This document shows positions 1 through 49,540 of a DNA stretch of 49,540 nt, piece after piece. Below the pieces are notes generated by a model. That model made no database searches. It was not told the DNA's origin and saw only the letters and a list, made by a program, of their open reading frames with translations. Every line of letters begins with the position of its first letter. Position 1 is the stretch's first letter. The stretch is taken from assembly GCA_025450635.1 (NCBI GenBank), contig JANWHA010000098.1:1-49540 (forward strand), read 5' to 3'. A program made the translations under genes and the position numbers. The stretch is from Croceibacterium sp. Lineage in GTDB: Bacteria > Pseudomonadota > Alphaproteobacteria > Sphingomonadales > Sphingomonadaceae.

Positions 1-48
1 GCCCGCTCGCGCCCCGCAATGCGTCAAGCCGCGCGCACTCCCGCCTGA
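1..48 (+). CDS. Possible 3' end of an upstream gene (partial)
   Basis: Frame 1 is open from the window edge to a TGA at 46-48, giving 15 residues rich in Ala, Arg and Pro. The recombinase gene starts 43 bases later on the same strand, so this could be the tail of the preceding gene in the module. In alphaproteobacteria such recombinases often follow a DUF2924-type gene (family knowledge). The fragment is too short to identify, and the open frame may be chance. Confidence 0.25.
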   Translation, partial: ARSRPAMRQAARTPA

Positions 49-91
49 CCAGTTCCATGCCTTGCTTTCCACAGCAGCCACGGAGACCCCG

Positions 92-1891
92 ATGCCCGTT
101 CCGACCCCCGCACGCGCCCAGCGCTGCGCGATCTATACCCGCAAGAGCACCGACGACGCCCGCGACGCGGAATTCAACTCGATCGAAAGCCAGCGCGACA
201 TCTGCGCGGCCTACATTACCTGCCAGCAGCACCGCCAGTGGGAGGCCATCGCGCCATCGTACGACGACGGCGGCCAGTCGGGCGCGACCCTCCACCGCCC
301 GGCGCTGCAGCGCCTGCTGCGCGACATCGAATGCGGGGCGATCGACATCGTGGTCATCTACAAGATCGACCGCCTCACACGCAGCCTCGGCGACTTCATC
401 CGCCTTGTCGCGGCGTTCGAGCGCGCCCGCGTCAAGTTCGTCTCGGTGACCCAGGCGTTCGATACCTCCGACAGCATGGGCCGGCTCGTGCTCAATATCC
501 TCCTGACATTCGCGCAGTTCGAACGCGAGCTGATCGCCGATCGGGTGCGTGACAAGGTCGCCGCGATCAAGCGCCGCGGTCTCATCAACGGCGGCAAGCC
601 ACCCTACGGCTACGACATCGTCGAGGGCCGCCTCGTCGTGAACGCGGCCGAAGCCGAGCGGGTACGGGCGATCTTCCGGCGCTACCTTGAGGTCGGCATC
701 TGCTGCGCGGTGTTCCGCGAGCTCAGAGCCCAGGGCATGACTGGCAAGGCTTACGTGACGCGAACGGGTGCTGTCGTCGGCGGCGGCCCGGTCAGCCACA
801 CGATGATCTACCACATGCTGCAAAACCCCACCTATGCCGGGCGGGTGCCGCACAACGGCGAAAGCTATCCCGGCGAGCACGAGGCGATCGTCGATGAGGC
901 AACGTGGCATGCGGTGCAGGAGCAGATGACCCGCCGCCAGCGTTTCGGACCGGTCCCGCGACAGCCGCTCAATCTCCTGAAGCGCCTGCTGCGCGATACC
1001 CAGGGCCGGCGGCTGATCATCCGCACCTCGGGCAAAAGGATGCACCGCTATTACCAATCCGAAAAGACGGCGCTCGCCGCCCAGCCGGGGATCCGCCCCT
1101 TTCGCATGCCGGCGCGTGATCTTGAGGACCTCGTCCTCGCGACGGTCAAGGAGGCGTTCGATGACCGCGAGCAGATCCGCGCCGCGCTGCGCGTGCTCGG
1201 ACGGCGCGGCGATGATCTCCATCTCCTGCCGCGGCGGGCGCCGGCCGCGTGTGCCCGCCTCGACCGGGCGGAGCCCGAGCAGCGGCGCGAGATGCTGCGC
1301 TGTCTGATCAGCGAAGGAGAGGTGTCGGCGCATCACCTCACGCTCGAATTTCGCACCATCGAGGTCGCGCGGTTGCTTGCCTGGGACGGGATCGGCCTGT
1401 TCGAGGGCGACCGGGCCGCCTGGGGCACGAACGAGCCGGGTTTCGCGGTCCGGCGGCCGCTCGACGAGGTCCGGTTCAACCGCATGGTCGAGATGCCCGT
1501 CGAGCCTATACCGCAAGAACAGCGCAGCACTCCGAGAGCCGATCTCTTGCGCCTCATCCGCACGGCTCGCGAGGCGCAGTCGGCGGTCGATGCCGAATGC
1601 GACGCCGGCCTCAACCAGCTGGCCGGCCGCTTCCGCTGTTCGACGCAGCGCTTTTGCCGGATTCTGCGATTGAACTATCTTGCGCCCGATATCGTGGCCG
1701 CGATCCTCGTCGGCGCCCAGCCGATGGATCTGACCGCACAGCGGCTCCTCCATGGCGCCCTGCCGCTCGACTGGGACCTGCAGCGGCGGATGTTCGGGTT
1801 TCCGACGCGGGCCGATCCGAAAGCCGCCACCTTGGCCAAGCCTATTGCGACAGGAAGCGAGAGCGCCTCTCGTCCCGCGCCGAGCGGCTAG
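92..1891 (+). CDS. Large serine recombinase (resolvase/invertase family)
   Basis: Predicted 599-aa site-specific DNA recombinase that cuts and rejoins DNA through a serine phosphodiester. The N-terminal resolvase domain (about residues 12-158) carries YTRKS with the candidate catalytic Ser19, then YKIDRLTRS and FAQFERE. A recombinase domain follows (about 176-280, beginning near KPPYGYDIV). The next segment sits where most large serine recombinases have a zinc ribbon but contains no cysteines. The C-terminal 120 residues look like a helix-turn-helix type extension (LAGRFRCS...LAPDIVAAIL). I chose ATG 92, which has a purine-rich CGGAGA upstream. A TTG at 62 in the same frame is possible. Such enzymes move or excise islands and phages. 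No att site pair could be identified here. Confidence 0.9.
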   Translation: MPVPTPARAQRCAIYTRKSTDDARDAEFNSIESQRDICAAYITCQQHRQWEAIAPSYDDGGQSGATLHRPALQRLLRDIECGAIDIVVIYKIDRLTRSLGDFIRLVAAFERARVKFVSVTQAFDTSDSMGRLVLNILLTFAQFERELIADRVRDKVAAIKRRGLINGGKPPYGYDIVEGRLVVNAAEAERVRAIFRRYLEVGICCAVFRELRAQGMTGKAYVTRTGAVVGGGPVSHTMIYHMLQNPTYAGRVPHNGESYPGEHEAIVDEATWHAVQEQMTRRQRFGPVPRQPLNLLKRLLRDTQGRRLIIRTSGKRMHRYYQSEKTALAAQPGIRPFRMPARDLEDLVLATVKEAFDDREQIRAALRVLGRRGDDLHLLPRRAPAACARLDRAEPEQRREMLRCLISEGEVSAHHLTLEFRTIEVARLLAWDGIGLFEGDRAAWGTNEPGFAVRRPLDEVRFNRMVEMPVEPIPQEQRSTPRADLLRLIRTAREAQSAVDAECDAGLNQLAGRFRCSTQRFCRILRLNYLAPDIVAAILVGAQPMDLTAQRLLHGALPLDWDLQRRMFGFPTRADPKAATLAKPIATGSESASRPAPSG

Positions 1892-2178
1892 TCAATCGGG
1901 CCCGCTATCTCGCTTTTCGTTATTGGGTGGTGATCGTGGAGCCTGGCATCAGACATGCGAATGTTGCCCCGATTCCCGGAGATGCCGGGTGCGACCGAGC
2001 TGCTTCTCTGAGAAACCTCCGCTCACGCTCGACGTGATCGTCGCACAGCTGAGAGCCGCTCGCTGTGGGCGCCGCCTGCAGCAAGATTCCCGCTGTGTGG
2101 GGTCAGCCAACACACCAGATATGGCAGCGTTCGAAATTATTGCCGGGCGCTCGGAACGGCCAGATCCGCGCAATGCTG

Positions 2179-3492
2179 TCACTCATCGCAGCGCTCGACC
2201 TCGATCTCGTCAAAGCTTGTGTCGGTGCCGAACAGCATGGCCGTTTTCCCGGTGTACGTCTGCCATCTGCGGACGATCGTGTCGCAATAGCTCCCGTCGT
2301 ACTCGATGAGCCTGCCTATTCGCCCGCATTTCTCGGCAGCGATCAACGTCGAACCTGAGCCTCCGAAATTGTCCAGCACGATTCCGCCGCGTGCTGAGCA
2401 ATCCTTAAGCGCGTCCACGATCATGCCGACCGGCTTGACCGTCGGATGCATGGCAAGCTCATCGAGTCCGGATCTGGAAAGTGTCGAGATGCCCGCATAG
2501 TCCCAGACGTTCGAACGGTGCCGGCCTCCCTGGCCTAGACCGAACGTGTTGATGTGGGACGCTTCGCCCTTCTTGAATACGAACACCATCTCGTACTTGC
2601 TGCGGTAGAACGCCCCCATTCCGGCATTCTTCTTGTTCCAGATGCAGACGTTCTTGAGCTCATCGAAAACCCGCAGTCCCGCTTCGTGCAACTCGGTCAT
2701 GTGCCGCCAGTCCATGCAGACGAAGGCTATCGCGCCGGCGCGCATGCGAGCGGCAGCTGGCTCGAAGCATTCTGCGAGGAAGTCCGTGAACTCTTGGGTA
2801 GACATTTCCCCCGAAGCCATGGCGAAGTCGACGTGCCTAACCTTGCCGAGCCCGGACACATTGTTCTCGATTTTGACGTTGTAAGGCGGATCGGCGAAGA
2901 CGATGTCGATAACGTCACCCTGCAGCAAACGTTCGTAGATCAGCAAATTCCGCGCATCGCCTCGGATGAGTCGATGATTCCCGAGAACCCACATTTCCTC
3001 GGGACGAGTGACAGTATACTGCCGCCGATCGGGCAGCGTATCGTCCTGCGGATCTGCGCCTTCGGTGCGGGCATCCGCGAGGTCTTCGTAAAGGCTGTCG
3101 ATCTCGGGCAGCGAAAAGCCGAGGGCCGGCAGGTCGAAATCCAGCGCCTGCAACTCCTGCAGCTCGAGGGCGAGCAGCTCACGGTCCCAGCCGGATTCCA
3201 GCGCAAGGCGATTGTCGGCGAGGAGATAGGCACGCTGCTCATCCGCCGTCAGATGTTCGAGCCGCACCACCGGCACGGTCTCGAGGCCGGCAAGCTTCGC
3301 CGCCTCGACCCGCGCGTGTCCGTAGATCAATTGGTTATCCGTCCCGATCCCCACTGGCGTCACCATTCCGAAACGCCGGATGCTGTCGGCGATCAGCGCC
3401 TTTTGCCGCCGCGAATGGACACGCGCGTTCCGCGGCGATGGGACAAGCTGGTCGACCGGAAGATACTCAATCGCAAGCTTCGAACGGGGCAT
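2179..3492 (-). CDS. ParB-domain/DNA methyltransferase fusion protein
   Basis: Predicted 437-aa protein with two domains. Residues 1-95 are a ParB/Srx-like domain (LVPSPRNARVHS, then IYGHARVEAAKLAG). The rest is a beta-type N6-adenine or N4-cytosine methyltransferase: catalytic motif DPPY near 201, HPTVKP near 350, and the SAM-binding FGGSG near 376. It would methylate a DNA base using SAM. The combination is common in phages and islands of alphaproteobacteria. ATG 3492 is preferred over TTG 3498 because GGGAG lies 7 bases upstream. It overlaps the upstream DUF5681 gene by 26 bases, so the two are probably co-translated. No restriction endonuclease is next to it, so it looks like an orphan methyltransferase. 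Confidence 0.88.
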   Translation of the reverse strand: MPRSKLAIEYLPVDQLVPSPRNARVHSRRQKALIADSIRRFGMVTPVGIGTDNQLIYGHARVEAAKLAGLETVPVVRLEHLTADEQRAYLLADNRLALESGWDRELLALELQELQALDFDLPALGFSLPEIDSLYEDLADARTEGADPQDDTLPDRRQYTVTRPEEMWVLGNHRLIRGDARNLLIYERLLQGDVIDIVFADPPYNVKIENNVSGLGKVRHVDFAMASGEMSTQEFTDFLAECFEPAAARMRAGAIAFVCMDWRHMTELHEAGLRVFDELKNVCIWNKKNAGMGAFYRSKYEMVFVFKKGEASHINTFGLGQGGRHRSNVWDYAGISTLSRSGLDELAMHPTVKPVGMIVDALKDCSARGGIVLDNFGGSGSTLIAAEKCGRIGRLIEYDGSYCDTIVRRWQTYTGKTAMLFGTDTSFDEIEVERCDE

Positions 3493-4237
3493 AACCAATC
3501 TCCCGAGAATCCTTCACTACTTCGTTGGCAAAGGAGAGAAGGCTGTCCCGACAGTAGATTTCCTCCCGCCAGTTCCACCCCTTCGGCACAGCGCGCATCA
3601 GCTGCCGCCTGTGCTTTTCGATCCACTTCAGATTGCCGAGTACGGCCGAGCTGCCCGTGCGCCGGTACTCGGCCCTGATGATATCGTGGAGGCAGGCGGC
3701 GATGCGGATCGAAGCCTTAAGGATCTCCCACAGCTCCCTTTCGCGGCGATCCGCCGGTCCGTAGAACTCAACCGAGTGATCGGTGACCACGACGTGATTG
3801 GGATGAGGCACGATGTCGGGTGCAGGTAGCCGCATCTTCTCAGCGAAGTAGAACTGCTCACTGACGAAGGGCTTCGCTTCTATGAAGAAGGTGAGAATCT
3901 CCTCGTGCCGGCTCTCAACGCGGATGTTGATGTCGTGCAGTCGGGCCAGCAACCTTGCCCGGACATTGCTGTCACGATCGCGCAATGCGGCAGCAAATTC
4001 CTCCTGCACCAACCTCTGTTTGGCGTCGACGGGACCATCGGGCCCGTGGCTTACGATTCGTGCCGCCTCGGCCAGAAAGATTTTATCGAGCGCGGTGAGC
4101 GTCGGAGGCTGCGGCTTGCCGCCCCTGCCCCACTTATTTCGAACCTCCCCGGGCTTGATCTTGCCCGCTTCAGGCGGAACGTTGTTGCGCCGGCCATCCA
4201 GTGGCCCCGCGCCATTTTTGTCGGAAGATTTGGACAT
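3467..4237 (-). CDS. DUF5681 domain-containing protein
   Basis: Predicted 256-aa soluble protein. Near the N terminus (about residues 28-42) it has KPGEVRNKWGRGGKP, which matches the short basic Gly-rich signature of DUF5681. The remainder is charged and mainly helical by composition. DUF5681 proteins are often found beside ParB-methyltransferase fusions and phage packaging genes, and their biochemical role is not established. ATG 4237 has AAGGTG about 10 bases upstream. An in-frame GTG at 4246 lies too close to that element. The gene overlaps the methyltransferase gene by 26 bases, giving a two-gene unit. No terminase or capsid gene is present in the window, so this may be a phage-derived remnant. 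Confidence 0.7.
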   Translation of the reverse strand: MSKSSDKNGAGPLDGRRNNVPPEAGKIKPGEVRNKWGRGGKPQPPTLTALDKIFLAEAARIVSHGPDGPVDAKQRLVQEEFAAALRDRDSNVRARLLARLHDINIRVESRHEEILTFFIEAKPFVSEQFYFAEKMRLPAPDIVPHPNHVVVTDHSVEFYGPADRRERELWEILKASIRIAACLHDIIRAEYRRTGSSAVLGNLKWIEKHRRQLMRAVPKGWNWREEIYCRDSLLSFANEVVKDSREIGYAPFEACD

Positions 4238-4633
4238 ATGACCCACTCACCTTGATAGACACTAACCTGATGTCTCCGTGGTGGGTGTTCGCCTTTTATT
4301 CCTGCACAGAGAATGGATCAAGCGCTCACATGTAATCTCTGTGGATGACTCAGAAATTCGTTGGGATTTTGCGGGATGCCCTCGCGGATTCAGTCGTTTT
4401 CCAGGCGTTTGCAGCCGTTTACACAGGTTCGCGGTCCTTATCGCGGCGGGTCAGTTCTCGAAATGTGCCACATTTCAGCGAGGTGGCTGGGCCGCTGGGC
4501 CGAATTTCTGCCCTGACCAATCGTTGGAAATGGGAATAAATGGGATTCTACTGCGGAGACTGGTTCGCAAAGGACTGCGTGGCGCACCAGACCCTTTCGG
4601 ATAGATGCAGCCTTGCCTGCGGGCGGCGCCCGG
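4238..4633. other. Non-coding stretch between accessory module and core genes
   Basis: About 400 bases without a convincing gene. Short open frames here lack ribosome binding sites and recognisable sequence. The stretch is less GC-rich than its surroundings. It should hold the promoter of the DUF5681/methyltransferase pair at its left end and the 3' end of the 4634 membrane protein gene at its right end. A perfect 8+1+8 palindrome lies at 4460-4476. I found no tRNA and no clear attachment site. Confidence 0.6.
4460..4476. promoter_or_regulatory. Perfect palindrome, possible operator
   Basis: GAAATGTG and CACATTTC flank a single central C, giving a 17-base perfect inverted repeat. This is the size expected for a dimeric repressor site. 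It is about 220 bases upstream of the DUF5681 start, so its target gene is unclear. Confidence 0.35.
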
Positions 4634-5428
4634 TCAGGCGAAGATTTCCGCCAGCGATTCCTCGGGCAAACCTTCCTTCCAGTTGCGCAGATCGACGTAG
4701 AGCGCGGTTTGCACCGTGCTCCATACCGTCGTCGCCAGCGTCGAGGAGACGATCGTCGCGACGATCCAGCCCAGTGACAGGCCGTTCGTCGAAATGCTCG
4801 TCGCGAAGTTGCTGCCGGTCGCCGTGAACGTCGTCGCCGCGAAGGCGCCGATGAAGGCATAATAGACGACGATCAGGATGACCTCGATCCCGAAGACTTT
4901 CCACCGCGCGCCCTTGGTCAGGAACCGGCTGCGGCCGAAGGCTCCGAAAACGCCGGTCCGTTCGGCGACCAGCGCCGGCGAGGCGACCGACCACATCACG
5001 AACAGCATCACGCCGGGGACGATCAGCAGGATCATCCCCAGCCAGATGCCGATGATCATCAGAATCGCCAGCGCAATCAGCGGCAGCACGACGGGCAGCG
5101 CGGTCCCGACGCATTGGCCGAAGGTGGCCTTTTCGCCGCGGGCGTAAGCCAGCGCCGCGCGCACCAGCGAGCCCTGCACCAGGGCCTGGAGGACCAGGCC
5201 GACGAGCATCGAGCCGGCCATCACGCCGGCCGTGCCGATCACCTGATACTTGTCCATCTGCCCCGCCAGCAGCCGCTGCTGAAGCCAGCTCAGCACCACC
5301 GACGGAAGCGCGCCGAACAGGAAGGCGATGCCGAACACGGCGAGCGGATTGTCGACAATGACACCGAACCCACGGGTAAATACCCTGCCGACTGACATCG
5401 TCTCGCCGGTTTCAGCCAGGCTCGCCAT
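4634..5428 (-). CDS. Integral membrane protein, GPDPase_memb/YciC-like
   Basis: Predicted 264-aa multi-pass membrane protein with about six hydrophobic segments. It starts with a conserved-looking element (FTRGFGVIVDNPLAVFGIAFLFGALPS). The pattern resembles the membrane domain associated with glycerophosphodiester phosphodiesterases and YciC-like proteins. No catalytic domain is present, so no enzymatic role is assigned. ATG 5428 is chosen because GGGGAGGGG lies just upstream. An earlier in-frame start at 5500 would add a non-hydrophobic extension without a better ribosome site. The gene is divergent from the DUF4129-RDD operon, with a 151-base shared upstream region, and may serve the same envelope function. 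Confidence 0.7.
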   Translation of the reverse strand: MASLAETGETMSVGRVFTRGFGVIVDNPLAVFGIAFLFGALPSVVLSWLQQRLLAGQMDKYQVIGTAGVMAGSMLVGLVLQALVQGSLVRAALAYARGEKATFGQCVGTALPVVLPLIALAILMIIGIWLGMILLIVPGVMLFVMWSVASPALVAERTGVFGAFGRSRFLTKGARWKVFGIEVILIVVYYAFIGAFAATTFTATGSNFATSISTNGLSLGWIVATIVSSTLATTVWSTVQTALYVDLRNWKEGLPEESLAEIFA

Positions 5429-5579
5429 TCGCCCCTCCCCAGTTGCGCTAAGCCCATCATGTTCCAAGGCTTCCCCGGTGTCCAGTCGGTTGCCGCGCAC
5501 ATTCTGCTGTTGCGCGTCTCGACGCTTCCGTTAGGCTCCGGCCGCGGCTTGTTCCGCAAAAGGGGGAAGGTTCGACGGA

Positions 5580-6281
5580 ATGGCCGGCCAGACGCAGCTG
5601 CCTGCGGTCGCCAGCGACGCGCGGTTCCAGCAGGCCTGGCGCGCGCTGCGCGGCGACGGCGCCGTGCAGTTCGACCTGACGCCGGCCGCGCCGCTGCCCC
5701 ACGCGCCGCAATGGCTGCGCACCCTCGGCCACTGGATCGCCGATGTGTTCCGGCCGATCGGCCGCGCGATCGCCTGGCTCACCTCGCAAATGCCGGCCGC
5801 GCCTTACGCCCGCATCCTGCTGTGGACGGTCCTGATCGCCGCGGCGCTGGCGCTGCTGTGGCTGCTCGTCCAGCGCTGGCGCAGCGGCGAGTGGCGGCTC
5901 CCCCGCTGGCGCCGGCGTGGCGCGGAAAACCTCGAGGCCGACGAAGAATGGGCGCCTGACGCGGCTCCCGCGCGCGCCTGGCTGGAGGAAGCCGACGCGC
6001 TGGCGGCCCGCGGACAGTTTGCCGAAGCAGTCCACCACCTGCTCCGCCGCAGCATCGACGACATCGCCTGGCGCCGCCCGCAGCTGGTTCGCCCGGCGCT
6101 CACCAGCCGCGACATCGCCGCGACCGAAGGCATTCCGGGGCCGGCGCGAGCGCTGTTCAAGCCGATCGTCGCCATCGTCGAGCGCAGCCTGTTCGGCGGC
6201 CGGCCAGTGTCCGCCGATGACTGGTCGGCCACACGCAAGGCTTATGCCGATTTCGCGCTGCCGCAGGCGTGGCGGACATGA
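5580..6281 (+). CDS. DUF4129 domain-containing membrane protein
   Basis: Predicted 233-aa protein with one clear membrane segment (about residues 78-100, RILLWTVLIAAALALLWLLV). A C-terminal cytoplasmic region has the DUF4129 pattern (ADALAARGQFAEAVHHLLRRSIDDI...RDI). DUF4129 often accompanies transglutaminase-like, DUF58 and MoxR genes; its molecular role is unknown. GGGGGAAGG precedes the ATG by about 10 bases. It is the first gene of a six-gene operon and overlaps the next gene by four bases (ATGA), so translation is probably coupled. Confidence 0.82.
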   Translation: MAGQTQLPAVASDARFQQAWRALRGDGAVQFDLTPAAPLPHAPQWLRTLGHWIADVFRPIGRAIAWLTSQMPAAPYARILLWTVLIAAALALLWLLVQRWRSGEWRLPRWRRRGAENLEADEEWAPDAAPARAWLEEADALAARGQFAEAVHHLLRRSIDDIAWRRPQLVRPALTSRDIAATEGIPGPARALFKPIVAIVERSLFGGRPVSADDWSATRKAYADFALPQAWRT

Positions 6282-7586
6282 GCGAGGTCAGCCTTCAAGG
6301 CGACGGCGCGAACGCGCTCTTCAAGCCGGCGACGATCGCGCTGATGATCCTCATCGGCGTGGTCGGCTTCTTTGGCGCGCTGGTGCTCGGCACTTACGCA
6401 CCGGACCTGGAAGGCGAAGGCCACGCCGGGGCGCACGCGGCCTCGCACGCGGCGATCGGCTTCAGCGGTTTGGTCAGGCTGGCCGGCGCGACCGGGCGCA
6501 ACCCGCGCATCCTGCGCGGCGAGCAGGAATGGGCGAGCGACGACCTGGTCGTGGCGACACCGGAAGATGCGGCGACGCAGCTCGACAAGATCCTCGCCGC
6601 GCGGGGAATCGACAAGCCGACGCTCTACGTGCTCCCCAAGTGGAACGCCGCGGAAGACAAGAGTCACAAGGGCTGGGTGCGGATTTCGGGGCTGCTGCCC
6701 ACATTCGAGCCGGAAGGCGTGTTTGCGCCCGGCATCCGGTTCGCCATCAAGCGCCACCTGGACAAGATACCGCCCCTTCGGGTCGCCGATCCCAGCCTGC
6801 CGGATACCCTGGGGTTCATCACCCCGGCCAAGCTGCAAGTGATCGAACCGGAGGAAGAGGAGACCGCCAAGCCGTCGGTCGAACGGACGCCGATAACCGT
6901 CGCGCCGCCGGTCGACCGCGACCAGCAGGCGAACAACATGAACTACAGCTACAAGGCCATCCAGCCGCTGATCACCGACGGATCCGGCGGGATCGTGCTG
7001 GGCCGGATCGGCAAGCTGTACATTCTTGCCGACCCGGACCTGATCGACAACGCGGCGATGAAGCAATCGGCCAATGCGGCGTCCGCCCTTGCGCTGCTCG
7101 ACTGGCTGAACAGGCCTAAGGCACAAGGAATCGGCTTCGACGTCGTGCTGAACGGCCTCGGGCAGAGCAAGAACCTGTTGCGCCTCGCGTTCGACCCGCC
7201 GTTCCTGGCGATGACGCTGACGCTGGCGGCCATGGCGGTGCTGGTCGGCATCCGCGCCGCCGGGCGGTTCGGTGCGCCCCGTCCGCGGCCCCGCGCGATC
7301 GCCTTCGGCAAGGCGGCGCTGGTCGATAACAGCGCGTTGCTCGTCAGCAAGGCTCGCAAGGCGCGGCTGCTCGGCGGGCGTTATGCCGAAGTTATCCGCG
7401 AGCAGGCGGTGCGCGCGTTCGGCGTGTCGCCTCGCTTCACCCCGGCCGAAATCGACAGCTACCTCGACGGGCTGGGGCAAGGCGGTCGCTTTACCGAACT
7501 TGCGCAGCGGGCCGAGGCGGCGAACAACGAGAATGACATGCTCGCCGCGGCGCGGGCGCTCCATGCTTGGAAACGGGAGATCGTGC

Positions 7587-7597
<11 letters not shown>
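6278..7597 (+). CDS. DUF4350 domain-containing membrane protein
   Basis: Predicted 439-aa protein with an N-terminal membrane segment (about residues 16-40) and a second near residues 305-325 ([17 protein letters not shown]). The extracytoplasmic part between them reads like the DUF4350 fold ([22 protein letters not shown], then [24 protein letters not shown]). DUF4350 domains resemble ABC-type substrate-binding or GATase-like folds, with no known reaction. The start is ATG 6278, whose ATGA overlaps the DUF4129 stop. Its end overlaps the MoxR gene by 11 bases. The position between DUF4129 and MoxR is the usual one for this gene group. Confidence 0.8.
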
Positions 7598-8539
<942 letters not shown>

Positions 8540-8543
<4 letters not shown>

Positions 8544-9856
8544 TCTACCCGACGCGAGCCGCGGTGCTGGCGACGGCGGCGGGCGCGCCCGTCGCCCTCG
8601 CCGTCGCCGTGCTCGCGCCTGGGCAATGGTACGCCGGGCTCGCCTGGCCACTCGTGCTCATGGCGCTGACGGTGGTCGATGCGCTGCTTGGCGCAGGGCC
8701 GAAGGCGGCTACCGCGGAGCTCCGGCTGCCGCGCTCGGCGTCGATCGGTGTCAGGGTCGAAGGATCTGTTCTCGTGGCCATCGAGGATCCATGCCCCCCG
8801 CGCGCGGCCGAAGTGGCGCTCGCGCCTGATCCACTGGCCGAACTGGAGAACGAAGGGCGGCTGTGGGTGCTGCTCTCCGGCGGCCGCGGGATCGGCCTCA
8901 CCTCGCTTGTCGCCCGCCGCCGCGGGACCGTCGCGATTCCTCGCCTGTGGGTGCGCTGGCGTGGGCGGCTCGGCCTCGTATGGAAGCAGCGCACCCTCGC
9001 CTGCGAGGCGCGCATGCCGGTTCATCCGGACCTCGAAACCGCGCGCACGCGCGGCGCGCAAATCTTCGAGCGCCACGCGCTCCAAGGCCTCATGACCCAG
9101 ATGCACCGCGGCGAGGGGACCGAGTTCGAATCGCTGGTCGAGTTCCGCTCCGGGATGGACCGGCGGTCGATCGACTGGAAGCAATCGGCGCGCCACACCA
9201 AGCTCCACGCCAAGGAGAAGCGGGTCGAGCGCAATGGCCAGATCGTGTTCGCGATCGATGCCGGGCGGCAAATGTGCGACCCGGTCGCCGGCCTGCCGCG
9301 CGTGGACCGGGCGGTATCGGCGGTGCTGTTGAGCGCCTGGGTAGCGCTCAAACTGGGCGACCGAGTGGCGCTGCACGCATTCGATTCGCGCCCGCGGCTG
9401 TCGAGCGGCTTCGTCGCGGGGCCTGGCGCTTTCGGCGAGGTCCAGCGCATGGCCGCGCAGGTCGACTATAGCGGGGAGGAGACCAACTACACTTTCGCGC
9501 TGACCACGCTCGCGGCCAAGCTTCAGCGGCGCTCGATGATCGTGCTGCTGACCGAGTTCACCGACTTGACCTCGGCCGAGTTCCTCGTTCGCGCGGCGGG
9601 GCGCTTGCTGCGCACCCACTTGCTGCTGGTGGTCGTGCTGCGCGACGAGGAGCTGGAGGGTATTGCCGGGCGCGCCCCCGAAAGCGCCGAGGACGTCACC
9701 CGCGCGGTGACCGCCGCGGCGCTGCTCAAGGAGCGGTTGCTGGTGCTCACTCGCCTGCGCCACATCGGCGCGCATGTCGTCGAGAGCGAGCACGACCGCG
9801 TCGGCGACCGCCTCGTCGCCGCTTATCTCGACCTCAAGCGGAGGGACTTGCTGTGA
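8540..9856 (+). CDS. DUF58 domain-containing protein
   Basis: Predicted 438-aa protein. Two N-terminal hydrophobic segments (residues 8-50) anchor it. The DUF58 signature lies near residues 190-225 ([11 protein letters not shown]...[19 protein letters not shown]), followed by a vWA-like region ([10 protein letters not shown], with [10 protein letters not shown] further on). DUF58 proteins are the standard partners of MoxR ATPases; the shared function is generally unknown. The start appears to be TTG 8540, whose TTGA overlaps the MoxR stop by four bases. No ATG or GTG fits better. It overlaps the next gene by four bases (GTGA). Confidence 0.85.
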
Positions 9857-10866
9857 CCGCGCCGCTGCCCGCCGCCCCGCTGGTCAACGCCACTCGCTTC
9901 CGCGCCGCCCACCAGGCGACCTGGGAGCGGCTCGAAGCGATCGTCGGCCGCATCGAGAAGCGCTCCGTACGGGTTCTCGGCGAAGACGACTTGCTGGCGC
10001 TGCCGGTGCTTTATCGGACGACGCTGTCGTCGCTTTCGGTCGTGCGGGAAACTTCGCTTGACCGCGCGTTGCAGACGTATCTCGAGCAATTGTGCACTCG
10101 CGCCTATTTCCAGATCTACGGCGCTCCCGGAACAGCCTGGCGGCAGCTGGCGCATTTCTTCGCCGATGGCTGGCCGCGGGCCGTGGCGTCGCTGTGGCGC
10201 GAGACGGTGGCGGCCGCCGCGCTCGGCATTCTCGGCGCGGTTCTCGGGTACTTTCTGGTCAAGCACGACCCGTCGTGGTTCTACAGCATCATCCCGGCCG
10301 AGCTCGCCGAAGGCCGCGACCCGTCCGCCTCGGCCCAGGCGCTCAAGGAAGTGCTCTACGGCAGCAAGGATTCCGACCCGCTGACGGCTTTCGCGGCCTA
10401 CCTGTTCACCCACAACGCCCAAGTGGCGCTGTTCGCCTTCGCGCTCGGTTTCGCCTTCGCCGTTCCGACCGCGCTGCTGCTGGTTTACAACGGCCTGACG
10501 CTCGGGGCGCTCGTCGAAATCTACGTCGCCAAGGGGCTGGGGCCGATGCTTGGCGGCTGGTTGATCATTCACGGCTCAACCGAGCTGTTCGCGATCACGC
10601 TGGCGGGCGCGGCGGGTTTCCGTATCGGCCTCGCCGTCGGCTTTCCCGGCAGGGCCAGCCGCCTCGAATCCGCCGTGACCGCCGGACGGACCGGCGGCAC
10701 CGCGATGGCCGGGGTCGTGCTGATGCTGGTGGTCGCCGGGCTGCTGGAAGGGATCGGCCGGCAGACCATCCAGCTCGACTGGGAACGCTACGCGCTCGGC
10801 GGCTCGGTGTTCGTCGGCTGGCTGGTCTATTACTACCTGCCGCGGAAGCGCCATGCCCTGGCTTAG
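9853..10866 (+). CDS. Stage II sporulation protein M (SpoIIM)-like membrane protein
   Basis: Predicted 337-aa protein. A helical cytoplasmic N-terminal region (about 1-110) precedes about five membrane segments. The core FTHNAQVALFAFALGFAFAVPT and GGWLIIHGSTELFAITLAGAAGFRIG matches the SpoIIM/DUF95 family. In Bacillus SpoIIM helps peptidoglycan remodelling during engulfment; in non-sporulating bacteria the homologue is uncharacterised. Start GTG 9853 overlaps the DUF58 stop. The gene overlaps the RDD gene by 14 bases. The pairing with MoxR and DUF58 suggests a membrane or cell-wall role (inference). Confidence 0.85.
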   Translation: MTAPLPAAPLVNATRFRAAHQATWERLEAIVGRIEKRSVRVLGEDDLLALPVLYRTTLSSLSVVRETSLDRALQTYLEQLCTRAYFQIYGAPGTAWRQLAHFFADGWPRAVASLWRETVAAAALGILGAVLGYFLVKHDPSWFYSIIPAELAEGRDPSASAQALKEVLYGSKDSDPLTAFAAYLFTHNAQVALFAFALGFAFAVPTALLLVYNGLTLGALVEIYVAKGLGPMLGGWLIIHGSTELFAITLAGAAGFRIGLAVGFPGRASRLESAVTAGRTGGTAMAGVVLMLVVAGLLEGIGRQTIQLDWERYALGGSVFVGWLVYYYLPRKRHALA

Positions 10867-11725
10867 ACGCCGGCGGCCATCCGGCGAGCGTTCCTTGCGC
10901 CGCCAGTTCGTCACGCCCGAGGGCGTCGACCTGAACCTGGAACTCGCCGGAGCCGGGGAGCGGGCGACGGCCTTCCTGATCGATGCGCTGATCATGCTCG
11001 TCATCCTGATCGCGGTGACGATCGCGGTGGTCTATCTCGACGCCGGCGCCGGCAAGGCCGCCGATTCGATACTGTCGATCACTTGGCTCCTCGGCTTCTT
11101 CGTGCTGCGCAACGGCTGGTTCATCCTGTTCGAGCTGTCCGGGCGCGGCGCCACCCCCGGCAAGCGGCTGCTCGGTCTGCGCGTCGTCGCCCGCGACGGG
11201 GCGCGGCTGACCGGTGGCGCGGTGGTGGTGCGCAACGCCATGCGCGAGCTGGAGTTGTTCCTGCCGCTGTCCTTCCTCGCCGTCGACGCTTCGGAAAGCC
11301 GGCTGGACGCGCTGATCTACATCCTCGCCTTCTCGTGGGTCGCGCTGTTCCTGTTCTTCCCGCTGTTCAATCGCGATCGCTTGCGTATCGGCGACCTGCT
11401 CGCCGGGACCTGGGTAGTGCACACCGTGCGCGGAAAGCTGGCCGACGACCTGGTCGGGGCGACGCGCCAGCGGCGGGTGTTTTCGGAGGCGGCACTCGAT
11501 CTCTACGGCGTGTACGAGCTGCAGACGCTGGAGGACGTGTTGCGCCGCGGCAGCGACGAGGCGATCGTCACCGTCGCCGCCTCGATTCGCCACAAGGCCA
11601 GCCTGCCGGACGACGGCGACGATTGGGGCTTCCTGTCCGACTATTATGCCGCGCTGTGCGCACGTCTCGAGCGGAGCACGATGCTCGGCTATCGTCGCGA
11701 GAACAAGCACGCGGCATCGCGCTGA
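10853..11725 (+). CDS. RDD family membrane protein
   Basis: Predicted 290-aa protein. The RDD domain occupies about residues 15-200: the GERATAFLIDALIM helix carries the Arg and Asp typical of the family, followed by GRGATPGKRLLGLRVV and NRDRLRIGDLLAGTWVV. A soluble C-terminal tail of about 90 residues follows. RDD proteins are small membrane proteins, some of which have been linked to ion or solute transport; the role here is unknown. Its ATG lies inside the SpoIIM gene. It is the last gene of the operon and ends 10 bases from the convergent permease gene. Confidence 0.85.
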   Translation: MPWLRRRRPSGERSLRRQFVTPEGVDLNLELAGAGERATAFLIDALIMLVILIAVTIAVVYLDAGAGKAADSILSITWLLGFFVLRNGWFILFELSGRGATPGKRLLGLRVVARDGARLTGGAVVVRNAMRELELFLPLSFLAVDASESRLDALIYILAFSWVALFLFFPLFNRDRLRIGDLLAGTWVVHTVRGKLADDLVGATRQRRVFSEAALDLYGVYELQTLEDVLRRGSDEAIVTVAASIRHKASLPDDGDDWGFLSDYYAALCARLERSTMLGYRRENKHAASR

Positions 11726-11735
11726 CCGCGCGCGG

Positions 11736-12935
11736 CTATTCGTGCCGCAAGGCCTCGATCGGATCGAGCCGCGAGGCGCGCCGCGCCGGGTAATAGCCGA
11801 AAATGATCCCCATCATGGCCGAGAACACGAAGCTGAGCGCGTTGACGAACGGGTCGAAAATGAACGGCACGTCGATCGCCTTGGCGAGCCCGAAGGAAAT
11901 GCCGAGCGCGAGGAATATCCCGATCAGCCCGCCAAAGCAGCACAGCACCACCGCCTCGGTGAGGAATTGCAACCGTACCTCGCGCGCGAGCGCACCGATC
12001 GCCAGGCGGATGCCGATCTCGCGCGTGCGTTCGGTGACCGAGACGAGCATGATATTCATGATCCCCACGCCGCCGACCAGCAGGCTGATGCCGGCGATGG
12101 CGGCGACCGCCATGGTCAGCCGGGCGACGACGCTCGATACGGTGTCGTTAAGCGCGGCGGAGTCGATAATGTTGAAATCGTTCGGTTGGCCGCTCTGCAA
12201 GTGGTGCCGTTCGCGCAACAGATCGATCAGCGACTGCTGGATCGTCGCGCTCGAATAGGCCGGATCGTAGGAAATCACGATGTAGCCGATCGTGTCCGCC
12301 CCGGTGAAGCGGCGCTGGACGTTCTTGAGCGGCATGAACACCGAGTTGTCGTCGTCCTGGTTGTTGCCGCCTTGGGCGCGGCTGGCGAACACCCCGATGA
12401 CGGTGCAGGAAACGTCGTTGAGCCGCACCTGCTCGCCCAGCGGGCTGATCCCGGCGACGAAGATTTCCTGCAAGACCTTGGGCCCGATGATGCACACGTT
12501 CGCGCCGGCTTCTTCTTCGGCCGGCGTGAACCGCCGTCCCTGGTCCATGCCGATGCCGCGGGCGTCCATGAACGCGTCGCTCACGCCTTCGACCTTGGAC
12601 GACCAGTTCTGCCCGTTGTGAAACGCCTGGACGTTCTGGTTGACCTCGCCGGCCACCGACCTCACGCCGGCGAGCTGCTGGCGGACGGCGATGACGTCAT
12701 CCTGCTTGAACGGGCGCGGCTGGCGGTTCTGGTCGGTCTCCTGCGGAAACGCGATCAGCACGTCCGAGCCGAGCGAAGCGATCTGCTTCTGGATCTGCGC
12801 CGTCAGCCCCTTGCCGAGCGTGACCATGGTGATCACCGCGGCAACGCCGATGATGATGCCGATCGTGGTCAGGCTCGAACGCAGCAAGTGCCGGCGGATC
12901 TGCCGCATCGCCAGGAGCAGGGTGGCGCCGAACAT
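11736..12935 (-). CDS. MacB-type ABC transporter permease (FtsX family)
   Basis: Predicted 399-aa permease. It has an N-terminal membrane helix (LLRSSLTTIGIIIGVAAVITMVTLG), a large periplasmic MacB_PCD-type domain (about 45-250) and a C-terminal FtsX domain with three helices (GISLLVGGVGIMNIMLVSVTERTREIGIR onward). In MacB the ATPase and permease are fused; here they are separate genes, as in LolCDE-like systems. It would transmit ATP hydrolysis to the adaptor and outer membrane channel encoded upstream in the same operon. It starts at the last base of the ATPase gene, so the genes are tightly coupled. The exported substrate cannot be read from the sequence. Confidence 0.9.
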   Translation of the reverse strand: MFGATLLLAMRQIRRHLLRSSLTTIGIIIGVAAVITMVTLGKGLTAQIQKQIASLGSDVLIAFPQETDQNRQPRPFKQDDVIAVRQQLAGVRSVAGEVNQNVQAFHNGQNWSSKVEGVSDAFMDARGIGMDQGRRFTPAEEEAGANVCIIGPKVLQEIFVAGISPLGEQVRLNDVSCTVIGVFASRAQGGNNQDDDNSVFMPLKNVQRRFTGADTIGYIVISYDPAYSSATIQQSLIDLLRERHHLQSGQPNDFNIIDSAALNDTVSSVVARLTMAVAAIAGISLLVGGVGIMNIMLVSVTERTREIGIRLAIGALAREVRLQFLTEAVVLCCFGGLIGIFLALGISFGLAKAIDVPFIFDPFVNALSFVFSAMMGIIFGYYPARRASRLDPIEALRHE

Positions 12936-13651
12936 CAGGCAGTCACCCGGGCACCGTTCCGATGGCCTCGCTCGAATCGTTCGATCAGGCCGTCGCGGAA
13001 GTAGACGATCGTACCGGCATAGGCGGCCATTTCGGCCTCGTGGGTGACGAGCAGGATCGAAATGCCGTCACGGTTGAGCTGGCTGAGGAGCTCCATGATC
13101 TCGATCGAACGCTCGCTGTCGAGGTTCCCCGTCGGCTCGTCGGCGAGCAGCACTTCGGGCTCGGTCACCAGGGCGCGGGCGATGGCGACGCGCTGCTGCT
13201 GGCCGCCCGACAACTCGGCGGGGGTGTGGTCGGCCCACGGGCCCAGCCCGACGAGGTCGAGCGCCTTCATCGCCGCCTCGCGCCGGAGGGCCTTCTGCTC
13301 CCCGCGATAAAGCAGCGGCAATTCGACGTTCTCGAGCGCGCTGGTGCGGGCTAGCAGATTGAAGCCCTGGAACACGAAGCCCAGGTACCGGCGCCTCAGC
13401 AGCGAGCGCTGGTCCTTGCTCATCGCCTGCACTTCGACCCCCTTGAACCGATAGGTGCCGGAGGTCGGGGTGTCGAGGCAGCCGAGGATGTTCATCATCG
13501 TCGACTTGCCGGAGCCCGATGCGCCCATGATGGCCGCGAATTCGCCTTGGGCGATCGACAGGTCGACGCCCTTCAGGGCCTGGAACGCGGCCGTCCCCTG
13601 GCCGTAGGTCTTGGTGATCCCTTCGAGTTCGATGAGGGATTCGCCGGTCAC
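12935..13651 (-). CDS. MacB/LolD-type ABC transporter ATP-binding protein
   Basis: Predicted 238-aa ABC ATPase that powers the adjacent permease. Walker A is GASGSGKST (residues 43-51). The signature is [15 protein letters not shown] (about 142-156) and Walker B with D-loop is [13 protein letters not shown]. The family is the MacB/LolD (lipoprotein or antibiotic efflux) group. The start is GTG 13651, which overlaps the stop of the adaptor gene (GTGA). Confidence 0.92.
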
Positions 13652-14988
13652 GCGCTGGTCTGCTTTGCGTCTTTGGCCTTGATACCGGTCACCAATTTCA
13701 TCCCCGGCCGGAGCGCGCTGGACGTGACCGCAGTCAGCCGGCCGTTGCTTTGCCCGACGACGACGTCGATCTTCTGCAACGTGCCGTCATCCTTCAGCAC
13801 ATAGATTTGCTGGTGGCTGCCGACGCCGATGGTCGCCTTCTGCTCTTCCTGCGGCAGGCCCGCCTGGATTTGCAGCCCGCCGCCGCTCGCTTGCTGGGCC
13901 TTGGCCGCTGCCTCGGGATTGAAGCGCAGGGCGCCGTTGGGAACCAGCAGGCTGACCGTCGTCCTGCCGGTGGCGATATTGGCCGTCGCGGTCATGCCCG
14001 GGCGCAGCAGCCCATCGGCATTGGCGACGCTCAGGCGAGCTTCGTAGTTGACCACCGAATTGCCCTGACCCGTGGTCGATTGCGTGCTCGTCCCGGAAGC
14101 GGCCGTGCTGGCGGTGTTGGTCGAGGCGAGGTCGATGCGTTCGACGGTCGCCGGGAAGGCGCGGCCCGGGTAAGCATCGACCGTGAAGTCGGCCTTCTGC
14201 CCGGCGTGGACATTGCCGACATCGGCTTCGTCGACGTTGACCCGCAACTGCATCTGCGAAAGGTCTTCGGCGAGCACGAACAGGGTCGGCGTGTTGAACG
14301 ACGCGGCCACGGTCTGGCCCGGCTCCACCTGGCGCGCCAGGACCACGCCCGAAACGGGCGAGCGGATCACCGCGCGGTCGCGAGTGGTGACCGCGGAGGA
14401 AAGCTGCGCCTGGGCCGAGGCCACGCCCGCCCGCGCCGTGGTGACCGCGGCACGATCGCGCTTGACGTTGGCCTCGGCGGTTTCGAGCTCGGTTTTCGCC
14501 GGCACCTTGCCGCCCGAAAGGCGATAGACCTCTTGCAGCCGCGCCAGCTGGGCGGTGTCCACGTCGAGCGTGGCGCCCGCCTGGGCGACGCTGGCGTGCG
14601 CGGAATTAAGGTTCGCCTGGGCCTGCTTGATCTGGTCCTCGATGACGTCGGTGTTGATCCGCGCGAGGACCTGCCCACGGGCGACGTGGTCGTTGACGTC
14701 CACCAGCACGCTATCGAGCCGTCCCGACACCTCCGAGCCGACCTGCACCTGATTGGTCGGCCGCAGATTGCCCGTGGCGGTGACGGTCAGGTCGAGCGAT
14801 TGGCGCGTGACCGGCTCGGTGATGTACGCGGTCTTGTTGCCGCCGCGCTCGGCGATCACGACGATGACCAGGATCAGCACCAGCAGCGCCGGGATCCAGT
14901 ACTTGGCCCAGCGGCGCCACCGTGGGCGCTCGGTGGTGCCGAGGAATTCGTCGATCGTCTCGACCGGCGGCGTGGAAATGTCGTTCAT
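13648..14988 (-). CDS. HlyD/MacA-type periplasmic adaptor (efflux membrane fusion protein)
   Basis: Predicted 446-aa membrane fusion protein. After a cytoplasmic N terminus, one membrane helix lies near residues 33-50 (WIPALLVLILVIVVIA). A split lipoyl/barrel-sandwich domain brackets a long coiled-coil hairpin (about 115-205, Ala/Gln-rich), then come beta-barrel domains. It has an unusual low-complexity Ser/Thr insert near residue 300 (STNTASTAASGTSTQ). It would connect the inner-membrane ABC transporter to the NodT channel. The ATG at 14988 overlaps the NodT stop by four bases (ATGA). Confidence 0.9.
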   Translation of the reverse strand: MNDISTPPVETIDEFLGTTERPRWRRWAKYWIPALLVLILVIVVIAERGGNKTAYITEPVTRQSLDLTVTATGNLRPTNQVQVGSEVSGRLDSVLVDVNDHVARGQVLARINTDVIEDQIKQAQANLNSAHASVAQAGATLDVDTAQLARLQEVYRLSGGKVPAKTELETAEANVKRDRAAVTTARAGVASAQAQLSSAVTTRDRAVIRSPVSGVVLARQVEPGQTVAASFNTPTLFVLAEDLSQMQLRVNVDEADVGNVHAGQKADFTVDAYPGRAFPATVERIDLASTNTASTAASGTSTQSTTGQGNSVVNYEARLSVANADGLLRPGMTATANIATGRTTVSLLVPNGALRFNPEAAAKAQQASGGGLQIQAGLPQEEQKATIGVGSHQQIYVLKDDGTLQKIDVVVGQSNGRLTAVTSSALRPGMKLVTGIKAKDAKQTSA

Positions 14989-16427
14989 GGCTCGATCCCG
15001 TCGTTCGAGGCGATGGCAGGCAAAGTTGGCGACCAGCCGCCGCCCAGCGCCTGGGTCAGCCGCACGAAGGCGCTCGCCCGGTCGGATTGGGCGGCGACGA
15101 GGCCATCGCGGGCGGACAGCAGCTGGTTCTCGGCGGTCAGCAGGTTCTGGAAGTCGGTCAGGCCCGCCTGATACTGGCTGCGGGCGAGGATCGCGGCGTT
15201 GTTGGCCGCATCGAGCGCCTCCTCTTCGATGCCGACACGCTCGCGCGCCGACTTGAGGTCCACGGCGGCCGATTCGACGTCTTCCAGCGCCGAGAGGATC
15301 GTCCCGCGCCACGCGGCGAGCGAGCCTTGCGCCTGCGCTTCGGCGCTATGCACCTGGGCTCGCGCCCGCCCGCCATCGAAGATCAGTTGAGTGATAGTGG
15401 CGAACAGGCCGCCGGTGATCACGTTGAACAGGCTGCCCAGGCCGACCGAAGCGGTGCTGACGTTGCCGGTCAGTTGCAACATCGGCAACAGCTGTGCGCG
15501 GGCGACGCCGATGCGGGCGCTGTTGGCGATTAGCGTTTCCTCCGCGCCGCGTACGTCGGGGCGCTGGCGCAGCACCTCGGCGGGAGGGGCAAAGCCGTCG
15601 ATCGCCGGCGGCGTCGGCAACGAGTCCGATCCCTGCAGCAGCGTCAAGACGCGCCCGGGAGGCTCGCCGATGAGCGTCGAGATCGAATTGGCGCTCGCCG
15701 CCAGGCTGCTTTCGAGCTGCGGAATTGTCGCCGCAGTCGCGGCCCGCTGGCCGCGCGCTTGCTCGACGTCGAGGCTCGAGACCAGGCCGGCCTGGACGCG
15801 CCAGCGGGCGATCTGCAGGTTCTGGTCCTGGAATTTCAAGGTATCGCGCGCGATCGCCAGCTGGAGCGCGGTCGCGCGCGCCTGGATCGTGGTCAGCGCG
15901 ACCTGGCCGACGATCGCGCGCTGCAGGTCGGCGAGCGAGTAACCGGCCGCCAGCAGGTCGGCTTTCGAAGCGGCCACGTTGCCCGAGATCCGGCCGAAGA
16001 GGTCGGCGTCCCAGCTGGCGTTGGCGCCGACATTGAACTGCAGCTTCTTCTGCGCGAAGCCGCCGAAATCCCTGCCGGTCTGGCCGCTTCCGGTGATTTG
16101 CGGGAAGAACCCGGCGCGCGAGGAGGAAAGCTGGGCGCGGGCCTGGGCCACCCGAGCCGCACCCTGCGCCAGGTCCTGATTGTTGGCGATCGCCAGTTCG
16201 ACGAATTGGCTGAGCAACGGATCGCCCAATTGCTTCCAGTACTGGCTGACATCGGTCGAGATCGGGGCGCCGGCGCTCTCCGCCCAGGATTGGGGAACGG
16301 TAATGCCGGATTTCGGCGCAGCAACGTCAGGATGCACGCACCCCGAAAGCCCCAACGCCAGCGGCAAAGCCAGCAGGCGCACCCCGACCGTGCGGCCTTG
16401 ACCGGATGTATTCACCGACTTCCCCAT
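14985..16427 (-). CDS. NodT-family outer membrane efflux lipoprotein
   Basis: Predicted 480-aa TolC-like outer membrane factor. The N terminus carries a lipoprotein signal with lipobox LGLSGC (Cys30 from the chosen start). Two OEP repeat regions follow with the usual Ala/Gln-rich helices and WDADLFGRI, typical of NodT proteins. It forms the exit duct for the ABC efflux system encoded downstream. I chose ATG 16427; GTG 16445 is in frame but would sit almost on the predicted transcription start. It is the first gene of the four-gene operon (channel, adaptor, ATPase, permease). Confidence 0.9.
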   Translation of the reverse strand: MGKSVNTSGQGRTVGVRLLALPLALGLSGCVHPDVAAPKSGITVPQSWAESAGAPISTDVSQYWKQLGDPLLSQFVELAIANNQDLAQGAARVAQARAQLSSSRAGFFPQITGSGQTGRDFGGFAQKKLQFNVGANASWDADLFGRISGNVAASKADLLAAGYSLADLQRAIVGQVALTTIQARATALQLAIARDTLKFQDQNLQIARWRVQAGLVSSLDVEQARGQRAATAATIPQLESSLAASANSISTLIGEPPGRVLTLLQGSDSLPTPPAIDGFAPPAEVLRQRPDVRGAEETLIANSARIGVARAQLLPMLQLTGNVSTASVGLGSLFNVITGGLFATITQLIFDGGRARAQVHSAEAQAQGSLAAWRGTILSALEDVESAAVDLKSARERVGIEEEALDAANNAAILARSQYQAGLTDFQNLLTAENQLLSARDGLVAAQSDRASAFVRLTQALGGGWSPTLPAIASNDGIEP

Positions 16428-16453
16428 GTCCCGTGCGATCACCACGCCCCGCC

Positions 16454-16483
16454 TATTTAGCCGATTAGCTAATTCCCTATCAA
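16454..16483 (-). promoter_or_regulatory. Candidate promoter of the efflux operon with internal palindrome
   Basis: Read on the minus strand, TTGATA (16483-16478) and TAAATA (16459-16454) are separated by 18 bases, like a -35/-10 pair. The perfect palindrome ATTAGCTAAT (16464-16473) lies between the two boxes, a classic repressor position. A second GCTAAT half-site occurs at 16487-16492. The regulator is not encoded next to the operon on this side, so its identity is unknown. Confidence 0.4.
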
Positions 16484-16624
16484 GTCGCTAATTGTATCAG
16501 TCTTCCGGTTCTGCCGGTTATTTCATCAGTTGCGATTATCCGCGTCCTCTGTGTTGGTGATTTAATACACCATCTTGCCGATGCAAAGCGCTTGGTGGGG
16601 AAAGTCCGGCGCTTGGTCGAAAGC

Positions 16625-17347
16625 TCAGCGCTTCGGAGCGTAGTCGGGCAGCGCCAGCACGGCCGGACGGGCCGCCATGCGCTCAAGCCAGGCGGCGATC
16701 CTCGGCGTGGCGTCCGGGTTGCAAGCCTCCGGCATCACCCGCGGCAGCGCCGGGGCCATCGAGTACCACTTGATGTCGGCCAAGGAATAGAATTCGCCGA
16801 GCAGCCACGGGCGGCCGCCGTCCAGAATTCCCTCCAGCCTGGCGATGCAATTGCCGAGCTTGCGCCGAGCGTCCGCCAGCTCCTCGTCGGAATAGCCGGT
16901 CTCCGAAACCGTGGCCCACTTTCGGCGCACTTCCTCGTCGGGCATGTTGGCCAGCCGCGCGGCCATCTCGGCCTTATCGATCTTCGACGCAAACGGCGTC
17001 GCCCCGTGCGCGCCGATCGTCGTTAGCGCGGGGCAGAAGTACTCGTCGACGTATTTGGTCAGCACGCGCATTTCCGCGCGCAGCCAGGGATCGGCAGGGC
17101 GCAGCGGGACCTCGGGAAAAACGTCCTCGAGATATTCGTTGATCACGGTCGATTCGCCCACCGTTCGGCCCTCGTGGACGAGCACCGGAACGACGCCGTT
17201 CGGATTGATCGCGCGAAACGCCGGATCGTGATGCTCCCACTTGCGGCTGTCGAGCACGCGATTGTCGAACGCCAAGCCCTTTTCGAGCAGGCACAGCAGC
17301 GGCGTCAGGGAATTCGCGACGGGTCCGAAATGATAGAGCGCGAGCAT
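16625..17347 (-). CDS. Glutathione S-transferase, LigF-type (candidate beta-etherase)
   Basis: Predicted 240-aa GST. The thioredoxin-like half reads LYHFGPVANSLTPLLCLLEKGL, then INPNGVVPVLVHEG and ESTVINEYLEDVFPE. The helical half continues LRPADPWLRAEMRV and VDEYFCPALTTIG. From memory this closely follows LigF of Sphingobium SYK-6, a GST that cleaves the beta-aryl ether bond of lignin dimers using glutathione. The length is slightly shorter than LigF (about 257 aa). The gene overlaps the MarR gene (TGATG), so regulator and enzyme are one transcript. It is divergent from a LigD-like SDR. Substrate and stereospecificity are unknown; a generic GST function remains possible. Confidence 0.82.
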   Translation of the reverse strand: MLALYHFGPVANSLTPLLCLLEKGLAFDNRVLDSRKWEHHDPAFRAINPNGVVPVLVHEGRTVGESTVINEYLEDVFPEVPLRPADPWLRAEMRVLTKYVDEYFCPALTTIGAHGATPFASKIDKAEMAARLANMPDEEVRRKWATVSETGYSDEELADARRKLGNCIARLEGILDGGRPWLLGEFYSLADIKWYSMAPALPRVMPEACNPDATPRIAAWLERMAARPAVLALPDYAPKR

Positions 17348-17835
17348 CAGCCTCCGAGCCGCTGTTCCTGCTCGACCAGCGCCTGCGCCCGATCGCGCAT
17401 GCTGCCGAGCACGCGCCAGACGATCTCGACATCTTCTTTTGGAATGCCCGCCGTGAGGGCGCGATCGCGCTCCCCGACCCACTCGACCATCCGGGCGTAC
17501 AGCGCCCGGCCTTCACCGGACAGCGCGATCTCGATCTCGGGCCCGCCGGGCTTGCGCTCGCGGGTCAGCAAGCCGCGCTCGACCATCGTCTTGACCGCGC
17601 GGCTCAGCTGTCCGCGATCCTGCATCATCGCCTCGGCGAGGCCGTTGAGCGAGAGCGGGGCGGTCTCGCCGAGCTGGGTCATGATCCGCCATTCGGTCTC
17701 GGACAGGCCGAACAGCCGTCGCTGCGCCAGGATGCCGGCGCGGCGGAGGACGGCGAACAGGCGAATCATCCGCAACGAGACCAGCCCGAAGTCGGCCTTC
17801 GCGCCCCCGTTTGCCGCGGTTTGTGCGTCGTTCAT
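17347..17835 (-). CDS. MarR-family transcriptional regulator
   Basis: Predicted 162-aa winged-helix regulator. The middle of the protein has the MarR recognition pattern (TEWRIMTQLGE, then LAEAMMQDRGQLSRAVKTMVERGLLTRE), flanked by dimerisation helices. MarR proteins usually repress divergent genes and release DNA when an aromatic ligand binds. A strong ribosome site (GGGAGG) precedes ATG 17835. The gene is co-transcribed with the LigF-like GST and divergent from the SDR gene at 17924. A palindrome in the 88-base gap is the likely binding site. Confidence 0.9.
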   Translation of the reverse strand: MNDAQTAANGGAKADFGLVSLRMIRLFAVLRRAGILAQRRLFGLSETEWRIMTQLGETAPLSLNGLAEAMMQDRGQLSRAVKTMVERGLLTRERKPGGPEIEIALSGEGRALYARMVEWVGERDRALTAGIPKEDVEIVWRVLGSMRDRAQALVEQEQRLGG

Positions 17836-17870
17836 CCATTCCTCCCGTTGCCTGTCATTCTCTAGTGCAG

Positions 17871-17896
17871 TTTTGTTGGTGTCAAAAAGCTTTTTG
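17871..17896. promoter_or_regulatory. Candidate MarR operator between divergent genes
   Basis: The gap between the MarR and SDR starts contains TTTTG (17871-17875) seven bases from CAAAA (17883-17887). Overlapping this is a perfect 14-base palindrome CAAAAAGCTTTTTG (17883-17896). Such short AT-rich dyads in a divergent promoter are typical of MarR-family sites. Confidence 0.5.
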
Positions 17897-17923
17897 GTTC
17901 AGGATGATCGACCGGAGGACGCG

Positions 17924-18835
17924 ATGCGCGAATTCGCAGGCAGGACGGCGTTCATCACCGGCGGCGCGAGCGGCATCGGGCTCGGCATGGCCAAGGTGTT
18001 CGCCTGGGCCGGGATGAACGTCGTCGCCGGCGACATCCGCGAGGACCACATCGCCGCCGCCCACGACGCCATCGCCGACGAGGGCCTGGCGGAGCGGGTC
18101 CGCTTCATCCGCCTCGACGTCACCGACCGCGAGGCGTTCGCCGCCGCCGCCGAGGAAGCCGACGCGATGTTCGGCAAGCTCCACGTGCTGTGCAACAACG
18201 CCGGGATCGGTCTGCTCAAACCAATCAGCACAGCCAGCGAAGCCGACTGGGACTGGGCGATCGACGTCAACCTGAACTCGATGTTCAACGGCGTGAAGGC
18301 GCTCCTGCCGCGCATCCGCAAGCACGGCGAAGGCGGGCACGTCGTCAACACCGCCAGCATGGCCGGCGTGCTGCAGTACAGCCAGGCGGGCATTTACGTG
18401 ACCACCAAGTTCGCGGTTGTCGGCTTCTCCGAAGCGCTGCGCGCCGAGCTGGCGCCGGAGGGAATCGGCGTGTCGGCGTTCTGCCCAGGCGGCGTGCGCA
18501 CAAATATCCGCGAGTACGAAAAGACGCGTCCCGAGCGCTTTGCCGTGGAAGCCGAAACGCGAAGCGGCCCGCCACCCGGCTTCAGTTTCACGGAGGAACA
18601 GCGCGCGAGGCTCGCCAGCCTCACCGCCAGCCCCGAGGAGGCGGGCGAGCTGGTGCTGCAGGGCATCCGAGACAACGCGCTGTATATCTTCACCGCGCCC
18701 GAATTCCGTGCCGGCGTGGAGGAGCGCTTCGCTGCCATTCGCCGCGCGCTCGGCCAGGACGAGGAGCGCGCAGCCGTCGCGCGCGAACTGATCCCGGGGC
18801 TGGTCGGCAGCCCGATCTACAACGAAGCGCCTTGA
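17924..18835 (+). CDS. SDR-family NAD(P)-dependent oxidoreductase, LigD-like
   Basis: Predicted 303-aa short-chain dehydrogenase. The Rossmann motif TGGASGIGLG lies at residues 12-21 and NNAG at 91-94. The catalytic residues are Ser145, Tyr158 and Lys162 (GIYVTTKFA). The long C-terminal part (PEEAGELVLQGIRDNALYIF) recalls the Calpha-dehydrogenases LigD/LigL/LigN, which oxidise the benzylic alcohol of lignin dimers before ether cleavage. GGAGG lies six bases upstream of ATG 17924. It is divergent from the MarR/LigF-like pair, the arrangement expected for an alcohol dehydrogenase feeding a beta-etherase. The substrate is inferred, not proven. Confidence 0.87.
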   Translation: MREFAGRTAFITGGASGIGLGMAKVFAWAGMNVVAGDIREDHIAAAHDAIADEGLAERVRFIRLDVTDREAFAAAAEEADAMFGKLHVLCNNAGIGLLKPISTASEADWDWAIDVNLNSMFNGVKALLPRIRKHGEGGHVVNTASMAGVLQYSQAGIYVTTKFAVVGFSEALRAELAPEGIGVSAFCPGGVRTNIREYEKTRPERFAVEAETRSGPPPGFSFTEEQRARLASLTASPEEAGELVLQGIRDNALYIFTAPEFRAGVEERFAAIRRALGQDEERAAVARELIPGLVGSPIYNEAP

Positions 18836-18870
18836 GGGGGAGGGGCAATCGCGCCCGCCCGGTCAGCGTC

Positions 18871-20427
18871 TCAGTGTTTGTGAGTGGCGTACTCGATTCT
18901 GAGGTCGAGCAGCGTAGGTCCCTTCGCGGCGAAGCTCCATTCCAGGGCCTCGTCCAGTTGCCCGACGCTGTCGACCCGCTTCGCCTCAACGCCAAGCCCC
19001 TCCGCCAGCTTGACGAACTCCAGACCCGACAAGTCGCAGCCGGGCACCTCGTTCATGCCGAACTCGGCGGAAAAGCCGGTCAGCGCGGCGTAGGCGGCGT
19101 TGTTGAGGATCAGATAGCTGACGTTGGCCTTCTCGGCGGCAGCCGAGAACAAGCCCTGGATGGTGTACATGGCGGAGCCGTCGCCGAGGATGGCGACGAC
19201 CTTGTCCCGCTGCGCCATGGCGACGCCGACGGATGCGGGGAGGCCATAGCCGAGGCCGCCGCTGGCGCAGGTGTAGAAGCCGCCTTCTCGCGTGATCGGC
19301 AGCACGTCGTGTTCGGGACCGCGCGCGGTCGGCGCTTCCTCGACGATGACGGCATTCTCGGGCCGCAGCGCGGCGACGCGCTTGAGCACGTAAGCCGCGC
19401 TCATGGCCGCTTCCGGTTCGGCAAACGTGCGCCGCTTGCCGGTATAGGCACGCTTATTGGCGCGCTCGCACAGCAACGCGAGACCTTCGGCGACATTGCC
19501 GAGCACACCGCCTCCGCCGGGTAGGGCGGCGAGGTGTTGCGGGTCTTCGCTAAGGGCCATTAGCTTCGCGTGCTCCGGCCAATGCGGACCGCTGCCCTCT
19601 ACGTGCCAGGTGAACACCGGCGCCCCCGCGACGAGGATCGCATCGTATGGCGCGAGCAGCTTGCGCAAGTCGGCCCGCCACGCGGGGAGGAAGCCGGCGA
19701 AGTGCGGGTGGTCCTCGGGGAAGGTCTCGCGCGCGGCATAAGGCGCGGCCCACACCGCGCAGCCGGTCTTTTCGGCCAGGCGGATCGCCTCGTCCCAGCC
19801 GCCCGAATTGGCGACACCGGTGCCGATGACCAGCGCCGGGCGGTCCGAGCCATCGAGCATCGCCGAAAGCCGCTCGATGCCGGTGGCCGAAGGCACCGTG
19901 CACAGCGTGAGGCGCGGCAGCGCCGGCATCTCGCACTCGCGGTCCCAGTCGTCCACCGGGATCGAGACGTAGCAAGGCCCCATCGGCGGCGTCAGCGCGG
20001 TGACGAAAGCGCGGATCAGCGCCAGCGGCACGTCCTCGGCGCGCGCGGGCTCGATCGAGTACTTGACGTAGGGCCGCGGGAATTCGGGCGCGCGCTCGTT
20101 GTACAGGAACGGGTCGAACGGCAGGATGCTGCGCGCCTGCTGGCCGGCGGTGACCACCAGCGGCGTGCAGTTGCGGAACGCGGTGAACAGGTTGCCGAGC
20201 GAGTGGCCGGTGCCGGCGGCGCTGTGCAGGTTGACCAGCGCCGGGTTGCCGCTGGCCCGCGCGAAGCCGTCGGCCATGGCGACCACGACGGCTTCATTGA
20301 GGCCCATCACGTAAGGGAACGGCATGGCCTTCAGCATCGGGATCTCGGTGCTGCCGGGATTGCCGAACAACCGGTCGACGCCGAAGTGCTCGAAAACCCT
20401 GAAGGCGGCTTCGCGGACGGTGGGCAC
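18871..20427 (-). CDS. mdlC: Benzoylformate decarboxylase-type ThDP enzyme
   Basis: Predicted 518-aa thiamine diphosphate-dependent enzyme. It matches Pseudomonas benzoylformate decarboxylase (528 aa) along its length as I recall it. Ser26 (FGNPGSTE), Glu45 (LNEA), His68 (NLHSAAGTG) and His275 (GAPVFTWH) align with that enzyme's Ser26, Glu47, His70 and His281. The ThDP motif runs from GDGS (416-419) to NN (443-444). It would decarboxylate an aryl 2-keto acid to the aldehyde. Start GTG 20427 shares one base with the stop of the MFS gene upstream, so the two are coupled. No mandelate racemase or FMN mandelate dehydrogenase is nearby, so the natural 2-keto acid may not be benzoylformate. Confidence 0.85.
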   Translation of the reverse strand: MPTVREAAFRVFEHFGVDRLFGNPGSTEIPMLKAMPFPYVMGLNEAVVVAMADGFARASGNPALVNLHSAAGTGHSLGNLFTAFRNCTPLVVTAGQQARSILPFDPFLYNERAPEFPRPYVKYSIEPARAEDVPLALIRAFVTALTPPMGPCYVSIPVDDWDRECEMPALPRLTLCTVPSATGIERLSAMLDGSDRPALVIGTGVANSGGWDEAIRLAEKTGCAVWAAPYAARETFPEDHPHFAGFLPAWRADLRKLLAPYDAILVAGAPVFTWHVEGSGPHWPEHAKLMALSEDPQHLAALPGGGGVLGNVAEGLALLCERANKRAYTGKRRTFAEPEAAMSAAYVLKRVAALRPENAVIVEEAPTARGPEHDVLPITREGGFYTCASGGLGYGLPASVGVAMAQRDKVVAILGDGSAMYTIQGLFSAAAEKANVSYLILNNAAYAALTGFSAEFGMNEVPGCDLSGLEFVKLAEGLGVEAKRVDSVGQLDEALEWSFAAKGPTLLDLRIEYATHKH

Positions 20428-22055
20428 TAGACCGGTTCCCCTCCGGCGCGCGCGCGTTCGAGCACGGTCGCCTCGTCGCGGTTCACGCGGAACAGCACGG
20501 TGAACAGGCACACCAGCACCACCGGCCAGACCACGTTGATCGAGATGATCGCGGTGCCGAGATCGCCGTGCAGCCGGTCGCTGACGATGCCGACGAAGTA
20601 CGGGCCCATGCCGAGGCCGAGCAGCGTCTGGATGATGATGAAGATCGAGCTGGTCACCCCGCGCATGCGCGGCAGCACCAGGTCGTAGACCAGCGAATAG
20701 AGCGGCGGCAGCCACATCGTCAGGATCAGGCTGTAGGCGGTGAAGCGCAGGTAGAAGCTCGCCGGGTCGGGCGCGTGATAGGTCCAGATGCCGAAGATCG
20801 GCGAGACGCCGAGCGAGAAGATCGTCAGCCACACGCGGCCGCGGGCCCCCACCCGTGCGGTCAGCCAGTCCGACAGCGGCCCCGCGACGACCGGGCCGAT
20901 GATGCCGAGCCCTGCGGCGAGCAGGCCGAACTGCAGCCCGGTCGCGGCAATCGAGAGGCCGTAGGCGCGGTGGAGGAACGAGGGCGTGAATCCCATCACC
21001 GCGTAGTTTATCGAAGTCTGCAGCCCGGCGACGACGGTCAGCAGGATGATCGAAGGCGACAGCACCAGGTTGTAGGTTGGCCGGTCGGTCAGCCGCAGCG
21101 ACTGGAACATGTTGAGGATCACGAACAGCCCGAAGCCGACGACGAACCACTGCATCACGTGAGGGTCGATGTGCAGGCCCATCACGTCGGTCGGCGGGCG
21201 TGGCGAAAAGCGCTGGGTGATGCTCGTCATGGCGCGGCAGAACAGGACGATCACCAGCAGGCCCACCAGGTTGACCGTCCACTGCCGGGCGCCGGCCTTG
21301 CGGCTCCACAGCGACAGCCAGTTGATTCCCGGAGTGACCGAGGCGAGCACCGCTCCGCTGGCCTTGAACGGATGCGGGTCCGGCGGCGAGACGATGCCGT
21401 CAACCTCGCCGCGCACCGGCTCGCGCAGGCGGGAGATCAGCCAGGCGAGCAGCAGCCCGGGCAGGGAGGCTACGAGGAAGGCGAATTGCCAGCCCGAGAA
21501 GCCTCCGGGATGGTTCGGAAAACGCCCGTCCCACCACTGGGCAACCACGCCGCCCAGCGCCATCGAGAAGCCGAGGCCGAGCGAGGTGGTGATGCCCATC
21601 GCCGCCATCGCAGTGCCCCGCCGCGAGCGCGGGAAGGTGTCGAAGATGATCGAGTTGGCCGAAGGCTGTGCGGAAGCTTCGCCGATGCCGACGCCAAGGC
21701 GCGAGAAGGCGAGCAGCGCGAATCCGCCGGCAAACGCGGACAAGCCGCAGAACAGCGACCACGCGAAGATGGAAATCGACAGCAGCCGAGTGCGGATCCA
21801 GCCATCGACCAGCCGGCCGAGCGGGAGCGAGAACAGCGCGTAAAACAGCGAGAACAGCGTGCCGTAGAGCAGCCCGAGCTCGGAATCCCCGAGGTGCAGG
21901 TCAGCGCGGATGTTGGGCGCGAGGATCGACAGAATCTGCCGGTCGAGCAGGCTGAGGCCCTGCGCCGTGGAGACCAGCGTCAGCGCGTACCACCCGGCGC
22001 GGGAAACGCGGGTCGTCGGGGCGGGCGCGTCCTCCGGGACTGCGGTGGTGGCCAT
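20427..22055 (-). CDS. MFS transporter
   Basis: Predicted 542-aa major facilitator with twelve likely membrane helices. The loop after helix 2 reads GRLVDGWIRTRLL, the MFS signature. The first helix carries GLSLLDRQILSILAP, as in Spinster-like and aromatic-acid transporters of sphingomonads. It is somewhat long, with extended loops near residues 230-300. The start is ATG 22055, preceded by GGGGAGAGGAA. It is translated directly before the benzoylformate decarboxylase-type gene, so uptake of that pathway's substrate is the simplest guess. It is separated from the qorB-like gene by a large inverted repeat. Confidence 0.88.
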   Translation of the reverse strand: MATTAVPEDAPAPTTRVSRAGWYALTLVSTAQGLSLLDRQILSILAPNIRADLHLGDSELGLLYGTLFSLFYALFSLPLGRLVDGWIRTRLLSISIFAWSLFCGLSAFAGGFALLAFSRLGVGIGEASAQPSANSIIFDTFPRSRRGTAMAAMGITTSLGLGFSMALGGVVAQWWDGRFPNHPGGFSGWQFAFLVASLPGLLLAWLISRLREPVRGEVDGIVSPPDPHPFKASGAVLASVTPGINWLSLWSRKAGARQWTVNLVGLLVIVLFCRAMTSITQRFSPRPPTDVMGLHIDPHVMQWFVVGFGLFVILNMFQSLRLTDRPTYNLVLSPSIILLTVVAGLQTSINYAVMGFTPSFLHRAYGLSIAATGLQFGLLAAGLGIIGPVVAGPLSDWLTARVGARGRVWLTIFSLGVSPIFGIWTYHAPDPASFYLRFTAYSLILTMWLPPLYSLVYDLVLPRMRGVTSSIFIIIQTLLGLGMGPYFVGIVSDRLHGDLGTAIISINVVWPVVLVCLFTVLFRVNRDEATVLERARAGGEPV

Positions 22056-22075
22056 CGTCGTTCCTCTCCCCACTC

Positions 22076-22210
22076 AAATCCTCCCCGGAACGGGGAGCGG
22101 GACCACCCGAAGGGTGGTGGAGGGGGCCCGCCACCGGCGCGGCGCTGGAGGAGAGCCCCCTCCGTCAGCCGCCCGCGGCGGCCGCCAACTCCCCGTCCCG
22201 GGGAGGATTT
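22076..22210. repeat. Intergenic inverted-repeat element
   Basis: A 135-base element with terminal arms 22076-22097 and 22189-22210, which pair over 22 bases with one mismatch. Inside lie a hairpin around ACCACCCGAAGGGTGGT and a pair GGAGGGGGC/GCCCCCTCC, so the whole element can fold into a long branched stem. It fills the gap between the QorB-like and MFS genes. Similar CTCCCC-rich elements are scattered between genes in sphingomonads (general knowledge). It may affect mRNA stability in this operon. Confidence 0.7.
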
Positions 22211-22213
22211 AGT

Positions 22214-23068
22214 TCACCCCAGCGCCTGCCGGATCGTTTCGCCGATCGGCGTGGTCGGACGTCCGCTGAGCGCGCTTAATTGGCGTTGGTCGTTGTACAG
22301 CTGGCCTTCGCCGGCGAGATAGCTGGTGCTCGCGAGCAGCGCCGCGACCGGCGGCGGCAAGCCGGCGCCCTCGAGCGTCGTGGCGTATTCGGCTTCGCTC
22401 TGGTTGACGTATTTGACGTCCTTGCCCGAGTGCTTACTCAGCTCGCGGGCGAAATCGTCCATCGTCCAGCTGTGGTCGCCGGCGAGCTCGTAGATGTCGC
22501 CGCCCTTGCCGCTCACCAACGCCGCGGCGAGGCCGGCGGCGAGGTCGGCGCGGCTGGCGGTCGAGAAGCGCCCCTGGCCCGAAGCGCCGTAGACCGCGCC
22601 GGCCTCGATCGCCGGGGCGAGCCCGCCGACGTAGTTGTCGGAATACCACGGCATCCGCAGCACGTCGTGGTTGAGCCCGCTGTTCTCGAGCAGCTCCTCG
22701 GTTTCCTTGTGCTCGGGGGCGAGCGCGAGCTTCGAATTGCGCGCGTTGAGGATCGAGGTGTAGGCAAGATATTTCGCGCCGGCCTTCTTGGCCGCCTCGA
22801 TCACGTTGCCGTGCTGCCGCCCGCGCTGGCCGACGGCATTGCCGCTGATCAGCAGCACGCGGTCGACCCCCTCGAGCGCCGCTTCCAGGCTCGCTGGGTC
22901 GTCGTAATCGGCCTGGCGTACCTGCACGCCCTTCATCGCGTAATCGGCGAGAACCGCGGGGTCGCGCGCCAGCGCCACGATCTCGCCGGGCGCGGCCTTC
23001 TGCAGCATCTCGTCGAGCACCAGCCGCCCGAGCTTCCCGGTCGCGCCGGTCACCGCGTAGGTCGTCAT
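22214..23068 (-). CDS. qorB: NAD(P)H:quinone oxidoreductase, QorB/NmrA-like
   Basis: Predicted 284-aa atypical SDR. The nucleotide motif TGATGKLGR is at residues 8-16. The continuation VRQADYDDPASLEAALEGV, GQRGRQHGNVIEAAKKAG and YTSILNA closely follows E. coli QorB (YtfG, 286 aa) as I recall it, through to ELAGDHSWTMDDFARELSKHSGK. QorB reduces quinones with NADPH. In this operon, between transporter and decarboxylase genes, it may protect against or reduce quinones from catechol-type intermediates, or act as an enoyl or keto reductase. Members of this family vary in substrate, so the exact reaction is uncertain. Confidence 0.75.
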   Translation of the reverse strand: MTTYAVTGATGKLGRLVLDEMLQKAAPGEIVALARDPAVLADYAMKGVQVRQADYDDPASLEAALEGVDRVLLISGNAVGQRGRQHGNVIEAAKKAGAKYLAYTSILNARNSKLALAPEHKETEELLENSGLNHDVLRMPWYSDNYVGGLAPAIEAGAVYGASGQGRFSTASRADLAAGLAAALVSGKGGDIYELAGDHSWTMDDFARELSKHSGKDVKYVNQSEAEYATTLEGAGLPPPVAALLASTSYLAGEGQLYNDQRQLSALSGRPTTPIGETIRQALG

Positions 23069-23093
23069 TGTCTCTCTCCCTCGGGATTCGCCG

Positions 23094-24149
23094 CTACAGC
23101 TTGAACCAGCGCTCGGCGTTTGTCTGGAAAAATTTCTTCTTCAGCGCGAACGGGATGTCGAGGTCGTCCATCCAGCACACCTCCTCGGGCACGTACTGGT
23201 AGGGATAGTCCATCGCGTACATCACGCGGTCCTCACCCATCACCTCGATCATCGTCTTGATCGCCGGACCGAACGGCAGGCCGCTGTTGGTCGCGAGCAC
23301 GTTGTTGCGCATGTAGTGGAACAGGTCGTGCTGCAGCGGCTTGAGGCGCGGGTACCGGCCGCTGCGCAAGCCCGCCTTGTGCATGTAGTCCAGCCGGTAG
23401 AGCATGTGCGGCAGCCCCTCGCAGCCGTGGCCGAGCATCAGCTGGAGGTTGGGGTAGCGGTCGAACACGCCCGTCGTCATCAGGCGCATCGCGTGATAGC
23501 TGACCTCGACCGCGAAGCCGAACACCGCTCCGTCGAGCCCGGCCCCGACCATGTCGCCGATCATGTCGTCGGGCAGCCCCTGCGGGTGGATGTAGAGCGG
23601 CAGGTCGAGTTCGGAGCAGGCGCGCAGGATCGGGTCGAACTGCGGCTCGTCGAGATAGTGGCCGTGGGTGTGGCTGTTGACCTGCACCCCGTGAAAGCCG
23701 AGCTCTTCCTTCGACCGGCGCAATTCCTCGGCCGACCATTCGGGATCGATCGGGGCGACCGCCGCCATGCCGTAGAAGCGATCAGGGTAGCGCTCGCACG
23801 CGTCCTTCAGCTTGTCGTTGCCGTTGCGGGCGATGCGCTTGGCTTCCTCGGCGTCGAACAGCGACTGGGTGCCCGGGCTGGTCATCGCCAGCACCGCCTT
23901 GTCGATGCCGCTCTCGTCCATCGAAGCGATGCGCTGCGGCCCGGCTTCCACCAGGCGGTCGCGGATGAAGGTGGTGCGCTCGCTGGGGCTGGTGCCGTAG
24001 AAACCCCACAGGCTGACGGTGCCCTTGTCGGCACGGCCTTCCCTGACCAGGCGCATGATTGCGTCGAGCTGCTCCTGGGTGGCCCAGGCTTCTTCGGTCG
24101 CGATGCGCAGATAGCCGCGGTCGCCGCCGGTCTTGAGTTCGTGTGCCAT
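23094..24149 (-). CDS. Amidohydrolase-family aryl decarboxylase, LigW-like
   Basis: Predicted 351-aa TIM-barrel protein. The probable metal and catalytic residues are Glu19 (ATEEAW), Arg58 (SPSER), His188 (YIHPQG), His241 (LGHGCE), Asp314 and Tyr317 (AMDYPYQY). These positions coincide with those I recall for LigW, the Mn-dependent 5-carboxyvanillate decarboxylase of Sphingobium SYK-6, and SLWGFYGTSPSERTTFIRDRL also resembles it. The expected reaction is non-oxidative removal of a ring carboxylate. It starts two bases after the stop of the aldehyde dehydrogenase gene. An aldehyde dehydrogenase would supply such a ring carboxylate. Other activities of this superfamily (gamma-resorcylate decarboxylase, hydrolases) are possible. 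Confidence 0.85.
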   Translation of the reverse strand: MAHELKTGGDRGYLRIATEEAWATQEQLDAIMRLVREGRADKGTVSLWGFYGTSPSERTTFIRDRLVEAGPQRIASMDESGIDKAVLAMTSPGTQSLFDAEEAKRIARNGNDKLKDACERYPDRFYGMAAVAPIDPEWSAEELRRSKEELGFHGVQVNSHTHGHYLDEPQFDPILRACSELDLPLYIHPQGLPDDMIGDMVGAGLDGAVFGFAVEVSYHAMRLMTTGVFDRYPNLQLMLGHGCEGLPHMLYRLDYMHKAGLRSGRYPRLKPLQHDLFHYMRNNVLATNSGLPFGPAIKTMIEVMGEDRVMYAMDYPYQYVPEEVCWMDDLDIPFALKKKFFQTNAERWFKL

Positions 24150-24151
24150 CG

Positions 24152-25582
24152 TTATCCTTCGTGAACTGTCTTGGTGATCATGCACGCGAGCACGCCTTCG
24201 GGGCCGTCCTCGGCGCCGTGGCCCGACCACTTGACCCCGCCGAACGGGGCGTCGGCGGCGGCGATCATGTGGCTGTTGATGCCGACCATGCCCGTCTCGA
24301 TCGCGTCGGCGAGGCGGCGCTGGCGCTTGGCGTCGTTGGTCCAGGCATAGCCGGCGAGCCCGTATTCGAGGCGATTGGCCTCGGCGATCATCTCGTCCTC
24401 GCCCTTGTAGGGGTTGATGAGGGCCACAGGGCCGAACGGCTCCTCGTGCATGATATCGGCTTCGAGCGGCACTTCGCTGAGCACGGTCGGCTGGAAGAAG
24501 AAGCCCTGGTTGCCGATGCGGCTGCCGCCGGCGCCCAGCGTCGCGCCTTTGTCCTTCGCGTTGCCGATCAGCCGATCCATCGCCTCGGGCCGGCGCTTGT
24601 TGGCCATCGGACCCATCTGGGTGCCTTCGACGAGGCCGTCGCCGACCTTCACCTTCTGCGCGCGCTCGGCGAAACCGTCGCGGAAGCGCGCGAACACGTC
24701 TTCCTGGACGATGAAGCGCGTCGGGCTCACGCACACCTGCCCGGCGTTGCGGTATTTCCCGGCCACCGCGACATCGAGCACGTGGTCGACATCGACGTCG
24801 TCGAACACCAGCACCGGGCCGTGACCGCCGAGCTCCATCGTCGTGCGCAGCATGTTGTCGGCGGCGAGTTTCGCCAGGTGCTTGCCGACCACCGTGCTGC
24901 CGGTGAAGCTGAGCTTGCGGATCACCGGCGAGCCCAGCAGGTGGCGGCTGACCTCGTCGGGTACGCCGAACACCGCCTGCGCAACCTGCTTGGGCAGACC
25001 GGCGTCGAGCAACGCCTGCAAGATGCCGAGCGCGCTGGCCGGGGTTTCCTCGGCGCTCTTGAGGATCACCGAGCACCCCGCGGCACTGGGCGCGCCGAGC
25101 TTGCGCCCCGGATTGCCGAGCGGGAAGTTCCACGGCGCGAACGCGGCGACCGGGCCGACCGGCTCGTGCCGCACCGTCGAGCGCTGCCCGGCCGGGCGGA
25201 CCAGCTCGCGGCCGTAAAGGCGGAAGACCTCGCCGGCGTAGAAGTTGAACAGGCCGACCACCATCATCACTTCGATGCGGGTTTCGTCGAGCGGCTTGCC
25301 TTCCTCCATCGTGGCGACGCGGGCGAGGTCTTCCTGCCGCTCGAGCAGCAGCCGCGCGGCGCCCTGCAGCACCGCCGCGCGCTCCTGCGGGGTCGACTTG
25401 CGCCAGATGCGGAAGCCCTCGGCGGCGACTTCGAGCGCGCGATCGAGATCGCCCGCTTCGGCCAGCGGCAGCGCGCCGATCGCTTCGCCGGTGGCGGGGT
25501 TGACGACGTCGAACGTCCGCCGGCCGCCGCCGGAGACGCGCTCGCCGTCGATGATCATGTGGAGGGAGGGGTAGCTTGTCAT
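24152..25582 (-). CDS. NAD(P)-dependent aldehyde dehydrogenase
   Basis: Predicted 476-aa aldehyde dehydrogenase of normal length. It shows PWNFPL (catalytic Asn), FTGSTVVGK, the Glu motif MELGGHGP, the nucleophile Cys in GQVCVSPTR and the late EEPFGPV motif. It oxidises an aldehyde to the acid. The group includes succinate-semialdehyde and vanillin-type dehydrogenases. The gene is directly upstream of the LigW-like decarboxylase (two-base gap), so aryl aldehyde to aryl carboxylate followed by decarboxylation is a coherent pair. It could also take the aldehyde produced by the benzoylformate decarboxylase-type enzyme. Confidence 0.93.
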   Translation of the reverse strand: MTSYPSLHMIIDGERVSGGGRRTFDVVNPATGEAIGALPLAEAGDLDRALEVAAEGFRIWRKSTPQERAAVLQGAARLLLERQEDLARVATMEEGKPLDETRIEVMMVVGLFNFYAGEVFRLYGRELVRPAGQRSTVRHEPVGPVAAFAPWNFPLGNPGRKLGAPSAAGCSVILKSAEETPASALGILQALLDAGLPKQVAQAVFGVPDEVSRHLLGSPVIRKLSFTGSTVVGKHLAKLAADNMLRTTMELGGHGPVLVFDDVDVDHVLDVAVAGKYRNAGQVCVSPTRFIVQEDVFARFRDGFAERAQKVKVGDGLVEGTQMGPMANKRRPEAMDRLIGNAKDKGATLGAGGSRIGNQGFFFQPTVLSEVPLEADIMHEEPFGPVALINPYKGEDEMIAEANRLEYGLAGYAWTNDAKRQRRLADAIETGMVGINSHMIAAADAPFGGVKWSGHGAEDGPEGVLACMITKTVHEG

Positions 25583-25621
25583 TCGTGTCTCGCCATCGTT
25601 GGAGGAAGCGCGAACCCCCTA

Positions 25622-25737
25622 GTCCGTCCGCCCTGAGCTTGTCGAAGGGCAGTCTTTCCTTTGAGCGGGGCGCCGGAAGAAAAAGCGGTCGTAGGCCTTT
25701 GGCCAGCTTCGCTTCCGACAAGCTCAGGACGGACGGG
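25622..25737. repeat. Paired REP-like repeats, CCTGAGCTTGTCG core
   Basis: Two inverted copies share the core CCTGAGCTTGTCG: one at 25622-25650 on the plus strand and the complementary copy at 25714-25737. Both are flanked by repeated CCGTCCG. Together they fill most of the gap between the ALDH start and the SnoaL-fold gene. The core is a widespread intergenic repeat in proteobacteria, including sphingomonads. It can form a hairpin in the transcript and might separate expression of the flanking genes. Confidence 0.75.
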
Positions 25738-25758
25738 GATTGGGGGCAGCGTCTAGGA

Positions 25759-26538
25759 CTAGCCCGTCACCGCCGCCGCGGCTTCGGCTTTCTTGCGCGC
25801 CGCGCGCGCCTCGTCGCGCTTCTGGTCCCCTTCCCAGCGCTCGGCGACCATTTCCTCGCCGGTGATCGGGTGCTTCATGTGGAACGGCAGCAGCTTGTGG
25901 GTCGGCCACAGCCAGTGGTCCTCGATCAGCTCGTCGGGGCCGGCCGGATCGTCGGGATAGGTCGTGCGGATGAACGGGGTGTACTCGGGATCGGTGAAGG
26001 CCCAGCCCTTGTCGAAATCGGCGTGCCAGTGCGGGAAGTAGTTGAGCACGTGGATGCGCCACTTGCCGTCGGCGCCCTTCTTGTAGGTGTTCTCGTACAG
26101 GCCGCCTTCCCACCACTGGCGCATGCCGAGCCCGGCGGCCTCGTCGGTGTAGTCCTTGTGCCGCCCGGCCTGCATCGTCGAGCGGGCGCGCATCTTCGCC
26201 GTCACCCCGTCGGGCTCGATGTCGACGATGTCCTGCAGCTGCGGATGGTCGAGCAGGAAGCCGTCGATCGGTCCGTTGTTGTCGTGGGTGAAGCGCTTGC
26301 GGAAGCGCTCGCAATAGAGCCGCCGGGCGCCTTCCTTGCCCTTCCACACGCCGCCGAAGAAGCGCACCTCGCAATCGTCGGTGAACAGCTCGATCACCTG
26401 GTCGTACATGCACTTGTCGATCAGGTAGCCGTAGAGGAACTGCAGCTTGCGCACGTCGAGCTCGTCCTCGCGCCGCTGCAGGCGCTTCTCCATCGCCTCG
26501 AGCTTCGCCTCGAGCGCGGCGAGTTTTTCTTCGGACAT
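25759..26538 (-). CDS. SnoaL/NTF2-fold protein, long form
   Basis: Predicted 259-aa soluble protein. Residues 1-30 form a charged coiled coil (MSEEKLAALEAKLEAMEKRL). An NTF2/SnoaL-like domain follows (YGYLIDKCMYDQVIELFTDD, then WKGKEGARR). Asp41 and His98 occupy the places of the acid/base pair used by SnoaL-fold enzymes such as LinA and scytalone dehydratase. The C-terminal tail is Lys/Ala-rich. Start ATG 26538 has AGGAGAG upstream; an earlier in-frame ATG at 26568 lacks one. The ribosome site lies inside a potential hairpin. Possible roles are dehydratase, isomerase or a lyase of the diarylpropane type; none can be proven here. Confidence 0.78.
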   Translation of the reverse strand: MSEEKLAALEAKLEAMEKRLQRREDELDVRKLQFLYGYLIDKCMYDQVIELFTDDCEVRFFGGVWKGKEGARRLYCERFRKRFTHDNNGPIDGFLLDHPQLQDIVDIEPDGVTAKMRARSTMQAGRHKDYTDEAAGLGMRQWWEGGLYENTYKKGADGKWRIHVLNYFPHWHADFDKGWAFTDPEYTPFIRTTYPDDPAGPDELIEDHWLWPTHKLLPFHMKHPITGEEMVAERWEGDQKRDEARAARKKAEAAAAVTG

Positions 26539-26542
26539 CCCG

Positions 26543-26583
26543 ACTCTCCTAAATTGTATGCGTTGCAAACGATTTGGGAGAGT
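26543..26583 (-). promoter_or_regulatory. Hairpin that would mask the ribosome site of the SnoaL-fold gene
   Basis: The arms at 26543-26554 and 26572-26583 are complementary over 11 of 12 bases, with a 17-base loop. On the minus-strand transcript the second arm contains AGGAGAGU, the Shine-Dalgarno sequence of the gene starting at 26538, and ends five bases before the start codon. Pairing would hide the ribosome site. The loop contains an imperfect dyad (CGTTTGCAACG on the minus strand), so a DNA operator is an alternative reading. Confidence 0.5.
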
Positions 26584-26606
26584 TAGCGAGTCGCGTCAAC
26601 CGGCGA

Positions 26607-28028
26607 TCAAAGGCCGAGCTTCTCCAGCCGCTCGACTTCCTCGCGATAGGGCCGGATGCCGCGGTACATGAGGTATGTGGCCGTCGGCAGGAAGATCGCC
26701 GCGGTGATCAGGATCGACAGCCAGACCTTGCTCTCGTCGACGACGACGTATGTGCTGACCCAGCCGATCACAAAGCTGCCCATCGCCCCGAAAAAGGTGA
26801 ACATGAACAGATAGAAGGCGCTGATCTGGCCGCGCTTCTCGTTCGGCGTGATCCGCTGCACCGCGGCGTTCTGGGCCGGCGCTCCGGCGAGGCCGAAGAA
26901 CACCCCGAGCGACATCAGGGTGATCGCCAGGACGCCGTTCGGCATCAAGGGCGTCAGGACCGTGCACACCGTGGTGCAGGCGAAGATGATCGCCGTCGCC
27001 CGGATGTTGGCATCCTTGTGCCGCTTGGCCAGCCACTGGACGAACAGCGTCCCGGCGACGATGCCCGCCAGCATGGCGACCAGCTGCAGTGAGCCGAGCA
27101 GCGCGCCCGTTTGGGCTTCGCTCCAGCCATAGGTGCGTTTCATGAACGGGATCCGCCAGGCGGGCAGGCCCTGGCTCTCGACGGCCGACAGGGCGAGCGC
27201 AGCGAACAGCGGCAGGAAGACCTGCCTGTTCTGCCAGATGGCAACGGCCGCATCGAATCCCAGGAAGGCGAGCACCTTGCGTCCGAACGAAGCGCCTTCA
27301 GGCACGAGCTGATGCGCTTCGGGCGGGCTGCGGCGGGGCGGTTCCTTGACGAACAGCATGATCACGCCGGCGAGCAGGCCGAGCCCGCCGATGATGATCA
27401 TCACCAACTGCCAGTTGAACGTCATGATGCCGAGGACGGAGACCTTGGTCGGCAGCGTCGCCGTCCAGGCGATCATCTGTCCGCCGAGAATATTGCCGAG
27501 CGAGCTTCCGCCGATGTAGCCAAGCTGGATAAGCGCGAACACGAGCGGGATACGCAGCGGCCGGAAGTAGTCGACCAGCATGGAATAAGACCCCGGCCCA
27601 TTGGCCGACACCGAGGCGCCGACGAACAGGCGCGAGGCGATCAACTGGCCAAAGTTCTGGGCAATTCCGCCCAGCGCCATGATAATGCCAAGGATCGAGA
27701 TACCGCCCGACAGCACCCATTTGCGCGGGTAGATATCGACCAGCCGCGCGAGCGGGATGCCGACGATCACGAAGGCGATCACGCTCGCCGGGCCGAGCAG
27801 GAAGCCGAGCGTGGCGTCCGAGATGCCGAAGCTGCCCTTGATCCGCTCGGCCAGCATGCCGAACACGGTCTGGTCGAAGAACATCGTAAAGGTGGCGAAG
27901 ATGATCGCGGCGAGGGCGAACCAGCCCCAGCCCTCTGACGGCCACGGCTGCGCGCTGGGCATACCCACGTCCGCGGCCGCGTTTTCGGCTTCCGCGACCA
28001 TGCCGGGCGCGGTCGGCGCTATAGCCAT
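26607..28028 (-). CDS. MFS transporter
   Basis: Predicted 473-aa major facilitator with twelve likely membrane helices after a 30-residue cytoplasmic lead. Helix 1 has FFDQTVFGMLAERIKGSFGISDATLG, and the helix 2-3 loop has RLVDIYPRKWVLSGG. It differs from the other MFS protein in the locus and is probably not a recent duplicate. A good ribosome site (AGGGAGAGAG) precedes ATG 28028. It is the first gene of the minus-strand catabolic series and is divergent from the exported SnoaL-fold gene across 138 bases, which also contain a small GC hairpin at 28045-28063. An importer of an aromatic compound is likely. Confidence 0.88.
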   Translation of the reverse strand: MAIAPTAPGMVAEAENAAADVGMPSAQPWPSEGWGWFALAAIIFATFTMFFDQTVFGMLAERIKGSFGISDATLGFLLGPASVIAFVIVGIPLARLVDIYPRKWVLSGGISILGIIMALGGIAQNFGQLIASRLFVGASVSANGPGSYSMLVDYFRPLRIPLVFALIQLGYIGGSSLGNILGGQMIAWTATLPTKVSVLGIMTFNWQLVMIIIGGLGLLAGVIMLFVKEPPRRSPPEAHQLVPEGASFGRKVLAFLGFDAAVAIWQNRQVFLPLFAALALSAVESQGLPAWRIPFMKRTYGWSEAQTGALLGSLQLVAMLAGIVAGTLFVQWLAKRHKDANIRATAIIFACTTVCTVLTPLMPNGVLAITLMSLGVFFGLAGAPAQNAAVQRITPNEKRGQISAFYLFMFTFFGAMGSFVIGWVSTYVVVDESKVWLSILITAAIFLPTATYLMYRGIRPYREEVERLEKLGL

Positions 28029-28166
28029 TCACTCTCTCCCTTGGGGCGCGTCTTTCGCGCGCCTTCGTGAATCTGCTTGCGGCGGTTTGTAGGCAGCGAA
28101 TAGACGAAGGCGAAGCGAAAACTTGTCGACAGATGTTGCGCGTCATGCGCCGGGGGAGAAACAAAC

Positions 28167-28763
28167 ATGCCGAGATTCGTTGCCCGCGCGGTGCTCACCG
28201 CCGCCGTCCTCATCACCACCGGAGCCCTTTCGATGACCGCTCAAGCCAAGCAACCGACCTATTCCGCCCACTATGCCGAGGACCGCTCCGAGATCGAGGA
28301 CCTGATGGCGCGCTACCTGTTCGCGATCGATTACTTCGACTGGGATTCGTACGTCGAGACTTTCGCCCCCGACGGCGAGCTGACCTTCGCCAGCGGTACC
28401 TCCAAGGGGCGCGACGCCATCCGCGCGGCGGTGACCAGCTTTTCCAGCCGCATCGGCCAGTTCTATCACACCGAGGACGGCAAGCCGGCCAAGCTGCGCC
28501 ACGTGATCCTGCAATCGTCGATCCGCGTCGAGGGCAATCATGCCTGGGGCCGCACGCTGTGGGTCGAGATGGCCAATCACGGACCCGGCGACACGATGAA
28601 GATGGGCACTTACGGCATTTACGAGGACGAGTTCAGCAAGATCGGCGGCCACTGGTTCATCCAGAAGCGCAACGTGCTCAACGAATTCCTCAAGGGCCGC
28701 AATTCGGGTCCGAACAACCCGGTGCGCGACATGGACGCGCTGGCTGAGGCGGCCAGGAAGTGA
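28167..28763 (+). CDS. Exported SnoaL/NTF2-fold protein
   Basis: Predicted 198-aa protein with an N-terminal signal peptide (cleavage expected after AQA at 25-27), then a SnoaL-like domain: DRSEIEDLMARYLFAIDYFDWDSYVETFAPDG. The candidate catalytic pair is Asp55 and His112, 57 residues apart, the same spacing as in the two other SnoaL-fold proteins of this locus. It would act in the periplasm, which is unusual for catabolic SnoaL enzymes. A strong ribosome site (GGGGGAGA) precedes the ATG. The stop overlaps the start of its paralogue (GTGA). The substrate is unknown. Confidence 0.82.
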   Translation: MPRFVARAVLTAAVLITTGALSMTAQAKQPTYSAHYAEDRSEIEDLMARYLFAIDYFDWDSYVETFAPDGELTFASGTSKGRDAIRAAVTSFSSRIGQFYHTEDGKPAKLRHVILQSSIRVEGNHAWGRTLWVEMANHGPGDTMKMGTYGIYEDEFSKIGGHWFIQKRNVLNEFLKGRNSGPNNPVRDMDALAEAARK

Positions 28764-29239
28764 GCTACGCTGCCGACCGCGCCGAAATCGAGGACCTGAT
28801 GGCGCGGTACCTGTTCGCGATGGATTACCACGACGCCGACGGCTACGCCGAATGCTTCACCGAGGACGGCGAGCTCGACTGGGCGATGGGCGTGGCGCGC
28901 GGGCGCGAGGCAATCCGCGCCGAGGCGCTGTCGTTCAAGGAGCGCATCGGCGAAATCTTCAAGGATAGTTCGGGCGCAGCGGCCAAGCTGCGTCACGTAG
29001 TGGCGCACAAGGCGATCCGCGTCGACGGCGACCGGGCATGGAACACCGGCTTCTGGTTCGAGATGACCAACGGCGGTCCCGACGGCTCGATCGCCTTGCC
29101 GAGCTTCGGCATCTACGAAGACGACCTTGTGCGGGTCGACGCGCGCTGGCTGTTCCGGCGGCGGAAGATCTATAACGAGTTCCTGCCGGGCCGCGAATCC
29201 GGCCCGGCCAACCCGGTAGTCGCCATGGACGCCGCCTAA
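28760..29239 (+). CDS. Cytoplasmic SnoaL/NTF2-fold protein, tandem paralogue
   Basis: Predicted 159-aa protein, clearly related to the preceding gene product: both have EIEDLMARYLFA, DGEL, GR(D/E)AIRA, AKLRHV and a closing NEFL..GR.SGP.NPV. It lacks a signal peptide. The candidate catalytic pair is Asp22 and His79, again 57 residues apart. The start is GTG 28760, overlapping the previous stop. The tandem pair probably arose by duplication, followed by gain or loss of the export signal. Known relatives include dehydratases, dehydrochlorinases and cofactor-free lignin-dimer lyases; the reaction here is open. Confidence 0.82.
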   Translation: MSYAADRAEIEDLMARYLFAMDYHDADGYAECFTEDGELDWAMGVARGREAIRAEALSFKERIGEIFKDSSGAAAKLRHVVAHKAIRVDGDRAWNTGFWFEMTNGGPDGSIALPSFGIYEDDLVRVDARWLFRRRKIYNEFLPGRESGPANPVVAMDAA

Positions 29240-29242
29240 ATT

Positions 29243-29264
29243 CCCCTCCCGCTTGCGGGAGGGG
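29243..29264. repeat. GC-rich perfect hairpin after the SnoaL-fold pair
   Basis: CCCCTCCCGC and GCGGGAGGGG are separated by TT, just after the stop at 29239. No T-run follows on either strand, so it is not a standard intrinsic terminator. It resembles the short CCCTCCC hairpins scattered between sphingomonad genes and could still stabilise or end the transcript. Confidence 0.55.
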
Positions 29265-29450
29265 AGAAGGGCGATCCAACATTCGTTGGCAGCGTAACGA
29301 AAGGTCTTTCCTACAATCTGTCGTTCTGCGTATGTTCGAACCTTTCTTCCGCGATTCCCGGCTGCCGCAGCTGGCTTTCGAGCGCGGATCCGTGAAGGAT
29401 CGGTCTGGTCCTGTTTGGCCAGTGCGACGTGTGACCTTTCTTGCTCTTAA

Positions 29451-29464
29451 GTATTTGGAAATAC
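29451..29464. promoter_or_regulatory. Palindrome upstream of the second SDR gene
   Basis: GTATTT and AAATAC flank GG, a perfect inverted repeat 92 bases upstream of ATG 29556, in an AT-rich patch. It is a plausible operator for a dimeric regulator. No regulator gene adjoins it. Confidence 0.4.
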
Positions 29465-29555
29465 AGTGGACGCGGAAGAAACCGGAAGTTTTGCGGGATG
29501 TGTTTATGGGTGACTTTTCCCTGACTTTTGGAACGGCCCGCGATGGAGCGCTGAC

Positions 29556-30470
29556 ATGATCGATTTCTCCGGCCGCACGGCCTTCGTTACCGGAGGCGCC
29601 AACGGCGTCGGAATCGGCATCGTACGCAATCTGCTCGAGGCGGGCGCGAAAGTGGCAATCGCGGACATCCGCCAGGACTCGATCGACCAGGCGCTAGCCA
29701 CGCTCGACAACCGCGAGGTGATGGGCGTGCAACTCGACGTGAGGAGCCGCGAGGGCTTTGCCGCGGCGGCGGACGAGGTCGAGGCCAGGCTCGGGCCGGT
29801 CAGCCTGGTGTTCAACAACGCCGGCGTGAACCTCTTCCAGCCGATCGAGGACAGTTCGTACGACGATTGGGACTGGGTGATGGGCGTCAACCTCGGCGGG
29901 GTTATCAACGGCGTGATGACCTTCGCCCCGCGGATGAAGGCGCGCGCGCAATCGGGCGAAGTGAAGGGTGGGCACGTCACCAATACCGCCAGCATGGCCA
30001 GCTTCATCGGCAGCGGCACGCCGGGCATCTACAACACCAGCAAGTTTGCCGTGCGGGGCCTCAGCTATTCGCTGCGCCACTCGATGTACCGGTACGGCAT
30101 CGGCGTCAGTTGCGTGCATCCGGGCCTGGTGAAGAGCTACATCTACGCCAGCGACGACGTGCGGCCCGACGAGCTGAAAGCGGAGATGAAGCCCGTCGAC
30201 ACCGCGATGGTCGAGCGGCTCGCGGGAGTGCACGAATTCGGCATGGAGCCCGACGTCATCGGCGCGCGCATCCTCGAAGGCATCCGCGAGAACCGCGCCA
30301 ACATCTTCACCCATCCGGATCACAAGCAAGAGGTGCGCGAGATCTTCGACGAGATCCTCGCGGACTACCGCGACTATCCGAACGACCCCGGGTTCGACCA
30401 ACGAGTCGGTTTCGAGAAGATTCGCCGCGACAATTACGCCGAAACCCGGCGCAAGGCGCGCGAGATATGA
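29556..30470 (+). CDS. SDR-family NAD(P)-dependent oxidoreductase, LigD-like
   Basis: Predicted 304-aa short-chain dehydrogenase. It has TGGANGVGIG at 12-21, NNAG at 87-90 and catalytic Ser146, Tyr159 and Lys163 (GIYNTSKFA). The stretch YDDWDWVMGVNLGGVINGVMTF and the long C-terminal helix region recall LigD-type Calpha-dehydrogenases even more than the SDR at 17924. It would oxidise a secondary alcohol with NAD(P)+. It has its own upstream non-coding region, so it may be separately controlled. Two LigD-like dehydrogenases in one locus fits the use of different stereoisomers, as known for LigD/LigL/LigN. Confidence 0.87.
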   Translation: MIDFSGRTAFVTGGANGVGIGIVRNLLEAGAKVAIADIRQDSIDQALATLDNREVMGVQLDVRSREGFAAAADEVEARLGPVSLVFNNAGVNLFQPIEDSSYDDWDWVMGVNLGGVINGVMTFAPRMKARAQSGEVKGGHVTNTASMASFIGSGTPGIYNTSKFAVRGLSYSLRHSMYRYGIGVSCVHPGLVKSYIYASDDVRPDELKAEMKPVDTAMVERLAGVHEFGMEPDVIGARILEGIRENRANIFTHPDHKQEVREIFDEILADYRDYPNDPGFDQRVGFEKIRRDNYAETRRKAREI

Positions 30471-30507
30471 TGCTGGCGGTTCAGCTTCGCTGGGCTAGGG
30501 CGGCCGC

Positions 30508-30879
30508 ATGACCTTCCGCACCCCGTTCGTGGCCGCCCTGGCGCTGGCCCTCGCCGCGCCGGCCATGGCCCAGCAGGCCAAGCCGACGCCGCAACTGACC
30601 GACGATCAGCGCGTGCTGCTGCATTGCTCGGCCACTTTTGCGCTGGTCTCGGGCCGCCAGCACGCCAAGGACCCGCGGGCGCTCGCCTTCCCCGACGTGA
30701 CCCAACGGGGGCGCGAGTACTTCGTGCGCGCGATGGTGCAGCTCATGGATGACGCCGGCCTCGATCACGACGCGATCGCGAAATTGGTCTCGCAGGAGGC
30801 GGCGGGGTTGCAAGACCCCGGCGTGCTCTACAAGCAGATGCCCACCTGCCTCGCCTCGCTGCAAGCGTCTGGATTGTGA
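30508..30879 (+). CDS. Small exported protein of unknown function
   Basis: Predicted 123-aa protein with a signal peptide (MTFRTPFVAALALALAAPAMA, cleavage after AMA). The mature part of about 100 residues is mostly helical by composition and has two cysteines, in LLHCSATFALV and near the C terminus in MPTCLASLQ. They could form a disulfide in the periplasm. I do not recognise a named family. The spacing of 37 bases from the SDR gene leaves room for its own start but not an obvious promoter. The catabolic locus appears to end here. Confidence 0.65.
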   Translation: MTFRTPFVAALALALAAPAMAQQAKPTPQLTDDQRVLLHCSATFALVSGRQHAKDPRALAFPDVTQRGREYFVRAMVQLMDDAGLDHDAIAKLVSQEAAGLQDPGVLYKQMPTCLASLQASGL

Positions 30880-30930
30880 ACGGCCGTTCAGGTTCCGCTA
30901 AGCGTCGTTGTGCCAAGCTGCCGGCACTTG

Positions 30931-30958
30931 CGTGAAGGAGGATTCGTGAAGGAGGATT
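30931..30958 (+). repeat. 14-base tandem duplication carrying the ribosome site
   Basis: CGTGAAGGAGGATT occurs twice in direct, gapless succession (30931-30944 and 30945-30958). Each unit contains a perfect AAGGAGG Shine-Dalgarno sequence. The second copy is correctly spaced for the gene starting at 30965; the first is 14 bases further upstream. Confidence 0.85.
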
Positions 30959-30964
30959 GAGGTG

Positions 30965-31414
30965 ATGCGATCCCCAATTGCGTTGCTGATCTTGACCGTT
31001 GCCATGACTTCCGCGCCTGCATTGGCCAGGCATTCGGCTGATGACAACCTGGGCCGCGCGGCGCGGCAATTGGCCGATCCCGCGCGGCAGCAGCAGATCG
31101 CTCAAGCCGCGGGAGACGCCGTGGATGCGGTGCTGAGTTTGCCCGTCGGTCCGCTGCTACGCGCAGACGCGGAGATTGCCGGTGATGACCCGCGCGCGAT
31201 CGATCCCGATACGCGCGTCGGCGATCTCGCCGGCCCCGCTGCCGACGATGCGAGACGCGAGGTTAGCGAAGGGCTACCGCGGATGGCGAGCGCGATGGCC
31301 GACCTTGCAAACGCGGTGCACGATATGATCCCGCAGTTCCGCGCGATGGGTGAAAAACTCGACCGCGATTTGGACCGCGACTGGGCGGGCCATCGCACGG
31401 CCGAGCGCCGCTAG
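30965..31414 (+). CDS. Small exported protein of unknown function
   Basis: Predicted 149-aa protein with a signal peptide (MRSPIALLILTVAMTSAPALA). The mature part is helical and acidic, with LADPARQQQIAQAAGDAVDAVLSLPVGPLL and a closing segment EGLPRMASAMADLANAVHDMIPQF. No catalytic motif is visible and I do not recognise the family. It probably resides in the periplasm. I chose ATG 30965; the overlapping GTG at 30962 is an alternative. The duplicated ribosome site upstream suggests strong translation. Confidence 0.65.
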   Translation: MRSPIALLILTVAMTSAPALARHSADDNLGRAARQLADPARQQQIAQAAGDAVDAVLSLPVGPLLRADAEIAGDDPRAIDPDTRVGDLAGPAADDARREVSEGLPRMASAMADLANAVHDMIPQFRAMGEKLDRDLDRDWAGHRTAERR

Positions 31415-31473
31415 CGCCCTTCTCCGTCTGCTGCCTGTAGACGCGCAAGGCACCTTGCGGCATTGCCGCCGCA

Positions 31474-32145
31474 ATGTGGCAGCTGCATTGTTTCCCCTTG
31501 TGCCCGTTCAGCCGCAAGGTCCGCCTCGCCCTTAGCGAGAAGGGCGTCCAGTTCACCCTCGTCCGCGAGAATCCGTGGGAAGGGGGCGATGCGCTCTACG
31601 CGCTCAATCCCGCCGGTCTGACCCCGGTGCTGCGCGACCCCAACAAGCCGCTCACGCTCGCCGACAGCCGGGCGATTTGCGAATATCTCGAGGAGACCGT
31701 CGACAAGGCACCGCTGATTCTCGGCACCGCCGCCCAGCGCGCCGAAATTCGCCGGCTGGTGGCGATGTTCGACGAGCAGTTTTTCGGCGACGTGACCCAT
31801 CCGATGCTGCACGAACGGATGAAGAAGCGCCTCGTGCTGCGCACTCCGCCGGACTCGAAGCTGCTGCGCGAGACGATGCGGCTGGCGCACGAGCATCTCG
31901 ATTACATCGACTGGCTGATCGACAACCGTCGCTGGCTGGCGGGTGCCCAACTGAGCCTCGCCGACTTCGCCGCGGCGGCGCAGATCTCGGTTGCCGACTA
32001 TCTCGGCGGGATCGATTGGGCGGGGCACGAAGAGGCGCACGGCTGGTACCGCGTGATGAAGAGCCGCCCGAGCTTCCGCCCGCTTCTGACCGAAAAGATG
32101 GAAGGCATTCCGGCGCCGGCCGGGTATAGCGACCCTAACAGCTAA
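31474..32145 (+). CDS. fzlA: Glutathione S-transferase family protein, FzlA-like
   Basis: Predicted 223-aa GST-fold protein. It has an N-terminal thioredoxin-like domain ([38 protein letters not shown]) and a C-terminal helical domain. The ending [17 protein letters not shown], then [24 protein letters not shown] resembles FzlA, the FtsZ-binding GST-like protein needed for constriction in Caulobacter and conserved in alphaproteobacteria. If correct, it bends FtsZ filaments rather than conjugating glutathione. The neighbourhood (MsrB, PBP1A) is core genome. The start lacks a strong ribosome site. A catalytic GST cannot be ruled out. Confidence 0.7.
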
Positions 32146-32174
32146 TTCCCATATCGGCAGGGAAGGAGGCCTCC

Positions 32175-32579
32175 ATGACCGATAAGATGAACCTCACCGA
32201 CGCGGAATGGCGCGAGCGGCTGACGCCCGAGCAATACGCCATCCTGCGCCAGAAAGGCACCGAGCGCGCGTTCACCGGCGAGTACGAGAAGAACAAGGCC
32301 GCGGGCGAATATGTCTGCGCGGCATGCGGGCAGCCGTTGTTCGAAAGCGAAGACAAGTTCGATTCCGGTTCCGGCTGGCCAAGCTTCGTGCGCCCGGCCG
32401 AAGATGGGGCGGTCGAAGAGCATCGCGACATCGCGCACGGCATGATCCGCACCGAGGTCGTATGCGCGCGTTGCGAGAGCCATCTGGGTCATGTGTTCGA
32501 AGACGGCCCGCGCGATCGCGGCGGCTTGCGCTATTGCGTCAACAGCGCGTCGCTCAACTTCAAGCCGGAGGAAAACTGA
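32175..32579 (+). CDS. msrB: Peptide-methionine (R)-S-oxide reductase MsrB
   Basis: Predicted 134-aa MsrB, which reduces the R form of methionine sulfoxide in proteins. Zinc cysteines are Cys48, Cys51, Cys97 and Cys100. The catalytic Cys121 lies in [16 protein letters not shown] and [10 protein letters not shown] are further family motifs. AAGGAGG precedes the ATG at ideal spacing. No signal peptide, so it acts in the cytoplasm. The partner MsrA is encoded far downstream at 48397. Confidence 0.95.
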
Positions 32580-32687
32580 CCGGCGCAGGCCCGTTTGCCG
32601 TTAACGCTGTGTTTTGTTTCCTCTATGCAAGCGCGCTGAGACACCGGGCGGCGGGACCCGCTCACTTATCACGGCTGACGGGGCCAG

Positions 32688-34901
32688 ATGGCTGACAAGC
32701 GGGGCTCGCGCTCCAGAAGACGGCAGGAAAACGAACGGCGCGGCCGCGAACAGCAGGCGCGTCGCCGGCAGAAGCAAGAGCACAGGAGCAGCGGCTGGCG
32801 CTTGTGGGCGCGGCGGGCGCTGGTGTGGGGGGGCTCGTTTGCGCTGCTCATCGTTTTCGCGCTCGGCTGCGCGGTTTTTTTCGCCGAGCGCTCGATGCCC
32901 GGCTTCGAGGCCCTCAAGGGCAGCCAGAACGGTCAGACGATCGTCGTCCGCGCGCGCGACGGCAGCGAGATCGTCGAGCTCGGGCCGAGCTATGGCCAAT
33001 GGCTCACGGCGAACGAAATTCCCCAGTCGATGAAGAACGCGATGATCGCGACCGAGGATCGGCGGTTCTACTATCATATCGGCGTCGACCCGGTGGGCCT
33101 GGCGCGCGCGGTGTATATCTGGGCCACGGGCTCCAAGCGGCTCGAGGCGACCTCGACGATCACTCAGCAGCTCGCCCGCAACCTGTTCCTCAATTCCAAT
33201 CGCACCATCGACCGCAAGCTGCGGGAGGCGGTGCTGGCGATGGCGCTGGAGGCCAAATTCTCGAAGCAGCAGATCCTCGAGCTGTACCTCAACAAGGTCT
33301 ACTTCGGCGGCGGCGCGTACGGCATCGATTCCGCCAGCCGCAAGTTCTTCAGCCACCCGGCGACCAATCTGTCGAACGCGGAGGCGGCGATCATCGCCGG
33401 CATGGTCAAGGCGCCGAGCCGCTACTCGCCGACCGCCGACGTCGGCGCCGCAGTCGACCGCGCCAACGTGGTGCTCGGCCTGATGCACGACCAGGGCATG
33501 ATCTCGGCAGAGGAGGCCTCGGTCGACCCCGGCACGGTCCACCTCAAGCCGGAAGAAGGACAGAACTCGGTCCGCTATTTCACCGACTGGGCCCTGCCGC
33601 AGCTCGACCTGCTGCTGCCCGACAACGAGGGTAACAACCAGCCGATCGAGGTGTGGACCACGATCGATTTAGCCATGCAGAAGGCCGCGACCGACTCGAT
33701 CCAGCACAACGTGCCCAAGGGAGCGCAAGGCGCGCTGGTCAGCATGGACAACGACGGCGCGATCCTGGCGATGGTCGGCGGGACCGACTACGTGAAATCT
33801 AATTACAACCGCGCGACCGAGGCCGTGCGCCAGCCCGGATCGGCGTGGAAGCTGTTCGTTTATCTCGCCGCGCTCGAAGCCGGCTATACGCCCGACGACC
33901 GGGTCCAGGACGAGCCGGTCACGATCGACGGCTGGAGCCCGCACAACTCGGAAGGGGGCTACGCCGGCGAGATCGACGTGCGCACCGCCTTCGCTTATTC
34001 GAAAAACACCGTCGCCGCCGCGCTCGGCAACCAGGTCGGCTTCGGCACCGTCGCATCGATGGCGCGGCGGTTCGGCATCACGACGCCGATCTCAACCTAC
34101 CCTTCGATGGTGCTCGGCACCTCGGACGTGCGGGTGCTCGATATGACCCGCGCCTTTGCCGAGATTTCGGACAAGGGCCAGTCGCTCCAGCCCTATGGCA
34201 TCGTCAAGGTCACCGCCAGCGGCGGCCAGGTGCTCTACCAGCACCAGGACGAGCGCTCGTCGCAACTGGTGGCCGACAATGTCGCGGCCGGGATGACCGA
34301 CCTGTTGCAGACCGCGGTCAACACCGGCACCGGCCGCGCGGCGCAAATCGGTCGCCCGGTCGCCGGCAAGACCGGCACCACCAGCTCCAACAAGGACGGC
34401 TGGTTCCTCGGCTTCTCGAGCGGAATCACCACTGGCGTGTGGATCGGCCGCGACGACGCCAAGCCGGTCGGCGGGCTGTGGGGCGGAACTTCGCCGGCGC
34501 GCGCGTTTGCCGAATACATGAGCTATGCGGTCAAGAACCGGCCGGTCGAGCCGTTCAACACGCAGGTCCAGCTGCCGCAGTGGCAACTCGAGCCCGACGA
34601 CGAATACAACCAGGCCAGCCCTGACAGCTATTACAACTTCGACGACAACGGCAATCTTGTGCCGCCGCCCGGGCCGGACCTGCCGCGCGGGAATATTGTT
34701 CCGCCCGAGGGAACCGAGCCCGAACGGCGCCCTCCGCCCGATGGCGCACCCACCTCCGGTCCCGCCCCGGCCGCCGCCAGTCCGGACTTCCTCAACCGGG
34801 CGACGGGCGGCGATGAGCCGCAGGGCCAGCGGCCGCGCCGCCAGCCGGTGCCCGCGCCCGGGGCGACACCGGTGCCGCGCGGGGTTCAGCCGCAACAGTA
34901 G
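32688..34901 (+). CDS. Penicillin-binding protein 1A (bifunctional peptidoglycan synthase)
   Basis: Predicted 737-aa class A PBP that polymerises and crosslinks peptidoglycan. A basic cytoplasmic N terminus precedes one membrane anchor (about 45-70). The transglycosylase domain has the catalytic Glu in ATEDRRFYYHIG (near 121), then STITQQLARNLFL and KVYFGGGAYGID. The transpeptidase domain has the nucleophile in SAWK (near 384), SKN (AYSKNTVAAAL) and KTGT (near 561). The C-terminal 110 residues are Pro/Gly-rich low complexity. The gene is probably monocistronic and converges on the protease gene at 34948. Confidence 0.95.
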   Translation: MADKRGSRSRRRQENERRGREQQARRRQKQEHRSSGWRLWARRALVWGGSFALLIVFALGCAVFFAERSMPGFEALKGSQNGQTIVVRARDGSEIVELGPSYGQWLTANEIPQSMKNAMIATEDRRFYYHIGVDPVGLARAVYIWATGSKRLEATSTITQQLARNLFLNSNRTIDRKLREAVLAMALEAKFSKQQILELYLNKVYFGGGAYGIDSASRKFFSHPATNLSNAEAAIIAGMVKAPSRYSPTADVGAAVDRANVVLGLMHDQGMISAEEASVDPGTVHLKPEEGQNSVRYFTDWALPQLDLLLPDNEGNNQPIEVWTTIDLAMQKAATDSIQHNVPKGAQGALVSMDNDGAILAMVGGTDYVKSNYNRATEAVRQPGSAWKLFVYLAALEAGYTPDDRVQDEPVTIDGWSPHNSEGGYAGEIDVRTAFAYSKNTVAAALGNQVGFGTVASMARRFGITTPISTYPSMVLGTSDVRVLDMTRAFAEISDKGQSLQPYGIVKVTASGGQVLYQHQDERSSQLVADNVAAGMTDLLQTAVNTGTGRAAQIGRPVAGKTGTTSSNKDGWFLGFSSGITTGVWIGRDDAKPVGGLWGGTSPARAFAEYMSYAVKNRPVEPFNTQVQLPQWQLEPDDEYNQASPDSYYNFDDNGNLVPPPGPDLPRGNIVPPEGTEPERRPPPDGAPTSGPAPAAASPDFLNRATGGDEPQGQRPRRQPVPAPGATPVPRGVQPQQ

Positions 34902-34947
34902 ATGAAGTCAGGCCCCCGCCCGGTCAGGCAGGCGAGGGCTCGGAGGC

Positions 34948-36480
34948 TCAGCGCAGGCGGATCGGCACGGTCACGGCCGGCGCACCGCGCGCCTGCACGC
35001 GCAGCAGCATCGCCGTTCGTCCTGCCGCCTGGGCGCTCTTGACGATCGCCTCGAGCTGGGCCGCGGTTGCCACCGGCTGCCCGTTGGCGGCGACGATGAC
35101 CATGCCGCGGTCGAGGCCGCTTTGCGCCGCGTCCGAGCTCTGGTCGACCTGGGTGATCACCAGACCGCGCGTGCTCTGATCGAGGCCCAGCTGGCCGGCG
35201 ATCGTCGGCGTGAGCGGAATGACGCTGATGCCGACCGCCTTTTCGAGCAGGCCGCTGCCGGTTTGCCCTTGAGGCTGGGTCTGGTCCTTGTCGTTGGGGT
35301 TGAAGCTCTGCTTCGCCAATTCCTCGTCGCTGGGTCGACGGGCAATCGTCGGCGTCACGGTCAGCGTCTTGCCGTCGCGCAGCAACGTGATCGGCACCCG
35401 TGTGCCGGGCTGCAGGTTGTTGACCAGGTACGACAAGGACTGGTCGGGCGTGACGTCCGATCCACCGACACTGGTGACGACGTCGCCGACCTTGATGCCG
35501 GCCTTGTCGGCCGGGCCACCGGGTTCCACTGACTGGATGTATTCGCCGCGGTTTTTGGGGATACCGAGCGCGGCGGAAAACTCCTCGTTGACCGGCTGGA
35601 TGCGCACCCCGAGGTAGCCGTGGAGGACTGCCTCGCCGCGAATCAACTGCTGGACGATCGGTTGCGCGATCTCCGACGGAATCGCGAACCCGACGCCGAC
35701 GCTGCCGCCCGTGGGCGAGTAGATCGCGTTGTTGATCCCGATCACGTTGCCGCGCATGTCGAACAGCGGCCCGCCGGAATTGCCGCGGTTGATGCTGGCG
35801 TCGGTCTGGATGTAGCGGCTGTAGGCGCCCCCATCGATGTTGCGCAGCACGGCGGAGATGATGCCGGCGGTGACGGAGGTACCCAAGCCGAAAGGATCGC
35901 CGATCGCGATCACCCAGTCGCCGACTCGCGAGGCTCGCGAATCGCCGAACTTGACGAAGGGGAAGTTTGGCCGCCCGGTGATCTTGAGCACCGCGAGGTC
36001 GGACTGGGCATCGTCGCCGATCACCTTGGCGGGGTAATCGGTGCCGTCGGCGGTGGTGACGGTAATCTCCTCAACCTTGCCGCCGTTCTCGGCGGTGATC
36101 ACGTGGTGATTGGTGACGATGTAGCCGTCGGCGGAAATGAAGAATCCCGAGCCGAGCGACTGCGCCTCGCGCGAGACCGGCTGCCCGTTGCCGCCTCCCT
36201 GGTTGCCGAACAAGTCCTCGAACGGGGTGCCGGCGAAAGGATTGTTCGTGCTGACGGTGATCTTCTGCCGCGTCGAGATGTTGACAACCGCCGGCTGGAG
36301 CTGCGCCGTCAGGTCGGCAAAGCTGCCGGGTGCGCCCGCCCGCGGCACCACTCGGGCCATCTGCGAATTGTCGTTCTGCGCCACTTGCGCACCGGCCGGA
36401 TAGCCGGTGACGAGCGTCAGGGCTGCTCCGCCGAGCAGCAGGGCCGTGGTGACTGCATAGGAATAGCGCACGGGCTTCAC
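34948..36480 (-). CDS. Do-family periplasmic serine protease (DegP/HtrA)
   Basis: Predicted 510-aa protease and chaperone for misfolded envelope proteins. A signal peptide covers about residues 1-31. The trypsin-like domain has His126 (TNHHV), Asp161 (SDLAVLKI) and Ser235 (GNSGGPL) as catalytic triad. Two PDZ domains follow (about 285-375 and 415-505), each with a glycine-rich AG.K.GD.. or SGLDRG type loop. The length is typical. It lies downstream of hflK-hflC in the same direction with a 99-base gap, forming a protein quality-control cluster that is common in alphaproteobacteria. Confidence 0.94.
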   Translation of the reverse strand: MKPVRYSYAVTTALLLGGAALTLVTGYPAGAQVAQNDNSQMARVVPRAGAPGSFADLTAQLQPAVVNISTRQKITVSTNNPFAGTPFEDLFGNQGGGNGQPVSREAQSLGSGFFISADGYIVTNHHVITAENGGKVEEITVTTADGTDYPAKVIGDDAQSDLAVLKITGRPNFPFVKFGDSRASRVGDWVIAIGDPFGLGTSVTAGIISAVLRNIDGGAYSRYIQTDASINRGNSGGPLFDMRGNVIGINNAIYSPTGGSVGVGFAIPSEIAQPIVQQLIRGEAVLHGYLGVRIQPVNEEFSAALGIPKNRGEYIQSVEPGGPADKAGIKVGDVVTSVGGSDVTPDQSLSYLVNNLQPGTRVPITLLRDGKTLTVTPTIARRPSDEELAKQSFNPNDKDQTQPQGQTGSGLLEKAVGISVIPLTPTIAGQLGLDQSTRGLVITQVDQSSDAAQSGLDRGMVIVAANGQPVATAAQLEAIVKSAQAAGRTAMLLRVQARGAPAVTVPIRLR

Positions 36481-36579
36481 GTCCTTTTTTCCTCTCTTGC
36501 GCAGGCGCGCTGGCGCCCTCTCTTGAAGTGTCGCCGCCTTTCACGCCGGAAAAGCTGAACGCGGCTTTAATGTTGGCCT

Positions 36580-37422
36580 TCACTGCCCGCGAAACTGCTT
36601 CAGGTACTCGTTGTCCGGCGAAAGAATGATCTGGCTCGACCCGGTGCCTTCGCCGAACGTCGTGTCGTAGCTCTGCATCGCGCGATAGAAATCGTAGAAC
36701 TTCGGGTCCTGGTTGTAGGCCTCGGCGTAAATCTTGGCCGCCTGCGCGTCGGCTTCGGCGCGAATGATCCGCGCGTTCTTCTGGCCCTGCGCGCGGATCG
36801 TCTTGGCTTCCTGCTCGCGCGCGGTCTTCATCCGGTTGAAGGCGGATTCCCGCGGCGTGCCATCAGGCAGGTCAGCCCGCTTGATGCGCACGTCGATCAC
36901 CTGGGCGCCGTACTCGCGGGCCTGGGTGTCGAGAAGCTTGCGAATGTTCTGCATGGTCGTGCCGCGCTCCGCGGTCAGCAGTGAAGCGAAGCTGCGCCGT
37001 CCTAGTTCCTGACGCACGACAGACGACAGGATCGGCGAAAGCTGGGACTCGACGTTGTCGACCGTGCCGGCGGTTTGCACCAGCTTGACCGGATCGATGA
37101 TCCGGTAGCGGGCATAGGCATCGACGTTCAGGCGCAACTGGTCGGTCGACAGCACCTGTTCAGGCTGCATGTCGAGCGACAGCACGCGCTTGTCGACGTA
37201 GATCACCCGGTCGATGAATGGGATTCGCCACCAGATGCCGGCACCGGTCTGGCCGAACGGCTGGTTGGGCTTGAACTTGTTGACCACGGCGACCGGGTCG
37301 CCGGTGCGGATGATCACCGCCTGTTGGGTCTCGGGGACGACGATCACGGTCGAGAGTAGCGCAATCGCCGCGACGACGACCGCGATGATGCTCATTTTAT
37401 GATTTTGCCAGATCGTCTCCAC
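36580..37422 (-). CDS. hflC: Protease modulator HflC
   Basis: Predicted 280-aa SPFH/band-7 membrane protein. One N-terminal membrane helix (MSIIAVVVAAIALLSTVIVV) is followed by a periplasmic SPFH domain (QQAVIIRTGDPV, PFIDRVIYVDKRVLSLD) and an Ala/Glu-rich coiled coil (RAEADAQAAKIYAEAY). With HflK it forms the large cage that controls FtsH. Start GTG 37422 lies one base after the hflK stop codon and has AGGGG about 10 bases upstream. ATG 37395 is an alternative that would remove nine residues. Confidence 0.92.
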   Translation of the reverse strand: METIWQNHKMSIIAVVVAAIALLSTVIVVPETQQAVIIRTGDPVAVVNKFKPNQPFGQTGAGIWWRIPFIDRVIYVDKRVLSLDMQPEQVLSTDQLRLNVDAYARYRIIDPVKLVQTAGTVDNVESQLSPILSSVVRQELGRRSFASLLTAERGTTMQNIRKLLDTQAREYGAQVIDVRIKRADLPDGTPRESAFNRMKTAREQEAKTIRAQGQKNARIIRAEADAQAAKIYAEAYNQDPKFYDFYRAMQSYDTTFGEGTGSSQIILSPDNEYLKQFRGQ

Positions 37423-37423
37423 C

Positions 37424-38569
37424 TTACTGCCCCTGCGGCGTGGGGCCGGTGACGGCGTCGTTGGCACGCGGCTTGATTTGCGGCAGCGGCAGGTACGAAT
37501 TCACCCCCGGTGCCTCGATGACGACCTTGTCGGTCTTGCTCAAGACCCGCTCCATGGTCTCGTAGTACATCCGCCGGCGGGTCACTTCGGGGGCCAGCTT
37601 GTACTGGGCATAGACCTTGTCGAACGCGGTCGCGTCGCCCTGGGCGCCGGCGAGCACCTGCTGGGCGACACCCTCGGCCTGGTTGACATAGCCTTGCGCA
37701 TCCTGCTGCGCCGCGGTGACGTCCTTGAACGCGTCCATGACCTCGGTCGGCGGGTCGGTCTTCTTGATCTGCACGCCCTGGACGGCGATGCCCGATCTGT
37801 AGCCGTCGAGCACTTGCTGCATGCGGGTCTTGACCGCATTTTCGGTATCGGCGCGGCCGGCGCCCGAGAAGATACTGTTGAGCGATTCTTCGGCCACCGA
37901 GGCGCGCATCGCCGCCTCGGCGACTTCGTCGACCGTGCCCTGCGGATCCGACAGCTGGAATTCGTAGCGCTTCAGGTCCTTGATGTTCCAGCGCACGACG
38001 TAGCTGAGATCGACCAGGTTCTTGTCGCCGGTCAGCATCAGCCGCTCTTCGCTCCCCTGGGGGATTTGATCGATGCGGAATTCGCTGACGTTCTCCACGG
38101 CGACGTTCTGAAACGGCCAGGGCAGCGTGTAGTTGAGGCCGGGCGTCAGCGTGCGGGTGTACTTGCCGAAAGTCGTGACGATGCCCTTTTCCTTCGGCCC
38201 GACCTGGTGGATCGAGGTAAACACGAGCCACAGCAGCACGAGCGCACCGATCGCGAAGGGAAACCAGCTCTTGCCGCCGGGGAGGTAGGGCAAGCGAAAC
38301 CCGCCGCCGCCGCCCTCGCGGCGCGGGCCTTCGGGACCGCGGTGGCGGAAAATGTCCTCGATGCTGGCGGAGCGCCGCCGTCGTTCCTCATCGCCTCCGC
38401 CGCTGCCGGGAAGCCACGGATTGCGCGGGCCTTTCGGCTGGTCCTCGGCGGACGGCTTTTCGCCGCCGCTGTCCTCGTCATCGCCGCCGGAGGGTCCCTT
38501 GCCCCAGGGGCTGCGCTTTCCGGCCATCGCCAGCGCGATCCTTTCCATCAACCCGCCCAAGCGTTCCAT
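37424..38569 (-). CDS. hflK: FtsH protease activity modulator HflK
   Basis: Predicted 381-aa SPFH protein. A long Gly-, Pro- and charge-rich cytoplasmic N terminus (about 1-95, including RHRGPEGPRREGGGGG) is followed by a membrane helix (WFPFAIGALVLLWLVFT) and the SPFH domain (KEKGIVTTFGKYTRTLTPGLNY). The C-terminal coil has AEGVAQQVLAGAQGDATAFD. It is the partner of HflC, whose gene follows one base after the stop. ATG 38569 has AAGG close upstream; 38548 is a possible alternative. It is divergent from the Mrp gene. Confidence 0.93.
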   Translation of the reverse strand: MERLGGLMERIALAMAGKRSPWGKGPSGGDDEDSGGEKPSAEDQPKGPRNPWLPGSGGGDEERRRRSASIEDIFRHRGPEGPRREGGGGGFRLPYLPGGKSWFPFAIGALVLLWLVFTSIHQVGPKEKGIVTTFGKYTRTLTPGLNYTLPWPFQNVAVENVSEFRIDQIPQGSEERLMLTGDKNLVDLSYVVRWNIKDLKRYEFQLSDPQGTVDEVAEAAMRASVAEESLNSIFSGAGRADTENAVKTRMQQVLDGYRSGIAVQGVQIKKTDPPTEVMDAFKDVTAAQQDAQGYVNQAEGVAQQVLAGAQGDATAFDKVYAQYKLAPEVTRRRMYYETMERVLSKTDKVVIEAPGVNSYLPLPQIKPRANDAVTGPTPQGQ

Positions 38570-38659
38570 GGCGCCCTTATAAGTATCGGAGCGGGGAAAA
38601 ACAGGGGAAGCCCCAAGTTTTCGCTGCGCGGCAGCGGGAGGTGCGCTAGCAGCCGAGCG

Positions 38660-39622
<963 letters not shown>

Positions 39623-39625
39623 CCC

Positions 39626-41911
39626 ATGCACGTTTCGCGGCGTGGGCTGCTCGTCGGCGGGGCGGTCGGCGGCGGCCTGCTGGTCGCCTGGGCGCTGTGG
39701 CCGCGGCAATACGGCGCTCCGCTGCCCGCAGGCGCCACCGAAAGCGCCTTCGGCGCCTGGCTGACGATCGCCGAGGACGGGGTCGTGACGGTCGCCGTGC
39801 CGCAGCTCGAGATGGGCCAGGGCGTGACCACGCTGCTGCCGCAGATCGTCGCGGTCGAACTCGGCGCCGATTGGCGCCAGGTGGCGGTCGAGCCGGCGCC
39901 GATCAGCGGCGCTTATGCCAACTTCCCGCTTGCCGCCCGCTGGGCGCCGCTGTGGCGGCCCGGGATTCCGTTCCTGGCGCAAGACCCCGACGATTGGCTG
40001 CTCAAGCGCTGGGCGCAGGACGAGGCGTTCGTGGCCACCGCCGAGGGGACCACGCTGGCGGCTTACGAGCAGCCGTGCCGCGAAGCCGCCGCTTCGGCGC
40101 GGGCGCTGCTGTGCATGGCCGCGGCCGACCGCTGGGGCGTGCGCTGGGAGGAATGCGAGGCACGGGCGGGCATCGTGCGCAATGGCCATAGCGCCCTGAC
40201 CTTCGGCGAGCTGGCGCGCGCGGCGGCGAAGTACGATGCGCCGAAAACGCCGCCGCTGCGCTCGCAGCCCCCCGCCGAGATGGCCGAGCCTTTCCCCGAT
40301 CCGGCGCAACTGCAGACCGCGTTTCCCCGCCTCGACCTGCCGTCCAAGGTCGATGGGAGCCACCTGTTCACCGCCGACGTGCGCCTGCCGAACATGGCCT
40401 ACGCGGCGATCCGTCACGGTCCCGTCGGAGTGGCCGAGCTGGCGCGCTTCGACACGAAGGCGGCCGCCGGAACGCACGGCCTCGTCGCCGTGGTCAAGGC
40501 CAAGCGCTGGCTGGCGGCGGTGGCCGAGACCTGGTGGGCGGCCGAGCAGGCCCTCGACAGGATGGCGCCGCGCTTTCGCGTCGCCGGCGCGCCCGACAGC
40601 CGCCGATTCACCCGGGCGCTCGACCACGGCGTGCGCGAGAGCGAGCCGCAACGGGTCGCCGCGCGCGGCAACGGCGATGCCGACATGGACGCACCGACGT
40701 TCGCCCTGCGCTATGACGTCGAGCCGTCAGTGCACGGAACGATCGAGACCGCGAGCTGCACCGCGCGGTTCGACAACGGGCGGCTCGAGCTGTGGCTCGC
40801 CAGCCAGGCGCCCGAGCGGGCGCGCCGGGCGGCAGCCAAGACGCTCGGCCTGAGCCTCGACAACGTGGTGCTTTATCCGATGCCGGCCGGCGGTAGCTTC
40901 GACCGGCGGCTGGAGCATGACCATGTGATCGAAGCCGCGCTGATCGCGCGCGAGGCCGGGCGGCCGGTCCAGCTCGTGTGGTCGCGCTTGCAGGAGCAAC
41001 TGACGCTGCGCCCACGGGCTCCGGTTGCGGCGGTGCTGTCGTGCAAGACCAGCGCGGACGGCTACATTGACACGTTCCGCGCCCGGCTTGCGACGCCACC
41101 ATGGGCGCTCGAGTTCGGCCGCCGGCTGTTCGACAACGCCACCGCGTGGGCGGCAATGGATGCTGTGGACGGCGATGCGGATGCGCTGGCCCTGGACGGT
41201 CTGATGCCGGCCTATGCCATTCCCAACGTCGCTATCGACCACGTGCCGGTGAGCGTCGGCCTGCCGGCCGGGCGCATGCGCGGCGGGGCGCACGGCTACA
41301 CCGCGTTCATGGTCGAAAGCTTCATCGACGAGATCGCCCACCGCCACGAGCAGGAGCCGATGGCGTTCCGCATCGCGATGCTGGGGCACGACGTGCGGCT
41401 GGCGGCGTGCCTCCAGCGCGCGGCGGAGCTGGGCAACTGGGGCGGTGGCGGCGGCGGCGGCGGCCAGGGCATCGCCTGCCATCGCATGGCGCTGGGCAAG
41501 CCCGGCGCCGATACCGGCGGGCGGATCGCGGTCGTCGCCACTGCCAGCGGCGGCGCCGGGGGGATCGACGTCAGTCAGCTCGCCGTGGCGGTCGATATCG
41601 GCCGTGTGGTGAACCGGGACATCGCCTTGCAGCAAATCGAAGGGGGCCTGCTTTATGGCCTCGGCCTGGCACTCGGCTCCGCGACCGGCTACCGGCGCGG
41701 CCTGCCGACAGCGCAACGCCTCGCCGCGCTGCGGATGCCCACGCTCGCCACTTGCCCCGAGATCACGATCGATCTGATCGACAGCGGCGAAGCGCCATTC
41801 GATCCCGGAGAGATCGGCGTTCCCGCGGTCGCCCCGGCAGTGGCTAACGCGGTGTTTGCCTCGACCGGCGTGCGCCTGCGCCGCTTGCCGCTGCTGACGG
41901 TTGCGGCGTGA
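39626..41911 (+). CDS. Xanthine dehydrogenase-family molybdopterin-binding subunit (IorB-like)
   Basis: Predicted 761-aa molybdenum hydroxylase large subunit. The N terminus has a twin-arginine signal (SRRGLLVGGAVGGGLLVAW), so it would be exported folded. The body has the family's ITIAEDG-type opening (LTIAEDGVVTVAVPQLEMGQGVTT), GYTAFMVESFIDEIA and the C-terminal GEIGVPAVAPAVANAV. The Glu in the last motif is the expected active-site base. The pattern is closest to isoquinoline 1-oxidoreductase beta subunits. No 2Fe-2S small subunit lies next to it. A run of eight glycines occurs near residue 610. The substrate is unknown, probably an aldehyde or N-heterocycle. Confidence 0.87.
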   Translation: MHVSRRGLLVGGAVGGGLLVAWALWPRQYGAPLPAGATESAFGAWLTIAEDGVVTVAVPQLEMGQGVTTLLPQIVAVELGADWRQVAVEPAPISGAYANFPLAARWAPLWRPGIPFLAQDPDDWLLKRWAQDEAFVATAEGTTLAAYEQPCREAAASARALLCMAAADRWGVRWEECEARAGIVRNGHSALTFGELARAAAKYDAPKTPPLRSQPPAEMAEPFPDPAQLQTAFPRLDLPSKVDGSHLFTADVRLPNMAYAAIRHGPVGVAELARFDTKAAAGTHGLVAVVKAKRWLAAVAETWWAAEQALDRMAPRFRVAGAPDSRRFTRALDHGVRESEPQRVAARGNGDADMDAPTFALRYDVEPSVHGTIETASCTARFDNGRLELWLASQAPERARRAAAKTLGLSLDNVVLYPMPAGGSFDRRLEHDHVIEAALIAREAGRPVQLVWSRLQEQLTLRPRAPVAAVLSCKTSADGYIDTFRARLATPPWALEFGRRLFDNATAWAAMDAVDGDADALALDGLMPAYAIPNVAIDHVPVSVGLPAGRMRGGAHGYTAFMVESFIDEIAHRHEQEPMAFRIAMLGHDVRLAACLQRAAELGNWGGGGGGGGQGIACHRMALGKPGADTGGRIAVVATASGGAGGIDVSQLAVAVDIGRVVNRDIALQQIEGGLLYGLGLALGSATGYRRGLPTAQRLAALRMPTLATCPEITIDLIDSGEAPFDPGEIGVPAVAPAVANAVFASTGVRLRRLPLLTVAA

Positions 41912-41925
41912 CACGCGGGCCAGCC

Positions 41926-42933
41926 ATGCTCCCGAAGGAGCACCCGCCGGTGAAGCACGGCGGCGTCGGTGTGCTGCTGGTCAATCTGGGCACGCCCGAC
42001 GCGCCCGATCCGCGCGCGGTGCGGCGCTATCTCGCCGAGTTCCTGTCCGATCGCCGGGTGGTCGAAATTCACCCGGTGCTGTGGCAGCCGATCCTGCGCG
42101 GTATCGTCCTGACCACGCGGCCGAAGAAGAGCGCCCACGCCTACGCCCAGGTGTGGACCGAGGCGGGCTCGCCGCTCGCCGCGATCACCGCCGAGCAGGC
42201 GAACAAGTTGCAGGAACGACTGGGCAGCGCGGTGACTGTCGCTTACGCGATGCGGTACGGCAATCCGGGCATCGCCGGCGAATTGCGCACGCTCGTTGAC
42301 GGCGGTTGCGAACGAGTGCTGCTGGCGCCGCTCTATCCCCAGTATTCGGCGGCCACGACCGCCACGGTGCTCGACAAGACAACCGAGACGATGCGCCTGA
42401 TGCGCTGGCAGCCGGCGCTGCGCACCCTGCCGCCGTATTACGACGATCCCGCGTACATCGATGCGCTGGCGGAGGATCTTTCTGCCCAGCTCGATGCGCT
42501 GCCGTTCGAGCCGGAAGTCTTGCTGCTGAGCTTCCACGGCATGCCCGAGCGCACGCTGCATCTCGGCGATCCATACCATTGCCATTGCCGCAAGACCGCG
42601 CGCTTGCTGGAGGATGCGCTGGCGCGGCCTGGCCTGCGCTTCGCCACAACGTTCCAGAGCCGTTTCGGGCGAGCGAAATGGCTCGAACCGGCGACCGACA
42701 GGGTGCTCGTCCAGGAGGCGGCGGCCGGCACGAAGCGTCTTGCCGTCGCCGCGCCCGGCTTCTCCGCCGATTGCCTGGAGACGCTGGAGGAGCTGGCCAT
42801 TCGAGGCCGCGAGCAATTCCTCGCCGCCGGCGGCGAGCACTACGCGGCGCTCGCCTGCCTCAACGCCGGGCAGCCCGGGATGGACATGCTGGAGGCGCTC
42901 ATTCGCCGCGAACTCTCCGGCTGGATCGGCTGA
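41926..42933 (+). CDS. hemH: Ferrochelatase
   Basis: Predicted 335-aa enzyme inserting iron into protoporphyrin IX, the last step of protoheme synthesis. It shows GVLLVNLGTPDAPD, YLAEFLSDRRVVE, LYPQYSAATT, the metal-site His in LLSFHGMPERT and the C-terminal acidic motif GFSADCLETLEEL. HCHC occurs near residue 215 and may be structural. I chose ATG 41926, which places the protein start just before the conserved strand; GTG 41908 in the same frame overlaps the previous stop and is possible. It probably shares a transcript with the upstream oxidase gene. Confidence 0.94.
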   Translation: MLPKEHPPVKHGGVGVLLVNLGTPDAPDPRAVRRYLAEFLSDRRVVEIHPVLWQPILRGIVLTTRPKKSAHAYAQVWTEAGSPLAAITAEQANKLQERLGSAVTVAYAMRYGNPGIAGELRTLVDGGCERVLLAPLYPQYSAATTATVLDKTTETMRLMRWQPALRTLPPYYDDPAYIDALAEDLSAQLDALPFEPEVLLLSFHGMPERTLHLGDPYHCHCRKTARLLEDALARPGLRFATTFQSRFGRAKWLEPATDRVLVQEAAAGTKRLAVAAPGFSADCLETLEELAIRGREQFLAAGGEHYAALACLNAGQPGMDMLEALIRRELSGWIG

Positions 42934-42947
42934 GCGCCTCCGGGCCG

Positions 42948-43511
42948 ATGGAATACCTCACCCTCTTCGCCATCGTGTTCGGCGTCAACCTGATGCCGGC
43001 TTTCGGTCCGCCGACCTGGACGATCATCGTCCTCTATGGCCTCAATTCGAACTTGCCTACACCGGCGATCATATTGGTCGGTGCGCTTGCGGCGGCGTCA
43101 GGCCGATTCACGCTGGCGAGCGGATTCCGGTTTCTTGCGCACCACGTGTCGCAGAAGACGAAGGCCAACCTCAACGCGGCGCGCGAGGCCCTGGAACGGA
43201 ACAAACGCGGCAGCTTGATCGGGCTTGGCCTGTTCGCGCTGTCTCCGCTGCCCTCCGCGCAACTGTTCGAGGCAGCCGGGCTCACCGGTGTCCGGCTGCT
43301 GCCATTTACGCTGGCCTTCTTCGCGGGACGGCTGGTCGCCTATGCGATCTACGCCGGATCCGCGAAGGCAGTGGAGGGGCTGACCCTGGGTGAGACCTTC
43401 AAGGAAACCCTGACAAGCCCGATCGGCATCGCCATCCAGATCGCCATGCTCGCTGCGCTGGTCGCGCTGACCCGGATCGACTGGGCGAGGCTGCTGGCGA
43501 AAAAAGACTAA
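42948..43511 (+). CDS. Small integral membrane protein
   Basis: Predicted 187-aa protein with about five hydrophobic segments, starting YLTLFAIVFGVNLMPAFGPPTWTIIVLY. The central loop is basic and helical (KTKANLNAAREALERNKRG), then LFALSPLPSAQLFEAAGLTGVRLLPFTLAFFAGRLVAY. The Pro-containing hairpin and GR.. element resemble DedA/VTT or small multidrug-export families, but I cannot assign it. It follows ferrochelatase by 14 bases and may be co-transcribed. It converges on the PQQ dehydrogenase gene with six bases between stops. Confidence 0.65.
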   Translation: MEYLTLFAIVFGVNLMPAFGPPTWTIIVLYGLNSNLPTPAIILVGALAAASGRFTLASGFRFLAHHVSQKTKANLNAAREALERNKRGSLIGLGLFALSPLPSAQLFEAAGLTGVRLLPFTLAFFAGRLVAYAIYAGSAKAVEGLTLGETFKETLTSPIGIAIQIAMLAALVALTRIDWARLLAKKD

Positions 43512-43517
43512 GCCCCG

Positions 43518-45305
43518 TCACGGCAGCGCGAAGACATACATGACGTTCGACAGCGTTGGCTTGTACTCGGGCGCCATCCGCATCAGCGCGAAAGCCTCGG
43601 GCGCCAGGCCGGTGCCGACGGCGACATACTGCTTGCCGTCGACCGCGTAGCTGATCGGGAAGCCGGCCACCGGCGAACTCAGATTGACCTCCCACAGCTT
43701 CTGCCCGCTGGTATCGTCGAGCGCCTTGAAGCGTCCGGCGGCGTCGCCGGCGAACACGAGGCCGCCGGCGCTCGCCATCAGCGCCATCATCCCGGCGCGC
43801 TGGTCGAACTTCCACGCGGTGTCGCCGGTCCTGACCGAGATCGCGCGGATCGTGCCGACGTCCGTCGTGTCAGGAGCCATCTTCGCGACGTAAGTGATGC
43901 CCATGCCCAGCTCGCCTTTGATCGTGGCGCTGGCGCTGGTTACGTCCTCGCAGATGTTCTGCAGCGGCATGTACATGAGGCCGGTCTTTGGGCTGTAGGT
44001 GCCTTCGGGCCAGTTCTTGCCGCCGGCGAAGCTCGGGCACACGTGCACCGTCTGCCCGGGCTCGGTGAACACCGTCGCGGGATTGTCGGTGACCTTGCCG
44101 GTCCTGCCGTCGATCGACTGGACGACGTTCTGCGCCACGGTCGGCGTGGCCCACAGGAATTGGCCATTGGTGCGGTCGAGCGTGTAGACGATGCCGGTCT
44201 TGCCGGGGATGCCGGTCAGCACCTTGTAGGTTTTCCGGCGGTCAATCTGCGGATTGATCCAGCTGACCTGCTTCGGATCGGGCGCGACCTGGGTATCGAC
44301 CAGCAGCCGGGTGAAGGTGTGGTCGAAATCCCAGTGGTCGATGATGTGCTGGTAGTACCAGACGATCTTGCCGGTGTTGGCATCGATCGCCAGCGTCGAG
44401 GTCGAATAGAGGTGCTGCTTGTCGTTGCCGGCAAGCAGGAACTTGGTCGTCGGCGCGGTGACCGAGGTGCCGTAATAGATCAGGCCCAACTCGGGATCGT
44501 AAGTCGGCGCCATCCACGTGCCGACTTGCAGGCGCTTGGCGTCGGGGACGTTGCCCCAGCTCTCATCGCCCGGCTCCCCCGGGCGGGGCATCGTGCGCAG
44601 GCGCCACAGCTCCCTGCCGGTGCGGGCGTCGTTGGCGACGACCACGCAGGCGTCGGGCCCGGCCTGCATCGCGCAGTTGCGCCCCGAGATGACCTTGTCG
44701 CCGGCGATGATCGGGCCGCCGCTGGTGCTCGCGGACTGGGTCTTCCAGTCGGTTACCCTGGTTTCCCAGGCGAGCTTTCCGGTGCGGATGTCGATCGCGT
44801 AGACATAGCCGTCGGCGCTGGAATCGATGATCAGGTTCTCGAAGATAGCGGCGTTGCGCTTGCTGCCGCCGCCGCGCCAGCCTTCGGGGTACTTGCGCTT
44901 GTACTGCCACAGCTGGTCGCCGGTGGCGGCGTCGACCGCGTCGATCGTGTCGTTGGGCTCGATGATGTACATCACCCCAGCGTGAACCAGCGGCGTGCCT
45001 TCGTAGCCTCCGTCGGTGATCGGCCGCGACCAGACGAGGCGCAGGCCCCTCACGTTGGCGCGGGTGATCTGGTCGAGCGGACTGTAGCCCCAGCCGTCGA
45101 GCGTGCGGCGGAAGCTCAGCCAGTCGCCGGGGGGCGGATTCCTGATCTCCGCCGCGCTCACCGGCGTGGGCTGGTGCAAGTTCAGTGGCAGGGTCGGCAC
45201 TTGCGGCGCGCCGCCGCCTCCCTCGGCCGGTCGCTGGCCGTTCGTCGCGCTCGCCACCATGCAGGCCAGCGCGGCGCCCGAAACCCACCACTTGCGATTC
45301 AGCAT
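43518..45305 (-). CDS. PQQ-dependent alcohol dehydrogenase-type quinoprotein
   Basis: Predicted 595-aa periplasmic quinoprotein with a signal peptide (ending near residue 23) and an eight-bladed propeller with repeated W-docking motifs (AATGDQLWQYK, IRTGKLAWETR, ARTGRELWRLR, DTSGQKLWEV). The catalytic region HWDFDHTF carries the candidate Asp. Instead of the adjacent Cys-Cys pair of methanol dehydrogenase it has two cysteines eight positions apart (CAMQAGPDAC). It would oxidise an alcohol or aldehyde and pass electrons to a cytochrome or ubiquinone; no cytochrome domain is fused. PQQ synthesis genes are not in the window. The substrate is unknown. Confidence 0.9.
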   Translation of the reverse strand: MLNRKWWVSGAALACMVASATNGQRPAEGGGGAPQVPTLPLNLHQPTPVSAAEIRNPPPGDWLSFRRTLDGWGYSPLDQITRANVRGLRLVWSRPITDGGYEGTPLVHAGVMYIIEPNDTIDAVDAATGDQLWQYKRKYPEGWRGGGSKRNAAIFENLIIDSSADGYVYAIDIRTGKLAWETRVTDWKTQSASTSGGPIIAGDKVISGRNCAMQAGPDACVVVANDARTGRELWRLRTMPRPGEPGDESWGNVPDAKRLQVGTWMAPTYDPELGLIYYGTSVTAPTTKFLLAGNDKQHLYSTSTLAIDANTGKIVWYYQHIIDHWDFDHTFTRLLVDTQVAPDPKQVSWINPQIDRRKTYKVLTGIPGKTGIVYTLDRTNGQFLWATPTVAQNVVQSIDGRTGKVTDNPATVFTEPGQTVHVCPSFAGGKNWPEGTYSPKTGLMYMPLQNICEDVTSASATIKGELGMGITYVAKMAPDTTDVGTIRAISVRTGDTAWKFDQRAGMMALMASAGGLVFAGDAAGRFKALDDTSGQKLWEVNLSSPVAGFPISYAVDGKQYVAVGTGLAPEAFALMRMAPEYKPTLSNVMYVFALP

Positions 45306-45347
45306 CGCCCACTCCCCTTGACTCTGTCCGGTCGCTTTCTTCCGGTT

Positions 45348-45503
45348 TCAGAAGTCGATGGCAATGCCTTTCCTGACCCAGTCGCCGTAGCGCGTCGGGC
45401 TCAGCTCTTCCTCGCCCTCGGCCGGCTTCGGCGCGGGCGGCGGCTCGTTGCTCCAGTGAGCGGGCTTGACGATGCCTCTCGGCCGCTTGGTTGCGCGCTT
45501 CAT
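45348..45503 (-). CDS. DUF1674 protein, SdhAF4-like succinate dehydrogenase assembly factor
   Basis: A 51-residue protein. The C-terminal half reads LSPTRYGDWVRKGIAIDF, the defining signature of DUF1674, whose members (SdhAF4/Sdh8) bind flavinylated SdhA and help assemble succinate dehydrogenase. The N-terminal half is basic, then Pro/Glu-rich, as usual. A longer in-frame reading exists but ATG 45503 gives the normal family length and lies just upstream of the divergent methyltransferase gene (55-base gap). The PQQ dehydrogenase gene follows after 42 bases in the same direction. Confidence 0.82.
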   Translation of the reverse strand: MKRATKRPRGIVKPAHWSNEPPPAPKPAEGEEELSPTRYGDWVRKGIAIDF

Positions 45504-45558
45504 ATGGACGAAATGGCCCCGCTGGCGCGCCGATGCAATCGCGGATAGGGCGGCGCCG

Positions 45559-46806
45559 ATGCCCCAGCCTGCCGGACTGCCCGCGCGCCGCGGCGCGCTG
45601 AAGCTGCTCGACGCCGTGCTGCGCCGGGGCGAGACGCTCGACAACGCCGAGGACGCGGCGCTGCGCGGGGTGGCCGCGCCGGCCGACCGCGCGCTCGCCC
45701 GCGCCATCGCCGGCGAAGTGCTGCGCTGGCTGGTCGATCTCGACGCGCTGATCGACAGCGCGACCAGCAAGCGCCTGCCCGACGACGCCAAGCCGCGCGC
45801 GGTGCTGCGGATGATGCTGGCCCAATCGCTGCGGCTGGATACGCCGCCGCACGCGGTCATCGCGACCGCCTTGCCGCTGCTCGACGGCGGCCCGCGCCGA
45901 CTGGCCCACGGGGTGTTCTCGGCGTTGCACAAGCGCGGCGCCGCGTTGCCCCCCGTGCCGACGCTTCCGGCCGAAGTGGCCGCGCGCTGGGGCGAGCGCG
46001 CGAGAGCCATTGCCGTGGGGCTCGGCCAACCCCCGCCGCTCGACCTGACCTTGCGCGATCCGAGCGAGACGTCCGACTGGACCGAGAAGCTCGGCGGCCT
46101 CAGCCTCGCACCTGGCCACGTGCGCCTGCCGCGCGGCGCGGCCGTGGCCGAGCTGCCGGGCTACGCCGAGGGGGCCTGGTGGGTGCAGGATTTCGCCGCC
46201 TCGCTTCCCGCTCGTCTGCTCGGGCCCGGCGCCAAAGACATGCGCGGCGGCCGCGCGCTCGACTTATGCGCGGCACCCGGCGGCAAGGCGCTGCAGCTGG
46301 CGAGTGCCGGCTGGGACGTGACCGCGGTCGACGTCAGCGACAGGCGGCTCGATCGGCTGCGCGAGAATTTGGGGCGCACCGGCCTCTTGGCGAAGATCTG
46401 GATCGCCGACGCGCTCACGTGGGAGCCGACCGAGCCGTTCGACGCGATCCTGCTCGACGCGCCGTGCACCGCCACGGGCACCTGTCGTCGCCACCCCGAT
46501 GTGCTCCACCGCATCGGTCCGCGCCAGATCGCCGAGATGGCCGAGCTGCAGGCCGAGCTGCTCCAGCGCGCGCAAGGTTGGCTCAAGCCCGGCGGCGTGC
46601 TGGTATACGCGGCTTGTTCGCTCGAGCGCCAAGAAGGCGAGGACCAGGCGGCGAAGGTCGCCCTGCAACCCCTGCCGTTCGCCGCGGGCGAGTTACCCGC
46701 GGGCCTCTTGCCGACACCCGAGGGCTGGCTGCGCACCGATCCGGGGATGCTGGCCGAAGCGGGCGGGCTCGACGGGTTCTTCGTCGCCCGCTGGAAGGCA
46801 GACTGA
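45559..46806 (+). CDS. RsmB-type 16S rRNA (cytosine-5) methyltransferase
   Basis: Predicted 415-aa RNA m5C methyltransferase. Residues 1-140 form a NusB-like RNA-binding domain (RRGALKLLDAVLRRGETLDNA). The SAM domain has DLCAAPGGKALQLA, then motif IV DAPCTATGTCRRHPD (near 300-313) and motif VI AACSLERQEGE, giving the two cysteines used for attack and product release. RsmB methylates C967 of 16S rRNA in E. coli. ATG 45559 is chosen over upstream in-frame starts that would overlap the divergent DUF1674 gene. The ribosome site is weak. Confidence 0.9.
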   Translation: MPQPAGLPARRGALKLLDAVLRRGETLDNAEDAALRGVAAPADRALARAIAGEVLRWLVDLDALIDSATSKRLPDDAKPRAVLRMMLAQSLRLDTPPHAVIATALPLLDGGPRRLAHGVFSALHKRGAALPPVPTLPAEVAARWGERARAIAVGLGQPPPLDLTLRDPSETSDWTEKLGGLSLAPGHVRLPRGAAVAELPGYAEGAWWVQDFAASLPARLLGPGAKDMRGGRALDLCAAPGGKALQLASAGWDVTAVDVSDRRLDRLRENLGRTGLLAKIWIADALTWEPTEPFDAILLDAPCTATGTCRRHPDVLHRIGPRQIAEMAELQAELLQRAQGWLKPGGVLVYAACSLERQEGEDQAAKVALQPLPFAAGELPAGLLPTPEGWLRTDPGMLAEAGGLDGFFVARWKAD

Positions 46807-46881
46807 ACGATTCAGCGCGCCGGATTGCTTTGACAGCGCCCCGCGCTGCCAGCATGAAAAGCCGATGATAAGGGTCTGCCG

Positions 46882-48393
46882 ATGAATCGCCTGAACTCCG
46901 CTTACGGCCAGCTGGCCACCACCTTCGCCCACCTCGGTCATCTCGGCGCCGCCGAGAGCACGCTGTTCTGGGACGGCCGGACCAAGATGCCGCCGGGCGG
47001 GTCGGCTTCGCGCGGCAAGGTGATGGCGGCGCTGACCAGCGTGATCGCCGAGAAAATGGCCGATCCGAGCCTCGCCGACCTGTTGGACCGCGCCGAGACC
47101 GAGGAAGCCCAACAGCTCAACGAATGGGAAGCGGCCAACCTGCGCGAGATGCGCCGCCGCTGGCGCCACGAGACCGCGATCCCGCCGCCGCTCGCCGCCG
47201 AGCTGGCTGAGCGCGTCGCGCTGTCGCAGAAGGCCTGGGAGCGGGCCCGCCGCGACAGCGATTTCGCTGCCTTCGCCGAGCCGCTCGGCGCAGTGCTGTC
47301 GCTGCAACTGGAAGCGGCGCGGATCAAGGGCGATGCGCTCGGCATGGCGCCCTACGATGCGATGATGGATGCGCACGAACCGGGGCTGACGACGGAGTTC
47401 GTCGACCAGCTGTTCGGCGATCTTGCCCAGTTCCTGCCCGAGTTGCTCGAACGGATCATGGCGCGCCAGGCGGCCGAGACCGCGCCGCTCCCGCTGCCCG
47501 GGCCGTTCCCCGAGGCGGCGCAGTTCGCCCTCAGCGAGAAGCTCGCGGCGATGATCGGCTACGACTTCGAGCATGGCCGCATCGACTTGACCGCGCACCC
47601 GTTCGCCAGCGGCGCGCCGGGCGACGTGCGCATCACCACCCGGTTCTACGACGACGATCCGGTCGCCGGGGTGATGGCGACGATGCACGAGACAGGCCAT
47701 GCGATGTACGAGCTGGGGCTGCCCGGCGAATGGGCGTTCCAGCCCGCCGGGTATGCGCGCGGGATGGGGCTGCACGAGAGCCAGTCGCTGCTGACCGAGA
47801 TGCAGGCCGGGCGCAACGCCGCGTTCCTGCCGGTGCTCGCCCGCCTGCTGCGCGAGACCTTCGGCGGCGAAGGCGAGGCGTGGAGCGACGACAACATCCG
47901 CCGGCTCTATCGCCGTGTGCAGCCGAGTCACATCCGCGTCGACGCCGACGAGGTCACCTATCCGCTGCACGTGATCCTGCGCTATCGCATCGAGCGCGCG
48001 CTGACCGACGGCTCGCTCGAGGTCGCCGGCATCCCCAGCGCCTGGAACGAGCTCAGCCGCGAGCTGCTGGGCATCGTCCCGCCGAACGACGCGCTCGGCT
48101 GCCTGCAGGACATCCACTGGGCGATGGGCGCGTTCGGTTACTTCCCCAGCTACACCTACGGCGCGGTCGCCGCCGCCCAGCTGTTCGCCGCCGCGACCCG
48201 GCAGGACCCCGAGATCCTGTCCGCCCTCGGCCGCGGCGAGTTCGCCCCGCTGCTCGCCTGGACCCGCAAGCACGTCCACACCCGCGCCAGCCTGCCGCCG
48301 ACCAGCGACGCGATCCTGCGCGCCGCGACCGGCGCCTCGCTATCCGCCGATGCCTTCAAGGCCCACCTGACCGCGCGTTACCTCGACGAGTAA
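46882..48393 (+). CDS. M32-family metallocarboxypeptidase
   Basis: Predicted 503-aa zinc carboxypeptidase (thermostable carboxypeptidase 1 family). It carries the zinc motif HETGH (269-273), followed by LHESQSLLTE with the third ligand Glu, and ITTRFYDDDP plus HIRVDADEVTYPLHVILRYRIE, all typical of M32. It removes C-terminal residues from peptides in the cytoplasm. There is no signal peptide and the length is normal. It converges on msrA with only three bases between the stops. Confidence 0.94.
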   Translation: MNRLNSAYGQLATTFAHLGHLGAAESTLFWDGRTKMPPGGSASRGKVMAALTSVIAEKMADPSLADLLDRAETEEAQQLNEWEAANLREMRRRWRHETAIPPPLAAELAERVALSQKAWERARRDSDFAAFAEPLGAVLSLQLEAARIKGDALGMAPYDAMMDAHEPGLTTEFVDQLFGDLAQFLPELLERIMARQAAETAPLPLPGPFPEAAQFALSEKLAAMIGYDFEHGRIDLTAHPFASGAPGDVRITTRFYDDDPVAGVMATMHETGHAMYELGLPGEWAFQPAGYARGMGLHESQSLLTEMQAGRNAAFLPVLARLLRETFGGEGEAWSDDNIRRLYRRVQPSHIRVDADEVTYPLHVILRYRIERALTDGSLEVAGIPSAWNELSRELLGIVPPNDALGCLQDIHWAMGAFGYFPSYTYGAVAAAQLFAAATRQDPEILSALGRGEFAPLLAWTRKHVHTRASLPPTSDAILRAATGASLSADAFKAHLTARYLDE

Positions 48394-48396
48394 CCG

Positions 48397-48936
48397 TTAG
48401 GCCTTCACCTTCGCCTGGAAGCTCTTCCTCAGCTTGGCCAGCTTGGGCGGGATCGTCGCCAGGCAATAGGGGTTCCGCTGGCCTTCGCCTTCCCAGTATT
48501 CCTGGTGGTGGTCCTCGGCCGGATACCACACCGCCGGGCCCTCGACGGTTGTGACGGCTTTCTGCCCCGGATGGTCGGCGTTCCAGCGCGCGATCGCCGC
48601 CTCGGCCTCGGCGCGCTGGGCTTCGTCGAGCGGGAAGATCGCGCTGCGGTACTGCGTGCCCACATCGTTGCCCTGGCGGTTGAGCTGCGTCGGATCGTGG
48701 GTGCCGAGCAGCACGTCCAGCACTTCGCCGTAGGAAATCACCGCCGGATCGTACGTCACCTTGATTGCCTCGGCATGGCCGGTGTCGCCGCCGCACACCT
48801 GCTTGTATGTCGGGTTGGCTACGGTGCCGCCGATGTAGCCGCTCTCCACCTGGCTCACGCCGATCACGTCGCGGAACACCGCCTCGGTGCACCAGAAGCA
48901 GCCTCCCGCGAGGATGGCCGTTTCGCTGTCGCTCAT
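48397..48936 (-). CDS. msrA: Peptide-methionine (S)-S-oxide reductase MsrA
   Basis: Predicted 179-aa MsrA, which repairs the S form of methionine sulfoxide. The catalytic motif GCFWC is at residues 12-16 (nucleophile Cys13). GYIGG, GDTGHAEAI and YRSAIF are conserved. Cys50 (VCGGDTGH) and Cys162 are further cysteines; the resolving one is not obvious. No signal peptide. A good ribosome site (AAAGGAG) precedes ATG 48936. It is divergent from the amidase gene with a 77-base gap. Confidence 0.95.
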   Translation of the reverse strand: MSDSETAILAGGCFWCTEAVFRDVIGVSQVESGYIGGTVANPTYKQVCGGDTGHAEAIKVTYDPAVISYGEVLDVLLGTHDPTQLNRQGNDVGTQYRSAIFPLDEAQRAEAEAAIARWNADHPGQKAVTTVEGPAVWYPAEDHHQEYWEGEGQRNPYCLATIPPKLAKLRKSFQAKVKA

Positions 48937-49013
48937 CTCGATCTCCTTTCGCTTGGAGATAAGCGCGCGCGCCCGTCGTTGCCACCCCGCGCGACAATGC
49001 CTAATCGGCGCGG

Positions 49014-49540
49014 ATGGACACGCTCACCGTCGCCGCGCTGCAGCTGCACCTCAACCTCGAGGCAGAGCAGGACAACATCGCCGCCGTCTCCGCGCTGGTC
49101 GAACAGGCAGCCGGGCTGGGCGCGAAAATCGTCCTTCCGCCCGAGCTGTTTTCCGGCGGCTACTTCTGCCGCGAGGAGGATGACCGCTTCTGGGCGCTCG
49201 CCCGGCCCACGCAAGAGCATCCGTCGGTCCTCGCGATGCGGAAGCTGGCCAAAAGTCATGCAATAGTCATCCCAACGAGCTTCTTCGAGCGGGACGGGCA
49301 GCACTATTACAACACCCTCGCCATGATCGACGCCGACGGCGATATCCTCGGCACGTACCGCAAGAGCCACATCCCCGACGGGCCGGGCTACGAGGAGAAA
49401 TTCTATTTCCGCCCCGGCAACACCGGCTTCAAGGTGTGGGACATTTCGTTCGCTAATGGGCCGAGCACCCGCATCGGCGTCGGCATCTGCTGGGACCAGT
49501 GGTACCCCGAAAGCGCCCGGGTGATGGCGCTGATGGGCGC
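49014..49540 (+). CDS. aguB: N-carbamoylputrescine amidase-type nitrilase, 5' part
   Basis: The first 175 residues of a C-N hydrolase; the window ends before the stop (complete members are about 280-290 aa). The catalytic triad is Glu44 (PPELFSGGYF), Lys117 (YRKSHIPDGPGY) and Cys159 (GICWDQWYPE). The sequence around these residues matches AguB, which hydrolyses N-carbamoylputrescine to putrescine in arginine-derived polyamine synthesis. If correct, an agmatine deiminase gene (aguA) should lie just beyond the right edge. Confidence 0.88.
   Translation, partial: MDTLTVAALQLHLNLEAEQDNIAAVSALVEQAAGLGAKIVLPPELFSGGYFCREEDDRFWALARPTQEHPSVLAMRKLAKSHAIVIPTSFFERDGQHYYNTLAMIDADGDILGTYRKSHIPDGPGYEEKFYFRPGNTGFKVWDISFANGPSTRIGVGICWDQWYPESARVMALMG

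Follow-up and report, generated by a model that had tools for sequence, protein, structure and literature searches.

A benzoylformate-decarboxylase-like enzyme accompanies a predicted beta-5 lignin-dimer gene set in Croceibacterium sp. and in many related bacteria

The window, i.e., the whole stretch of DNA that was analyzed, comprises 49,540 nucleotides of a Croceibacterium sp. metagenome-assembled genome (MAG) with a completeness of 74%. It contains a 14-kb block with the following genes.

16625-17347 (-): LigF-like glutathione S-transferase (GST), separate module; best PDB match LigF 4XT0, 185.7 bits, E 1.1e-53
17347-17835 (-): MarR regulator, separate module; PF01047
17924-18835 (+): LigD-like SDR, separate module; best PDB match 4YA6, a C-alpha dehydrogenase
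18871-20427 (-): type II benzoylformate-decarboxylase-like ThDP enzyme (BFD); NF005485 above cut-off
20427-22055 (-): MFS transporter MFS1; PF07690
22214-23068 (-): NmrA/NAD_binding_10 (QorB-like) reductase; PF13460, PF05368
23094-24149 (-): putative LigW/LigW2-type 5-carboxyvanillate/5-carboxyferulate decarboxylase; 505 bits to 4INF/4QRN/4QTG
24152-25582 (-): putative FerD-type aldehyde dehydrogenase; PF00171
25759-26538 (-): predicted PcfL-type gamma-formaldehyde lyase, NTF2/SnoaL fold; best PDB matches 8ABV/8ABT/8ABU
26607-28028 (-): MFS transporter MFS2, at the head of the operon; PF07690
28167-28763 (+): SnoaL2, SnoaL_4 protein; PF13577
28760-29239 (+): SnoaL3, SnoaL_4 protein; PF13577
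29556-30470 (+): SDR of the C-alpha dehydrogenase family at the LigO/LigN position; 503 bits to 3IOY, then 4YA6

The core lies on a single strand, from 28028 down to 18871, in the order MFS2-PcfL-FerD-LigW-NmrA-MFS1-BFD. MFS2 was found at the equivalent position in many syntenic loci, the NmrA reductase in a part of them, but not in all. Domain and PDB searches recovered all proteins named in a first-pass annotation of this DNA at or near the coordinates given there, while the MarR gene at 17347-17835 (-) had been overlooked. The gene order is not due to chance, because it recurs in loci of many relatives, in which genes were called with a GC3 rule and no trained gene finder.

The accessible parts of an mBio 2024 article (PMC11323797) describe pcfL-ferD-ligW of N. 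aromaticivorans as a locus for beta-5 (phenylcoumaran) lignin dimers, with PcfL performing deformylation, FerD aldehyde oxidation and LigW aryl decarboxylation, and the same three steps had been proposed in the first-pass annotation. As far as the excerpts of this and a second article (PMC12997858) present the region Saro_0793-0802, the order PcfL, FerD, LigW (Saro_0796, 0797 and 0799) is that of the window, and the adjacency of the ligN/ligO tags to pcfL and the position of lsdD three tags beyond ligW were also listed as likenesses. Judged by tags and text of these excerpts, there is space for two genes between ligW and lsdD, and none is named there as a BFD. Syntenic loci named Novosphingobium were mostly devoid of BFD. 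The ferD-ligW2-lsdD locus of SYK-6 (L153) follows the same plan (MFS2-FerD-LigW-MFS1, then GMC, DUF3237, LsdD, MarR and MFS3), but both PcfL and BFD are absent from it. Because the published pcfL-ferD-ligW locus and the SYK-6 locus share this plan, the core is predicted to encode beta-5 catabolism, a route already described, so that the earlier view that the block represents no described route fails for this part. The more general assignment to lignin-dimer catabolism was borne out by the homology of PcfL, FerD and LigW and by the gene order. As the same order was found at the SYK-6 locus, the loci examined provided no case of a steroid or terpenoid pathway with this synteny. Of 20 loci of relatives with PcfL, 18 had FerD and LigW in the same run of genes.

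The protein encoded at 25759 belongs to the LdpA/PcfL kin of NTF2 lyases (170.5 bits to SpLdpA 8ABV; the entries 8ABV/8ABT/8ABU are titled SpLdpA/NaLdpA). It has retained a His that aligns with His97 of NaLdpA, the residue mutated in H97Q (8ABU). Its gene precedes ferD-ligW, as Saro_0796 precedes Saro_0797, and this position fits PcfL rather than LdpA. A second member of the family, encoded on contig C28 of the same MAG, is 38% identical and LdpA-like by eye. Based on kinship, the retained His and the position before FerD, the protein is predicted to be a PcfL-type gamma-formaldehyde lyase. The LigW of the window is an orthologue-level match to 5-carboxyvanillate decarboxylase and 69% identical to the LigW of L153. 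Glu19, His188 and Asp314, which we take to be the positions of the metal ligands, were invariant across 15 aligned sequences. FerD, at the ferD position, is 79% identical to the aldehyde dehydrogenase adjoining LigW in L153. Contig C114 of this MAG carries LsdD, GMC, DUF3237 and FdhA genes together. Four RPE65 proteins in the genome are candidate lignostilbene dioxygenases, and the copy on C114 is 90% identical to the protein at the LsdD position of another locus (L092). By homology, PcfL would convert a phenylcoumaran acid into a stilbene and formaldehyde, the LsdD-type dioxygenase would cleave the stilbene to vanillin and 5-formylferulate, FerD would oxidize the latter to 5-carboxyferulate, and LigW would decarboxylate this to ferulate. 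The formaldehyde could be consumed by the FdhA-type dehydrogenase.

The last gene of the operon, BFD, matched the NF005485 equivalog with 644.5 bits (cut-off 493) and BFD entries of the PDB down to E 8e-111. Its long reading frame probably starts at 20427, where a single base is shared with the stop codon of MFS1. The equivalents of the catalytic residues Ser26, Glu47, His70 and His281 are present. Two kinds of BFD were defined by a 57% identity cut, prior to the calculation of a tree. In the tree, the group of the window comprised 47 rows (support 96/89) and was distinct from sphingomonad BFDs beside FMN_dh or Rieske oxygenases (support 96/89 and 98/94). The pocket replacements T377P and F397T/S, relative to MdlC of P. 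putida, were considered as a clue to the substrate and dropped, because BFDs of other contexts share both and they thus give no pointer to the substrate.

The linkage of BFD to the other genes was counted in tblastn tables, because the cluster labels do not tell SDR1 from SDR2 or SnoaL2 from SnoaL3; matches had to cover half of the query. BFD adjoined MFS1 in 11 of the 20 PcfL loci of relatives; two of the 20 (L053, L057) come from short contigs whose ends are close to LigW, and therefore BFD could not appear there. Of 17 BFD loci without PcfL, 14 carried FerD and LigW. Among 80 named LigW loci, BFD was present in 34; it occurred in 16 of the 34 loci that lack PcfL and in 18 of the 46 that carry it (PcfL scored at 60% identity or more). 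The BFD-free loci also numbered 46, SYK-6 included, and thus the beta-5 route needs no BFD in the locus. At the level of 298 genomes of the family, BFD of any kind was found in 37 of 38 genomes with LigW versus 7 of 260 without it. With a stricter LigW set the values were 35/36 versus 9/262, and for the window's kind of BFD 26/36 versus 3/262. A tally of LigW and BFD by genus gave 14/15 against 5/81; in these counts kinship was handled by the genus tally alone and no unrelated catabolic gene served as comparator, and a first look had scored the best few candidates per genome. Seven genomes of the family had BFD without LigW, three with the window's kind (G045, G183, G213) and four with the other kind (G072, G134, G220, G235); in G213, BFD and FerD were retained. 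In three genomes of three genera (L171, L280, L281) a TetR/MFS-TonB receptor-LigW-BFD operon was found, with LigW and BFD as its sole enzymes. As in the window, LigW lies beside the same kind of BFD, but FerD, PcfL and LsdD are lacking and the operon has its own outer-membrane receptor. Each of these genomes also has a main FerD-LigW locus (L168, L161, L184). The ThDP decarboxylase is an unexplained, conserved part of the locus. The beta-5 gene set was known before, and its accompaniment by BFD in many related bacteria appears to be new. Among the articles listed by a literature search, judged in part by titles and the beginnings of abstracts, none linked BFD to ferD, ligW or pcfL.

The first-pass annotation had also counted three SnoaL folds. 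Three SnoaL_4 genes are indeed present (25759, 28167 and 28760), but LdpA/PcfL-likeness applies to the first one only. SnoaL2 and SnoaL3 are 51% identical to each other and form a different, Rv3472-like group, for which the fold search covered SnoaL3: its AlphaFold model (pLDDT 95) matched Rv3472 best, and LdpA was among many weaker NTF2 matches. SnoaL2 is a divergent partner in many loci, and its N-terminus looks by eye like a signal peptide. The SDR at 29556-30470 (+) had 3IOY as best match, followed by C-alpha dehydrogenases, and its counterparts at the syntenic position in relatives were 57-84% identical. By family kinship, both LigD-like SDRs are putative C-alpha dehydrogenases.

A module of its own is formed by the LigF-like GST and the LigD-like SDR at 17924; it lies elsewhere in the relatives checked and meets the BFD operon of the window at 18836-18870. 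LigF 4XT0 was by far the best solved match of the GST (next match 4e-14), and a LigF-like protein of G269 (c40) appeared nearer to LigF by eye. MarR adjoins the GST also in G191, G066, G069 and G136. LigF-MarR-SDR and BFD are on different contigs in G191, G066 and G069 (shown for the orthologue of the SDR at 17924 in G191 and G066), and in G136 LigF-MarR is about 315 kb away from BFD. Ether cleavage as a part of the same pathway, as proposed earlier, is therefore not upheld. The proposal had been a single new pathway with LigD-like, LigF-like, SnoaL, BFD, aldehyde dehydrogenase and LigW enzymes in series, and all of them do lie within 14 kb of one contig. Yet neither LigF nor the 17924 SDR was next to BFD in any of 28 BFD loci of relatives, SnoaL2 and SnoaL3 are not LdpA-like by sequence, and the two parts may have been joined in the assembly, so that a single pathway is highly improbable.

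Sphingomonads are among the main models of bacterial lignin-dimer catabolism and of its use for making chemicals. BFD is nearly constant with LigW, is part of the operon in many Erythrobacteraceae and forms the compact LigW-BFD operon in three other genomes. An aryl 2-oxo-acid step therefore seems to be missing from the maps published so far. The reading that we prefer, with a probability of about two thirds, is a beta-5 core, a BFD branch acting on a lignin-derived aryl 2-oxo acid, and the adjoining but separate LigF/LigD-like module. The BFD would decarboxylate vanilloylformate or a relative substituted at ring position 5 to the aryl aldehyde, FerD or another dehydrogenase would oxidize the aldehyde, and LigW would remove a carboxyl group ortho to the phenol, where present. 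An aryl 2-oxo acid intermediate had already been suggested in the first-pass annotation, and the conserved tie of BFD to LigW and FerD supports this idea. The substrate of the BFD, once found, would reveal which lignin fragments these bacteria meet and would add a funnelling enzyme. According to the accessible parts of two articles (PMC9811514, PMC7760541), the BFD of Rhodococcus jostii is active on 4-hydroxy- and 4-hydroxy-3-methoxybenzoylformate and that of P. fluorescens on benzoyl- and 4-hydroxybenzoylformate, and both were linked to aryl-C2 fragments of lignin. BFD is shared between the window and the aryl-C2 or bzf clusters of R. jostii RHA1, P. fluorescens Pf-5 and Pseudomonas LLC-1.

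A different series on one substituent of the beta-5 dimer can be envisaged for the same three enzymes. An ortho-hydroxyaryl glyoxylate at position 5, i.e., Cbeta-Cgamma after Calpha-Cbeta cleavage, would be converted by BFD to the 5-formyl and by FerD to the 5-carboxyl compound, and LigW would remove the carboxyl group. It would employ BFD, FerD and LigW in series, and it would fit the 14 of 17 PcfL-free BFD loci with FerD and LigW, the BFD-FerD pair of G213, the gene order in Sphingomonas sp. AR_OL41, where a Mo-type oxidoreductase comes after a BFD, and the LigW-BFD operon in three genera, whose genomes also hold main FerD-LigW loci. However, we know of no such glyoxylate as a metabolite. 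In addition, 12 of the 14 PcfL-free loci have LsdD (at least 75%), 13 have GMC and 14 have DUF3237, and therefore a SYK-6-like stilbene route is possible there instead. The seven genomes with BFD and without LigW also speak against it, and in G235 BFD lies in a LigM-MetF locus. This series is doubtful, although it has a real chance of being correct. Its extension to an aryl-glyoxylate route new for sphingomonads is unlikely. In such a route, BFD, FerD and LigW would remove a 2-oxo-acid substituent of two carbons from ring position 5, and in other genera the LigW-BFD operon, equipped with a TonB receptor of its own, would run it independently. If true, beta-5 dimers would gain an exit without stilbene formation.

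An ordinary mandelate/benzoylformate route, metabolically unlinked to the neighboring lignin operon, would agree with the NF005485 match and with those sphingomonad BFDs that adjoin FMN_dh or Rieske oxygenases. The bzf cluster of Pseudomonas LLC-1 likewise combines BFD with an MFS transporter and an aldehyde dehydrogenase, as is also found in the window, but it has a LysR regulator and an OprD-type porin, and LigW, PcfL and LsdD are unmentioned in the accessible parts of the article (PMC7760541). Domain searches of a subset of the open reading frames of the window revealed neither LysR nor OprD porin, and no FMN mandelate dehydrogenase or Rieske oxygenase. Together with the distinct position of the window's BFD group in the tree and the repeated, independent linkage of BFD and LigW, the absence of the latter two enzymes from this subset makes such a route improbable, but it should be kept in mind. 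It is hardly conceivable, in turn, that BFD uses up the formaldehyde of PcfL by carboligation. A glycolaldehyde synthase for C1 use, reportedly engineered from a BFD, is a precedent, but the genome has an FdhA-type gene, and carboligation is disfavored because BFD does not track PcfL (16/34 versus 18/46, see above).

The terms "benzoylformate decarboxylase" and "LigW" co-occur in four of the articles listed, which by their titles are on computational enzymology or are CO2 reviews. The BFD of SYK-6 (52%) is encoded outside L153, near DesA and a p-hydroxycinnamoyl-CoA hydratase/lyase, a neighborhood that agrees with the preferred reading. Among plasmid records, none of 47 had BFD at 60% identity or more, and 2 of 139 had LigW at this level. 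In a class-wide search at E<=1e-160, BFD was found in 3 of 385 genomes, the MAG itself included, and all of them belong to the same family.

All protein classes that the first-pass annotation had named between positions 16625 and 30470 were found within this interval. The core operon and the genes to its left were as follows.

Genes of the core operon and of the adjoining LigF-MarR-SDR module
26607-28028, minus strand, MFS transporter (MFS2)
25759-26538, minus strand, SnoaL-fold protein (PcfL-type)
24152-25582, minus strand, aldehyde dehydrogenase (ALDH; FerD)
23094-24149, minus strand, LigW
22214-23068, minus strand, NmrA-type reductase
20427-22055, minus strand, MFS transporter (MFS1)
18871-20427, minus strand, ThDP enzyme (benzoylformate decarboxylase type, BFD)
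17924-18835, left of BFD and convergent with it, SDR1
17347-17835, minus strand, left of SDR1, MarR gene
16625-17347, minus strand, left of the MarR gene, LigF-like GST

The intergenic distances from MFS2 to BFD were, in order, 68, 176, 2, 25, 158 and -1 bases, the last being a one-base overlap of the MFS1 stop with the BFD start. An SDR gene and two SnoaL_4 genes run divergently from the operon, and efflux genes lie beyond the GST gene on the left.

The only strong solved relatives of the 25759-26538 protein were 8ABV, 8ABT and 8ABU (titled SpLdpA, NaLdpA), and the histidine replaced in the H97Q structure is retained in it. According to PMC11323797, N. aromaticivorans breaks the beta-5 dimer DC-A down into vanillin and ferulate by means of PcfL (Saro_0796), FerD (Saro_0797), LigW (Saro_0799) and the lignostilbene dioxygenase LsdD; the gene table of PMC12997858 lists lsdD as Saro_0802. 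The order of PcfL, FerD and LigW is the same there as in the window, and the three genes formed one run at 18 of the 20 PcfL places surveyed in relatives (19 at at least 64% identity, one at 50%). Homology to proven enzymes shows that deformylation, 5-formyl oxidation and 5-carboxyl removal would be carried out by the core enzymes.

The SYK-6 chromosome carries the order MFS2-FerD-LigW-MFS1-GMC-DUF3237-LsdD-MarR-MFS3, with FerD 79% and LigW 69% identical to those of the window. Its GMC gene is probably hpvZ, judging from the SLG numbers in PMC12997858. DUF3237 is the PinX domain, and PinX shares 42% identity with PhcG and 38% with PhcF, according to PMC12607616. The same MAG as the window holds LsdD, GMC, DUF3237 and FdhA grouped together on contig C114; C68 carries LigM (77%), C102 and C88 each encode LigB-family members, and another gene of the LdpA/PcfL family is on C28. 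At nine loci among the relatives compared (L089:14637-16202 and eight others) a FAD_binding_4 flavoprotein, vanillyl-alcohol-oxidase-like by eye, lies between FerD and LigW.

BFD steadily accompanied LigW. LigW was found in 38 of the 298 family genomes (E<=1e-120) and a BFD, regardless of kind, in 44 (E<=1e-100); 37 genomes had both, the sole LigW genome without BFD being G075. Only 7 of the 260 LigW-free genomes had BFD (Fisher 6e-39, not corrected for phylogeny), and at the genus level BFD was present in 14 of 15 LigW genera versus 5 of 81 others (Fisher 7e-12). Among hand-chosen named LigW genomes, several of which are also within the 298, BFD was present in 18 of 21, or in 15 of 18 after removal of three whose loci already showed it.

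The linkage also held away from PcfL. BFD of at least 65% identity was present in 29 of the 298 family genomes, and 17 of these BFDs were not beside PcfL; for 14 of the 17 the 20-kb neighbourhood contained FerD as well as LigW but no PcfL, and 13 of the 14 also had a GMC gene there. BFD was detected at 34 of the 80 named LigW loci (the best 80 of 564 confirmed), i.e., at 18 of 46 with PcfL (at least 60%) versus 16 of 34 without it; the 34 are mostly labelled Erythrobacteraceae or uncultured, and five Novosphingobium. In Novosphingobium sp. SG707 (L171:5460-12631), Sphingomonas sp. AR_OL41 (L280:1673-8835) and Sphingobium nicotianae (L281:3692-10836), members of three genera, a TetR gene is followed by MFS-TonB receptor-LigW-BFD. 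LigW and BFD are 9-19 bases apart and the only enzymes encoded; identities among the three are 90-93% for LigW and 82-86% for BFD. No published description of this operon was found in the literature searched. At L279:9179-13513, a second BFD of AR_OL41 precedes genes for a Fer2_2 protein and for a molybdopterin-binding (Mo-type) oxidoreductase.

For BFDs of Rhodococcus and Pseudomonas, lignin aryl-C2 keto acids are described as substrates in PMC9811514 and PMC7760541, citing Wei 2019. In the window, an aryl 2-oxo acid would be imported via MFS1 or formed in the cell, BFD would convert it to the aryl aldehyde, and FerD and LigW would finish the latter. Because LigW steadily accompanies BFD, it is suggested that some BFD substrates bear a group ortho to the phenol. 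This could be either a 5-carboxyl in addition to a C1 glyoxylate, or a 5-glyoxylate handled by BFD, FerD and LigW in turn.

Against this reading stand the seven family genomes with BFD but without LigW, as well as the 46 of the best 80 named LigW loci that lack BFD, and many genes are common to aromatic specialists anyway. In addition, pocket residues did not separate the two kinds of BFD.

In a 57-row tree of BFDs, 47 sequences including that of the window lay on one side of a branch (support 96/89), and eight sequences of 51-53% identity lay on one side of another (98/94). Neighbours of the second group were Rieske oxygenases (L219, L221, L223) and an FMN dehydrogenase (L220). One second-group BFD, that of genome G235, is flanked by LigM-MetF on one side and MarR-MFS3 on the other; neither LigW nor LsdD was within 20 kb of it, and the ALDH in that range was only 31% identical. 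The BFD of G213 adjoins FerD, and LigW was not found in that genome at the cut-off used; in G045 and G183 BFD is near an ALDH of 39-41% and MFS3. SYK-6's own BFD (52%, outside the tree) has the syringate O-demethylase DesA at a distance of 2.4 kb and a p-hydroxycinnamoyl-CoA hydratase/lyase nearby; in this region (L282:9362-14764) it also adjoins a beta-keto-acid cleavage enzyme (BKACE) gene.

The LigF-MarR-SDR module was separate from BFD in relatives. LigF-like GST, MarR and SDR1 were together on C6 in G191 and on C8 in G066, with BFD on C9 and C7, respectively; in G069 the GST, MarR and an SDR of 55% were on C1 and BFD on C5, and in G136 LigF-MarR was about 315 kb from BFD. A close SDR1 counterpart was not found in G232. 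The efflux genes adjoining LigF in G136 and G191 are the same as in the window, and G191 has a second SDR between MarR and SDR1 that the window lacks. The window's module meets BFD across 18836-18870. The 28 BFD loci compared (at least 64%) all lack this junction, which is either a rearrangement or a MAG assembly join.

SnoaL2 (28167-28763) has an N-terminal stretch that is signal-peptide-like by eye, and the protein may thus be periplasmic; its relative SnoaL3 is without such a stretch. A 23-base near-palindrome lies 3' of SnoaL3 (29242-29264); three copies of 22-23 bases are present on C114, and it occurs in several relatives' loci too, often as inverted pairs. Elsewhere in the window, the left end (2-3498) encodes a large serine recombinase along with a DNA methylase, possibly remains of a mobile element, MoxR ATPase-DUF58-SpoIIM-RDD genes form a run at 7272-11725, and a PQQ-type beta-propeller protein outside the cluster (43518-45305) is perhaps an alcohol dehydrogenase.
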